From Branchiostoma floridae (Eukaryota; Chordata; Leptocardii; Amphioxiformes; Branchiostomatidae): a stretch of 64,000 nt of DNA. Where the stretch lies: contig NC_049979.1 in the NCBI RefSeq assembly GCF_000003815.2, positions 4,004,248-4,068,247 on the forward strand, in the 5' to 3' direction. The position numbers and the translations under genes are program-made. Below are positions 1 to 64,000 of the stretch, in pieces. The first letter of the stretch is position 1. Each line of letters begins with the position of its first letter. The notes beneath the pieces were generated by a model. The model saw only the letters and a program-made list of their open reading frames with translations. It did not search any database and was not told the origin of the DNA.

Positions 1-3000
1 GAAGATGGTACGTCCTCACCTGGAACCCCCTGCAGCAGAGTGGACTCTCCTAGTGTGGTGCCAGGCACAAGCTGCTCAGGTGAGAAAATGCCCTGTTGGT
101 GACCCTCTTGGTGATGGATTGATTATTTTGTTGGTTAACTGTTTAATTGATTGATTGATTGATTGATTTGAAGGTTTTTTGATTGATTGATTGATTGATG
201 GATGGATGTAGGGAGGTAGGGATAGAGGAAGTGAGGGGGGGAGGAAGTGAGGGAGGGAGGGATTTAGGCAGAGAGTGATTGATTGGTTGCTAAACATGAT
301 AACTAAAAAAACTTATGTCATTGCATGCATTCCTGGGACTTTTTACATTTTGGGAATGGTCCGGACTTATGATGAGTTCATATCCATAAGAATTAGAACA
401 TAGCTAGGCTGATCTTTTAAAGAACATCCATGGATGTTATATAGGTACATCCTATGGGGGACCTGTTTTTTTGGCTGTACAAATTTGCTGTTCTGTTACC
501 AGGAAACCCCCCTGAACAGAAGCATTCAGAACAGCAGCATTCGGAACAGCAGCTACCTCAGGAACAGCAGCTATCAGAGGAGGAGGTGATGGGGAAGATC
601 CTGTCTCCCTTCGCTGGGATCGTGCCCGCCCTCGGACCGGAGCCCACGCCCGAGAGCCTCGGTATCAAGGACTCGCTCGACGAGTGCCTGAAGGTCGCGT
701 CAGAGAAAGGTGGGTGTGTCCTGAAGGTCATCTGTTCAGCTCTGCCCATAAATGAAAAGGAAAGTTATACGATGTTTATTTTAAATAAAGCCGAAAGTAC
801 ATGTAGGAAATTTTTGAAAAGTACAATGTGTACCTAGAAATTTTTTTGTAAATTTTAAGCTGTCTGTTTTTGTGTTGTGTTGCCATGACAACAATATGTG
901 TTGACGTTTGTGTTGTGTTGCCATGACACCAACGTTACCATGACAATAATGTACTCTTGATGTTTGTGTTGTGTAGAAGAAGGTACAGAAGATGAGGATG
1001 GGGAGAAAGAGGAGGGAGGAGAGCTGGACCTGACTGGCATCAATGACGAGGAGCTGGACTGGGTAAAAGCACTTTTTTGTACACTTTTTTTATACAGGTG
1101 TTATTTCATATTTGTTTCTTTGGAAATTCCTGATCCTAAGAACTGGTTATTGGAATTGAAGTGGAGTCACTCTAGAAGTCAGTCTGCCTGCAATACTGCC
1201 AGTTTATTTAGTTTGTTTTATGCTACTTGTTCAAATTGCCACATGCCATTGACACAGCACTGTGACTGATGGAAATACATCACTATTCTGCAGAGCTGTT
1301 TGAATATTTCTAATTCTGCACTCTTTGTTTTCTGCCCCGTGTAAGCAGCTGATGCATCATTTTTGTAATGTCTTACAGTTCTTGTTAAATGACGAAGAGG
1401 TTAGAATAAAAACAGAGATCTGGACTCTGGCCAACGCAGACTATATCCAGAAAATGAAAGGTAAGGGGATTCTATTAATGTGCCTAATCACCTATCACAA
1501 GCATCAGTGGTTGGCATTATCTCTTTCTGCCCAAAAAATGTGTTCATTGGCAGCCAATCCTAGGCTTGTCTACATGTCAGTGATGCTATATGGTAAAAAA
1601 CAGTAACATTCTGTCTTCCACCAAGTGCTTTTTTCGCTTTAGATGCTGACATAAGGCTGGCAGCCCCTTGTACAAAGGAGCTTCAGGTATAAGCCTCAAG
1701 CATGAAACCACTTCCCATCCAAGGTCTTAGGGGAAAGCAGTGCTATGACATTGGGATGGGCGGCTAGCCATTCTGAAGCTGCATTGAACTATTTGAAAAA
1801 GAAATGCTTCATCTAACTTGATGGCTGCCTTACCTTTCCTTCTTTCCTTATTTCTCTAACAGTTCAACATGTTCTACTTTCCAGAGAAAGAAGAAAAAGA
1901 AGCGCTAGAAAAGGAACAGGGCATTCATAAACCAGAGCAGAAAAAGGTATGACTGTTTTTTCTTGCCGAAGAACATTCACTCACTCATTATCAAAACATG
2001 GCTGGAACTTAACAAGTGGTTGTGTAAAAAAATTAGTCTCTTCTGAGTCTAGCCATTGATAGCCGTGTCAGGTGAGGCTGAAACCTGATCCGTGTAAACA
2101 AAGAGCTGTAACAAACACCTGCATTCACGGGTGGGCAAGCGGAACTGTGACCTAAGAATGCTTTATACATCACAAGGTTAACAAAATGGCAGCTGCACCA
2201 TCAAGTTTGGGGGCGCAATTTAGGGAAGAACTGTCCTGCAGCATCTGCCTGGAGCTGTTCACCAGGCCCAAGGTGCTGCCCTGTCAGCACACCTTCTGTC
2301 AGGACTGTCTACAGGACCTTGCAGGGAACAACAGACACTTGAAGTGCCCCAACTGTCGAGAGCATGTCAGGCTGTCACGTAAAGGAGTTGCAGGTTTCCG
2401 TGACAACCACCTGGTTGCAAGTCTGTGTGAGAGGCTGCAAAACCAGGCTACACTGTCAGGGGAAATAAGGGAACAACCCCAGTGCAGCTTTCACCTGTCT
2501 GAGGTGCTCAAAGTGTACTGTAAACAATGTCAGATTCCAGTTTGTGATCAGTGTTTAGAAGTGGCTCATGATGGCCATGGCACAACAACAATAAAAAAAG
2601 CTGCACTAGAAAGGAGTTTGACGGTCCAGCCCTTGATCAATGAGGGCAGGGACATTCTGGAAAGTTACTGCAGCTTCATTAGAGGTCTGAGGGAAAAGGA
2701 GAAAAACCTGAATAGACAGAAACAGCAGAGAGACAACAGCATCATTCAGGCCTACAACAAAATGGTACAGAAACTCACCCAGGGAAAATACCACCTCTTG
2801 TCTGAATCACAACAGAGTCACAGAGAGAACTTTGAGAAAATACAGACTGAAAGGGACAGAGTGTTGGCAAATGCCAATGAACTGTCTGCTGCTTGTGATC
2901 GAGCAGAACAAGAACTGCAGCAGGGATGGGGCGAGTTTCTCAGTCAGCAAGCTGCTTTGACAGAGGTGGTAGGAAAGTACAGAGGAAAAGCAGCACCAAC

Positions 3001-6000
3001 TCCTGTACAAACCCAGCCTGCTGTCTTTCAGCCCACAGACACCCCAGTGCCAGTATTGGGACATGTGACGGTCCAGCTTATCCGATTGACAACAATCCCA
3101 CAAGCAGCTGCATCTAGAAATGATGCAGCAGGGGGCATGGGTCATCACCATGGTAACCGAAAGCAAGAAGCACCTCAGTCTCATGATCAGGTGACATTTG
3201 GTGGGCTGGGATCAGGAACAGGACAGTTTGATAATCCATGTGGTGCTACAGTGTCAGATGAAGGGGAGATCTATGTAGCAGACAGGGGGAACCAGAGAAT
3301 CCAAGTCTTCACCCTGCGGGGAACATTTGTGAGACAGTTCCCAACAGTTGTGCCATGCGGACAGACGTTGAGCCCACAGTGCATGGCCTTGGACGAAGAG
3401 GGGAACCTGTGGGTGGTGGGGGGGACAGACTCTGTTCACTTTGCTGTGCACTATGACAAACAGGGCAGGGTGCTGAGGAAGTTTGACCTACAGAAGACAG
3501 GGTGGAACAGAGGAGTTGCCGTGGACACAAGGAGGAAGCACATCCTCATCACACAAACCAAAGGACGATGGTGGGACAACCCCCCACCACATGGTAAAGT
3601 TTTGGTGTTCAGGCCAGATGGGACACTTGTGAGAACTGTGGGTCAGCAGCAGGGGATGCAGTACCCATGGTCCATCACTTTGGATGGGAAAGGGAACATT
3701 TTTGTGTCGGACTGTCACAATCACTGTGTCTATGGATACAATAAGAACGGACAGTTTTTGTTCCAGCTTGGTAGTGAGGGAAGTGGTGAAGGTCAGCTGA
3801 AGTATCTTCGTGGCATCTGTACAGACAGGGCAGGTAACATCATCGTGGCAGACTGGGGAAACAGGCGTGTAGAGAAGTTTGACAAGACAGGAAAATTCCT
3901 GGACCACATCATTACCAACCTGGCAGAGCCACATGCTATTGCCATGGCAACACAGGGACAGCTGGTAGTGACTGATTATGCGTGGCACACAGTCTCCATA
4001 TTTCACTGAAGCTGAGTCAAGTGATGAGCAAACTTCACTACACACTGATATATTGACAGCGAAGTTGATGTGATTTGACTCATCAGACAATGCTGTACTT
4101 CATGTAACACATTCCGAACTAAAACAAGAAATTCTACATACAAGGTATATGTTGATACTAAGTTCTGTACAACATAGTATCGTTGATGCACTCCTTAGAA
4201 GTCCCTTCCAAAGAAGTGCAGTCCTTTTCACCCGCATGCAAGTTGTGGCGGAACCCAGTAACATCTAACTAAGTTGGGACTTGAACACTGAACCATTGTG
4301 GACTGGAAACAAGATTGTTAAACCCAACACGGTAGTCCCTCTGCAGTCTCTGATGACTCCATTACTGATGAATGTTTCACAGACAACATTTGAATTCCTT
4401 ACGCTAGTCTTTCTACACTCTGCATTATGACCCTACGACAGTGATTGTTTGTTTATTGATGCACAATGTTAACGTATCAGACAATAGTCACACATTCATC
4501 ATCTTTTTTTATTGGTATCCTAAAACTTATAATTTCAATCTGACATATTCACACTCAGTTAGTCAGTAATTACTGGCAGCACTACATTATCCTGGTGTAC
4601 AAAGGGCCATCATGAATCAAGCCATCACTGTATTTTATTTTACTGTATTTACCTGTATAATTGATGTATTCAGCTTTGTATATGTGTTTACTTGTTCATA
4701 ACTTTGTAATGATATGGGCCTCTGTGCCTGAAATAAAACCAAAATAAATCAAAGTATTGATGTCTGTTTTTCCCCCTCATGTGCAAACTGCTTGCAACAA
4801 AACAACACACACAAAACAAATTTTTGGCCGTGTGCACCAAAAAAGAAGTTTTCAATCATACTATACATCGTACAAAGCAGCTGCATTATGAGCGGTATAT
4901 GCCATTAACTGCAAAGAATAGTGGAAAGCGGATACTAATGTCATAGAATGTCAACATCAATTCCAAAGACAAAGAAGAAGATGTGAAGGAACAAAAATGA
5001 AGAATCTATTGCTCGGTATACCATACTCTCGACTTTTCTGACCACTTAGATTTCATAATGAAGGCAACATTTTTTTTTCACCAAACTTTTTTTATTCACA
5101 TGCATCAGTTCTGGGTTTCAGAGAGGATGACATCAATATAATCAAAACAACATGGCCCTACTTAGTGGCTAAAGCCTCTGTGGAAGGGGGTTTGACCAAA
5201 GTTAGGTACTGTAAATGCATATAAGTTTGCGGAGATTTAATGTCGCGGTAGCGGGAAAATGGACTTGTCGTGGTGGTTTTAATTTCGCGGTAGCACCATG
5301 CACTGTAGTCTCTTACTGCCATGGAAAAATGTTTGCAGTGGTTTTAAATTTGCGGTGAATTGGCAGCTTTGGAAAATTTCTGCATTTACAGTATACTAGT
5401 ACATTGTACTATAGGAAAACCGCCGCGAAAACCGCGAACATTAAACCACCAAGTTTTTGCAAGTTTCTGCATTGACAGTACTCATCTTCCTGTTTGTTCA
5501 AACACAGAGGAGAAAGCCGAAGAAGAAGCAGCCCATCCAGGCCAGCACGGCCGGTGAGGCTATTGAGAAGATGCTTCAGGAGAAGAAAATCTCCAGCAAA
5601 ATCAACTACGACGTTCTCAGGGACCTGAACAAGGAGACGGAGACCAAGAAGCCGCTGGAAATCACTCCGAACCGCCTCACGCCGAGCAGACTGCAGCAGC
5701 CCCTCATGTCCCCCAATGTTCCAGCCAGGACGGCGCTCAGACTACCCACAGGGGGCAGCAGTAAGAGGTGGGTTAAAGATCCAGGAAGAGGCAAAATTCT
5801 GTGAATAGTTTCATCAGGTTAGTCAGACTACCCACAGGGGGCAGCAGTTAGAGATGGGTAGAAAGGTTGAAGAAGGTCAGACATCCTGGTCAGAAGATAC
5901 GCCATAAAGCAGTTATTCAAGAGGTTGGATAGGATTTTGGAAACAGACAGATGTTTCAGATAGTATCTACTACCTTTTATCAGTGACACTGAAGAGATAG

Positions 6001-7956
6001 ATAGAAGGGGAAGCAGGAAGAGGTGAGTAGAAAGGTTGAAGAAGGTTAGACATCCAGGTAATGAGATATGCCAAAAAGCAGTTACTCAAGCAACTGGATA
6101 TGATTTTGGAAACGGTCAGACGTTTCAGATAGCAGCCACTACCATGACAGATATTTTACATTCTTCTGTTTGAATAAAGGATATTCATTCATTCTGTGTT
6201 CACCTACCAGTCAGTATTTCATGAACCTTTCAGTTTAAAGTTCTTATTCAAGTAGGAAGTTCACAAGTGCAAAAAAAATATGTGACATGATCTTTTGTTG
6301 TTTTTTCCTCTCCACAGACCTCACCTGAAAGTTGAGGAGACTGAAGAGGTGAGATTTTTTTTCTAGTTGAAGTATTTTGTAAGGTGTATGTTATCAAACT
6401 GGAATAGTTGATGTTTCCTGCTATTAATGCCTGTCTACCTGTGTTTTGCCTAGTACTCCTGTGTCAGGGATCCCAGCAGCAGTATAATCAAATAATGGAT
6501 ACTAGCATACTACTAATGTTTTGTTTAGCTGACATTGTCGTGTTGTCTTTTGTTTATGCTTATGTTTGTTTGTCCAGAAACCTGTTGTCAAGAGACCAAA
6601 ACTGGAGGGTTCAGAGGTTGTGGTGGAGACAGGACCAGTGGAGTATGCAAAGGTGGAACCAGGTACGTAGGTCCTTGTAAACACAGGTGAACAATCCAGG
6701 TATGCCCTTACAATTGTTTAACAATCCAATCCAGTAAACCATCTGATTACATTCTTATGAAAAAATACAAGTAAACAATGTAGAGATATCCTTACAAACA
6801 AATACAAGTAAACAATTGAGGTGTGCCTGTCATTTGACATTGTGGTGCAGATGCATGAATCCAGCTGATCCTCTACTTTTCTCTCTAAGTTTGCATCTGA
6901 GCAAATGGTGTGTATTGATGGGATAAGGATGTGATGAGATATTGTTAAGTACGTGTACATTGTATTGGAGGTACTGTGCAATGATGTGTGTTGATGGGTG
7001 AAAGATGTGATGAGATAGTGTCATGTATTTCAGGTTAAAGATGTGATGCATGAGATGATGTCATGTATTGCAGGTACCATGTGTAGATGATGTACAGTAA
7101 TGGGGTGCAGATGTGATGAGATGATGTCATGTATTGTAGGTACTATGTGTGAATGATGTACCCTAATGGGGTGCAGATGTGATGAGATGATGTCATGTAT
7201 TTCAGGTACCGTGGACCATGAGGAGGAGGCTGAGGAGGATTACTACGAGGAGGATGAACCAATCAGTGCAGCCCAGCTCATGGGCAGGACAGGTCAGTAC
7301 AGCTTTGTTTATCTCACATGGATGACATTTATAGTAACAAGTAGGGGTGGATACCGGTACAGAAAATTCAGGTCCAGGTCCGTTTCAGGTCCAGAGGATC
7401 AGGTCCAGGTCCGGACCTGATTCAGTATGTGAAAACTTGTGACTGTAAAACTTGGTGGAAATTACTATAGACTCCAATCTACTTCGCTCTTGTTATTTTC
7501 CTCGACCAGTAAGCCGCAAAACGTGTGAATGCTTGGTCAGATAACCTGTTAATTTTCAATTAGGTCCAACATCCGGTCCACCAAATTTTTTCAGGTCCGT
7601 TTTTTCTGGACCGGTCCTATAAGAAAAAACGGTTTTGTACCTGTACACTCTACTGGTACCCAGCCCTAGTAACAAGTGAAGGAACAAAAATGAAACATCT
7701 ATTGTTCGTCGGTTGTACCTTACTCTGCGTGTGTCATTTCTCCAACCTTTCTGACTACTTAGACTTTTACTTGATAATAATAACTTTATGCATCCCAAGC
7801 AGAGTTGGGAATCTATGAACATGTTGTTGCAAAAGTTGAATTTATGAATCTATGAATATGTTGCAGAAGTTGAATTCACGAATCTATGAACATGTTGTTG
7901 CAGAAGTCGACCATGAAGACTATGATGACGGCTATGACATGGATGAGTATGATTGA
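1..7956 (+). CDS. BRF1: BRF1, TFIIIB 90 kDa subunit, C-terminal half (partial, 10 exons)
   Basis: BRF1 is the TFIIB-related subunit of TFIIIB that brings TBP and RNA polymerase III to tRNA and 5S promoters in the nucleus. Coding exons read from splice sites and phase: 1-79 (partial), 503-709, 977-1062, 1379-1460, 1885-1946, 5508-5767, 6318-6348, 6578-6662, 7206-7292, 7904-7956. All junctions keep one frame, ending at TGA 7954-7956. Recognisable family segments are [12 protein letters not shown] followed by [15 protein letters not shown], and [19 protein letters not shown] followed by [11 protein letters not shown]; the latter is the conserved Brf1 homology block that binds TBP. The tail is highly acidic ([13 protein letters not shown], then [15 protein letters not shown]). 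The N-terminal zinc ribbon and cyclin folds must lie before the window. A glutamine-rich stretch ([13 protein letters not shown]) sits at the start of the second exon. The intron between 1946 and 5508 contains a separate TRIM gene. Exon boundaries are by eye and could be off by a few bases. Confidence 0.9.
80..502 (+). other. BRF1 intron with GATT and GAGGGAG simple repeats
   Basis: After the donor at 80 the intron carries tandem GATT units (about 148-205) and a purine-rich GAGG/GAAG tract (about 209-275). Nothing else is recognised before the acceptor at 501-502. Confidence 0.7.
2186..4009 (+). CDS. TRIM-NHL protein (RING, B-box, coiled coil, NHL), intronless, nested in BRF1 intron
   Basis: An uninterrupted 607-residue frame predicts a TRIM family RING-type E3 ubiquitin ligase resembling the TRIM2/TRIM3 class. 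The RING is at about residues 18-57 (C18, C21, C33, H35, C38, C41, C54, C57). A B-box type 2 follows at about 100-131 (C100, H103, C112, C115, C120, C123, H128, H131). A helical, Q/E/K-rich coiled coil covers about 140-260. A low-complexity linker comes next, then about six NHL beta-propeller blades from about 340 to the end (for example [16 protein letters not shown]). I see no filamin repeat, which vertebrate TRIM2/3 have between coiled coil and NHL. The start is the first ATG before the RING, after TTAACAAA. It lies on the same strand as BRF1, inside a 3.5 kb BRF1 intron. Lack of introns suggests retroposition or membership of an expanded intronless TRIM set; the exact orthologue cannot be assigned. 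Substrates are unknown. Confidence 0.9.
   Translation: MAAAPSSLGAQFREELSCSICLELFTRPKVLPCQHTFCQDCLQDLAGNNRHLKCPNCREHVRLSRKGVAGFRDNHLVASLCERLQNQATLSGEIREQPQCSFHLSEVLKVYCKQCQIPVCDQCLEVAHDGHGTTTIKKAALERSLTVQPLINEGRDILESYCSFIRGLREKEKNLNRQKQQRDNSIIQAYNKMVQKLTQGKYHLLSESQQSHRENFEKIQTERDRVLANANELSAACDRAEQELQQGWGEFLSQQAALTEVVGKYRGKAAPTPVQTQPAVFQPTDTPVPVLGHVTVQLIRLTTIPQAAASRNDAAGGMGHHHGNRKQEAPQSHDQVTFGGLGSGTGQFDNPCGATVSDEGEIYVADRGNQRIQVFTLRGTFVRQFPTVVPCGQTLSPQCMALDEEGNLWVVGGTDSVHFAVHYDKQGRVLRKFDLQKTGWNRGVAVDTRRKHILITQTKGRWWDNPPPHGKVLVFRPDGTLVRTVGQQQGMQYPWSITLDGKGNIFVSDCHNHCVYGYNKNGQFLFQLGSEGSGEGQLKYLRGICTDRAGNIIVADWGNRRVEKFDKTGKFLDHIITNLAEPHAIAMATQGQLVVTDYAWHTVSIFH
4732..4748 (+). promoter_or_regulatory. 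Two poly(A) signals for the nested TRIM gene
   Basis: Two AATAAA hexamers (4732-4737 and 4743-4748) lie about 720 bases after the TRIM stop codon, in sequence otherwise without coding potential. They give the nested gene a plausible 3' UTR of about 0.75 kb. They also lie inside a BRF1 intron on the same strand, so they could prematurely end BRF1 transcripts unless suppressed. Confidence 0.6.
5205..5480. mobile_element. MITE-like element, TACTGTAAATGCA family, copy 1
   Basis: The element begins with CTGTAAATGCATATAAGTTT and contains paired segments in opposite orientation (ATTTCGCGGTAGCACCATGC; CCGCGAAAACCGCGAACATT), ending near TGCATTGACAGTA. Other copies lie at about 11204-11410, 39117-39327, 51466-51667 and 62632-62844. 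It is internally palindromic and noncoding. It sits just before the BRF1 acceptor at 5507, so that exon's upstream pyrimidine tract lies beside element sequence. Confidence 0.75.
5863..6150. repeat. Two adjacent copies of a dispersed element (GTTACTCAAGCAACTGGATA family)
   Basis: Two related blocks of about 120-130 bases (5863-5993 and 6035-6150) share the order AGACATCCAGGT, ATATGCCAAAAAGCAGTTA, CAAGCAACTGGATATGATTT, then CAGACGTTTCAGATAG. Related blocks occur at about 22640-22700, 29800-29965, 34475-34612 and, shorter, at 46330, 44005 and 58690. They sit in the BRF1 intron after exon 5508-5767. Confidence 0.65.
7000..7215 (+). repeat. Tandem copies of a BRF1 3' splice site
   Basis: The authentic acceptor reads GATGTCATGTATTTCAG with exon GTACCGTG starting at 7206. 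Copies ending GTCATGTATTGCAGGTACCA, GTCATGTATTGTAGGTACTA and GTCATGTATTTCAGGTT lie upstream at about 67-base spacing or less. Two of the three upstream copies keep an AG at the splice position plus the first exon bases. Confidence 0.8.
7341..7671. mobile_element. TIR element, GGTACCGGTACAGAAAATTC family, copy 1
   Basis: The left end is GGATACCGGTACAGAAAATT and the right end ACTGGTACCCAGCCCTA, roughly inverted complements. The interior has repeated CAGGTCCAGGTCC motifs and no coding capacity. A longer second copy is at about 29994-30428, whose ends (TAGGGCTGGGTACCGGTAC and GTACCGATACCCAGCCCTA) define the family more clearly. Confidence 0.7.
7805..7915 (+). repeat. Triplicated 3' splice site of the last BRF1 exon
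   Basis: Three tandem units of about 33-40 bases, each starting GAATCTATGAA and ending TTGCA(A/G)AAGT. The last is the authentic acceptor (GTTGTTGCAG with exon AAGTCGACC from 7904). The middle copy also keeps TTGCAGAAGT, so two usable-looking acceptors lie within about 40 bases. Confidence 0.75.
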
Positions 7957-8337
7957 CAGCTGTCAGCATGGAGGGGAGGGACCAAGCTACTTGCCATTCT
8001 TCCTCACACAGTTACTGTTGTAGTTATGTTTTTTTTTTGTGTTTATTCCTGCCACAGTACAGTCTGTGTGAATTATTTGAAAGATGTAAGTGTACAAATG
8101 TATTTATTTCTCATTTACTCGTTGTGCAAGATGAACTGTTTCGAATCTGCTCTCAGTGTTGTCTTGTGACAGACATTGTGACACAGGATGCTCAACCAAA
8201 ACAGTCTGACCTGCCCAATTAGACCGCTCAGGATAAAATATGGCGTATGTGGACAGGATTTTTAAAGCTTGTGTCGATGGGAAATTTATCTATGGGTCCA
8301 CACTGGCCATGTGGTCATGTAGAAGTGGTCAGTAGTA

Positions 8338-8592
8338 AGCACGTCACCGGAACGTACTGCGCCTGCGCGAAAAGAATAGACATGCTAAACCTTGCTAAAC
8401 CCCCGGTTTACTAAAGGGCCGCATTTAAGAAAGTACGTGCGTATATAAGGGTAAAACTCCGTGTACGTTTTACATGAAACCATGTCTCTAACATATACTG
8501 TGCAACAAGCGGGATTTCAATGCAACGTTGACCAAACCAAGCCCCAAAACACCAGGGTTCGCGCAGGCGCAGTACGTTCCGGTGACGTGCTT
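8338..8592. mobile_element. MITE with perfect 33-base terminal inverted repeats
   Basis: The left terminus 8338-8370 starts AGCACGTCACCGGAACGTAC; the right terminus 8559-8591 is its exact reverse complement. CAGTAGTA flanks both sides (8330-8337 and 8593-8600), which looks like an 8-base target-site duplication and suggests a hAT-type non-autonomous element. It is about 255 bases with no ORF and lies in the BRF1 3' UTR or flank. Perfect ends suggest a recent insertion. Confidence 0.85.
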
Positions 8593-9790
8593 CAGTAGTA
8601 CAGGTTTGACTGTATTTTGAAGGAGCCTGGTGTACAGATTAATTTATTTATTCCTAAAGATGCAACGTGTGTATTTCCATACGAAAAGGACACACAGTTA
8701 CCCCCCCCCCCCATGTCAATCTCGATAGAGTCAACATTTTAGTGCTGTAAGTAGATAGAAGTAACTTTTTATTTCCACAGTAAAAAGGAACGGTACAGTA
8801 AACATTTCTGCTTTTTTGATTCAAAAGTTTCTAATGTGATATGGATACAAAATGATACTTTTGAAATACAACAGTATTTTGAAAATACAAAATGTACCCC
8901 CCCTTCTCTATTTAACACTTAGTTTCAAACATATCATTGCTCTATACATGCCATCTCAACCATTGAGAATTTCTTTTGAACAGCGCCAATGATATTTAAG
9001 TAATTCCAAGTGTGTTCACACAGTGTTGGAGATGTACAGAAGTTGAGAAATGTGTTATAATGTTTGATACTGAAAAGCCAAGTTCCCTAGTTTTTGGTCT
9101 GTTTGTGTCAGAGCAGAATTGACAGTACAGTTTTAGATTGAGATAAAATAGCTTTTTGTTCTGCATTTGCAACAGAAATGTTCAGAATATGTTTCCAAGA
9201 CTTCTCTTTTCAGGAATTCATAATATGCAAATAATTTCTTCCATTTCAGTTTCTGTCAAGTTTTTGGTACTACTAATATTTCTATCTACTAGTAACTATG
9301 TCCCTGAATAAGACTTTCAATTCCACTGACCCCCCTTCCTTTCCTGGTCATTTCTAACACTGATCATTACCACAACTGAGAACAATAAAAAATCAGATGT
9401 AAATTACATAACTTGTCAGAATACTTTTTGCCTTCTGTCGTGTGCTAATTTCTTCTGGTATCTGCATTGATGTAACGTTAGCCTTTCAGCATAACACACC
9501 AGCTGATAACGTCTAGGTAACTGATTCCCTACAAAAAAAGAAGCAGGAATCAAACAGAAAAGTGCATGCCATCTGCAGTGATGAACCTGCATGGAAAAGT
9601 GCAGAGTTGGACAATCTCATGCTATTTCAACGATATTGATGGAAAGAGACTACGAAGAACAAAACGTGCTATGAGGACTTTATCCCTGCTTCACTGTATT
9701 AATCTGGATGAACGATGATGATGATGATTTAACTGAAATTGAACTTGAACACAACATGAAGGAGCAGTTTTAAACCAAACGTTTCGTTGT
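8593..9790 (+). other. BRF1 3' UTR / flank, AT-rich, no gene seen
   Basis: No coding frame resembling a protein is visible. A C12 run occurs near 8701. One AATAAA at 9384-9389 is a candidate BRF1 poly(A) signal, but it is about 1.4 kb after the stop and the assignment is weak. The convergent TEX30 gene ends at 9791, so the two 3' UTRs may approach or overlap. Confidence 0.45.
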
Positions 9791-12470
9791 CTATCGTCTC
9801 CTATTCTTTCTCCTCTTCCTTCCCCTACTCCCTTCATCTGTCTTCTCGGTCTGCGATGCCCTTTTCTGCCCTCCCCTCTCCTCCTCTCTCGTGCTGCCTG
9901 CGTGCCTGTCTGTCCCTTCAAAGACAGCGTTACACCATGGAGCGACGGCTGAGCAGATTTCCTTGCAGACGTCGTCTGCCGTACGCCTGGGAACGTTCAC
10001 GCCGTGGTCTCCCCCCTCCACCCAGCACACCTTCGCTGCCCCGCCCATGGGTCTGACATGTTCACTGAAAACGTTCAGGCATTAATTGATTCAGATCCAG
10101 GTTTATCTTGACTTGGGACATTTTAAAATGTAATACACTGTATACACATCAATTGTATAAAACCAACTAAGTCATAGTACATATAGACATTGACTGCACT
10201 CCCTCCCTCACCAAAGTTAGGTAATCATTACACCCGAGTCAAGGGCGCAGGGGAGGGGAGTTTTGGTACTAGAGAGTTGGTCAGCCGCAAAGGGGAAACA
10301 TCAACCCAACCATGGACTGACTCCCCTGGCTAATTTCCCGAATTTTGTTGACTATAATCCCCGTACCCTTGTAGGTGTAGGAAGGCCTGGAGGAGGCTAA
10401 CCCTAACCACAAAACCACGACCTCCAATGGAGATACCTATAGCCCCTAATGGGTCTAATCTTCCAGGGTCTAATGTTCCAATGCCACCCATAACCTTGAC
10501 CCTTCTGACCTACCTGAAGCAGCCAGCTGGGCACATGGGATCTCTGGTACCACTGATGAACAGGGTCGGCACCCTGAGTCTGAAGACGTCTGTGCGGAGC
10601 TTGTCGGGCTTTCCCGGGGGGTGGAGGGGGTACGACAGGCAGAGCACCCCCCTCACAAACCCTGAGGTGTCCGCAAGTGCCACGCCTGGGGGGGTGGATG
10701 TCCAGATTGTGTATGAGGGACTGACTCTAGCTTTATAACATCAAGCTTCACAGTAAGGCAGCGTGGCAGCAACTAACTGTGCCACATCTAGCTGTAAGCA
10801 TTGTCTAAAATGAGTTTACATCAGTCCTAGGTTGATGACTGGTACTTGAAGGCATGACTAAATACTTTTTTTTCTAATTTTCTAGTGATTAACATACAAG
10901 ATGCAAAAATTAGTTTTGTAGAGTGGAAAATATTGTTGAAATTTTGACAAACACACACACATACACACACACACACACACTAACATATATGCGCACACAC
11001 AAAGACACATACATACCTGCTGCAGCCCTGGAGCCCATGGAACGACCTGGGGAAAAGGAGGAAATATCATTCGAGATTTGTTCCTAACCCAAAATAAAAC
11101 ATTAAGAAGATTGCAACAAAAGGAATTTAAGACGATTACAGGTTATTATTATTAACAAGGTCAAAGATCTCAACAAAGGAAAGACAAAAGTTCTAGTTAA
11201 GATACTGTAAATGCAGAAACTTTTGTGGTGGTTTAATGTTCGCGATTTTCGCGGTGGCCACTTCACCACGAACTTAAAACGAACATTTTTCCATGGCAGT
11301 AAGAAAGTATAGTGCATGGTGCTACCGCGAACTTAAAACCACCACGAAAAGTCCTTTTTCCCGCTACCGCAAAATTAAATCCCCGCGACCTTAAATACAT
11401 TTACAGTATCTGCTGATCAACTAACCTCCAACGATGCAGCCCTGCAATGTAGGAGTGACCTTCTTGCGTAGATAGTCCTGAAATATGACAATGGCAACCT
11501 ATAGTAACTGTAAAACTGCTGCATCTCCGGTAAGGCCATGGAGGGCCATGCTATCATCTCTTTGTAGCAAAAGCAAGTTAAATAACTATAAGCTGCAGCA
11601 ATAAACTCTGCCAGGTGGATACCCACATCCCACATCCTACAATAAGCTGAACACCATTTCCAGGTCAGGGTTCAAGCTAATCTAACTTGTAAACAGTTAT
11701 TGTCCAGACTTGATACATTAATAATGTCCCGACATGTTTTTGTTTGTGTCTTAGTGGCCTTCAACTTTGACATATTACCCAAACTGCATCGTACTGTGCA
11801 TGTGCAGCTCAAACTGTGAGGTAGCTTATAGCAAAGAATAGTACTACTTAAATAATCTCATCTGTTGAACTGTTGAAGACCAAAAACAAGACAAAAGCCC
11901 ACCAAGACAGCGGTGAAGGCCCTGATCCTGTAGCTGATGTTCAGTCCCTTGCAGGTGAACCGGAGACACAGGTAACCTGCACCTGCCAACACCTGTGCCA
12001 CGCCCCGCAGGTGGGCGTGGTCCATGTCTCCTCCTGCTCCATGGGTCAGGATCACACCGTACCTGGGCTGCCCTCTGCTGGGCCGGGTCAGTACTGCAGG
12101 GAGGTGCTTCTTGTTGAACGGGATTTGAAGCTGAAAAATTACAGTGAAAAACAGATCATCTGTCATTGTTTTATCTATCTAGATATTGATAGCAGTATAG
12201 CATTGCTGCAGTGTTGCTATTCTGTTATTGCAACACGAAAGTGGTAAATGGTGGCTGACTTATGCCAAGTTATGGAGATAGCCTTGCAGTGCCGGCACAC
12301 GCGTGGATTCTGCAAAACCATTTTAGACAAGACACTTTCTGACAGACATAATGGATTTTGAACACAAAAGCTCGTGCTACTTGAATTTGAAAACAATAAA
12401 GCTAAGTAAGTAGACTAACTTCCTGTATCGTCGTTACGTCCTCATGCAGTAGCTCCTCTGTATCACTCAT
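9791..12470 (-). CDS. TEX30: TEX30-like alpha/beta hydrolase fold protein (6 exons)
   Basis: Exons on the minus strand: 12420-12470, 11903-12130, 11426-11477, 11017-11046, 10514-10685, 9791-10064. Together they give 807 bases, or 268 residues, in one frame. The start MSDTEELLHEDVTTIQ is the first ATG of exon 1. The order of family landmarks is intact: LQIPFNKK, GVILTHGAGGDMDHAHL, GYLCLRFTCKGLNI, the nucleophile elbow GRSMGSRAAA split across exons 3 and 4, FVRGVLCLSYPLHPPGKPDK, RVPTLFISGTRDPMC, and the histidine segment EGGDHGVNV. Ser in GRSMG and His in GGDHG fit a hydrolase triad, so activity is possible; the human protein's substrate is not established as far as I know. Compared with human TEX30 (about 227 residues) this model has a longer C-terminus ending in a very basic KRRKNRRR stretch, which may be real or may indicate a missed final intron. 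Confidence 0.85.
10948..10981. repeat. (AC)n microsatellite in TEX30 intron
   Basis: A run of CA dinucleotides with one interruption, starting about 30 bases beyond the donor of TEX30 exon 4 and followed by shorter AC-rich stretches. This is simple-sequence DNA. Confidence 0.8.
11204..11410. mobile_element. MITE-like element, TACTGTAAATGCA family, copy 2
   Basis: The ends are GATACTGTAAATGCAGAAAC and AAATACATTTACAGTATC, near-perfect inverted complements. The interior carries CGCGATTTTCGCGGTGGCCA and the ACCGCGAACTTAAAACCACC type motifs of the family. It lies in the TEX30 intron just downstream of exon 3. Confidence 0.85.
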
Positions 12471-13425
12471 GGCCGCCGTACCCATCCAACCATCCAACAG
12501 AGTTCGAACTCGAAGTACTTTCTATATAGCTACTTTCTATATAGCCGAGCAGCTCTGTCAGTCTGTGTGTCGTTTTCCAAATTATAAGCCCCTTTACTCA
12601 GAGAGGAAGCAAAAACATGAGGATTTCACATCGCTATTTGACATGGAGTCGGGGAACATTATGGGTTGTGTCAGACGAGCTACGCAATTTCATCGTCAGA
12701 CATCTGAGATTTGCAGAATCACGACGTAAAGTGCCACCTACGCTATCCTTTATCAAACCCTCCCACCCCAAAACAGTCTTGTTTTTCCCGCCATCAGCTT
12801 GACCTTTGCCCTAACGCGGAAGTGAAAGTGGTCACGTGACGGGAGTTCAGGGAGAGGTTGGGTCAGTAGGCTGCAGGTATACAGTAAACAAGAGGTGCGT
12901 ACTTTGTTTGCCTTGTCATTGTTTCCCGCTGTTTGCTTTGCCTGATAAACTCTCCCCACTCGTGTGATCACCCTTAAACTGTAGATAGCGGTAACTGCTG
13001 GTCTCCTAGGAACAAGGGAATCAGGGAAGCAGGTCCGGATCCGGAAAGTTCGTATGTTTTACCAAGACTTCTTTCTACCAGTTCTGCAGTTTCTTCCTGA
13101 AGTCTTTCAACAAACCTGCTGATCAATAGATCTTTAAAATTATACTTGAGTGTCACTGAAGAAAGACAGTGGTTGCTACCTCTAACGTTTGATTGTTTTC
13201 AAATCCGTCCAGCTTTTTTTTAGTATTACACTGTAACATTGCGTATATTTCCCAACCAAAGATAATTTGTCCTCTACTCTTTCATCAGGCCTTCAATCTC
13301 TCACCATCCTTTGTTAGGTTGCACTAGTTTCGGTTGCGTCATGCTGTTGTGTTAGTTCCTCTTTCCGGTCCTTCAACATTCTCTGACCTGTTTTGTCCCA
13401 CACAGTAGCTGCCAGAAAAGCCGAG
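12471..13425. promoter_or_regulatory. Shared TEX30 / legumain 5' region, probable bidirectional promoter
   Basis: TEX30 (-) and legumain (+) have start codons 955 bases apart, head-to-head. The legumain ATG at 13426 is preceded by an acceptor-like CCCACACAG at about 13396-13404, so a noncoding 5' exon probably lies upstream; AACAAGAG followed by GTGCGT near 12895 is a possible donor. No TATA box is convincing. Promoter function is inferred from gene arrangement only. Confidence 0.4.
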
Positions 13426-16400
13426 ATGATCGCCGTACTTGTGCTGTCGCTGCTCGGGGCCACCCTCGCCCTGCCCCCGAAGGAAGGAGGGAACCACTGG
13501 GCGGTTGTGGTGGCGGGGTCCAACGGCTGGGGCAACTACAGACACCAGGTACGTACCTGCAGGAAGAACTGAGCTCTACCTGTAGATTAGTTTCAGAAGT
13601 ATTTTGTGGGTTTTTAGAATAGTGCATTTTTGCCTGATCTCTTTGTCCTGCTGGGCTAGCTGCTGTGGGGTCCCAAGGGACAACGATCTGTTGTTGCCCC
13701 TCTGGAGTATCATCTGCCACCTGTTTTACCTGCTGTAAATGGTCTAGAACAAGGGGATGCCATACATCTGCTTGGAATGTAAGAAACGTCAGGCCCAGTG
13801 ATCTCTCACTTACTGTGACAGGAGAAGGTTTGTTTTTTTTAAATGAAAGAAGACAGGAGGGTTACTTCACTTGCTTGTAAAAAACCAGTTTGTTTTCCCA
13901 AAAAATGTTGGAGCACAGAGGTTAAAAAGACTCGGAGAAAGGTATTTTAGATAAATTGCAAAATGCCTCTTAATTGGGGGGTCTTAGATTGATGAAGACA
14001 TTTGCACAAACACAAGATTTCAAGGTGTTACTCTTGAAAGGGCATGTTGATTTCCAGAAAAGTGTTTGAACTTGAAGACTGAATGTAACTTAAAACGCAC
14101 TTGTGCAATGACTTGCAAACTGTTGTGTATTGTTAAATGCTTTAGTATGAGGTCTGTATGATCTCTATAGAATGGACAGGTCTTTGACTTCCTCACAGTT
14201 CAGTCCTAGTGTGGACCATGCTTGTATAAGTTGTATAATACATGTACACAGTTAAGACAGTTTGTTTGTCAGTGTGATTTACGAGGGCCTCATATGTCAG
14301 GTAGAGTCTCATGATGGTCATGGGATGATTTTTGGCAAGGTGTGTCAATGTTGAATGGACTGTACCATTGGGAGGGGTGTACAGTGTATGCTGCAGTCTC
14401 TCGGCCAGATTGACTACAATTGCACGAGTGTAGAATTCAACAACTATTTATAACGAACACACACTCATTTGTGACGAAAGTTTGCTTTTTAGATTTTGTA
14501 TTCTGATGATGGTTTCCTACTGGAAGCGGTTTTGAAAGAGATTTTCCTGCCGGAGTGTTGGCTGGCATGTTTCCTTTTGGCTCAAGGCCATTACTGAGTT
14601 ATAATGTTTGAGTTGCTCCTTTGGGTTTTGTACCTTAGCACATAGGAACAGTGGTTGTTGGTTACATGGAGCAGTTTATTGGTGAAATAATAATTCAGGA
14701 ACTAAACTCAGTGAAGAGTTACCGGGTAGTTAGGAAAAAATTAAGAGGCATGTGGTGACGAATTATGACGTTTGTTTTCTCTGTATGAGAGAGGAAGTGA
14801 GAACATTGGCACATGACTACAAAGGATTTCATTTTCAAGTGGTAACTGGCAAAATCTTCCGGTCAAATATCTGAAGATCTTCCTATTAGTCAACTGAGCT
14901 GCTCAGAAACAACCCAATAAACTGAACAAAGAGTAACCCTCAAAATGTCAGGGTCAACTTACAGTTACAGGCCTCATAATCAGCCAATAACACTGAGAGG
15001 GTCATTGATCTAATTTTCAATGGGAAGTACAGAAATCCGAAGTGGTAGTTGCAGTGTTATCAGGTCTTGGAGTGTGTAAACCGTATCTCAGGAGTGTGTA
15101 AACGGTATCTACGAGTGGCGACATTGTGTGCACAGTGTCGGGGGCGATAACCTTTTAGAGGTGAGTCGGCATAAAACTAGCCTCACCTGTCCATTCTCAC
15201 CTGGCGGGCGTGTCTTTTGTTTACCTGGAGTCACGAGGGAAGGTGACAGACGTTGCGTCATGCGTCCGCCGTCTGTTGTGCTGTGTGTCTGTAGTCATGT
15301 GACTGTTATGACTTTATTAATCTGTAGCAGTTGTACCTCTACTGTAATTGTGGAGAATTGTAATTTGTGTAGAATACTGGGCTTGGTTCACTGATTTGTT
15401 TACATATACAGCAATGGTTACATCTACAAAAAGGATAACGTTATTATTTTCCCAAAGGTTTGATTAAAACATGTTGATGAATAACTTTGAGTCATGCAAT
15501 GTTCAAGGCTGCAAAAGGAGTTTTATTATCAAAAGTGAACCAGTCGTATAATAGAAGTATATGAAAGAATGGTTGAATTTTGAAGACCCCTTGCAGTTCT
15601 TGTCAAACTGCAATGACAAAGTGCATTACCTGCAAGATGTACAAAGAAGAGAAATTTGGACATCTACATGATGGTTTACTGGGTTTCCAATGTTGCTGTA
15701 TTTTTATGATAATTCTGCTGTTGCCATGGTTACAGGCCGATGCCTGCCACGCCTACCAGATTCTGCACCGTAACGGGATCCCTGACGACCGGATCATCGT
15801 CATGATGTACGACGACATCGCAAACAACGAGGAGTGAGTTCAAATTCAACTGTTTTTTTGTTGTTGTTTTTTTAAACCTGTAATGGGAGGTGCCCCAACA
15901 CGGTACGCTTTTTCTTGCGCTGAAACTCATGGCGCTCCATCGCTAGTTGCCTGAGAGTGGTCAAATTTTGATGACTGAATTTTTTACTCATAGATTTGAA
16001 CAATATACTTGAATAAGAAATGCATTCATGTGGTTCATGAACCTTTCGCGCTGCGTGTTACAAGCGGCAATCACTGAGAGACAATTTCGTGTATGTAACC
16101 TTCCAATTTTGTGCTACGCGGGACAGTGTGCCTAACTCGGTACGCTTTTTTTTTTATATTTTGCTCTCTTCAGAAGTAAGTGGTAAATCTAAGTACACAG
16201 AAAAAATAATAGTATGATATTTTAGCTTTCTTTTGACAGTAAAATCGTGACTGTATGTACTTCTTGTCTCACATGAGGAAGGCTGTACCTAGAACAATCC
16301 AGCTGATGTTTTACGGGCAACGGGCTGAATGCACTGATTGTGAATGCCCGACTAAAAAAATCATTACGAAAAAACGACACAGCCAACATCAACAAAACTC

Positions 16401-19400
16401 TGTCTGATTATATGAAAATATCATCTACATCTCTATGTCAAGTCTTATTTTCATAGACAGCACGAATCATTTGTTACAGTCAAATAAATCTTTGGAGCGT
16501 TCTCTAGTCTGCCACCTTCACAGCCACACTCCCTTGGGAGTACAATGGTGGCAATGTTTATGTCGCTTCCTTTTGGTTACTTTTCTACTCAACAAACATT
16601 TGAAGACCCATATTCATAGTGTTTTATGGAGCTTTATTTATGTGTATCATGGCAGTTGTGTGACTGCTGGATGAGTTCGTATAGTTAGCGACATGAGCCG
16701 CCAATACGCAGAGGCCGGTGACCGCAGTGATTCAGCACTGTCAACATTACTGTTAGAATTCTGCTCTTAAAAAAACATGAAGTAAATATGTTAAAGTAGA
16801 CTTGGAATGCAAATTAAAGCTGTGTGCATGGACTTGGTTTATTTACCTTTGTAATCAGCATAGTCAGTGGCAACAAACACGGTGTACTTATGGATAATAA
16901 GATCAGCAAAAAATCCGTACCGTCTTACGACGGGGACCGTCTTAGGGCGGCCCCCGTTATGTGTGTACCAGTATTATAATAGAAGTAGGCGGTATGTGGG
17001 TAAGTCCTGGAAAGAATAAGGTCAGGGACCATCAATAAAAGGCCACCTGTTGTCTTTGCTTAGAATTACAGTCGCACTTTCTATTCATGTATTTTTTGCC
17101 CATTTTTAGTTCAAAGGACAATTGCCATGAAGCAAGACTTCAGTTTTTAGTTTTGCGGAATTTCTGACAATGTTCACTTTCCCCAGAAACCCGACCCCCG
17201 GAATCATCATCAACAGGCCCAACGGCACAGATGTGTACAAGGGGGTTCCCAAGGACTACAACAGTGAGGTATGTTCTGAACACACGAATGTCCACGGACA
17301 CACACACGGACAGGGAAACACACACACACACAAACATACACCTGGGCACACATAGCACTAACTAGGTACAGATGTGTACAAGGGGGTCCCCAAGGACTAC
17401 AACGTTGAGGTGTGTTGTTCTTTAGTCCTTAAGACATTAATCTTAATTGTGTTAATGTACTTCATTACTACTAAATAAATCATTAAAAATAGTTTATCCC
17501 CTTCTATTTTCTAGTGAGAAATTTACCTTTAGCATCTTGGTTAATGCTGCCATGTCTAAGTATTGTTATAATATATGTTCTGAGTATACACTCAAACTCT
17601 GACATGTTTGTGACATGTTTTAGGATGTGACTCCCGAGAACTTCCTGAATGTGCTGAAGGGAAACAAGGAGGCCATGGCGGGGATCGGGAGTGGAAAGGT
17701 GCTACAGAGGTGAGCGGTGAGACGCGTCTGTGTGTGTGTGCTTGCATGCGCGTGGTGTGTGTGTATGCAGACGCACGCACGTGTGTGTGTGTATGTGTGT
17801 GTGTGTGTACTGAAAGGAAACATGGCAGGAATTCGGAGTGTAAATTTTCTACAGAGATGAGACATGTGTATGAAGGGGATAGAAAAAATGCTCTATGAAA
17901 AAAAACTTTTTTGAGGGTGTTGGGGCATATTTTTGATCCAACATGGCCAGAGTTTAAAATCTGCAGAAATACTGACAATCTCTTGCTACACCAAACATGG
18001 AATGGAAAAACCCTTCATGAAGTCTGGGTCATTATCAGGCTCTTAATGACAAGACCCTTTGTTCCCCCCAGCGGCCCAGAAGACAATGTGTTTGTGTTCT
18101 TCACCGACCATGGAGCGCCAAACCTCATCGCTTTTCCTGAGTCAGAGGTAACACATTTCTCTGGATACTATTGCAACAAGGGTGTCATAGTGATAAGCCC
18201 GTAACTTAAATGTTATGGCTGATACCAAATTAGACTGATCCTGACTGGTCATCATAATCAGCAGTTCAACCAATGATAGGATGGCTTTTCGTGGTAATCG
18301 ACAAATAAGAGTGTGGCTTCATGTCTGTCAAGTATTTGAATTTTTATGAACTTCTTATTCTGCATTTCTACATTATTATGGAGGTGTGGGGCTAACTACA
18401 TGTACTAGATTGGCCTCAATAAGGGTTCAGTGGGCAAATATACTTGGCTATTGAGCTCAATTCTGTGAAAACTGGAATGAGTGGAAGGGCTTACTATTAA
18501 AAAATGTCTTCCTGATGACTATTGTTTCTGCCATTTATAACGAAACAATTGCAACAGCTAATTTGTAATGATGCGTAAGTAGAAATTTAGAATTTTGTGT
18601 TTCTCTCAGCTCCATGCGAAGGACATGATGGAGGCTCTGCAGTACATGCACGACAACAACATGTACAAGAACGTGAGTAAACGGTTGAAAAAAATCAAGT
18701 AAAACATGTCAATGTGTCAATGCCTGGCCTTTTTTTTGTGGTTATACTTATAGAGTTGAACAAAAAGTGAAATTCTCACTGTGACTGTGCTACTAGCATG
18801 TTCACAGATTTTTGTACTGGGAAGCAACTTTTGGAAAAAAAAAGACTCAGTCTGTGATGTCAGTGTTGTGAAAACTCCTTTGCAATGGCTAAAAACTAAA
18901 AACCAAAAACTTAGCCTGAGTGCATTCGATTACAGTGCAGGGAGCCCAGGTAGTAATTGGATGGCACCCAGGCTACTGAAAACTTACTAATCAAGAAATT
19001 CTGATGTGGGCTGAAAGAGGAACATTTTTTGCTGAAGCACAAAAGAATAGAATTAAGCTTCTTTGCTGCCATGAGCCATGATGTTTTTGCTTTGTGTTTG
19101 TATATGCAAAATTTAATAATGTGCCCCTCCCCACTGCAGCTGGTGTTTTACCTGGAAGCTTGTGAGTCTGGCTCCATGTTCCACAGACACCTGCCCGACA
19201 ACATCAACAGTAAGTCTTGCATCTCCAGGGTTTGGCAAATTTACGTCATCAACAGGCTAACTAGGAAGACATTATGGTTCCATTGGTTGTCAACTTTGCT
19301 AATCAAACTAGAATTATGACCAGGCTTGTAGCCAGCACCCGTCCTTCCATCCTTTGACGGAGGGATGGAAAACAAATTTGCCCATTTCGTGACAGACAAA

Positions 19401-22400
19401 AATCGATATGTAAAGATATTTAAAAAAACTGTCCTTGTGTAATTTTTCACCGAAACAGATGCCATTGAACAGCTTTGTCTACCAGCAAATTTTATACTTA
19501 AAAATGCAGGAAATAGCATTTCAGAGTTCACCAGGGGTATGCTCCCCTAGGAACATCACACCTTGGGTGCTTGATAGGATTTAAAATCGAGGGGACGGAA
19601 AATGATTTCAGGCTGGCTACAACTCTGATTATAACATTCAATGTTTGTAACTTGTTTTGCAGTTTTCGCCACCAGCGCGGCCAACCCCCACGAGTCGTCC
19701 TACGCCTGCTATTTTGACGAGAAGCGGGAGACGTACCTGGGCGATCTGTACAGCGTCAGGTGGATGGAGGACTCAGACACGGTCAGTCGCTTCTCGATGA
19801 AAAACTGACATGGTGTATAAGATAGATTTATTGACCAGTCAGTAAACACTAAAATACATCGCAGCATCTTCTGCACAGTCGAAGATGCTGAATTGCACAT
19901 TTTAGAAATACATGTACTTCATACATGTGTAAAATCTAGCTTAAAGAAAACATACAGTTACAGAAGTCTTATCATGGGAATAAAGCAAGAAGAAACAACT
20001 TATTATACAAAGTAGTAAATGAAGACTGTAACTGTACAGTGGATAGAGAGATATAATGGGAGATGTTTTCAGGTATATTGTATTTAAAAGGTGGCATCCT
20101 TCCTAAGGTGTATTCGTAACAGGGCATGTGCGAGGGGAGTCAAACCTCTGGGTTCTGGGCTAAACACCTTACCTTTTTGTCACAGCAACACCACTAATAA
20201 CTTGTCTGGTTAAAAGTTCACGCATTGAACTTGAACGTGACTGTGTGGAACTGACAGGAGACAGTCCTGTATTTTTGTTTGAGCCCTTGTTAATTCCGGA
20301 AGAACACAAACATGTACCATTTGTTGCCAACAGGAGGACCTTAAGAAGGAGACTCTGCAGCGTCAGTTTAAGATCGTTCGGCGCGAGACGAACACCAGCC
20401 ACGTGCGCGAGTACGGAGACATGGTGAGGCAAACGCTAGCATAGATAAGCACATGTATATCATTGTCAGTTGTTACCTACTTGTACAAAAATGTATGTTG
20501 TTCTGGTTTCACTGTCCAACCACCACCCTGGTAGAATATGTGGGCCTGTCATTTCTGGCTAGATGTCCCTTATAAGTAGTCAACTGTGTTCACTATTTCC
20601 CTTAGTGATGGGTCCCTTTGACACTTTGTGATGAAGCAAAATGATCTGTCACAGGGTCTGGTATCTCTTCTTTATTCCCTTTCTTACTTAACATGTTGTT
20701 AAATAGACAGTAATGTAGCTTGCTGACCTGAGAATCCCCAGAAAGTAGAGATATTAGAACAAGTTAACACCCAGAAATTACTTTTGTGTTGGAAGAAAGT
20801 TTAGCTTTGTACTTTGATTACTACCAACACATATGAGCTTCCATGATAATATCCTGTGTTGTTTCCCTGCAGAGCATGAAGAACATGACACTGCTGCAGT
20901 TCCAGGGAGGCCGATTCGACGTTCCCCTCACCCCCCTGCCACCCTATCCTCAAGTGCCTGTAAGTATAAATGTTTCTCTGAAACACCAATACAAGGATGT
21001 GACTAAATATGGTATTGTAGCACTCTTGTTAAGACTCACAGTCAAAACTTTTGTATAACTGGTGGGCAAAGTTAAGTCTGTCAGAAGATTGTGCAAGAGT
21101 TAGGAGATAACTTTCTACTTTTAATTATCAATTGAAAGATAGTTTAAGCTAAGAAATATTTTTCTAATTGTATGCAGTATAACAGAAATGTAGATAAACT
21201 TAGTGTTGTGAAACTTTACTGTAATAATAAAATAGCATCTGGGGCTTTGTACATGTTTCCATTGACACGTAGAAAACGATGTTTTCAAACATGAATGGTC
21301 AGTGTGATGGTTACCCCCCTATGCTCCGACATTCCCTGACTGAGCCTGAACATGTGGCTGTTAGAACAGCGGGGCGTTTCTGTAAGTAGTTTACTGTCCT
21401 CCATCTGTCCCCAGTTTGATGCTGTTCCTGCACCCGAGGTGAAACTCGCCGTCCTTCAGCACCGCATGAAGGTCGCCAGGACGGACGAAGAGAGGTCAGA
21501 GGTCACCGACCTGATCAAACAGGAGTTTGCCGTAAGTCTGTCAAAGTTTCATTTTCATTTTTTACAAAGTCCTTCATACACAACCAAAGACTCCATCAAA
21601 TCCCATGCTGACGTTTCACTAACCGTCTGGCTGTACTTCACACTGCAGCTATAGATGTCACTGTTACAATGTGATGAATGCGGTCCCAAACATGGCTGGG
21701 TCTATATCCCACCCTTATCACAGCAGTTTATGAATAGAGTAGATTTTCTGATCCATATGCTATCTGATAAATCTCTTCATAGAGAGTGACCATAAAGTTC
21801 TCGAGTCATAACCAATGAGTATGTTACAGCGAGGAGGTTTTTTTTTAACCTCCTTGGTTACAGCATCAGCAATACTGAAATGATGACATTTTGTCTGTCT
21901 CCTTCTTCATGGCAATAATGCCTGGTTCTGCTTCACATGGCATCTAAGTGTTGCTGCAGAACATTATTTATTATCAAATCAACATTCTTGTAAAGAGTTA
22001 CATTATTCACAAAGGATTATCGTTTACCCTCATCTCCAGGATCGGCAGATGATCCGTGACACGGTGGAGACCATCGTGCGGAAGGTGGCGCAGGACCAGG
22101 ACCAGGCGGATCGCGTGCTGAGAGACCGCACCCGGGACCTGACCGCCCACGACTGCTACAAGCGCGCCGTCTCGCACTTCCGCCGCCGCTGCTTCCTCTT
22201 CAATGTGGTACGTGTTAACTTTACTTTACTCAGGGAAAGAATCATGCACACACGCATGTACAGATCAGCATGTATTCAGGTTGAGTCCCTACGTTCACAC
22301 ATCGTTTCTCCAGACGTGCGAACTAATCAGTGGTGGGAGATATAAACTAGTCTAACAATACACTCGTTGTTCTTGGGTCTTATTCCACCAAGCGTTCCCA

Positions 22401-23334
22401 TCCCTTAATGTCATTTTGGATGGCACAAACCTGTTATCAATAAATTTTTTGTATATGGAATAGAATTGTTCAGATGTTTTTCCATGTGTTTGTATAACCT
22501 TGACCTTCGTGCCCCTTCAGTACGAGCACGCCCTGCGCCACCTATACACCCTGGTCAACCTGTGTGAGGAGGGCGTGTCTGTGGACAGGTGAGTATTGAG
22601 GGATGTTTATGTGTACAGGTAAACTGCATAAGGGTATAAATATAGAATACAACACGCCAAAAATAGTTACTCAAGCAACTGGATATGGTTTTGAAACGGT
22701 CAACACGGTGTATTCCGTATCACCCGAGGTCCCAGCCCGACCATGGGTTGGATCGCCTGACCGCTATGGTTAAGGGCCACAAAGTGACTGGCTTTGATGT
22801 GGAAAAAAATATAGTAGGGTGCACTTTTACCAAAAATGGATATGTTCGAGTTCAAGGTACAAGCCACAAAATATTAAAAAACAACAAAATCCTGTTGGCG
22901 TATCGCCTTCTCACGCCCACTTTGAAACGCCACTCTGTGGAGGTCGAATAACTGCAGCCGGCTCACACTAGAAGGGCAGTTGTGTAATGGGTAGCATTTA
23001 TACACAAAATAGAAAACTTTCACAATCCAAATCATTACAGCCTCAGAGTCGACACCTTTCGTGACCACGCAGCACAAGTTATATCTGGCTGCCCCTCAAA
23101 TAAGGCTTTTCACTTCTCCTTTTTTATGTGACACTGTACTACTTTATGTACCCGCATCATAGACACGCATAAATACTGTGTTCTGCTACGTTGAACAAAA
23201 AGCTGACAAGTAGCGATGAATATACCAGCTGTGGAAGAATCAATTTTTAGATAGGGTGTGAGTATTGATGTTCTGTTACTCTTTCCTCCAGGATCACCGG
23301 GGTCATGGATCAGGTGTGCATCGCTCGGAACTGA
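13426..23334 (+). CDS. LGMN: Legumain (asparaginyl endopeptidase), complete, 14 coding exons
   Basis: Exons: 13426-13548, 15736-15833, 17187-17268, 17624-17709, 18072-18147, 18610-18672, 19140-19209, 19663-19781, 20334-20423, 20873-20959, 21415-21531, 22040-22207, 22521-22588, 23292-23334. They join in frame to 429 residues (human about 433). Legumain is a C13 cysteine protease of the endolysosome that cleaves after Asn. Residues 1-16 form a signal peptide ([16 protein letters not shown]). Conserved blocks include [46 protein letters not shown] and [11 protein letters not shown]. By alignment, N37, H143 and C184 match human N42, H148 and C189, so the active site is intact. The C-terminal prodomain (legumain stabilisation and activity modulation) is present, ending [15 protein letters not shown] and DQVCIARN. 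N-glycosylation sequons occur, for example NGT, NTS and NMT. The Asn used by human legumain for prodomain self-cleavage appears to be replaced. Confidence 0.95.
13549..15735 (+). other. Legumain intron 1, nothing recognised
   Basis: A 2.2 kb intron between GTACGT and TTACAG. No repeats with clear ends, RNA genes or protein-like frames were found by eye. Two near-identical phrases (GTGTGTAAACCGTATCT and GTGTGTAAACGGTATCT, about 15070-15110) show a small tandem duplication. Confidence 0.5.
15834..17186 (+). other. Legumain intron 2, nothing recognised
   Basis: A 1.35 kb AT-rich intron. The phrase CGGTACGCTTTTT occurs near 15901 and 16139 in similar surroundings, hinting at a decayed short duplication. 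No gene-like content. Confidence 0.45.
17225..17415 (+). repeat. Partial duplication of legumain exon 3 with its donor site
   Basis: The 3' part of exon 3 (GGCACAGATGTGTACAAGGG to AACAGTGAG, then GTATGT) is repeated at about 17365-17415 as GGTACAGATGTGTACAAGGG through AACGTTGAG, then GTGTGT. The copy still encodes [13 protein letters not shown] and keeps a GT donor. CA-rich sequence separates the copies. No convincing acceptor precedes the copy, so it is probably not an extra exon. Confidence 0.8.
17725..17810. repeat. (GT)n microsatellite in legumain intron 4
   Basis: An interrupted TG-repeat tract starting just after the exon 4 donor (17710). It accounts for histidine/threonine-rich false frames on the opposite strand. 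Confidence 0.8.
19322..19626. mobile_element. Possible MITE with CTTGTAGCCAGC / GCTGGCTACAA ends
   Basis: The ends GGCTTGTAGCCAGC and GGCTGGCTACAACTC are partial inverted complements bounding about 305 bases in legumain intron 7. The interior is noncoding. No second copy was seen here, so confidence is moderate. Confidence 0.45.
22640..22700. repeat. Fragment of the GTTACTCAAGCAACTGGATA dispersed element
   Basis: CGCCAAAAATAGTTACTCAA followed by GCAACTGGATATGGTTTTGA matches the dispersed element at 34535-34590 in opposite orientation. It lies in the last legumain intron. Confidence 0.65.
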
Positions 23335-24539
23335 CGACGCTCCTCTTCAAGGGCGCTGAACATGCATCACACCGCATTTTAGATTTACTGGAAAGTGTTT
23401 AATTTTCGCTTATGATCACTTTTAACATATAGTAAGGGCTCAGAACAGTGAACAACTTTAATTTGATTTTTACAGAATGCTTCAAGTTTTTCTAATGATT
23501 TAACATGTATCAACGGCATAAAACAGTGATGCACTTTTGAACTTTACCGAGTGCTTCAATTTTTGCTAATGATCACTTTTAAGATGTTTTTAAATACATA
23601 TCAAGAGCTAAAATTATTAGATGTTCTAATTACATGATCACTATTGTTACAATTTACAATAAGTATAATATTATACAATACTCATATATTTTGATCAAAT
23701 CTGAATGATCACATGCCGCGAGGATGATGATGATCACTATAAATTGTATATCGCTGCAGACTCAGAAATTTTGGTATCATTGTTATAATTTGGTGATTGT
23801 ATTTCATGCCATATTTGGTGCACTAAGTTACATGTATACCACTTCACTTCAGCTGCAGTGTTACATTTAAAAACATCTGTGGAATGCCTCTGTATTTTAT
23901 GAAATGCTCAGAGTTGGCTTCATGAGATGTTATGAAGGAATGCATGTTGTCGTTTTTTTTAAAGGAGCTGTAGACTTGGGTTTTTAGGAGCTGTAAACTT
24001 GGGTGTTCCCTTTCAAAGAGCTGTGTTACTTAAACATTTGTTTGTGTCACATTTGTAACAGATTCTTAGTATCAATTTCAAACATTTGACAATAATTTTT
24101 TATATCAACATGAAATTTATGTGGCAGTTTTTGTTATCCATGATGAAGGAAATGAAATGGACCTGTTAATTCCTATGTGCAAGAATACATAAAAATTACA
24201 CTAAAGCTGTCTTCCTTGCCTCATCTTTGAGAGTATTTTTTTTCTGGTATATGGCTACTGCAACATATGTAAATGTAGTCTATGGTCTCTTATAACATGG
24301 AAATGGACACTCAGTCTGAAAGTTCTGACATCTAAAACTTCACTGTACATTCAGCAACAAATTCACAACAGATGTTCACTGTTGTTTAGTAGAGCATTCC
24401 TAAGCCTGGAGGTGTGAGGCAACTGCAGGTAAAGAGTTAACGTTACGAAAAGAAGACAATAGATGTGCACAAACCAAGTCTTTTAATTGGTTGCACCACA
24501 TTTCAGGATGTGGTAGCTTGTGTAGACGTGCATGTGTCG
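23335..24539 (+). other. Legumain 3' UTR and intergenic, AT-rich
   Basis: No coding signal. No canonical AATAAA was seen close to the stop, so the mRNA end is not placed. Partly repeated phrases (TTTTGCTAATGATCACTTTT-like near 23410 and 23570; GGAGCTGTAGACTTGGGTTT and GGAGCTGTAAACTTGGGTGT near 23964-24005) show small local duplications. Confidence 0.5.
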
Positions 24540-25285
24540 CACCCTGACTACTGGCATATAGCAGGCCAGGCACATGTAGAGCTACATGCAACTGGCAACC
24601 TACATTTGTATACAGGCCAGCTACATGCAACTGAGAACCTCTACAGGCCAAAACATGTAGAGCTACATGCAACTGGCAACCTATACAGGCCAGCTGCATG
24701 TGACAGACATACAGGCCGGCTACATGCGACTGAGAGCTTCTACAGGCCGGATACATGTAACTGGCAACCTATACAGGTCAGCTACATGGACTGGCAACCT
24801 ATACAGGCCAGCTACATGCGACATACATACAGGCAGAGTACATGTAGGGCTACATGCGCCTGAAAACCTATACAGGCCAGCTACATGCAACTGATAAACT
24901 CGACATGCCAGGTACATGTATGGCTACATGCAACTGGCAACCTATACAGGTCAGCTACATGCGACAGACATATAGGCCAGGTACATGTAGGGCTACAGTA
25001 CATGCAACTGAGAACCTCTACAGGCCGGTTACATGTAGAGCTGCACATGCAACTGGCAACTTCTACAGGCCAGCTAAATGCAACTGGCAACCTCTACAGG
25101 CCAGCTACATGCAACAGACATACAGGCCGAGTACATGTAGAGCTACATGCAACTGGCAACCTATACAGGGCAGCTACATGTGACAGAACCTCTACAGGCC
25201 GAGTACATGTAGGACTACATGCGACTGAGAACCTCTATAGGCCAGGTACATGTATGATCACATGCAAATAACAACCTCCACAGGC
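24540..25285. repeat. Minisatellite, CAGCTACATGCAACTGGCAA units
   Basis: About 745 bases of degenerate tandem units built from ACATGTAGAGCTACATGC, AACTGGCAACCTATACAGG and CCAGCTACATGCGACAGAC, arranged as a higher-order unit of roughly 80 bases. It creates long false frames on both strands. It lies between the convergent 3' ends of legumain and DAAM. Confidence 0.85.
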
Positions 25286-27296
25286 CAAAACATTTTACTA
25301 TGAATGCTTCTAACCCTTAGGCTGGGTTCCTACATAGTTCCACATTATATGACAATCCTACAAACATAAAGTCTTCATCACATTCATTTTTGCTATCAGT
25401 TCGAATTCAATGTACAATCGTAGAATTAGGCTATACAATTTTTTGTTTGCGATCATAAATAAAATTTGTTAAGTTACCATGATTGTAGCAGTTAGGACAA
25501 TGATTTTAGATTGTGTAGAGAGCCAATATGGCTGAGTGTTTACAGTGATGACCGATCACACAATGGACACATCCAGCAATGCTCTACCACAGGCCTGAGA
25601 ACATGTGACTACATTTTTATGTCAGATTGTGTGTGACGGCAAAGTCAATATGGGAATTGCTTCTACATCTGGGGGTTGAAGGCACCATAAAAACAGCACA
25701 AAAATCTGTTCCCCAAGTGATCAACATGAAGTGAAAATTATAACAGCATAAAATGGAATTTTGTAGCCAACCCCTCACTAGTATCTCAGACCTAATATCA
25801 ATGTGTTTCAATGGGATGGATCCAGATATGTTTTTGTGCAACTCAAGTGTGCAGAAAACGTTTTAATGCAGATATAACTGCAGTTTGTGCTGTGTTTGGT
25901 GGAGCATTGCACTGACACTACAGTTAAACCTGTACAAGTGACCACCTCTACATATAAATGTAAGGACCAATGGCAAATATGGACACTTTTTTGGGGGGTC
26001 CCTTAGATCATTTTTCTCATTGACACAAGCATTGAAAAATCCTGCCCATATTGACCACTTGTCCACATAGATCAGATTTTATCGGTCCCATTTGTGGTCT
26101 TCTTGGTAGCCTCCTTCACAGACCTTCTGGGTGTGGCCGGCATCTATTTTCTGGGGCCAGAACGCTGGTTTGCAATTTTCAAGGGCCAGGTTCTCAAATA
26201 CCAGGGGCATTTTACATGTTGAAAATCACACATCAGCACCACGCCCCCTCTAAAAAAATGCTGGCTGCACCTAAAGGGTCTTTCAAAGAGGCTCTCTTGG
26301 GCAGTTTTGACTGTGCACACCCATGCTACTCATCACAGGATGACGTGCAGTTAGTACAATGTGAGCAATGTCTGGCTGTAACACCTGAGAGAGAATATAT
26401 CTCTGGGTCTGAAGCATCGAAGGCTGTTCGGGAAGGAAAACATTCAAAACAACATCGTTAGAGTTTCCATTTTTCCTATTTATGTACACGGGCAACTCAA
26501 TCTTACATGGAAGTCTTGGACTTCAACAATTCATAACATTATCATTATAATTATCATTCGCCATCATAAGGCAAAAACGCATTCTGAATTCTTCTGCCGT
26601 GTATGTAAGCACTGTGGCTTGATGACAGCAATAACATGAACTCAAGCAAATTTGTAGTAAATATCAACGAGCTTGAGGTTAACAAGTGCCTTTCACTGGT
26701 TTCTGTAGCCGCAAAACTCTCAATAAACCATCCTGCATTTTGAGGCTATTCACAAAGAACTGCTATGTCCTTCATTTAAATCTATCATTCTGCATTTTTC
26801 ACACAGAGACACAAACTACAAAGCTAAAATTTCCACCTGTTATACTTTGCAGAAAGTAAAATATCAGCACAACAACAAGCAAAACTAACAGCAAAGACAA
26901 CATCGAAACCGAATAAAGCAAATTTTACCATTATTGGTGAAATGCACAATAAATTACCGTAGAATGTATACTGCAGACATGTCCCACACATCACATGTAG
27001 GAAGTAGAGCCATTAGTTAGTTTTCACATTTGTTTCCCAACATTTAATATACATGTACAAAATGTGCAATTCAAAAATTGCAATATATTTCTTTTTTTCC
27101 AACATTGAAAAAAATCACCAGTTCATTCCTCAGCAAGCTTGCCAACAATATTGTCCCGTCTCCCTGTCGAGTATTCTCTCTCTTTTTTTTCTCTAAGATT
27201 TTCACTGGATGGACAGAAGGCTTGGAGACAAAGACTCATGGGGCAAGGCAGTCTCTTGTGAGGGGGTCGCTGACCGCGGGGTCGTCGACCCCACCC
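25286..27296. other. Intergenic and DAAM 3' UTR side, no gene seen
   Basis: AT-rich DNA without a credible coding frame. A segment near 25920-26100 contains ACAGTTAAACCTGTACAAGT and GACCACTTGTCCACATAGAT, suggestive of a decayed element. An ATTAAA on the minus strand (27043-27048) is a weak candidate DAAM poly(A) signal. Confidence 0.4.
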
Positions 27297-27590
27297 CTAC
27301 ATTGCAGTGTATTTGGATATGGCTGGTTTGCTGGACACGCGCTCCCTGCTGAAGTCGCGTTTCGAGTCATCCTTCCCGTTCCCGTTCTGCTGGCTTCCGC
27401 CCGGACGGCGCCGGTTGCGCTTCAGCTTCGCAACCTCCTTGTCAAAGACGTCCCCGGAGCGTAAGGCCACGATGAGTTCGTCGAACTCTCCCGTGTCACG
27501 CCCGTCCTTGTTCCCGTCCTTTCCTTTCCCCTTCTTCCCGCCCTGCTCTTTCAGCTTCCGCTGCTTCTCCTTCTCCTTCTGCTCCTTGAG
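27297..27590 (-). CDS. DAAM: DAAM last exon: basic coiled tail and DAD autoregulatory motif
   Basis: The exon encodes a charged helix ([16 protein letters not shown]), then the diaphanous autoregulatory domain [20 protein letters not shown] followed by the basic KLKRNRRR. In DAAM the DAD core plus basic patch binds the N-terminal DID to hold the protein inactive until Dishevelled or Rho releases it. After the basic patch comes an N/G/D/K/S-rich tail ending AISKYTAM, somewhat different from the vertebrate C-terminus. The acceptor TTGTGTTGCAG precedes CTCAAGGAG; the stop is TAG at 27297-27299. Confidence 0.93.
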   Translation of the reverse strand, partial: LKEQKEKEKQRKLKEQGGKKGKGKDGNKDGRDTGEFDELIVALRSGDVFDKEVAKLKRNRRRPGGSQQNGNGKDDSKRDFSRERVSSKPAISKYTAM

Positions 27591-30500
27591 CTGCAACACA
27601 AGACAGCAACGTCAGGTACTGTACCTGTACACATCTTACACCATGTATATATAAAAGTTCTTTAATGTACTTAGAATATTGTTATTGCTAACTGTCCTGT
27701 CAAATTCCATTTGTAATAGCCACTATAATTCAGCAGCCCTGACTGTGTATGCTGAACAGCCAAACCAGTAAATGAATACACAAAACAAATGTTCTCAGTT
27801 GCCAGCCCAATGCCTTCTCCCTCTTGGCCCACCTCTCCTCCTCCAGCCATTTACATCTCATAACAGCACAGCAGTTATAATAGCAGCACACAGAATTCAG
27901 CACCAGGGACAGGCCCATACAGTATCACATACACATCATCACAAGACCATGTTTAACTTGTATCCAACACTGTTTGGTATCTTTCACAGTACTAGAGTTT
28001 TGACTGGTAGCAAGAGATGACTTTTGACAGTTTCTGCAGCCTTAAGAATGATGCTTCCGGACAATAATGGAATGGCAAGCTGTAATCTTTAAGCAAAGAT
28101 GCTGATACAAGTTACTATAGAATCTACAGCCCACCTCCTGCTCCCTCTTGGCCCTCCTCTCCTCCTCCAGCCATTTACATCGCATAACAGTAAGAAGATT
28201 TGAAAAAGCTCCTTGATAACAGTTGACATACATCACAGAACCGTTTGAGCATTACAGTAGAGGCCACTTAATTGCACGGCCTATGTGCTAGTGAATTTTG
28301 TGCAATCATCCGGATGGTGCAGTTATGCGAAGCTATCTACCTGGACCGCACTGGTTTGGGATTTTTTATTTTCTTATTTATTTTTTATTGGTTTGGCTGT
28401 TCAGAACACACAGCCAGGGCTGCCCAACTAGCCTATGGCTATTACAAAGGGCTAACCCTATTTTAGGATTCTGTGCAGTTAACAAAAGTGTGTGTTAATC
28501 CGTTGTGCAATTAACTGGCTTCTACTGTACTGACTGTTACTACAGAATCTACAGCCCACCTCCTGTTCCCTCTTGGCTCTCCTCTCCTCCTCCAGCCGTT
28601 TCCTCCGCAGGTTCTCGTTGTCCTCCCGAGCCTCCCCGTAAGACGTCAGGAAGGAGTTGAAGATGCGGAAGAACTCGTCAGGCTGCATCTTGCCCTGCTC
28701 CTCGCCGAAGTGCTTCACGGCGCGGTCATACTGCAGGGGGAAAAACTGGTCATTAGACTATCTAGTGGGACCGCGTAGCACAGTGGTATTGCGTTCGCCT
28801 CGTGACCGAGAGGTTGCGGGATCGAATCCGCCTGCCGATCTTGTGCCCCTGGGAAAGGCAATTTACACGAACTTTCCTCACTTTACTCAAGTGAAAATGA
28901 GTTGTCCCTCGGATAGGACGTTAAATGGAGGTCCCGTGTCTGGGGAGAGCCACACCCCGGGCATGTTAAAGAACCCGCCACATGTGCGATGGTGCGGTGT
29001 GAGTGGTTCAAAACCTACAGTACCTTGGCCGCACATGGGGCAATTACTCAGGTCACCTGAGTGGCGCCGAATGGCAGCTCGCTCCAGACCCTTGCGATTT
29101 AACCCCGCCTATTGTAAGCTCCTCGCAATTCAGCCCCTGGCTGCAAAGAGTGAGTAGTCGGCCCACCCAATAACAATAACAATATAAAGCTGATTCTTCC
29201 TCAACCACTGGTAACAATAAATGCGCCCACTTCAAGGTAACGGGTTACATCAAATGACTGCAACATCATTGAGACAAGCTCAACTGCTCAATGAAAGTGT
29301 GGGATGGCTGAGCCAATAGGACAGGCAGGGTTACGAACATTCCCACCGCATATATCCTTTACTGTTTCTTTAGACAACATCAACGAGCTAGACACTGAAT
29401 GGGACATAGGAACACTACTACATTAGAACCTAATCAAGTTGAAAAACTTATTTTCTGTTCTAGTCGACTATAACCACACACAAGGCATCGTTATCTAACC
29501 TTGGCCTTGGCCTCCTTGTACGTGTCCTCCAGCTCGTTGAAGGTGAAGGTTGCCACGGTGATGAAGTCGCCCATGACGGAGACGAACTTGTCTCCGCGGT
29601 CCGTCACGCGGTTCCTGTGGAACTCCAGCTCCTGGGGGTCAGAGGTCACAGACATGGCGTCAGAAGGGACACAACTGCTGGGATAACCTTATTTACAGGA
29701 CAAGTCATTCAGGCAATACCGAATTTACAAACCTGGTACATTTTGTCATTCTTGGAAGACAAAATTCTTTTCTAACACTTTCAAGCACAGCATAATTTAT
29801 GTCATTGAAGGTTAGACATCCAGGTGATAAGGTACACAACGCAGAAGTTACCTAAGCAGATGGACAGATTCTTTTAACAGTCAGACATTCCACATCATCT
29901 CATACTCTACCCTTACTTGATGACTGAGCACTGTCACTGACCAAAGATATCGTATGATATGTGAAATGTCTGACTGTATCAAATCTATCTAGTTTAGGGC
30001 TGGGTACCGGTACAGAAAATTCAGGTCCAGGTCCGGTTCAGGTCCAAAGGATCAGGTCCAGGTCCGGACCTGAACCTGGACCTGATTCAGTATGACTCAT
30101 ACCAATGGTCCATTTCACTACAAAGAAATCTGTTTGGTGGAGTATTAGACTTACACTGGCGTTTTAAAATCCTACAACACTAACTGCACCTGTACGATTG
30201 ACTGTAAAACTTGGTAGAAATGACTATAAACTCTACTCTACTTCACTCTTGTTATTTTCTTCCACCTGCAAGTGCCAAAAACGTGTGAATGCCTGATCAA
30301 ATAATATGTTAATTTTCTAACCGGTCCAACATCCGGTCCACCTAATTTTTTCAGGTCCGGTTTTTCTGGACCGGTCCAATAAGAAAAACCGGTTTTGTAC
30401 CGGTACGCTGTACCGATACCCAGCCCTAATCTAGTTGCTAAGGTAATTTTCTAATAATTTTTTTTCTTTTGCAAATGACGTCCATGAGAACTGACACATT

Positions 30501-33500
30501 TGTATCACACTTTGTCAAAAATAAACACACATGTACATGTACTTGCCACATCCCCTATTTTGTCCTTTATGGACACTGCATCAGCATTGTGACTATTTCT
30601 AATAATCTTTCTACATTCAGGCATCAGACAATACTGACAGTGTACATAAAACAGTCGTAAAAAATACACACATAAAGTTCAACACTGCAGGAAAACCTGC
30701 CCAGCTACAGGGACTACAGAACTATACTGCAGAGTCTGCAGCAGGGCTGCGTCATGCTGCAGGCCTGGCTGCGTCATGCAGGGGACAGACTGCAGCACTT
30801 CTCTAGGGGACAACTCTACATGGAGGAATGTTTAGCCAAGCCATGCCATGCACAGGCATCACTGGGGGTCGCCCATGTCTAGTACAGGAGAACACTGGTC
30901 ACTGTCAAACTGGGAAGATACTTTCCAAAACAGACAAATCTAGCTACATGTAGATACATATCCATCACAAACAGCAGAGGAAAACCAAAAGAGAGTGGCT
31001 GTACCTTGGTTCTTAGTATTGGCATCCCTATATTTCTATTTTGCAATTGAATGGTTTGACCGAGGTGGGCAGGGAATGAGGTTACTCTATTACAAGTGCG
31101 CCATGGGAGTTCTACATTTCAACCTGTTCCTGAACATATATCATATAGTGAAATTGGTAAATATGCTTTAAATCATTTCATTTCAGGGCATCTTCAATTA
31201 TGCCATTATTATAGAATACAGCCTCCTTTAACATCTATCTGCGGGGTTACATCTATCTGCCACTTAAAAAACAGTGCGTTTGATGAGTGATCTCTAGTGC
31301 AACATCCCAGTTTAGATATACAGCAATGGGGGATGTTATATTGCCATTTTGGAGATGTCTTTATGTACATTTTTTTTCAGGGACTACAGATAAATGTGAC
31401 CTGGAGGAACTATGTTAGAAGGGACTACAGAGATATTTGACTTGTTTGAATTCCTCAATTTGGAGTATCTTTCCAGTTGGAAGTGACCAGTGGTAGTACA
31501 CACACGCACGGCAGACAACAACAGTACGCAGCCAAGTTGTACTGAAAATAGACACGTTTGTTATGTTAGTGGCGGGGCGGGCGGTTATTCGAGAGGCGGA
31601 ACCTCGTACGAGTTTGTCCCTCCTGCTGACCCTGCGCCGCTGCACCCCGATCTCCTGTGAAACAAACACCGACACAAACGTGGAACAGCAGAACTGAAAC
31701 CTTTAGCTGTTAGGGGATGGCTCTGTCTTGCTGAGGGAGCTTTTGCGTCTCAGAATTGAATCCTTTGCCTTCTGCATCAGAACTTTGATTTCCAAAAGTG
31801 GTCCTTTAAGTTAGACTGCTTTTCCACTAGACAGTGAGCAATGAGTGACCGTTCATCGACCGAAATTGGATTCATGTCACCCTTGATTCTCTAAATGGAA
31901 TTTGATGCATGATGCAAAAGCATGAGTTAAAAGACAAAAAAATACAAAAAACATAAAAAAATTTTGTTGAGTGACATGTCAAATACTTGGTTGCTCATCG
32001 GTCTTTTCACGACTAGTGGAAAGGCAGTATAACCAGATGAATGACTTCTTCCCGTGAATGGTTGAGGTGGGTCACAAATGGAGACAGTCTTGTTGTTTAA
32101 TTTTTGGTGAAGCATGCAGGTTTGAAAACTGGTGGCTGATTTTGTTAAAGACTGTGATAAAACTTGTGCTGTGCCAATGGGAGGTGGTGTTACAAAGTTT
32201 ACCAATGACAGTGCAGTTACATGTAACTGGTGCTTTCATGGGTGATTCTTGTGCAAACCTACACAAGACAGAGCTATCGTCAAAACTATGTCATTACAAA
32301 GGAAAGAAAAATCAAACTAAGCAAACCTCAAATGACAGAAGAAGTAATAAACCCAAAATTCAAGAATAAAGTGAAACAAAAATGATGCTTAAACAAAGAT
32401 GGGGGTAACTTTCAAAGGAATGTAATTGCCAAAAGTAACATGTTTTAAACCAAACATGCATGATTGTGAAAAAGTGAGCTGGGACATCCCCAGGAATCCA
32501 TACAGAAGACAATACAGTCAGATGTAGAGTCAAGTTCACTGGTGAGGTTTGTTAAAATCTGTTCTAAGCTGTTTCTCACCTTTTCCAACTCCTTCAGCCC
32601 CGCACGTAACACTGACATGTCCTGCTCCAGGTCAGGGATACTGGGAAAGACACAGAAAAAGAAGAACTTTGAAATGTCTCTCTCTTTCTCTCTCTCACAG
32701 AAAGCAACAACTATGAAATTTCTCATACTCTCTCTAATTCACTCACAGACTCTTGTTCATTCACTACATTACTCAGTCGCTAAAACTGGAGGAACTTAAG
32801 AATTAAAAAAAAACTATGCCTTCCTTGATGACTCACTCATTCACTACCTTCTGGACTCCGTCTTGTTCGTTCCACTAAGTCTTGATTACTAAAACTGCCA
32901 TGGATACTTTTCATATACTTTATTCTTTTTTTTTACACTCACTGACTCGCTCTTTCAATCACTCATCGACATAAAAATCCATGTCGCCCTCTTCCTCCCT
33001 CCCTTCCTGATCCTACAAGCTCCCTGATAATTTGACAACAGTGTTGTACCTACCTGACTTTGCAGGCCTCCTTGCAGTTGCTGATGTCGTTCTCCAGTTT
33101 GAGGACGTCAGGAAACTTCCTCTCGATGACCTCCAGCATGTAGTGCAGCAGGGTGATGTTTCTGGGGGAGGGAGGAAAGAGTCTTATAAACTGTCTGCCC
33201 AGCAAGCTTGTCATGTTGCTTCATAAAATACATAATGCACACAAAGACTGTTGCTGTTCAGTCGAAAATTTGGGTGAGTCCAACTTTTGTGTTGGATATT
33301 ATATTTAAACTAGTTCAATAAACATAATACACACGAATGGATAAAATTGCAATCTGAAATACTTGCTGATTATTGCCTGTTGATCAGATTCTTTCTTGAC
33401 AGAGACTTCAATCTCAATCTATGCTTGTAGAATTGTTGATTGCTATCTCTGATCTCTACACCACCCTTATACCAATGGAACAATTTAATGATGACATTAC

Positions 33501-36031
33501 ATTTTGTATCAATGAAACAATTGATTATATCATTCACAAAAATGCTTGGAGTGTTGATTCTCTACCTTCAATCTTTTCTGCAAATTCAAACTTACCGGTA
33601 GAAAGTACAATTTGTACCTTTCCGAGCCTGACTAATGATATACACAGGCAAGGTGTGTTGTTTCTCAGGGTTACTGCATGCAATCCTAAGGTTTCTTTCT
33701 GTACACTCCAACTCAGAAGTAAGTACATGAATTTGCACCAACCTGTCGATGCTGGACTTGGTGTCCACGATCTTGTTGAGGCTGGAGAGTCTGAAGCCTG
33801 AGGCGTTTCCCCTCTGGCCCCGGTTCATGTAGTTCCCGAACGCTAGCACCACCTCCAGAACCCGCTTCAGGCGCTTACTTCTGACAACTTCCTTAGATGC
33901 TACAAGTAAAGCTGCGAAGGAACAGAGGAATATTTTACTTCTCACAACTTCCTTAGACGCTACAAGTAAAGCTGCGAAGGAGCAAAATTTCTTAGGTCAT
34001 CTTTTACTGCTTACAAGTTTCCTGGATGCTACAAGTAAAGTTGAAAGGAAGTAATTTTACTTTTCACCTCTTTAAGACACAACGAGTACATTGTGTAAAG
34101 CTACAAAGGAACATAATTTCTTAGGTCATCTTTTACTGCCTACAATTTTCTTAGATGCTAGAAGAAACCCTGGAAAGGAGCAAAGAAATCTTTTACTTCT
34201 CTCTCCTTATACACTAGAAGTTAAATTCAGAAGAAGCAGAATAATCTTTTACTTTCTTTGATCCTACAATTATTCCATGAAAGGATGCTGCAAGTAAAGA
34301 AATGTTCTTCAGAATTACCTCTACACTTTGAAATCCAAATTGTCTTCAGCTTGACTTTGGCTTAGCTTTGTTTTCTTTGGAATCCAAATTGTCTTCAGTC
34401 TGAATTGTCTTACAACCTTTCCTATTGGACATCTGAAATTGTCTTCATTCATAGTTAGAGTATAAAAGACCTGTTTCTTGCAGATCACTTCAGTGTCACT
34501 GACGAAGGAAAGTGGATTCTTTCCGAAACGTCTGACCGTTTCAAAACCATATCCAGTTGCTTGAGTAACTATTTTTGGCGTATCTTATTACCTGGATGTC
34601 TAACCTACATCGACGTACCTCTACACTTGTTTACAATCATTGCAATTAAGAGACTTTCAACATCTTCTGTAGCCAAGAGTACTTCTATTCTGGGTTTTTG
34701 TTACCGACTACACTTTCATACCTTCTATTCTTGGCTTGACTTCTCCCACTCTCTCCTGGAATTTCTTCTTGAAGAATAAGGCCTTCAGTCTCTGTTCATA
34801 ATGTACAATCCTGCAGGAAAACAGACAGGACAGAAATGAAACCAGCACAAACCAATGGGGAGTGGAAAGATAGGAGGTACTGCACACTCTCATCACCCTA
34901 GAAAATATATATGAACTTAAATGAATCTGCAGTATTTACCAGTTTTTGCAAGCATTTTGTTTTCCCAATTTTTCCAATGATTCACTGTGAAACTGCATTT
35001 TCCCAATGTTCTGGTCCAGTTTTGTACAGTTGGACAGGTACAGGTTGAATATGACTGAACAGTAAGGTTTGATCCACTCACACCGGGGATGGGCCCCTAC
35101 TGTTTTTGATAAGAAAAGAAGGGGTTAGGCGTGGCTGTCCTGAAACATGGGATCTCCTGCTTTACGTCCCATCTCATAGGACATCCCTAACCAAAGCTCT
35201 CATCTTCTCAAGGTACTCATTTCCAAGTCAGCTGAAGAAATAGGTGTTTAGTGCCTTTACCAAGGGCCCAACCATTGGGGCCTGCTAGGTATTCAAACCA
35301 AGAACATGTTAAATTGTAATAAGTCACCAACCCTAACCACAGGACTGTCCTACCTCCTTAAGAGATGCTGATGAGGACCAGGTCCTTAGTTGCTCATCTG
35401 TACAGGAAGCTTTCCATAAGTGTGTGTGTGTGTGGGGGGGGGGGGGTGGCTTTATATGTGTGGCTTTATGTGTGGCTGTCCTCAAACATGGGAACCTTAA
35501 CCATGAGAAAAAGGAGATGAATTGGAACTCATAAGTATGCAACATGGAGGGCTGTGTTTGAGGAGAGCCACACTTTGTGCCGATTAAAGAATCCACCGCA
35601 CTTATCAAAAAGAGTATGGGTCCGTCTCAGTTTGAGTGGACCAAATGAATCTATCCAAACATGCAGTTTCTACTGTTTAGTGCAAACCTGGTGTGTTACC
35701 CCATGAGGCAGTTTACTGGGTATGCATACAAACAAACAAACAAACAAACAAACAAGGATGCACTTACTTGCTCATCTCGTACAGGAAGCTGTCAGCCCGC
35801 GCCATCTGGTCGATCTCGTGTTTGTGCTCCTCCAACAGGTCTGTCTCCTCCTTGGTGGGGACGAACTTCAGAAGCTGTCAGGGAAAACAAACAAACAGGT
35901 CAGCAATGGGGATGAACTTTAGAAGCTGTCAGGAGAAAAAAATGCATATAGGCAAAAATCTGTAGTAGCTCATCAGCCTTGTCCACTGACAGACAGAAAC
36001 ACAAACACACACAGACAGAAACACACACACA

Positions 36032-36086
<55 letters not shown>

Positions 36087-36120
36087 GACCATGTCCTTGG
36101 GCAGCTTGTCAGCCTTGTCC

Positions 36121-36153
<33 letters not shown>

Positions 36154-36227
36154 AACTCACACACACAGACAGAAACACATAGACTAACCTGCTCAACCAT
36201 GTCCTGGACAGCACATGAACCTTGTCC

Positions 36228-36258
<31 letters not shown>

Positions 36259-39200
36259 CACGCAGACAGACAGAAACACATACACACAGACAGGCTAACC
36301 TGCTCGACCATGTCCTTGGGCAGCACATGAACCTTGTCCACAGACAGACAGACAGACACACGCAGACAGACAGAAACACACACACAGACAGACTAACCTG
36401 CTCGACCATGTCCTTGGGCAGCTCATCAGCCTTGTCCACCGACAGCACAGCCTTGGCGATCTCCTCGTTGGACATCTTGAGCTTGGAGAGCAGGATGGTG
36501 CAGTTCTGGGCGCGCCGACCCTCGATCACCGACAGCTCCTTCACCCGCGTCTTGATTGTCAGGTCTTCCACATCCTCCTCTTTCTGTAAGACACGACACA
36601 CGCTGGTAAGACATCTACAGGCACATTCTTTCATCTTCTGTTTACGATAGTTATATAGATTTACAGTGTAGTCTGTTTCTGATACATGAATTTAAAAATT
36701 TGCTGCATGTGAAATGCGGGAATTGTTGTGAACCTAAATGTAACGTCCATCAAAATGTTTCCACTGTATCATAATCACAAAATTGTGTGTATTTAGAGAT
36801 CTCGCAGCACTTCCCAGATATGCACAGTTAAGATATGCAAGAGTAGTCATCATACTGGGGGATGTTGCATTGGATATCTCTTACACAATTTTTCATGGTG
36901 GCAAATATATGTGACCTGGCAGAAGTGTATGTTACTAGACGTCTAAGCAAATTATAGTTCAACTTCCAAATAAAATTACAATTACTAACCCAGTTCTAGA
37001 GTATGCATTTTGGTTAATTGTTACAATTAAGTACTGTTATTTGTTAACCTTTAGCAACTTTTTGTTAACCGTTAGCAACTTTTGGGTTCTGTGTGGTTCA
37101 AAATTTGCCCACTGCTTGTTAAAGGACATTATTTGTACATCAGTACTGCAATGCTACGTGGTGTATGACTGTGAGTGAGTAGAAACGCCCTTGTGCTTAC
37201 AGCACGAGGACTGGTCACTTCAGACTTAGAAAGGCAGCGGCAATACGGAATTTGAAGGCAACAATCTCGATAACAAAATTGTGAAAGAAATCAAGAAGCA
37301 TGCATGCTCTGCTGTGTATACAGTAGCAAGTTCAAATAAAAGGCCTGTAACAAGGAAATTGACTTTCAAAGTTCAAAGTGACCACCCTTCAAAATTGTGT
37401 GAAAGGGACGTAGATGGTGTGACTCTTTGTCTACGAGTTTGGTGTGAAGAAGTGAAGTTACTGTTCCGATATGTCTGGTTCTGTATTATATGCTATATGA
37501 GTGGTGAGGAGGTGACTATTATTCTGTATTGTCTGGTTCTGTATTATATCCTATATGAGTGGTGAGGAAGTGAAGTTTGACTATTAATATTCTGTATCGT
37601 CTGGTTCTGGATTATACCATTCCATGTCTCCGAATGTCCTCCGCCACACCGCCTCTCTGCTGTACAGAATAATACAGACATGCTGTCATCACCGAATCAC
37701 ACAGGACAAGCTTTAGAAGCATCTACAGAGGAAGACTAGTCCTACCTGGTCCCATGACAGGCCCTGGGCAAGCGTGAGAGGTGAGGAAAGAAAAGTCTAG
37801 CACATGAATGACTCGACAGGCAGCGGAGCGCCCAGTGAGATTGGCACACACAGTACAAATGCACAAGTACACAAAGGCGGGTAGAGACATATGGACATGT
37901 GCTGTGTGGGAAATACTTGTCCTACAATGTTGTTGTCATTCAATTTTCAGCCAAAGGATGACAGAACCAACCGCCGAGAAGGACGTATGGCTTACTTTTA
38001 TACACCTCCACCAAGTTCCCAAAAAGTCCTCAATTTTGTGTTTCAGGGTTATGAAAGTCACCGAAGTCCATTATTACATGTACACACTAGACAGCTTGTC
38101 ATTGAAGTCAGCTTGAGCAGGTGAAATGTCTCAGTCTACAGTATATGATGACTTTAAGGCACCATTATAACATCAATGTAGATGAAAATATGTTCTTTCG
38201 GACAGCGTCCAACTAACAGACTTTAGTATTGGGCTTCTAGAGATTCTGCCAAAGAAAATTTGTTGACTTTTTGATTTTGAAGGTACAATGTACCAATCAT
38301 CTGTACTTCACACACTGACACATGTAAGCAAGAACAGGACTTTCTTCATAAGGAGAATTTACAAATAGTAGATGACATTAGCAGCCATGAGGCTCTAAGC
38401 TTCTTTAAGGAAGCAAAGTCAAATCAAAGACATGACAGCAAAAGGGAAAATTCATCTTAGAACGTTTAAGCTTACAAAGCAGAAGCTATGAGAAGGCTAA
38501 AAGGAACTTAAAAGAGGACCTTAAAGAAGGTAGACTTTTGTAAGATTTCAATGTAGAAAAATACGTCCTATTTCATTTGATCTTGACCTTAACATGAGAC
38601 CAACACATTTTTTTTTACATTGGAGCAGATGTTTGCCTGCAGTACCTGTGGCTTCTGGTAGGCAGAGAAGGTCTTGTCAAACTCTTGCAAGTCCATCACT
38701 TTGTGAACCTGTGAAAAACAAAAAACGTACCTTCTTTAAGTCACAATACAAATGTCTAAAACAGGAACATTTTACGCAGGAGACAGAAAAGGAAAGGTCC
38801 CTCGATAGTTTATGCGTCAACTTTGAATATTTATTAGAAGTACATTGTATATATGGGAAACTTGTTGGGCTCCATTAAAAAAATCAGCACATTTAAGGTG
38901 AAGATACTACCCAGATTGATAAATAATGTTATTGACTTTATATACACGTGTGGGTAGAAATACGGACCTGAGAGTCATCCAGCTCTGTCCAAACTGTTCC
39001 CACCACTTTCATCTGAAAACAGGACAAACAACACATTTCACACAGGGAAGAATCATCAGCATCAGTGCAGAATGGATAGTACATTAAAAAAGTGTAGATT
39101 TCTGCACAAACAAGTACTGTAATACATTTAAGTTCGCGGGGATTTAATTTTGCAGTAGCGGGAAAAATGACTTTTCGCGGTGGTTTTAAGTTTGGGGTAG

Positions 39201-42200
39201 CACCATGCACTGTAGTCTCTTACTGCCATGGAAAAATGTTCACAGTGGTTTTAAGTTCGCGGTAAAGTGGCCAGCACAAAAACCGCGAACATCAAACCAC
39301 CGCGAATGTTTCTGCATTTACAGTAGTAGAAATTGTGCTAGACATTTTTATAGTATATATAACATCTTTCACGTGACATCAAAGAAGCAAAAATAGAGGA
39401 GGCTGAGGCAGCTATTAGCATTACATAGAACCCTAATTCATCTTAAAGGGCACCAGTATGACATTCAGCACCTGTACACTTAATTGATACAATGTACGTA
39501 AGTAAGTACAACTATAAGGTTAAAGAATTACTCACTTCTGGCAGCTTGACCCAGTTGAAGGATTTGAGGGCTTGTGAAGGTTTGGGCGCAGGCTTGCGTC
39601 GAGGCACGGCTGCCCCTGGGAGTGGGGGAGCACCTGGTGGGGGTGGGGCACCTGCGGACGATGGGCAAGTTTCAAATATTAGAATGAAAGCTGATCTGCG
39701 TTGCTAGCAAACATACTGTAGAGAAGCTGGTTGGCATCTACATGTACATGTAGGGAGTAACTGAGGGGAAGCATCATGAAATATTCTAGTATAGTATTCC
39801 AAGACATCGCAATGTAGTTAATATAATTACAATAGCTCATGTTTTTAGCCCAGGTCACTAGGTCATCCTATATACTCTTCTCAATAAGTGTGTTGGGGTC
39901 TTTTACCATTTTACGTGCTGAGGGTTTGATGCTTAACACCTGAAGCTTCCTCATACACGGGGCCGAAGGCTCAGGCTGTATGTCATTATCCGAAATGGCA
40001 AATGCAATCCCTTACAATATGTCCGAGCTCGGGCGGACCCTGGGATCAAACCCCTGCCCACTAACCCATGGAATTCGATCCATGAGACAAAACTTTGCAA
40101 CTGATTGCGCCAAAGGGACATGTTTTGTATCAATAAACATTACAAACGATGGAAAAATTTTATTTTGAGTATTTCAGAAATTTTGAAGACTCTGTTAGCT
40201 CACCTGGAGGTGGAGGGGGTCCCATGCCAGGAGGGGGTGGGGGAGGGGGTGGTCCGATCCCCCCTGGTGGGGGAGGAGGGGGTGGCGGACCCCCCATGGG
40301 TGGCGGAGGGGGTGGGGGTGCTACCCCCACTGTAGCTTTGGTATCGTCTGGTACACTTCCGCCATGTACAAGGCCGATCAGGCGTTCCTTCTCACCCCTC
40401 TCCTTCTCTGCCTAATGACAAAAGAAAAAGCAAGGAGTAAGAAACCGTTCCTCATTGTTCTGGTGTCTCCTCTTGCAGCCTCTCTATGGTATCACATTCA
40501 TCCCTAAGACTTTTGAAATCCAAACAAACATATCTTACTAACACAATATTCTACGGTCTGGTTAACTTCAGCATATTTTGGGTGTTCAATTTGGAGGAAA
40601 GGATGATTTTCACTTTTGCAACTTGCGATTGGTGACTTTTGACAACATAAAGGCTCAATATGGCTCAATATGGCTAATTGTAGTTGTTCCATGTTTAATA
40701 CCCCACCCGAACTGCGGGTAGAATTAGAGCCGCACTGACAGGACAGAACAAGCCGCCAAACTTGATATGTTGCAGCAAGGCTAAAACTACAGGCCACTAC
40801 ATTGTACAGCTTACACTTCAAATCAGCACTACACAGCCAATACTTACACAGCAACACAGGTGCATTAGAGATCGACTGCTAAAGCCCCCGTCACATTTTC
40901 AGGACTTTCCCAACCAACTTGGATGTTGGTGCAGGGTTGGAAGTAGCCAGGAATCCAGCTATTCTAGCTACAATTCACTTCTCTTATCCCATTTGAACAG
41001 AATAAGACTTTTCCAACTTTAATCTCTTTAAATTTTCATTTGCCAGACGTAGACAACTTGAAGTCTTGTAGGCAACCTATCCGACCAACTCAAACCGCAG
41101 ACAACCAAACTTCCAATCACGGTCTGAGGGCCATGATCGGCTATGTGTGACTGGGGTTAAAGGCCGCCATGTGAGGCCAAACTCTATAGTTGTTAGTGGT
41201 GTTAAGTGTTCTACAGTGCACCTACAGTGCTGCATGCCACACAGTGAAGACGCTCCGGCAACCTCCCACCAGGTCTCGGGCAGAAACACCAGCAAGCAAA
41301 GCACAGCTGCGAGGTAGGGCAGCCCGAAAACCTGATGGGAGGTTGGCACTACTAGAGGGGAGGGAGGGGGGCACAAGTTTTTTGGGGAGGTTGTGTGTGT
41401 GTGAGGGTGTGCACAAACCAAGCAAGCCAGATGTCGGCACTCATGCAGGAGGGGGGTACCGAGGCTAGGCCATGGGGGCGATATTGAGCTGGGTTCTTCT
41501 TCTTCTTCAAGGGAACTCTAAAAGGAATGTTCTATCAGTTACCCCAGGTACCCAAACCTATTATTGGTCCCTTTCGTTCTCTCCACAAAAAGAGGGGAGA
41601 ATGAAAGAAACTTGGTAGCTATAAATATTATAGGACATCTGTCATTATGTCTACAAATCCCAGAACTGTGTGTAAAAACTGTAGCATGTCTGCGCAATGT
41701 ACCAGTCAGGACATGTAGACAGTATCAGTCACTACACACAGCTCTGGTCTCTATAGAGAGTGTGTTCATTTTTTCAGGTTTCCATACTGTATTGTTCTGT
41801 CAACTTTGGATCAACAAATTCCCCTCAAAAAACTACTTCACATTGTTCCAAGCTGAAATCTCTGTTTTAGTCAAATGTTCCTGGAATCTGGTCAGAAATA
41901 CTAACAACGTGTGGACCTACTGCGTCTCATGCCACAAAAAGTTTTCTTAACTCCGACAGACTTTTGAGCCAGCCTACCTGCCTGAAGTATCTTTCATTCC
42001 CTGTACTCTGATTCGCTCCCTGTCACCAATAACACATCAAGCTCTTTAGCTGTTACTTCCTTAACAATCATTAATTCCCATTTCATGAGGTGTGCAGGTA
42101 GATTTGCATGTATGTAATGTCAGCTCCATGTTTCCTTATGTTTCCAAATCATTTCTTCTGATTGTGTCATTTGGCAAGAAGGCCTCGACAAAATGGTATT

Positions 42201-45200
42201 CCCTTTTGCCCAACCCTCCCAAAATAAGTTTTTAATAGATAAATTCAAGACCCAGCTCAATGTCATTGCCATGGCGCCAGCCCAAGGGCAGGGTTTAAAG
42301 GTTAAAGGGCATGCAAGGCTGAAACGGAAGCACTGACTGTTGCCCGCAGCTCATTGAGTTTCCCTGAGAGCTCAGTGACCTTTGCCCTCTCCTGGGCGAG
42401 CTCCTCCTGCACTGATGCCAGCTTGTCCTTCATCTTGTTCAGGGTGCTCATCATCTCCTCCTATAAACAAACAAACAAACAAACAAATAAACAAAACAGT
42501 CATTTGAAAACAGGGTTCACTACCTTCTAACTTTAAAGCTTTAATGTGAATGAAGTGAGATAAACCCTTAAATGTTTGTTGGACTTTCAATGTATGTCAT
42601 TGATTGATAAACATGGTGTCAGTGGTGGCAGAGCTGCTGATCAAACATGGTGTCAAATATGGAGGCAAGGAACTTCATCAGTCAACGAAATCCTACCCTG
42701 ATTTCTCCTAACCTGCACTTGGATTAACAAAAACTAACTAAAACAGTTACCAAACCAACTAGTTCAAATTTTCTATCATCTTACCCTCCCATTCATTACC
42801 AACGCTTGTAATAGCAGTGAAAACAAAAGTTTCTGGATGTCTCTTGATCCAGTGAAGCATCCCTGCTGAGGTGTAACACAGATCATCAAGCCCATGACCC
42901 TGATGCACAGGCATGCAATCCTCCATGCTTCTTACTGCATTGGCACTGGCCAGCCAATCACAATGCAAGCAACGGTCAAGAAACAACGTGATAGGCTGGT
43001 AACTTTCCCTCCAACTAACAGAAGGCGGGTTTTCTGAATGGCTGATGGCTGATTGCACACTAGTATGACAGGGTGAGATATAGACGAAAGAAGGGCCAGG
43101 CATAAGAAGATGATTGTGGTACCTTCTCCTGTATTTTGGTAATCTCCAAGCAGATCCTACTGTGGCATAAGATAGTATCAAAGGCTGGCAGAGGAGTGAA
43201 GCTAGCTTAGGAGTGTGTTTCACAAGGCAAATGGACACCTTTTGGCTGACTACACTCCTTGGCCAGTTTGGTACTATCTTATGCCATTGTAGAATCTGCT
43301 TGGAGATTAGTGTTTTGTAATCTCCAAGCAGATCCTACGGTAGCATAAGATAGTATCAAAAGCTGGCAGAGGAGTGAAGCCGGCTTAGGAGTGTGTTCGC
43401 TACCGGGGCAAATGTACACTCCTTGGCCAGTTTGGTACTATCTTATCCCATTGTAGGATCTGCATGGAGATTAGTATTTTGGCCCCAATCTCCATGTCTT
43501 ACCTTCTCCTGTATCTTGGCCTCGCACTCCCTCTCTTTCTTCTCCAGCTGAGATGTGAGCTCCTCCCTCTCCTGCTGCATGGTCTGGGCCTGAGCCTTCC
43601 ACTGCTTGATCTCATTCTCATTCACGATCCTGAGGGACGGTTTCAGTTACAAACAGCCGTTAGAAGTCATGTACAAGTGATACTGTAAGATCTGAGGGAC
43701 AATTCCAGTTGAAAACATCCTTCAGAACATGTACAAGTGATACTGTTAGATCTGAGGGACAATTCCAGTTGAAAACATCCTTCAGAACATGTACAAGTGA
43801 TACTGTAAGATCTGAGGGACGGTTCCAGTTAAAAACATTATTCAAATACAATTCAATGTCTACACCTGGATAAGAAACAGATATTTACTTCCGGACGTTT
43901 CGAGTGACATCCATCACTCTTATGCAGCGTCACTCGATGTCACTCGAAACGTAAATATCTGTTTTTATCCAGTTGCAGAGATTCAATTGTATTTGAATAT
44001 TGTTTACCTGGATGTCTAACCTTCATAAACTTTCCAGTTAAAAACATCCGTCAGAACGTGTACAAATGATACTGTCAGATCTGAGGGACGGTTCCAGTTA
44101 AAAACAGCCGTCAGGAAATGTACAACTGATACTGTTATTAGATGGCATTCTCATTCAGATACTCAAGATATACTTGCTTGAGATCCTAACCCTCAATCCG
44201 GTGCATTTCTAACCACCTGAAAGTGACCTGTGGCATGCTACATTACAACCGTACCACGCCAATTTGGTGCATGGGGGAGGTCTGTAGTGTGAGAAGGGTT
44301 AAGAACATCCTGTGCATACACAGAGGGCCAATACCATAACCGATGGCTGAACCAAGTTCCAACACAACAAAAAAAACTGAAACAGATTCCAGACTTAAGG
44401 CACTTTTGAACCACCCCTGAAGTTAGATAGCGTCTCAGATATCTGACCAGACTGGGGAAGCTGGTTGAAAATTTGTAAGTTGAGTTAATTACTTATCAGT
44501 GTTGGACTGACTGTATACAATTTGGCATTAATAAGAAGAATTGATGATGGTACTTTACCAGCAATGTTACAAGCTCTAAGTAATTCTGATTAGTCATGTG
44601 AACAATAATCATACAATAAAGTTTGATTGGTTGGTTATTTGGTTAATTTGAAAACTCAGGAGGCTGCAGTTTGAACAGTTTTAAAGTTGTTGCTTTGGAA
44701 CACAGTTTGGCCATCTCTGATGTGAACTGCTGACACAGATGAAGGTTTGTGCTACCATCCCATCATCCTAAATCCCTGAAACACCCTGGGAGGGGGAAGG
44801 GGGGGGGGGGGCTTAACGCACATGTCAATGTCAACCAACAGGCCCACTTCACATGATGCACCGACATCTGGGCCACATTCTGGGGGTTCGTCGAGCTGCA
44901 AACTTTAACGTGGGTGAAATAAGAGTGGAAAGCAATGATCATACATATCAGAGTTTGCAAAAAACAGAGAAAATGTGGAGGGACACTGTATCAGGTGGAG
45001 AATATGAGAAAACAGAAAGAAGATTTTTCTACCTGCCCAGAGCTAGAGGATCATTACACAGTCTGCAGACAGAGGGAGGGAAGGAAAGGAGAGTAGCAAG
45101 ATGAAAGTAGAGATGGAGGGAAGAGTGGCAAGAGGAAAACAGAGACAGGAACACACAGGAAACAACAAAACATGACTGTTAAAACAATCAAAAGCAAAAT

Positions 45201-48200
45201 AGTTTCAACATAATCTATGCCAAGGAACGTCAATAAAACAGAGCTTCTTTGAACAGAAAAATGAGACCGACAAACTTCCAACCAACTTCGACCACCTCAT
45301 GGAGTGACATGATGAAGTTCTACACTTGTCTTACATTGTGTTGAACAACTTCAAACAGAGATTTTGTCTCGTATCAAGCTGACATAAGACAGTGGCATTG
45401 AACATCAGCGTACACGAAGCATAAAAACCACAGTGCTGACTTACATCTCCACCAGTTGGCTGACGTTGATGTTCTTGAGCGGCGCCACGTCAGGGTCCAT
45501 TCCGTTCTCCTGCACCACGATCTGCTGCAGGATGCGGTCCACCAGCTCCCAGTACTCCGGACTGCCATGCCTGTCCACTGTACAACAAACCATTGGTCAG
45601 TAATACTATACAACCATAGCCCCTAACCCAGTTCCCAGTACTGTCATGTCTGTCCACTGTACAACACATACATGTACAGGTTCACTGTTTACTATCAGCA
45701 ATGTTCTCATGCTAAACCTACACCACAGCTAACCGACTGCCATGCCTGTGCACTGTACAACACAACACATACATACAGGCTCTGTTAGAACATGCTATAG
45801 CATATAGGTCAGTTATAATTACCATAACCATAACCATAACCCTAACCCTATAGCTAACCCTACAGCTAACAAAGTACTATGGAATGCCATGCCTGTCTGT
45901 GGTAAAACATGGTACATTAGCAACCATACAGTAACTCCAACCCAGCTCCTAAAAAATTGGTCATTCCAACCCGAAGAAGGCCATAGTGAAGAAGGGACAC
46001 CATTTGGCAAGTGTTTTCTTTGCTGTGTGGGAAGACAGCTCAAGCCTTCAAGAAGACTAAATTTTCATGCTTACGCCATCATGATTCTGATGTACTTATC
46101 ATTAAGTACCGGCAACGTCTTAACTTATGAAAAATCAATCTTAAAGCAGAGAGAGTCTTGACTTACGTGGCAGGAGGAGCAGGTGTTGGAGGAGTGACAG
46201 GAAGTGAGGATACGCCGCCGTGTGGTTCAGCTTCTTCTTCAGCAGGTCGAACATGCTGCCGGCACTGCGTGAGTCCACATGGACCTGCCAGACAGAAACG
46301 TACAATATTTATCTCATCTATAAAAGACAAAACAAATCAAGCAACTGGATAAAATCTCAACAAGTCAGACCTAACCATTCTCAATGTATCTCATCTTAGA
46401 TGTAGACAATATATATACTGGAAAGCTGTTCTCTCACTGGTTGTAACAAGAAAGATAAGGTATAGTTCCATCATACTCTTAAAGGAAAACGTTCCCTAGA
46501 TCCTTTCAACAAGTACAATAAATGTGGCTCAAACACAAAAATGTCAGGGATTTGAGACAAGATGTTAAGAAAAAGATAAATTCATGGCTAGCATTTTCCT
46601 TCGTACCGAGAGGAAACAAACTCATTAAGTTCTAATCTCTAAACATGACTTGTATTGAAAGTCCAAGGTACATGTAGTTTATTTCCTTACCACATCAAAT
46701 CTCTTTGCAAGTTCCTGTTCATCCTCAGTTCTGATCAGTTCAAAGAAGTCTATATGCCTGAAGCGAAGAGAAAACATACATGAATGTAAGACATCAGCTT
46801 ATAATACAGGAATGCAAGACAGCAGCATACTAATAATGATACAGGAACATAAGACAGCAGCGTACTGAAAAAGATCAAATAACTTTGACAATCATTGATG
46901 GCTGTCATGTAAGATGCAATTAAATCACTGTACGAAGTCTTGTATAAATAATTACCAATGTTTCAACTTTGGAAAGGCACTTATAAATTTCTGTGAGTGT
47001 CAAAACAGAAATACATGTATAAATACAACATAATTATGTAAACTTAAGTTGAAATATAAGACATTAAATTTTCAAAAACCCATACTTTTTTCCTGACGTG
47101 ACTAATATTAATACCAATATCAAATTTTGCACTATTAGAAATGTTATACAATGTACAGGTATATCACATTTCTGCCTTTGACCTTTCTAAATGTCTTTGA
47201 CCTTTCCATCTGCCTTTGACCTGTCTATCTGGATAAACCAAAGAATTGGACTAGTATAGTCTAATCAAAACAAAATTAATGGCCCAATACAACTGCAGTA
47301 CGAGGCAGTTAGTTCTAAGAAACCCTCAGGGCTTGAGGCCTGACATACAGTTTATATTTGACTCTAATGTTTCCCCACAGTGGGCTGTGTTTAACAAACA
47401 GAATAGCTGAGGAGGAAGGTAATATCAACAGGGTGGGAAACACTCAGCTGACGTTTGACATGTCAAACTGGCTGCACATAGGGACATACAAAGGCAACGA
47501 CTTATCAAAACGCTGGTTACTTTACATTCTGAATTCGATATTCTGAAGTTAAAACACTCTGTTTATTGTTAATTTGAAATTTAGACTGTTCATGCGTATT
47601 TTGTAAATTCAGAATTACTCTGCAAATGACTCCAAGAGAGTACAATTAATTTCTTTCCTTACCTATCTACGACTGCATTTTCATGGATCTGTAGCTTGTC
47701 TTTCTAAAATTCTATGATGGGTCCTTGCCTACCTAAGACTTCAAAGACATTACGTACGAATTTCTTACCTTTCACAGATTCGGGTTCCTTATATATCTAA
47801 GTTTCTATGATGGGTTCTTTACCTATCTAAGATTCTATGATGTATTCCTTACCTATCTAAGATTGCATTTTCATGAGTCCGTAGCTTGTCTATGATGGGT
47901 TGGATGCCCAGCATCAGAAATTCGTAGCGCAAGTGGACCCTGAATTCCAGGCTCTCCTGCAAAGGGAAATAAAAAAAATTGTTAAAAACAAATTTTTTGC
48001 TTATCTATCTGGTTTGAAAAGATTTAAAATCACAGGTAACCTCATAATTGTCATTTCCTATGTCAAAACTTACCTGTTTGGAAATCAACCTAAGCCCTAT
48101 ACAATGCATACACATGTACACAGGAAAGGAACACTAGCTGCAGGGCAGAAGTCAGATCAATTCCCTGGCAAATTTCCTGTCCTTGACACAAATTCTAACT

Positions 48201-51200
48201 GATGGCTTCACTGTAGAAACCTAAACCTGAGCTGGGTTTCTGGTACAACGATCCTGAATTATTCCCAGCAGGTGGTTAAGGAGGAAACTGAAGAAAGCAG
48301 GAATGCCGAATTAGCACATTTATCTAAGCATCCATAAAGACATCAGAGGGTCACGCCGACCTAACGGGTTACCGGCAGATCACCTTGTGGCGGGGAAAAC
48401 AAGTTAACCTTTATATATGAGGTGCTACGTCATATCTTACATAAGCTATATATATATAGATTAATGTATCTATCTCTTACATAAGCTGTCATAGCATGTA
48501 ACCTCTGGCACACTGAAATATCACCTTTAACACAGTTAAGTGGCCATTTGGCTAACAATTCCGTACTGGGTAGGTGATTAGGTAGCAGGGAGAAGCCTAA
48601 TACCATTTTTTTACCTATGCAAAAAAATGCAGGAGGGGGGCATTGTGAGGGAGCAGAGTGTGTGTGTGTGGGGGGGGGGGGGGTAATGTGGTGGAAGGGG
48701 GGTTCCCCCTGCACTGCAGAAAGAACTCACCTCACCAGCACCATATCTGAGCATTAGATTTTGGACCCCTACTGGCCCCCGTAGGAACTGCAGAACTCAC
48801 CTCACCAGAACCATATCTGAGCATGACATTAATGAGGTACCCCTAGTGGCATTGATGTGAACTGCAGAACGAACTCACCTCACCAGCACAATATCTGAGC
48901 ATGACGTTAATGAGGTACCCCTAGGAGCATTGATGGGAACTGCAGAAATAACTCACCTCACCAGCACCATATCTGAGCATGGCGTTGATGAGGTACCCCT
49001 AGCAGCATTGATGGGAACTGCAGAAATAACTCACCTCACCAGCACCATATCTGAGCATGGCGTTAATGAAGGACATGATGGCTGTTTTCAGGTTGACCTC
49101 CTCCCGGTACACCCCCGTACTTCGGTCCAGGTCGTGGATCAGCGACTGCAAGGAAGAGACACGGAAAAAAAACACTTTAAAATAAACACATGGCATGAGA
49201 GGTGCTGATAGAAATCATTCTGAAAGACAGTTGGACTGTACATTCAAACACAAAAATGTAAATTTTGCAATGTCCAACTCCTTGACAAAGACTGGAGTTG
49301 GCCAGTAAAGAATATGGGCAAGTCCAATTTTTTTGTTGGACATTACAGTTCAATTTCCTTCAGAAGCAATAGCATAGTTGCTTAAGACTCTTACCAGTGA
49401 ACAACATCAAGTGGAAAGAAAAAGACATTGCAACGTAGATGATTGCAGCTACAAAACAACAAGAAGAGCTGAAAGAATCTTGAAGAAAAAATCAACAACT
49501 TCAAAACAGCAGGATGGACCCCAAAGAAGCTCAGGCCCTAAAATGCCTCTCGTTACACTCGTTACCTCTCTCGGTCCCAGCCTTGAGCGTCGGTGAAACA
49601 GCGGCAAGTCATGGAAGAGGGACTGGTCACAAGATCACACACACACACACACACACAAACATACATACAGGAGCACGGGAGAAAAGAGGTGCTTCAGAAG
49701 TTTACAGCTATGAAATCTGGAGCCAGCCACACACCACTGAAGGAAGCTAAGACTAACATAGAAAATCGACTGCAGAAGTGGATTGCATGCATTTGTACAG
49801 CCAGCGTGGGAATACATGACAAGTGCATGAGATAATACAACAGGAATGCTAGAGGCAAGACACAATACTTTTCTCCAAAAGGGTTGATCTACGTCACCCA
49901 CTGGAGACAGAGTTTCCCTGATGTAAAAACAACAAGGCGACCTTGGGAGGGTTCACATTGTTCCCACCAGAACTCTTTCTTGTTATCTAAATTATATTTG
50001 AATGTGCTTGAATGTGGATTTAGCTGACAGATCTAAATTCTAAGTGATATATCTGTATAACAAGTAACGTTACCTAAAGAAAGATATCCTAATACAGAGA
50101 GAAGAAGAATTTTCATTTAACCGCTTTTTAGTTTTTCCCAATCCAATGTAACTAGGGTCAGTGTCTTTAGAATGAGGTTTTTCACCCACATGGCTAAATT
50201 TTACCATTCGCAGTCAGCATTGGCAGTCTGGTGGAGACAACTTCCAGAAGCCAAGCAGCTGAATACTGTAATTCCTGAGTTTTTCAATGTTATTTTAAGT
50301 TCACGGTTTTCATGTTGACGACTGGAAGGTAAACTTATCATTATTGATAACAAATAAATCACTACCTCTTTTTATGTGCACATGCCGCTATCGTCAACAT
50401 TTAACTCTGAGAACAAGTTAAATTTTCTCAGACTGTGAAAGTTAAGTATCGAGAAGAATTACAGTAACAAGGTTTGGATAAGTGACAAAGTCTGGGCAGT
50501 TCTGGTCATATTCTAAGTACCTGAAATCTTGTCCTCTCAGCGGAGTAGTTCTGGTAGTGCAGCATGGCCTCCAGCACCTTCTTGTGCCCCCCCTCCACCA
50601 GGCACACCGCGCCCAGGATCTCCAACACTGCGATCTTCGTCTTGATGTTCTCGCAGCTCAGGCTCTGCGCGATGATGTTGATGCTGCTGTGGTGGCCAAG
50701 CACATGGGACCTGCCATGCTGGAGACAAACAAACAAACAAACAATAAACAAACAATTTCAACACATAGTTAACTACCAACACAAGGCCATGGGACCTGCC
50801 ATGCTGGAAAATAACAAACAAACAAATAATAAACAAATGAATTGAGATTCAAAACACAACACACAGGGCTATGGGACCTGCTATGCTGGAGACAAGCAAA
50901 CAAACAAATAATAGATTTCAACACACAATAAAACACTCAATACTTGGCTGTCAGATCAGACATGATGTAAATAAAAATAAACAATAAATGAATAAAAAAT
51001 TTCAACACACTTAGCTTGAATTTTCATCTGTGTGGGTAGTGATCATTTAGAAACAAAGTTGAACTGTAATTTTTTACCCCAAAGCACAAACTTTAAAACA
51101 GAGACTAAGTGCTAGCATCAGAACACATTGGATTACTAGGCACCATTATATAACTTTCGCAACTTATGATCCAATTCTTACAGAGTTACTACCATGCAGT

Positions 51201-54200
51201 AAGGAACATATATGATAGGAGTCTCTCTTCATTCATGTAGCTACTACTGTTAGTAGCTTTAAACAACTTCTTCCCCACAATTTTCCACCCATCCCTGTAG
51301 AAAACATTTCCTCCTCTGATTTAACGACGCTTGTTTGAATAAATTTTGGTACAAGATGTTGGCTTTCTATATTCATTGCGAATGATTTTGCAACTCCTGA
51401 ATTGCTTGCTAAATGCTGTAGCAAGACCAAACAAACCTGAGCTAAGCTGAGCTGAACATAAACTGTTTAATGCAGAAATGTTTGAGGTGGTTTTATGTTT
51501 GCGGTTTTTGCAGTGGCCAATTCACCGCGAACTTACCAGGAACATTTTTCCATCATAGTATTTGACTGCAGTCTATGGCGCTATCGCAAACTTAAAACCA
51601 CGGCAAACACTCCATTTTCCCACTACCACGAAAGTAAATCCCAGCGAACTTAAATGCATACAGTATATAAGAATTGAACGTACTGAGTTGTTCATGAGAG
51701 CCTTGATGCAGCCGATGATGGAGGTGTGAATTCTGCTCTCCGACGTCTCGTAGTCCATGCTCTGCAGGAAGTTCAGCAGGCACGACAGCCCGTCCAGCTC
51801 GATAAACCTGTGCACAAACCTACGGAGGAACAAACATCACCATAAACCTGTGCACAAACCTACGGAGGAACAAACATTGTCATGACAACCCGTCCAGCTC
51901 GATAAACCTGTGCACAAACCTACAGAGGAACAAACATCAAGGTAAACATGTGCACAAACCTACGGAGGAACAAACATCACAATAAACATGTGCACAAACC
52001 TACGGAGGAACAAACATTGTCATGACAACCCGTCCAGCTCGATAAACCTGTGCACAAACCTACGGAGGAACAAACATCACGATAAACATGTGCACAAACC
52101 TACAGAGGAACAAACATCACAATAAACCTGTGCACAAACCTACGGAGGAACAAACATCACAATAAACATGTGCACAAACCTACGGAGGAACAAACATTGT
52201 CATGACAACCCGTCCAGCTCGATAAACCTGTGCACAAACCTACGGAGGAACAAACATCAAGGTAAACCTGTGCACAAACCTACAGAGGAACAAACATCGT
52301 CATGACAACCCGTCCAGCTCAATAAACCTGTGCACAAACCTACGGAGGAACAAACATCAAGGTAAACCTGTGCACAAACCTACGGAGGAACAAACATCGT
52401 CATGACAGCCCGTCCAGCTCGATAAACCTGTGCACAAACCTACGGAGGAACAAACATCACAATAAACCTGTGCACAAACCTACGGAGAAACAAACATTGT
52501 CATAACAACCCGTCCAGCTCGATAAACCTGTGCACAAACCTACGGAGGAACAAACATTGTCATAACAACCCGTCCAGCTCGATAAACCTGTGCACAAACC
52601 TACGGAGGAACAAACATCACAATAAACCTGTGCACAAACCTACGGAGGAACAAACATTGTCATAACAACCCGTCCAGCTCGATAAACCTGTGCACAAACC
52701 TACGGAGGAACAAACATTGTCATAACAACCCGTCCAGCTCGATAAACCTGTGCACAAACCTACGGAGGAACAAACATCACAATAAACCTGTGCACAAACC
52801 TACGGAGGAACAAACATTGTCATAACAACCCGTCCAGCTCGATAAACCTGTGCACAACCCTACGGAGGAACAAACATTGTNNNNNNNNNNNNNNNNNNNN
52901 NNNNNNNNNNNNNNNNNNNNNNNNNNNNNNNNNNNNNNNNNNNNNNNNNNNNNNNNNNNNNNNNNNNNNNNNNNNNNNNNNNNNNNNNNNNNNNNNNNNN
53001 NNNNNNNNNNNNNNNNNNNNNNNNNNNNNNNNNNNNNNNNNNNNNNNNNNNNNNNNNNNNNNNNNNNNNNNNNNNNNNNNNNNNNNNNNNNNNNNNNNNN
53101 NNNNNNNNNNNNNNNNNNNNNNNNNNNNNNNNNNNNNNNNNNNNNNNNNNNNNNNNNNNNNNNNNNNNNNNNNNNNNNNNNNNNNNNNNNNNNNNNNNNN
53201 NNNNNNNNNNNNNNNNNNNNNNNNNNNNNNNNNNNNNNNNNNNNNNNNNNNNNNNNNNNNNNNNNNNNNNNNNNNNNNNNNNNNNNNNNNNNNNNNNNNN
53301 NNNNNNNNNNNNNNNNNNNNNNNNNNNNNNNNNNNNNNNNNNNNNNNNNNNNNNNNNNNNNNNNNNNNNNNNNNNNNNNNNNNNNNNNNNNNNNNNNNNN
53401 NNNNNNNNNNNNNNNNNNNNNNNNNNNNNNNNNNNNNNNNNNNNNNNNNNNNNNNNNNNNNNNNNNNNNNNNNNNNNNNNNNNNNNNNNNNNNNNNNNNN
53501 NNNNNNNNNNNNNNNNNNNNNNNNNNNNNNNNNNNNNNNNNNNNNGACAAACATCACAATAAACCTGTGCACAAACCTACGGAGGACAAACATCACCATA
53601 AACCTGTGCACAAACCTACCGGAGGAACAAACATCACCATAAACCTGTACAGCTCAATAAACGTGTGCACAAACCTACGGAGGAACAAACATCACGATAA
53701 ACCTGTGCACAAACCTACGGAGGAACAAACATCGTCATGACAGCCCGTCCAGCTCGATAAACCTGTGCACAAACCTACGGAGGAACAAACATCACAATAA
53801 ACGTGTGCACAAACCTATGGAGAAACAAACATTGTCATAACAGCCCGTCCATCTCGATAAACCTGTGCACAAACCTACGGAGGAACAAACATTGTCATAA
53901 CAGCCCGTCCAGCTCGATAAACCTGTGCACAAACCTACGGAGGAACAAACATCACAATAAACCTGTGCACAAACCTACGGAGGAACAAACATTGTCATAA
54001 CAACCCGTCCAGCTCGATAAACCTGTGCACAAACCTACGGAGGAACAAACATTGTCATAACAACCCGTCCAGCTCGATAAACCTGTGCACAAACCTACGG
54101 AGGAACAAACATCACAATAAACCTGTGCACAAACCTACGGAGGAACAAACATCACCATAAACCTGTGCACAAACCTACGGAGGAACAAACATCACAATAA

Positions 54201-57200
54201 ACCTGTGCACAAACCTACGGAGGAACAAACATCACCATAAACCTGTGCACAAACCTACGGAGGAACAAACATTGTCATAACAACCCGTCCAGCTCGATAA
54301 ACCTGTGCACAAACCTACGGAGGAACAAACATTGTCATAACAACCCGTCCAGCTCGATAAACCTGTGCACAAACCTACGGAGGAACAAACATCACAATAA
54401 ACCTGTGCACAAACCTACGGAGGAACAAACATTGTCATAACAACCCGTCCAGCTCGATAAACCTGTGCACAAACCTACGGAGGAACAAACATTGTCATAA
54501 CAACCCGTCCAGCTCGATAAACCTGTGCACAAACCTACGGAGGAACAAACATCGTCATGACAACCCGTCCAGCTCGATAAACCTGTGCACAAACCTACAG
54601 AGGAACAAACATCGTCATGACAGCCCATCCAGCTCAATAAACCTGTGCACAAACCTACGGAGGAACAAACATCACGATAAACCTGTGCACAAACCTACAG
54701 AGGAACAAACATCACGATAAACCTGTGCACAAACCTACAGAGGAACAAACATCACGATAAACCTGTGCACAAACCTACGGAGAAACAAACATTGTCATGA
54801 CAACCCGTCCAGCTCGATAAACCTGTGCACAAACCTACAGAGGAACAAACATCGTCATGACGACCATCCAGCTTGATAAATCTGTACACAAACCTATGGA
54901 GGAATAAACACAGCTGGATGTTTGTTTCGTTGTTTACAGCATGGACTGAAATATATCATTTTCTTTTTGCTGTTTCTTCTCCTTCGCCAAATCTTCAAAT
55001 GTACTCTTATTTTGTTTCCATGACATACATCTCAATACATGTTGTTGTCCAAATTCATATATTCTGGTTTTGCAGCAGTGCCCTTATTCCTAGTTACTCT
55101 GACCATACATCAACCCAACAATCAATAAATGATATAAACAGATACAGTCGTGCCTGGGGGCGAGTCCAGCACATCAGATGGTCAGACTAATGGCAGGAAG
55201 GGAATTTACAGGATCTGCATGAATCAAATGTTGTTTTTAATCCATTTTGCAGCCATCAAGGCACCACATTTGCCGTTGTAACGGTCCAGAATGACAATCT
55301 AATCGCCTTTGGGCGCTGAGGGTCAAACATATGGCACAGATGCAGCTTCTGATCTAATTTCTGCTCCACTCATTGGAGTCCGATATAAACAGCATCTAGT
55401 CATAATTGAGGAGGTGCTTCCTGGCAGTATAACTCTTCATTGAACCTCTCTATCGTACCAAGGGAGTGATGAAGTATAGGCACAATCAGAGCCACAAGTA
55501 GATTAGCCTGATTTAATCTTGCTTATAGCAGCCCGCCCAACATCCACCGGACAGCAGAGTTTGTGTCACACGGACTACAAGTAGATTAGCTGTTAGTAAT
55601 GCCTTAATTAGTGCGTTGCAACCAGGTATTTAAGAAGAAAACAGAACACAGATCATTAAAGAGTTTATCACATACTAGTAACAAACCTCAATTTCCATCC
55701 TTCATACTTTCTCATCATGTCTGAGATTTATATAGTGGTGTCATTCACTAAATAGCTGTTGGAAAGTGAAAGAGTAAGAAAGAGGGACATCCAGAGACAG
55801 AGAGAGCAAAAGACAGGTGAGTGAAAGAGCATGAGGGAAAGAGAAAGAGGGGACAGTAAGAGAGACAGAGAGTGAGCAAGAGAAAGGAGAGAGAGACTCA
55901 GAGAGACAGAGAGGGACTTAGTGTGTTACCTCATGGGCTGTGTCCTGAGGGCTGTTTTGAGGCTGTCGGCCAGGTTTGCTCGTACTGTCACCTCATCATC
56001 ATCGTGGGCGAACACAAGCTGCAGGAGAGGAACAAGGCAATGAGGAACCACTACACAGACATAAGCATGAACCAGAAAGTAATCTCCAAGTAGATCCTAC
56101 AATGGCATAAGATAGTATCAAACTGACCAAGGAGTGTAGTCAGCCAAAAGGCGTCCATTTGCCTTGTAGAATCTGCCCCCAGTCAGTTAGAACAAAGGCT
56201 ATCAACATCCATCAACACCCCGGTATCGAAACACACCCCTCTGCCAGCTTTTGATACTATCTTATGCTATCGTAGGATCTGTTAGGAGATTACCTGAAAG
56301 TACAGAAACCACAACTGAAATCAATGTAACACTGGTCACTTCATAGATGGAAAGTCCAAATGTCATGCATACAAGTTCTACAAATCAATAATATAAAAAA
56401 TCATTTAGAAAAAAATGTTTTGCTCCATACTGTGGTAGCTTTATCACAATCTGTTATTTGGAGTATAGTTCATTCATGATGTATAAATAAAGGCATTTGT
56501 TAGATTTTGAAAATTTCTGGGACCCGGTTCTTTCCACCATTGAAGTGACTGGTGCCATCAAAATCATTCAGAACAATTGCTTGCATTTTAGCTCAATTCT
56601 CAGCATTTGTAATCATTATGACAAATTTCTATTCAGAGCAGCACAATTAAAACAACATGTGGGGCCATCCAAATCACAGCTACCCATTTCACACTACCAC
56701 AACAACACTATAATATCAAATTCAACTTCATACAACCATTATCACATATACACAAGCTACATAGCAATAAGTTCTGCACATACTGTAACATGTTTCAGTT
56801 TGGCAGTTGATTTGGACTAAGCATGCAAAATCTGCAGGGCTGCATTTGAAATCCGCAAAACAAATCTGTCCATTTTATTTACACTATTTTTCTTCAATCA
56901 TTCGTGCCATAAAAAGAAATGATAAAAAAGTCAATACGCCTTTGCTATAGGAGCAAAATTTGCTTTAACCAGGACAATACTGAAACCCACAAAGACAGCC
57001 AGGGCATGAAGAAAGTAAGGACAGCTGAGCATTAAATGTTTAGCCTTTAGGCAGGTGATGCAGGTGTATGTACAGGTGATACAGGTGTGCCTACAGGTGT
57101 AGCTACATGTAGGTGCAGCGTTTGGTTGGCTACAGACTTACCGCAGCTGCCAAGGGCCACTTACATGTAACGAATGTCAAAACAAGAAGACAGAAGAATT

Positions 57201-57843
57201 AAGTACAAAAGTGGCCTCTCCTCCTTAGCAATCACAATAGCCTGGTATCCAAACCTCTCATAGTAGACAAAACGTGTCTTTCGTACTCTACACATTTTCA
57301 GCTACGATATGTTTGGATACCAGCTACAGTCACAAACAAAAGGGATGGAAGTCTTTTGGAATGACAGTGACAGTGGATGGAATATAATGGTTACCTGGTT
57401 TAGCAACTTCGATACAGTATCCGGAAATGTTGCAGAACTGTTGCAAATTGCTACTGAAGCAATTATCAATACATATCTAGCATCAAGGTTAGATGTATGA
57501 TTACATGTTAGGTATATGTAAACAAAAAAGAGAAAGCATGCTTGAGAAATTCATTTCTCAACTTCTATCCTGCCATGGTAACTGTCCTTCTTTTTAAAAA
57601 CATCTCTATCATTTTATCAACCAGAAGTTTAAGTCTCAGTCAAACAACTTACAAGTTATAGATTTTATCATATTTATTAAGAAGCATGAGCCCCAAATGG
57701 CATCTTCCTGGATACTGAATGGTTGTCTTTCTACCCTCGTTACCTTAACTAAAACAAGTAAGACTTGATGGTACCTTTGCCATGGCGTTGAGCCGGTCGA
57801 TGTAGTAGTCAGGCCAGCTGGTGGAGGTGGGGTCATCTTGCTC
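27297..57843 (-). CDS. DAAM: DAAM-type formin (dishevelled-associated activator of morphogenesis), 5' end outside window
   Basis: Twenty-four phase-consistent exons, detailed in the five entries below, give about 1007 residues; human DAAM1 has about 1078. The order is FH3/GTPase-binding region, coiled coil, proline-rich FH1, actin-nucleating FH2 and the C-terminal DAD. Formins of this class link Wnt/PCP signalling (Dishevelled, Rho) to unbranched actin assembly in the cytoplasm and at the cortex. Lancelets probably have one gene corresponding to vertebrate DAAM1 and DAAM2, but I cannot exclude a second. The first roughly 95 residues are missing; no matching exon was seen between 57844 and 64000, so they lie upstream beyond the window. 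At least ten exon borders in this gene have tandem duplicates of their splice junction in the neighbouring intron. The stop codon is at 27297-27299. Confidence 0.93.
27801..28190 (-). repeat. Two intronic copies of the DAAM exon 28560-28730 donor end
   Basis: On the minus strand the authentic exon end encodes [15 protein letters not shown] before GTGGGC. Copies at about 28111-28190 ([14 protein letters not shown], then GTGGGC) and 27801-27866 ([13 protein letters not shown]) lie downstream in the intron. The first copy includes about 25 bases of intron as well. Each copy begins after an in-frame disruption, so they are junction duplications rather than intact extra exons. Confidence 0.85.
28253..28531. 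mobile_element. MITE with ACAGTAGAGGCCACTTAATT ends
   Basis: The left end TACAGTAGAGGCCACTTAAT and right end AATTAACTGGCTTCTACTGTA are imperfect inverted complements. The element is about 279 bases, noncoding, and sits in a DAAM intron between the exon copy at 28111 and the authentic exon at 28560. Confidence 0.7.
28560..39012 (-). CDS. DAAM: DAAM exons for the FH2 actin-nucleating domain
   Basis: Exons: 38968-39012, 38646-38708, 36398-36583, 35768-35874, 34722-34810, 33743-33911, 33054-33161, 32580-32640, 29500-29631, 28560-28730. Landmarks in order: [83 protein letters not shown], the FH2 signature [20 protein letters not shown] with [46 protein letters not shown], and [15 protein letters not shown]. 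The GNYMN core of the lasso/post region is intact, so the ring-forming dimer should be functional. An additional 45-base candidate exon (31610-31654) lies in the intron between 32580 and 29631. Six of these exons end or begin at a duplicated splice junction or lie beside one. Confidence 0.93.
28767..29188 (+). mobile_element. tRNA-derived SINE
   Basis: The head is tRNA-like with a plausible RNA polymerase III A box (TAGCACAGTGG) and B box (GGATCGAATCC) about 40 bases apart. It is followed by a long non-tRNA body containing CCCGGGCATGTTAAAGAACC and a simple tail of AATAACAATAACAATA. It is antisense to DAAM within an intron. A diverged fragment of the same body (AGAGCCACACTTTGTGCC, then GATTAAAGAATCCACCGCAC) lies near 35565-35605. 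It is not a working tRNA gene because the acceptor stem is not closed. Confidence 0.8.
29800..29965. repeat. Diverged copy of the GTTACTCAAGCAACTGGATA dispersed element
   Basis: It contains GAAGGTTAGACATCCAGGTG, then AGAAGTTACCTAAGCAGATG and CAGTCAGACATTCC, in the same order as at 6035-6150, then GAGCACTGTCACTGACC. It lies in a DAAM intron. Confidence 0.55.
29994..30428. mobile_element. TIR element, GGTACCGGTACAGAAAATTC family, copy 2
   Basis: Termini TAGGGCTGGGTACCGGTAC and GTACCGATACCCAGCCCTA form an 18-19 base inverted repeat with one mismatch. Sub-terminal CAGGTCCAGGTCCGG repeats and CCGGTCCAACATCCGGTCCA match the copy at 7341-7671, showing a shared family. Confidence 0.8.
30429..32579 (-). 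other. DAAM intron, mostly unrecognised
   Basis: Apart from the candidate exon at 31610-31654, no element is identified. Around 30695-30800 a GC-rich patch repeats GGCTGCGTCATGC twice. GGGACTACAGA occurs at 30711, 31380 and 31420. Confidence 0.45.
31610..31654 (-). CDS. Candidate 45-base cassette exon of DAAM
   Basis: On the minus strand TTTGTTTCACAG is followed by 45 GC-rich bases and then GTACGA. The segment encodes [15 protein letters not shown], is open, and is phase 0 at both ends, matching exon 32580-32640 before it and 29500-29631 after it. It could therefore be included without changing frame. The peptide resembles the start of the next exon ([16 protein letters not shown]), sharing E, R, R, V, R, D and K positions, so it may be a duplicated alternative exon or a decayed copy. 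No transcript evidence is available here. Confidence 0.35.
33876..34265 (-). repeat. Degenerate tandem copies of the DAAM exon 33743-33911 acceptor
   Basis: The authentic junction (minus) is CTTCGCAG followed by CTTTACTTGTAGCATCTAAG. On the plus strand TTAGATGCTACAAGTAAAGC recurs as TTAGACGCTACAAGTAAAGC, GGATGCTACAAGTAAAGTTG, a form near 34080-34105, TTAGATGCTAGAAGAAACCC and further decayed units to about 34260, at about 58-85 base spacing. The closest copy retains both the acceptor AG and the exon start. Confidence 0.8.
34475..34612. repeat. Best copy of the GTTACTCAAGCAACTGGATA dispersed element (reverse orientation)
   Basis: It reads AGATCACTTCAGTGTCACTG, then TCCGAAACGTCTGACCGTTT, ATCCAGTTGCTTGAGTAACT, TTTTTGGCGTATCTTATTAC and CTGGATGTCTAACCTA. 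All sub-blocks of the copies at 5863, 6035, 22640 and 29800 can be placed in order on it. Confidence 0.65.
35728..35755. repeat. (CAAA)n microsatellite
   Basis: Several AAAC tetranucleotide units in a DAAM intron, about 15 bases from the donor of exon 35768-35874. Confidence 0.8.
35840..35941 (-). repeat. Duplicated acceptor of DAAM exon 35768-35874
   Basis: The plus-strand phrase GACGAACTTCAGAAGCTGTC with AGGGAAAAC (exon start plus acceptor) recurs 58 bases on as GATGAACTTTAGAAGCTGTC with AGGAGAAAA. The copy keeps CTGACAG followed by CTTCTAAAG on the minus strand, a usable-looking upstream acceptor. Confidence 0.8.
35963..36460 (-). repeat. Array of copies of the DAAM exon 36398-36583 donor end with ACAG/AC repeats
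   Basis: The authentic exon end (minus: [14 protein letters not shown], then GTTAGT) is on plus CTGCTCGACCATGTCCTTGG and GCAGCTCATCAGCCTTGTCC. Copies lie at about 36300-36340, 36189-36230, 36083-36121 and, partial, 35966-35992, each followed by ACAG tetranucleotide runs and, at 36029-36084, a long AC run. The minus strand stays open across the whole array and beyond (35900-36634). Confidence 0.85.
36029..36084. repeat. (AC)n microsatellite
   Basis: More than 50 bases of almost pure AC dinucleotide inside the duplicated donor array; the minus strand reads as poly Cys-Val. Confidence 0.9.
36584..38645 (-). other. DAAM intron, no element identified
   Basis: AT-rich, no credible coding frame. 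A short tandem repeat near 37460-37610 (GTCTGGTTCTGTATTATA and CTATATGAGTGGTGAGGA units, about 65 bases each) is the only visible structure. Confidence 0.5.
39117..39327. mobile_element. MITE-like element, TACTGTAAATGCA family, copy 3
   Basis: It runs from TACTGTAATACATTTAAGTT to TTTCTGCATTTACAGTAG with internal GTAGCACCATGCACTGTAGT and ACCGCGAACATCAAACCACC. It lies in a DAAM intron adjacent to the 38968-39012 exon. Confidence 0.85.
39536..40411 (-). CDS. DAAM: DAAM exons for the proline-rich FH1 domain
   Basis: Exons 40204-40411 and 39536-39651. The first starts [20 protein letters not shown] and continues into three runs of seven or eight prolines separated by MGG, GGIG and GMG, the profilin-binding FH1 tracts. 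The second gives [13 protein letters not shown], then [20 protein letters not shown], entering FH2. Junction phase is 1. FH1 delivers profilin-actin to the FH2 ring during filament elongation. The G/C strand asymmetry over 40204-40330 reflects the proline codons and is not a separate repeat element. Confidence 0.93.
40880..41162. mobile_element. MITE-like element with AAAGCCCCCGTCACA ends
   Basis: The left end CTAAAGCCCCCGTCACA and right end TGTGACTGGGGTTAAAG are inverted complements with few mismatches, bounding about 283 noncoding bases in the DAAM intron between the coiled-coil and FH1 exons. Confidence 0.65.
42338..46284 (-). CDS. DAAM: DAAM exons for the dimerisation / coiled-coil region
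   Basis: Exons: 46167-46284, 45445-45577, 43503-43629, 42338-42460. Translated landmarks are [60 protein letters not shown] with [15 protein letters not shown], and [20 protein letters not shown]. The last two exons are heptad-rich and predict a coiled coil, as in vertebrate DAAM just before FH1. The segment couples the FH3 domain to the FH1-FH2 catalytic half and supports dimer formation. Exons 43503-43629 and 45445-45577 have duplicated acceptor regions in the upstream intron. Confidence 0.92.
43139..43474. mobile_element. Two adjacent MITEs, TAATCTCCAAGCAGATCCTA family
   Basis: Copy a (43139-43311) and copy b (43319-43474) each start TAATCTCCAAGCAGATCCTA and end with the inverted GATCTGC(T/A)TGGAGATTA. 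Shared interior motifs are CATAAGATAGTATCAAA and AGTTTGGTACTATCTTAT. A third, longer copy is at 56081-56295. They lie between the coiled-coil exons of DAAM. The sequence just before copy a (ACCTTCTCCTGTATTTTGG) copies the donor end of DAAM exon 43503-43629. Confidence 0.85.
43629..44135 (-). repeat. Tandem copies of the DAAM exon 43503-43629 acceptor, interrupted by an insertion
   Basis: A 60-base unit containing TCTGAGGGACAATTCCAGTT, AAAACATCCTTCAGAACATG and TACAAGTGATACTGT recurs at about 43690, 43750 and 43810 and again at about 44085. On the minus strand each unit keeps GTCCCTCAG followed by ATC, like the true acceptor (GTCCCTCAG, then GATCGTG). Between 43850 and 44030 a different palindromic segment (CAAATACAATTCAATG and CAATTGTATTTGAAT ends) splits the array. 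Confidence 0.85.
45553..45905 (-). repeat. Copies of the DAAM exon 45445-45577 acceptor
   Basis: The plus-strand phrase ACTGCCATGCCTGTCCACTG followed by TACAAC (exon start plus acceptor) recurs as ACTGTCATGTCTGTCCACTG (about 45640-45665), ACTGCCATGCCTGTGCACTG (about 45738-45760) and AATGCCATGCCTGTCTGTGG (about 45884-45902). The first two copies keep the TACAG acceptor on the minus strand. Confidence 0.8.
46691..57843 (-). CDS. DAAM: DAAM exons for the GTPase-binding / FH3 (armadillo-like) region
   Basis: Exons: 57775-57843, 55930-56018, 51684-51819, 50521-50718, 49035-49145, 47853-47956, 46691-46757, with matching phases. Diagnostic pieces are [48 protein letters not shown], then [100 protein letters not shown]; and [20 protein letters not shown]. 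This region holds the Rho-binding and diaphanous-inhibitory (DID-like) fold that pairs with the C-terminal DAD to keep the formin autoinhibited. The large intron before exon 51684-51819 contains the giant splice-site minisatellite and the assembly gap. The donor of exon 49035-49145 could be GGTGAG|GTGAGT or four bases earlier; phase favours 49035. Confidence 0.92.
47655..47856 (-). repeat. Copies of the DAAM exon 47853-47956 donor end
   Basis: The authentic plus-strand junction is TTCCTTACCTATCTAAGATT followed by GCATTTTCATGAG. A near copy at about 47656-47723 reads TTCCTTACCTATCTACGACT, then GCATTTTCATGGATCTGTAG and CTTGTC. Shorter units (ACCTATCTAAGATTCTATGA) repeat at about 47820-47850. 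Each keeps a GATAGGTAAGGA-type donor on the minus strand. Confidence 0.8.
48659..48682. repeat. GT tract followed by a G run
   Basis: Simple sequence of about seven GT dinucleotides followed by about 13 G, intronic. Confidence 0.75.
48726..49041 (-). repeat. Five-copy array of the DAAM exon 49035-49145 donor end
   Basis: The unit of about 78 bases starts ACTCACCTCACCAGCACCAT and continues ATCTGAGCATGGCGTTAATG and AGGTACCCCTAG. Copies begin near 48726, 48796, 48874 and 48951, with the true exon junction near 49029. On the minus strand each ends GGTGCTGGTGAG, then GTGAGT, so four intact donor sites lie downstream of the authentic one. Confidence 0.9.
50690..50900 (-). repeat. Copies of the DAAM exon 50521-50718 acceptor
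   Basis: The plus-strand phrase CATGGGACCTGCCATGCTGG with AGACAAACAAAC (exon start plus acceptor) recurs near 50788-50815 (with AAAATAACAAAC) and near 50870-50900 (CTATGGGACCTGCTATGCTG, then GAGACAAGC). The third copy keeps the CTCCAG acceptor on the minus strand. CAAA repeats fill the spacers. Confidence 0.85.
51466..51667. mobile_element. MITE-like element, TACTGTAAATGCA family, copy 4
   Basis: From TTTAATGCAGAAATGTTTGA to AAATGCATACAGTAT, with CACCGCGAACTTACCAGGAA and CGCAAACTTAAAACCACGGC inside. It is more diverged than the other copies. It ends about 17 bases before the donor of DAAM exon 51684-51819. Confidence 0.75.
51820..54910 (-). repeat. Giant minisatellite made of a DAAM 3' splice site (about 49 visible copies, with gap)
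   Basis: Alternating 40- and 60-base units. Every unit on plus contains TGCACAAACCTACGGAGGAA and CAAACAT; on minus this is TTTGTTCCTCCGTAG followed by GTTTGTGCACAGGTTTAT, the acceptor and first codons of DAAM exon 51684-51819. The 60-base form extends further into exon sequence (ATCGAGCTGGACGGG). By eye there are 22 copies from 51811 (the true one) to the gap and 27 after it. Translated in the exon's frame, each unit soon hits a stop (TGA after DGL in the 60-mer; the TAG of the next acceptor in the 40-mer). Confidence 0.95.
52881..53545. other. Assembly gap (665 N) within the minisatellite
   Basis: A run of unknown bases inside the tandem array. The array on both sides is the same family, so the gap probably hides more units and its true length is unknown. 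Confidence 0.99.
54911..55929 (-). other. DAAM intron, no gene seen
   Basis: AT-rich sequence, with a purine-rich GAGA/GACAGA tract at about 55765-55915 just downstream of the donor of exon 55930-56018. Confidence 0.5.
56081..56295. mobile_element. MITE, TAATCTCCAAGCAGATCCTA family, third copy
   Basis: From GTAATCTCCAAGTAGATCCT to GTAGGATCTGTTAGGAGATTAC, inverted ends. The interior has GGCATAAGATAGTATCAAAC and TTTGATACTATCTTATGCTA, matching 43139-43474, plus an extra central segment. Confidence 0.85.
56296..57774 (-). other. DAAM intron with one small hairpin element
   Basis: Mostly AT-rich without recognised content. At about 57238-57329, GCCTGGTATCCAAAC and GTTTGGATACCAGC form inverted ends of a roughly 90-base hairpin-like element. 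ACAGGTG-type phrases repeat near 57060-57105. Confidence 0.5.
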
Positions 57844-57993
57844 CTGCAGAAACACAGACAAAAAACTGTCAGGACATTTCATCGACAAGTTAGGAAATGT
57901 TTTTTTTGTTTGTTTTGTTTTTAACCTTTATTCATGCGTGATAGCTGAAATTGACCCGTAGGTCGCTTTTCATTAAGGTCACGAGGGAATGGG

Positions 57994-58357
57994 TAAGGCA
58001 CGATCTACACACAGTTTTTCCCAATATCGGCAAGCCTACAACCTCTCGCCGACAGCTTTTTTTCATCGTCTAGATGGAACTACTATATCGCCATTACGAT
58101 ATCGGGAAAATTTCTCCCGAAAGGTCCGGACCATTTGTACGATACCTTACCGATAGCTTAGCAGGGGTCCCCGACAGCTTCGCGCGCGTGTAGATGCTTC
58201 CCGACTTCAGGAAGGCTCATTAGCATATAACGCCATTTGGAAAATCGCGCTATATGTTTATGACTGCAAGCGCCATGGGTGTCCGGCCCCCTACGTTCTA
58301 GATCCCTCCCGACATCTCCACAGATATCGGTAAAAACTGTGTGTAGATTGGGCCTTA
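57994..58357. mobile_element. TIR element, TAAGGCACGATCTACACACA family, copy 1
   Basis: Ends TAAGGCACGATCTACACACA and TGTGTGTAGATTGGGCCTTA are inverted complements with two mismatches. The interior includes CCTCTCGCCGACAGCTTTTT and TCTCCCGAAAGGTCCGGACC. A second copy is at 63383-63756. Confidence 0.85.
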
Positions 58358-58890
58358 GGGTCAGATATAGTCATATAACATGCAGAGATGCAGATTACAT
58401 CTTTACTTTTGGTTGAATTTGCAAAGGGCAGATTCACATTCAGGTTTTCTGAAAGAAAAAGGGATTTTTATATCAATCTTTCATATGCAAGGTAACGGTT
58501 TCTCAGGTACCTGTCTCTTTGCAAATCTTATAAGTTATAACCTCGGTATGCCTAACCTTCATCAACATAACTGTCATAGTTCCTGGTACAAAAGCATTCA
58601 ACTTAATCTGAGTCCAAGGTATAAAGATATTCAACTTTAATGTAAGTTTTCACATTCCAACCGTCTCAAAGATTAAAACTTCAATCAAAGAGATTAGAAT
58701 CAAAATGTCTGACCATATCTAAAATCATAATCTAGTTGCTTGAGTGAGTGCTATTTGGAGCCATATTTTCTTAAATCATGTTGTATCTCTAAAAGTATAA
58801 ACTTTATCTCTGAATCAACACAGGTGGCTCTAGTCATGTGTAGCAACCCAGTTGCCCATTACAGGGTGGTCACGTTTGTAATCACACATC

Positions 58891-59219
58891 AGGGCTCGAA
58901 ATACCACCTGCACGTGCAGGTTAATGCAGGTAAAATTGGAGCTGTGCAGGGATTTCTGGTGTCTACCTGCACCTAACCTGCACTGGTCCATGTACTGGGT
59001 TTTATACATAAATGTATGTAGGTGTATACAGATTGTTATTAGCTGCATTGACTGTTACCACCTATAAAGTATAAAAGAAATAGCAATGGTTCCTGAACAA
59101 TTCGTATGAACCATACTTCCTAAATTCAGAGTGGTGCAGGTAAAATTTGTCTGGTGCAGGAAATTTTCAATGTTACCTGCACCAGTGCAGGTATGCAGAA
59201 AAATGTATTTCGAGCCCTG
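58891..59219 (+). mobile_element. CAGGGCTCGAAATACCACCT element, copy 1
   Basis: Starts AGGGCTCGAAATACCACCTG and ends TGTATTTCGAGCCCTGC, giving a TIR. The interior is rich in TACCTGCACC, TGCAGGTAAAATT and similar motifs. A copy in opposite orientation lies 264 bases further on (59483-59800). Confidence 0.85.
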
Positions 59220-59264
59220 CACACATATTATTGCTGCTTACACAGCTGATCATACAGGCTTTCT

Positions 59265-60930
59265 CTTCCCAACAAGTCATATCTGCTTATTTATCTAGGA
59301 TCTTTCCTTGCTTCTAAACCTGTGGTGTGTTATTAAGGGTATATACAAGTTGATGGGGATATACACTCAGGTTTCACTTCATCAAATGGGGTCCGGATTA
59401 ACGTAATCTGCACAGAAGGCCTCAAATGAGCAACACTGTCTACATGTACAAAACCTGAGACAAACAGTATCTCATCAACAGCAGGGCTTAAACTTTAATC
59501 TGCATACATGCACTGGTACAGGTAACATTGAAAATTACCTGCACCAGACAAATTTTACCTGCACCACTCTGAATTTAGGAAGTATGGATCATATCAAAGT
59601 TGTTCAGGAACCATTGCTATTTTCTCTTTTATACTTCATAGGTGGTAAAAGATAATGCAGCTAATCGATACACCTACATCAGATGACATTTCCCAGTACA
59701 TGGACCAGTGCAGATTAGGTGCAGGTAGACATCAGAAATACCTGCACAGCTCCAATTTTACCTGCACTAACCTGCGTATGCAGGTGGTATTTTGAGCCCT
59801 GACACCTGAGACAAACAGTATCTCATATCAACAGGTAGTCATAATCCAACTGAAGGATTCAGATAAAAGACTTCGTTGTAATTAGAAAAGATAGTGACAC
59901 TCAAGTTAAGCCCCATCTGATTGTATATAGTTTTTTTTCTTATTATCCAATATTGTTTAATTAGTAGAGTCTTGTCATCCTATATTGTTTAATTAGTAGA
60001 ATTGAAAGATGTATTATGTAGTCTAAAAGACTTCCTCTTTTTTTTGTAGTTTATAGTTGACCATACAAAAGTCGTGTCAATGAAGCTTGATATCAGACAG
60101 GTACAGGCATTTCCTGAAGGTAAAAGAAGCCCACTTTTCCCCCAATTACCCATGACCTAATGAGGACAGGGGTTTACCAGGGTTAGGAAAATGGTGAGGA
60201 TTAAATTTAATGTAAGATGCATACCTGCTTATTTATCTAAGAAAGTTCTGTGCTTCTATCTCTAAGGTCTGTTATCATTAAGGGTATACACAAGTTGCTG
60301 GGGATATATACTCAGGTTTCACTTAATCAAAGGGCATCCGGATTAACCTAATCCGCATAGAGGGCCTAAAATGAACAACATTGTCTACAACAACAAACAG
60401 TAACACCTAAGTTTTTACAGTCGTAATTCTAACTGTATGATTCACCTATAGCTATTACTATATCAGACACTACTCAGGTATTTCCTAAACATTAAAGGAC
60501 TAAACTTTTCCCCAATTATCTGTGACTTAATGAGGACTTTTGTTTATTATAGGGTTAGTTAACTGTCCAGGATAAGGATCTATACTAAGTCAGAGTGATA
60601 TCTGTTTATTTATTCAAGATTTATCCTGTGCTTCTTTCCCTATGGTGTGTTATTAAAGGTACAGAATATCTACTCCAGTTTCACTTAATCAAAGTGGATC
60701 CAGATTAATGTAATCTGCTGAAAGACCTCAAGCTAACAACATTGTCTACAACACCACAAAAACAGTTTAACATATTAGCGTTGTCATAATTCCAACTGTA
60801 TGAGTCACCTATACATCAGTCAGGTATTTCCTTAAGGCAAGATGAACCAACTTTTCCCCATGTACCTGTGACCTAATGACGACTATGGTTTTAGTGCCAG
60901 GAAAGTGTCCATCTAGACTGGGTGTAAAAA
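59265..60930. repeat. Long-period tandem repeat, about three decayed units
   Basis: Phrases recur in order: GTGTTATTAAGGGTATATAC with TCAGGTTTCACTTCATCAAA and GGTCCGGATTAACGTAATCT (59330-59430), again at about 60258-60370 and 60648-60725; CTTTTCCCCCAATTACCCAT with GACCTAATGAGGAC (about 60135), again near 60500 and 60855. The unit is about 370 bases. The first unit is split by the inverted element at 59483-59800. Confidence 0.7.
59483..59800 (-). mobile_element. CAGGGCTCGAAATACCACCT element, copy 2 (inverted)
   Basis: It runs from AGGGCTTAAACTTTAATCTG to TGGTATTTTGAGCCCT, the reverse complement order of copy 1. It is flanked by the direct repeat CCTGAGACAAACAGTATCTC (about 59456 and 59807), much longer than a usual target-site duplication. 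Confidence 0.8.
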
Positions 60931-60934
60931 CATG

Positions 60935-61272
60935 TTAAGCTAAGAGTACACCCGCCCTACGTGCAAATTGGTGCTGTCTACGTGCCAAAACATGGGCAAT
61001 CTTTTGGCATCCGTAAGTGTTAAGTACCGCCTCTGCACGAACTCGTAGGGAATCCGACGGATTTGGGAGTACGCAGACACGCCGTAGAACTTTACGTGCA
61101 GGCAAAACTTTGTGTGCCATCGGGCTGCGGATTCGCCCCCAGTGCGTGCCAGTACGGGTGATGCGCCTGCCCTGTACAGCCTGAACGTTTTTTTAGAAAT
61201 ATGTGGCGGACGTGGCCTCCATATAAAACATACAAACAAATTGCACGTACGGCGGGTTGTGCCCTTAGCTTT
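60935..61272. mobile_element. GC-rich MITE with GCTAAGAGTACACCCGCC ends
   Basis: The left end GCTAAGAGTACACCCGCCCT continues ACGTGCAA; the right end TTGCACGTACGGCGGGTTGT continues GCCCTTAGC, an inverted complement with several mismatches. The element is about 338 bases and GC-rich compared with its surroundings; it explains the false 149-residue frame here. Confidence 0.7.
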
Positions 61273-62631
61273 TGCAGCACATCTGGCCTGAAAACTGGCC
61301 CTGCTCTCACCAGCTAAGCAGTTTAAAGTGTGATGCCACAGTAAATAAATAAATCTGCAGCCAATTTTCTGGTGATTGCACCACATCAAATACCTGCCCT
61401 TTCCTGGTCACTCAGGGCATATGTGATGTGCAATCATGATCCTTCACAACACCTAGAGTAGAGACAGTACAGTACAGCAAGACTCAAAGTTAGGGCCACA
61501 CAAATTAAATTGGCTGGTTCATGGATTAGATGACTGCGGAACTTTAAGATCAACATAAAAACAGAGCTTATATATAGGGAGGTCTGCATGTACCTACGTT
61601 TCCGGAGGTAAAAATAAATATACAGTTCCAAGCTTAAGATTACTTCACAGTCACAATGCCCTGTCTTAGGTTTGTCTTTTGATTTTATTAAAAAGTTTTA
61701 ACTGACATTTTACTCTGCAATGTCTCATAACCAAGGGAATGAACTGGAGTAGCCTTATACGTGCGTGTGTGTGTTATACATGTAAGAGATAATAGGGCCC
61801 TGCAGCTGGCTATAGCTCACACAAACTTTGGTTCTTTCATAGAATATCAAAAGATATCAACTTGTTTCTGCAACACTGTAAGAAGATATCCCCTCCCCAA
61901 AACAATGTCCTGGACCAATTTCATTAATAAAGTCCTTCCATCTGTTTGTCTGCTGGTGCATGAAGCCGTGAATATCATAACATCTCCATATTTTGTCTGC
62001 TACAGAATCAAAGCATTCTTGTTTTTCTCCATTAAATCTGGGATAATGGATCAAAGTTGCACTCATCACCGCATTACACACAGAACATCACATCGCCCCT
62101 GGCAACAGGACTGGCCAGGTGGTTCCCATTGCCAAGGGCAAGTCCAGCCATCACCCACCTGCCAGGTGTTAGGGCCATGTCAAGTTAGTTTTGTGGATAT
62201 CATCTTCTGAAGATACACAATATTATGTAAGAAAGTGGGAAAAAAACAAAAGATGATGGTGCATCCAAAGCAAGTTGTCCAGATTTTGAAAATAAGAAGA
62301 TTGCTATGCTTTGATGTTGGATAAGACATGACATAACCATCCAAAGTGTAAAAACAACTAATTTTGGAATCTTGTCATTTGGGGAGCAAAGCATAAACTT
62401 GCAATGGGTTTCATGATAAAAGTACTATTCCTTTTTGTTTCATTCTCTCTGATTCTGAATTGAGTGAAATGGCTGTCACCCATAACATTACCTTGGCATT
62501 GCCCACAGTAGTGCTCTCTCGGCTTTGTTTCACGAAAATCATCATCTAGGAGTGTGGCATTGATATACATGTCCTGGTGTTGGTTCCATCCAGAACAGTA
62601 AGTTGTAAAGACCTGAGGCACTGTTAGTATA
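61273..62631. other. Upstream DAAM intron or flank, nothing recognised
   Basis: No coding frame, RNA gene or element ends could be supported. Confidence 0.45.
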
Positions 62632-62844
62632 TACTGTAAATGCAGAAATGTTCGCGGTGGATTATTGTCCGCGGTTTTCGCGGTGACCACTTCACCTCGA
62701 ACTTAAAACCACCACGAATATTTTTCTATTATGGTATTAGACTGCAGTCTATGGTGTTACCGCGAAATTAAATCCACCGCGAAAAGTCCGTTTTCCCGCT
62801 ACCGCGAAATTAAATCCCCGCAAAGTTAAATGCATTTACAGTAA
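62632..62844. mobile_element. MITE-like element, TACTGTAAATGCA family, copy 5
   Basis: Ends ATACTGTAAATGCAGAAATG and AAATGCATTTACAGTAATAT, a clean TIR. The interior has CCGCGGTTTTCGCGGTGACC and TACCGCGAAATTAAATCC motifs. This and copy 2 are the best preserved. Confidence 0.88.
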
Positions 62845-62934
62845 TATATAGGTGTGGCATTCATCTCCTTCTGTCTTCAGTACACTCCTGACATCATGTC
62901 TACATACAGACACAGGCCAGCCGGAAGCCATAAC

Positions 62935-63330
62935 AAAACCTCAGTCCAACAACAGATAAGGAACACTTGCTGAAGGGGCCACACTAAGGGAAAGCTGTGG
63001 TTGTCACACTTTCATGTATAAAACTTTGGGTATACTATAGATGTCACATTTGGAAATAACTACTCACAGCCACACACTAAACTTCTGCCCAACAACAGAT
63101 AAGGAACACTTGCTGAAGGGGCCACACTATGGGAAAACGGTGGTTGTCACACTTTCATGTACAAAACTTTGGGTATGTACAGATGTCACATTTGGAAAGA
63201 ACTACTCACAGCCACACACTGAACTTCTGCCCAGCAACAGATAAGGAAAACATGCTGAAGGGGCCACACCAAGTGAAAGCTGTGGTTGTCACAAACTCAC
63301 ACTTTTATAAAACTTTGGGTTTTAAAAAAT
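62935..63330. repeat. Tandem repeat, 142-base unit, nearly three copies
   Basis: The unit contains CAACAGATAAGGAACACTTG, CTGAAGGGGCCACACTA, GTGGTTGTCACACTTTCATG and AGATGTCACATTTGGAAA. Starts are near 62950, 63092 and 63234. Confidence 0.85.
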
Positions 63331-63382
63331 CAGGTATTTTAGAATCAAGGCTGAAAGAATTCTGTAGTACCGATGTCATGAT

Positions 63383-63756
63383 TAAGGCAAGATCTAGACA
63401 CGTTTTTTCCCGATATCAGCGAGCCAACAACCTCTCGCCGACAGCTTTTTTTCAGCATCTAGATGGAACTGCAATATCGCCATAAAGATATCGGGAAAAT
63501 TTCTCCCGAAAGGTCCGGACCATTCGTACGATAGCTTAGCAGGGGTCCCCGATAGCTTAGCAGGGGTCCCTGACAGCTTCCGCGAGCGTGTAGATGTGTC
63601 CCGACTTCTGGAAGGCTCATTAGCATACAACGCGGGCTCATTAGGCTATATAGCTGTTTATGACTGCAAGCGCCACGGGTGTCCCGCGGCCAACGTTCCA
63701 GATCCCTCCCGACACATCCACAAATATCGGTAAAAGCTGTGTATAGATTGGGCCTA
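63383..63756. mobile_element. TIR element, TAAGGCACGATCTACACACA family, copy 2
   Basis: Starts TAAGGCAAGATCTAGACACG and ends GTATAGATTGGGCCTAAG. It is colinear with 57994-58357, with an internal duplication of GATAGCTTAGCAGGGGTCCC that copy 1 lacks. Confidence 0.85.
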
Positions 63757-64000
63757 AGGTGAATGAGGTCAGTGTGATAAATCATGTGAAAATAACACCT
63801 GACTGCCAACATCACCAGAGTTATTTTGGGCGTGTGTACATGTAGATGGGCACATTTGGAAAGAACTAGTTGCAGCTGATGACTGAACTGCAAATTCTGA
63901 GAGAGTAAGACAGAAGTATCTAAAGTTAAGGAAATTACTACAAAAATGGAAGTTTGAGTAGCTTTTGAAAGGCAATATGTAACATAAAAATACGAAAAGC

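Follow-up and report, generated by a model that had tools for sequence, protein, structure and literature searches.

Splice junctions duplicated into neighbouring introns in three amphioxus genes, with a dense set in DAAM

Results

Genes of the window and their junctions

The 64,000-nt stretch of Branchiostoma floridae DNA analysed here (the window) holds BRF1 and LGMN on the forward strand, DAAM on the reverse strand and a TEX30-like gene. The joined predicted exons of DAAM align to DAAM1 (E=2e-152), the predicted LGMN protein matches legumain (E=1.7e-155), and two exons of BRF1 give a PF07741 match. The name TEX30, like the order of exons and the chromosomal locations in human, served for orientation only. 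Within the curated set of 84 junctions, the BRF1 donor border was set by hand at 5761 (prediction, 5767), and the last BRF1 exon (7904–7957) was added by eye. No additional BRF1 exons were recognised in the 10000 bases upstream, 5000 of which are N, and three predicted exons in the same flank, from a gene named BTB-like by eye, had no matches at their ends.

Junction-spanning blocks recur in the adjoining introns

Each junction was given a self-match score, defined as the best ungapped match crossing the boundary within 1.5 kb, with at least 5 net per side and microsatellites masked. The threshold of 16 was reached nowhere in eight locally shuffled chunks, one of which was all N and thus uninformative. 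An earlier version of the score was dropped because strong matches spread into unrelated flanks; all counts are from the X-drop version that replaced it, while some outer part coordinates rest in part on the earlier version.

Matches crossed 15/84 curated junctions within 4 nt (DAAM 10/41, BRF1 3/13, LGMN 2/25, TEX30-like 0/5), and 10/84 had a match exactly at the border (DAAM 8, BRF1 2, LGMN 0). Coverage was also frequent at intronic control points, with 10, 12, 11, 9 and 9 of 84 covered at 40, 80, 120, 160 and 200 nt from the junctions, 7/80 at 300 nt and 3/77 at 400 nt. A crossing copy, listed or weak, was present at 14 of the 16 listed features; the LGMN donor at 17709 was found by score only, and the array at 43630 abuts its junction. 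Extra copies are placed in the intron next to the junction, whose exon remains single. Duplication of junction-spanning blocks in BRF1, LGMN and DAAM was confirmed, in line with the initial annotation, which had proposed about 14 affected junctions, both donors and acceptors, across these three unrelated genes.

All three sites proposed in BRF1 were borne out. The donor (5760 or 5767) is accompanied by two displaced copies of its block, at +86 and +255 (5737–6138). The acceptor at 7206 lies in an array of ~66-nt units that include the acceptor and 4–8 exon nt, with copies at -66 and -132 (6912–7213), and the last acceptor, at 7904, belongs to a ~34-nt unit that takes in 7 exon nt (7809–7910). 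A single LGMN site had been proposed, and the donor at 17268 is clear, with one copy of 45 exon and 7 intron nt at +141 (17224–17416). The second LGMN donor, at 17709 (17673–17861), has a decayed copy at +147 that matches at 32/41 nt and has lost its GT; it scores 18.5 in self-match, yet has no copy in the stricter listing. Its identity was taken from a repeated gapped alignment, which masked neighbouring copies, whereas the other copies come from a replacement listing.

About ten DAAM sites had been expected, and nine clear crossings and one weak one were found. Among the donors, 28560 has copies of 50 exon and 24 intron nt at 425 and 749 nt (27803–28609), and 36398 has copies at 98, 209 and 317 nt with CA/CAGA repeats between them (35972–36445). 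The weak case is the donor at 43503, with a copy of 17 exon and 3 intron nt at 380 nt (43120–43519). The donor at 47853 has copies 30 and 190 nt away (47655–47886), and that at 49035 is repeated as a 78-nt unit, with copies at 78, 156, 234 and 304 nt that all carry GT (48713–49069). Among the acceptors, 33911 has four copies 60–314 nt away (33875–34249), 35874 a single copy 51 nt away (35856–35942), 45577 copies 79 and 175 nt away (45548–45901) and 50718 copies 85 and 167 nt away (50697–50913). An array of 60-nt units at 43630–44132 abuts the acceptor at 43629/43630 but includes no exon bases and has no listed copies. Units of about 35–85 bases had been proposed; copy offsets outside the largest array actually range from 30 to 749 nt.

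A 48-copy array at the DAAM acceptor 51819

The largest array (51781–54910, reverse strand) carries 48 extra copies of the acceptor at 51819 in steps of 40/60 nt, and a recount reproduced the number first reported. It contains 665 N at 52881–53545; therefore 48 is the count in the assembly, and the true copy number may differ. AG is kept in all 48 copies, and under a rough score model 41/48 decoy acceptors equal or outscore the real one. The real acceptor and 47/48 decoys read AG/GTTTGT. Joining to a decoy would thus create a donor-like site, with a score of 5.47 in a rough model that assumes an upstream exon ending in CAG; in the same model CAG/GTAAGT scores 7.45 and the median used donor 4.29.

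Anatomy, decay and coding effect of the copies

Divergence of the copies is about equal in exon parts (71/688, 10.3%) and intron parts (96/824, 11.7%). Mismatches in the exon parts are spread over the three codon positions (24/223, 17/231 and 29/227), and the copies therefore look unconstrained. Outside the largest array, GT or AG is retained in 24/29 copies, approximately the expectation from a mean identity of 89%. The arrangement had been described as tandem. Intron homology continues between copies in 8/16 comparisons and stops in the other 8/16, so that about half of the tested copies look displaced rather than head-to-tail. The proposal that duplicates are better visible where the exon copy is held constant meets mixed evidence, given that 8/16 copies match no further into the intron but exon and intron divergence is about equal.

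Use of a distal copy, each taken singly, would introduce a stop or a frame shift in 42 of the 43 testable copies, namely those that contain no N, keep the splice dinucleotide and have a predicted frame. As for the suggested route to alternative exons, an in-frame, stop-free extension would come from 1/43. Exon-proximal joins are continuous in the DAAM1 alignment at 28560, 33911, 35874 and 36398 and in the legumain alignment at 17268 and 17709, with at most one residue missing, at a split codon. At these six alignment-covered junctions the exon-proximal site is shown to give the conserved predicted protein, and the protein alignments fit normal splicing through that site.

Junction overlap in the window and in a genome sample

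Within the window, 15/31 repeat families cross a junction where random placement predicts 5.3, and intron-only families in the same genes are as common (16/31). By gene, crossing families number 10/21 in DAAM (null 3.70, P=0.0008), 2/4 in LGMN (null 0.59, P=0.099) and 3/6 in BRF1 (null 1.04, P=0.052). When junctions rather than families are counted, none of the three genes is significant (DAAM P=0.096, LGMN P=0.104, BRF1 P=0.126).

A genome sample of 25 fixed 10-kb pieces gave 6 raw matches among 140 predicted junctions, all at five of the 71 predicted exons, each of which consists of repeats. With these 5 exons and their 10 junctions removed, 0/130 junctions were crossed (upper bound 2.3%), and 0/74 families crossed a junction where random placement predicts 4.95 (P(0)=0.003). 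In this small sample, junction overlap is thus not above that expected from array density, the outcome named beforehand as contradicting a widespread phenomenon, while the window lies above it. The sample suggests that mirages, as such structures are called in the literature, are not as common genome-wide as in the window. A search for a donor nonamer repeated 29–59 nt apart returned 278 matches and its reversed control 8; since most of the places among the matches listed belong to one dispersed repeat, the search was left out of the evidence.

Discussion

The structures in the window are of a known lancelet kind, the mirages, and are unusually dense here. The initial annotation pointed correctly to an amphioxus Adh report, and mirages is the published name (PMC3087553, PMC3902484). 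In the portions of these papers available, amphioxus cases comprise Adh3, globins, TnC and PGBD5. In B. floridae and B. lanceolatum, the Adh3 minisatellites (Canestro et al. 2002, via PMC3087553) have published periods of 10–72 bp and reported somatic instability. The Adh3-like locus of the present genome, used as a positive control, scores at 3/4 junctions of two exons, with periods of 26–59 nt. Both systems, as far as the published extracts describe Adh3, have short units across exon-intron borders, tandem in Adh3 and for part of the copies in the window; the window differs in the number of affected junctions in one gene (DAAM, 10/41), its longer array (48 copies) and several displaced copies. 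The globin genes BflGb6 and BflGb9 are likewise affected on acceptor and donor sides with splice signals inside the units, but their units are 150–160 bp with at most 6 copies (PMC3087553, in part), whereas offsets here are mostly shorter and copies number 1 to 48. PGBD5 (60 and 108 bp) and TnC likewise carry more than one such repeat each, with imperfect copies across or next to splice sites; the genes are others, and fewer junctions are affected per gene in the text available (PMC3902484). The Rogers model, in which tandem duplication of an AGGT-containing exon segment leads to intron gain (as cited in PMC3087553), also copies splice signals; here the copies lie within existing introns and a new intron was not seen. 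Earthworm metallothionein repeats were set aside, being intronic and, in the available part of PMC12783039, not described as junction-spanning. In the literature searched, mostly outside subscription papers, no genome-wide count of mirages was found. What is notable here is the density in DAAM and the 48 decoy acceptors.

We consider it likely that these mirages are ordinary local duplications that are tolerated and concentrated in some genes, with no genome-wide pull to splice sites. A short block that happened to span a splice junction would have been duplicated locally, with array growth in some cases, presumably by the process that gives purely intronic repeats. Head-to-tail units may have arisen by slippage or unequal exchange, and displaced copies could be short templated copies made in repair. 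The copies would persist since neither the exon nor its own site is damaged, and that site would still be used. This reading is supported because both parts of a block recur in the neighbouring intron, intron-only families are as common as crossing ones, no sample junction is crossed, distal use would add a stop or shift the frame in nearly all testable copies, exon-part mismatches are spread over codon positions, exon-proximal joins align through at six junctions and GT/AG retention follows mean identity; further support comes from the Adh3-like control and from published cases, which show normal splicing in the parts available (PMC3087553). The junction excess in the window would probably reflect longer visibility, with the exon partner held constant, together with gene-to-gene variation caught by the choice of window. 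Against local duplication alone stands the excess of window families over random placement, most marked in DAAM; against the visibility idea, the near-equal divergence, where a twofold difference is predicted; and against simple neutrality, sample crossings below random placement. The density in DAAM, for which this reading offers no cause, counts against it as well.

It is unlikely that junctions are mutational hotspots, with duplication promoted at exon-intron borders by a change in composition or by damage linked to transcription or splicing. The window families and the Adh3-like locus point that way, though the latter was chosen as a published case, but the empty sample argues against it, as does the pooled count of 15 crossing families against 10.3 expected, which is no clear excess (Poisson P=0.10). 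Doubling the null to allow for visibility leaves even the window unremarkable (P=0.12). On the sample, the claim that the phenomenon is widespread is not supported.

Less probable still is that mirages cluster in particular genes and that large ones are tolerated through active correction rather than passive choice. Through the donor-like site predicted at decoy joins, a wrong splice to a decoy could be corrected by stepwise resplicing until the exon-proximal acceptor is reached, in the manner of recursive splicing; if true, this would let one gene carry 49 near-equal acceptors.

Selection on the copies, with distal sites forming alternative exons or regulating splicing, is very improbable: the four donor copies at 49035 all equal the real site in model score and AG is intact throughout the 51819 array, but a single testable copy would extend its exon in frame with no stop, and elsewhere splice dinucleotides decay about like the remainder. 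We give equally little credence to false duplication in assembly, through high heterozygosity or misjoined repeats, which the N run in the largest array and copy numbers that differ between two assemblies (PMC3902484, in part) would favour, but which is opposed by short, mostly diverged units beside single exons, by resequencing that confirmed the case in the available part of PMC3902484, by the independent study behind the Adh3 mirages (via PMC3087553, in part) and by a search of the whole assembly with the 49035 DNA, the sole locus so searched, which found no second copy or second haplotype.

Tolerated local duplication thus remains the preferred reading. Clustering by gene, if upheld by full annotation, points to a local cause hidden by the average rate, and DAAM offers a natural test of how the spliceosome chooses one acceptor among 49 that are nearly equal.

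Splice junctions of three genes are crossed by local repeats

Each junction was scored by its best ungapped self-match no more than 1.5 kb away that crossed the boundary with a net of at least 5 on each side, microsatellites being masked. The threshold of 16 was reached at no position of eight locally shuffled chunks (one of which, L013, is all N). Within 4 nt, 15/84 curated junctions of the window scored at least 16, and 10/84 did so exactly at the border. The initial annotation, which listed about 14 duplicated junctions in BRF1, LGMN and DAAM, was borne out nearly item by item. Genes were identified by a self-trained exon finder together with database matches, the window lying at C1:4004248-4068247 of a 513 Mb assembly of 431 contigs. 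The crossed junctions belong to DAAM (− strand; DAAM1 match, E=2e-152; 10/41), LGMN (+ strand; legumain match, E=1.7e-155; 2/25) and BRF1 (+ strand; PF07741 match; 3/13), with 0/5 in an abhydrolase gene (− strand; PF20408, one of two exons above cut-off) that is presumed to be TEX30. LGMN 17709 and DAAM 43503 are weak cases, and at DAAM 43630 an additional array abuts the acceptor without including exon bases. Intronic control points near the window junctions were also often covered (12/84 at 80 nt, 3/77 at 400 nt), partly due to the crossing repeats themselves.

A single-exon RING/B-box/NHL (TRIM-like) gene (2183-4009) lies inside BRF1 in the same orientation, and a BTB-like gene recognised by eye adjoins BRF1 in the upstream flank (L035 26-1548, − strand). 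Because of this adjacency, and because BTBD6, BRF1, LGMN and DAAM1 all lie on human chromosome 14, an old linkage may persist. A DAAM intron contains a very abundant dispersed element with near-identical copies (30000-30400); of 4149 first-look candidates 40 were scored, and all those listed had 97–100% identity.

Anatomy of the copies

The largest array lies at DAAM acceptor 51819, with 48 extra copies in steps of 40 and 60 nt, this being the assembled number only because 665 N lie inside the array. This assembly gap occupies 52881-53545. The AG is kept in 48/48 copies, and 41/48 equal or exceed the score of the real site under a rough acceptor model trained for this analysis. Copies outside this array consist of 4–50 exon nt and 3–164 intron nt at 73–98% identity and offsets of 30–749 nt, with GT or AG intact in 24/29 of those listed, a listing that counts two copies twice since both possible BRF1 donors include them.

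For 16 pairs of junction and copy, the intron beyond the splice site was compared. Homology continues in eight (z 2.7 to 30), as would be seen after head-to-tail duplication, and does not in the other eight (z below 2). In seven of the latter, the match is displaced, has 78–95% identity and covers the end of the exon, the splice site and few bases more; for the eighth, BRF1 7904, the short unit makes the test barely informative. Copies of this displaced type are what templated insertion during repair would directly yield. Alternatively, these could be old tandem units whose intron part decayed while the exon was kept by selection.

Frequency relative to repeat density and to the genome

As a null, each repeat family was rotated at random inside its gene. 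Families crossing a junction numbered 10/21 in DAAM (3.70 expected, P=0.0008), 2/4 in LGMN (0.59, P=0.099) and 3/6 in BRF1 (1.04, P=0.052). Counted by junction, 10 were seen vs 6.17 expected in DAAM (P=0.096), 2 vs 0.60 in LGMN (P=0.104) and 3 vs 1.25 in BRF1 (P=0.126). It is therefore the number of separate families that stands out, not the ground covered. Junctions are not the sole place of local repeats, since minisatellites at 24570-25285 (mixed 31/43/74-nt units) and 62857-63293 (142-nt unit) lie outside all exons found.

A sample of 25 regions of 10 kb, at positions fixed before looking (about 21 kb N, including all of L013), gave 71 exons above score cuts. Removal of five repeat-made exons left 66, with 130 junctions in 19 regions. 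These exons are predicted; six of nine multi-exon sets scanned match Pfam families (one of the six below cut-off), and these loci account for 68/130 junctions. None of the 130 predicted junctions was crossed, and 0/74 families crossed one against 4.95 expected (P=0.003). Nearby intronic control points were covered at 1/127 (40 nt) to 7/124 (120 nt), and slightly looser cuts (162 exon ends) added three matches within 30 nt of an end, none crossing. The window differs from the sample (15/84 vs 0/130, Fisher P=4e-7), from the junctions of Pfam-matching loci (P=1e-4) and with DAAM left out (5/43 vs 0/130, P=8e-4), these values being inflated because the choice of window was based on this feature. 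Family counts lie above the expectation from density in the window and below it in the sample, and pooling gives 15 crossing families vs 10.3 expected (Poisson P=0.10). The suggestion that the phenomenon is widespread is unsupported by this modest sample.

A dispersed repeat built of ~51-nt units, every one of which carries a perfect donor-like CAGGTAAGT, occurs genome-wide among the matches listed (for example C1:9479866-9480026). Among these it often forms inverted pairs ~1–1.5 kb apart (C3:4962184, +, and C3:4963274, −), an arrangement resembling a transposon with subterminal arrays.

Published cases and a likely origin

The structure in the window is of a kind already known. PMC3087553 names such structures ‘mirages’, describes those of BflGb6 and BflGb9, and cites Adh3 and two other reports, by title on a retinol dehydrogenase gene and presenilin; there the mechanism is called unclear, splicing apparently normal, and intron gain is proposed. 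PGBD5 and TnC cases are added in PMC3902484. The positive control was the genome's best TIGR02818 match, a one-exon hit of 136 bits that falls short of the family cut-off and is inferred to be Adh3. Its two predicted exons have four borders scoring 39.5, 218, 251 and 0 (microsatellites unmasked), and the metric therefore detects the published kind of case. Arrays with 26/29-, 59- and 33-nt periods occupy three of the four borders (L034 2043-3376).

Most likely, local duplication would strike introns and borders alike, and a border-spanning block could persist because the exon at the exon-proximal site stays unchanged. At the six junctions that the alignments to DAAM1 and legumain span, the exon-proximal site agrees with the protein. 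Use of a distal copy would be harmful: a stop or frame change is predicted for 42/43 copies that have an intact dinucleotide, a predicted reading frame and no intervening N (21/22 outside the largest array, 21/21 inside). The exon parts of copies had no clear codon-position pattern (24/223, 17/231, 29/227). Exon-anchored copies would be expected to remain recognisable for up to double the time of intron-only pairs. With the null doubled to allow for such visibility, which the initial annotation raised, the window count no longer stands out (P=0.12). A direct check did not show this effect, divergence being 10.3% for exon parts and 11.7% for intron parts; the near-equality is perhaps due to matches being trimmed to their best part. 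Duplication with persistence, though the most likely mechanism, accounts for neither the density in DAAM nor the shortage in the sample. The way the cases cluster in genes merits follow-up, as does the 48-copy acceptor array.
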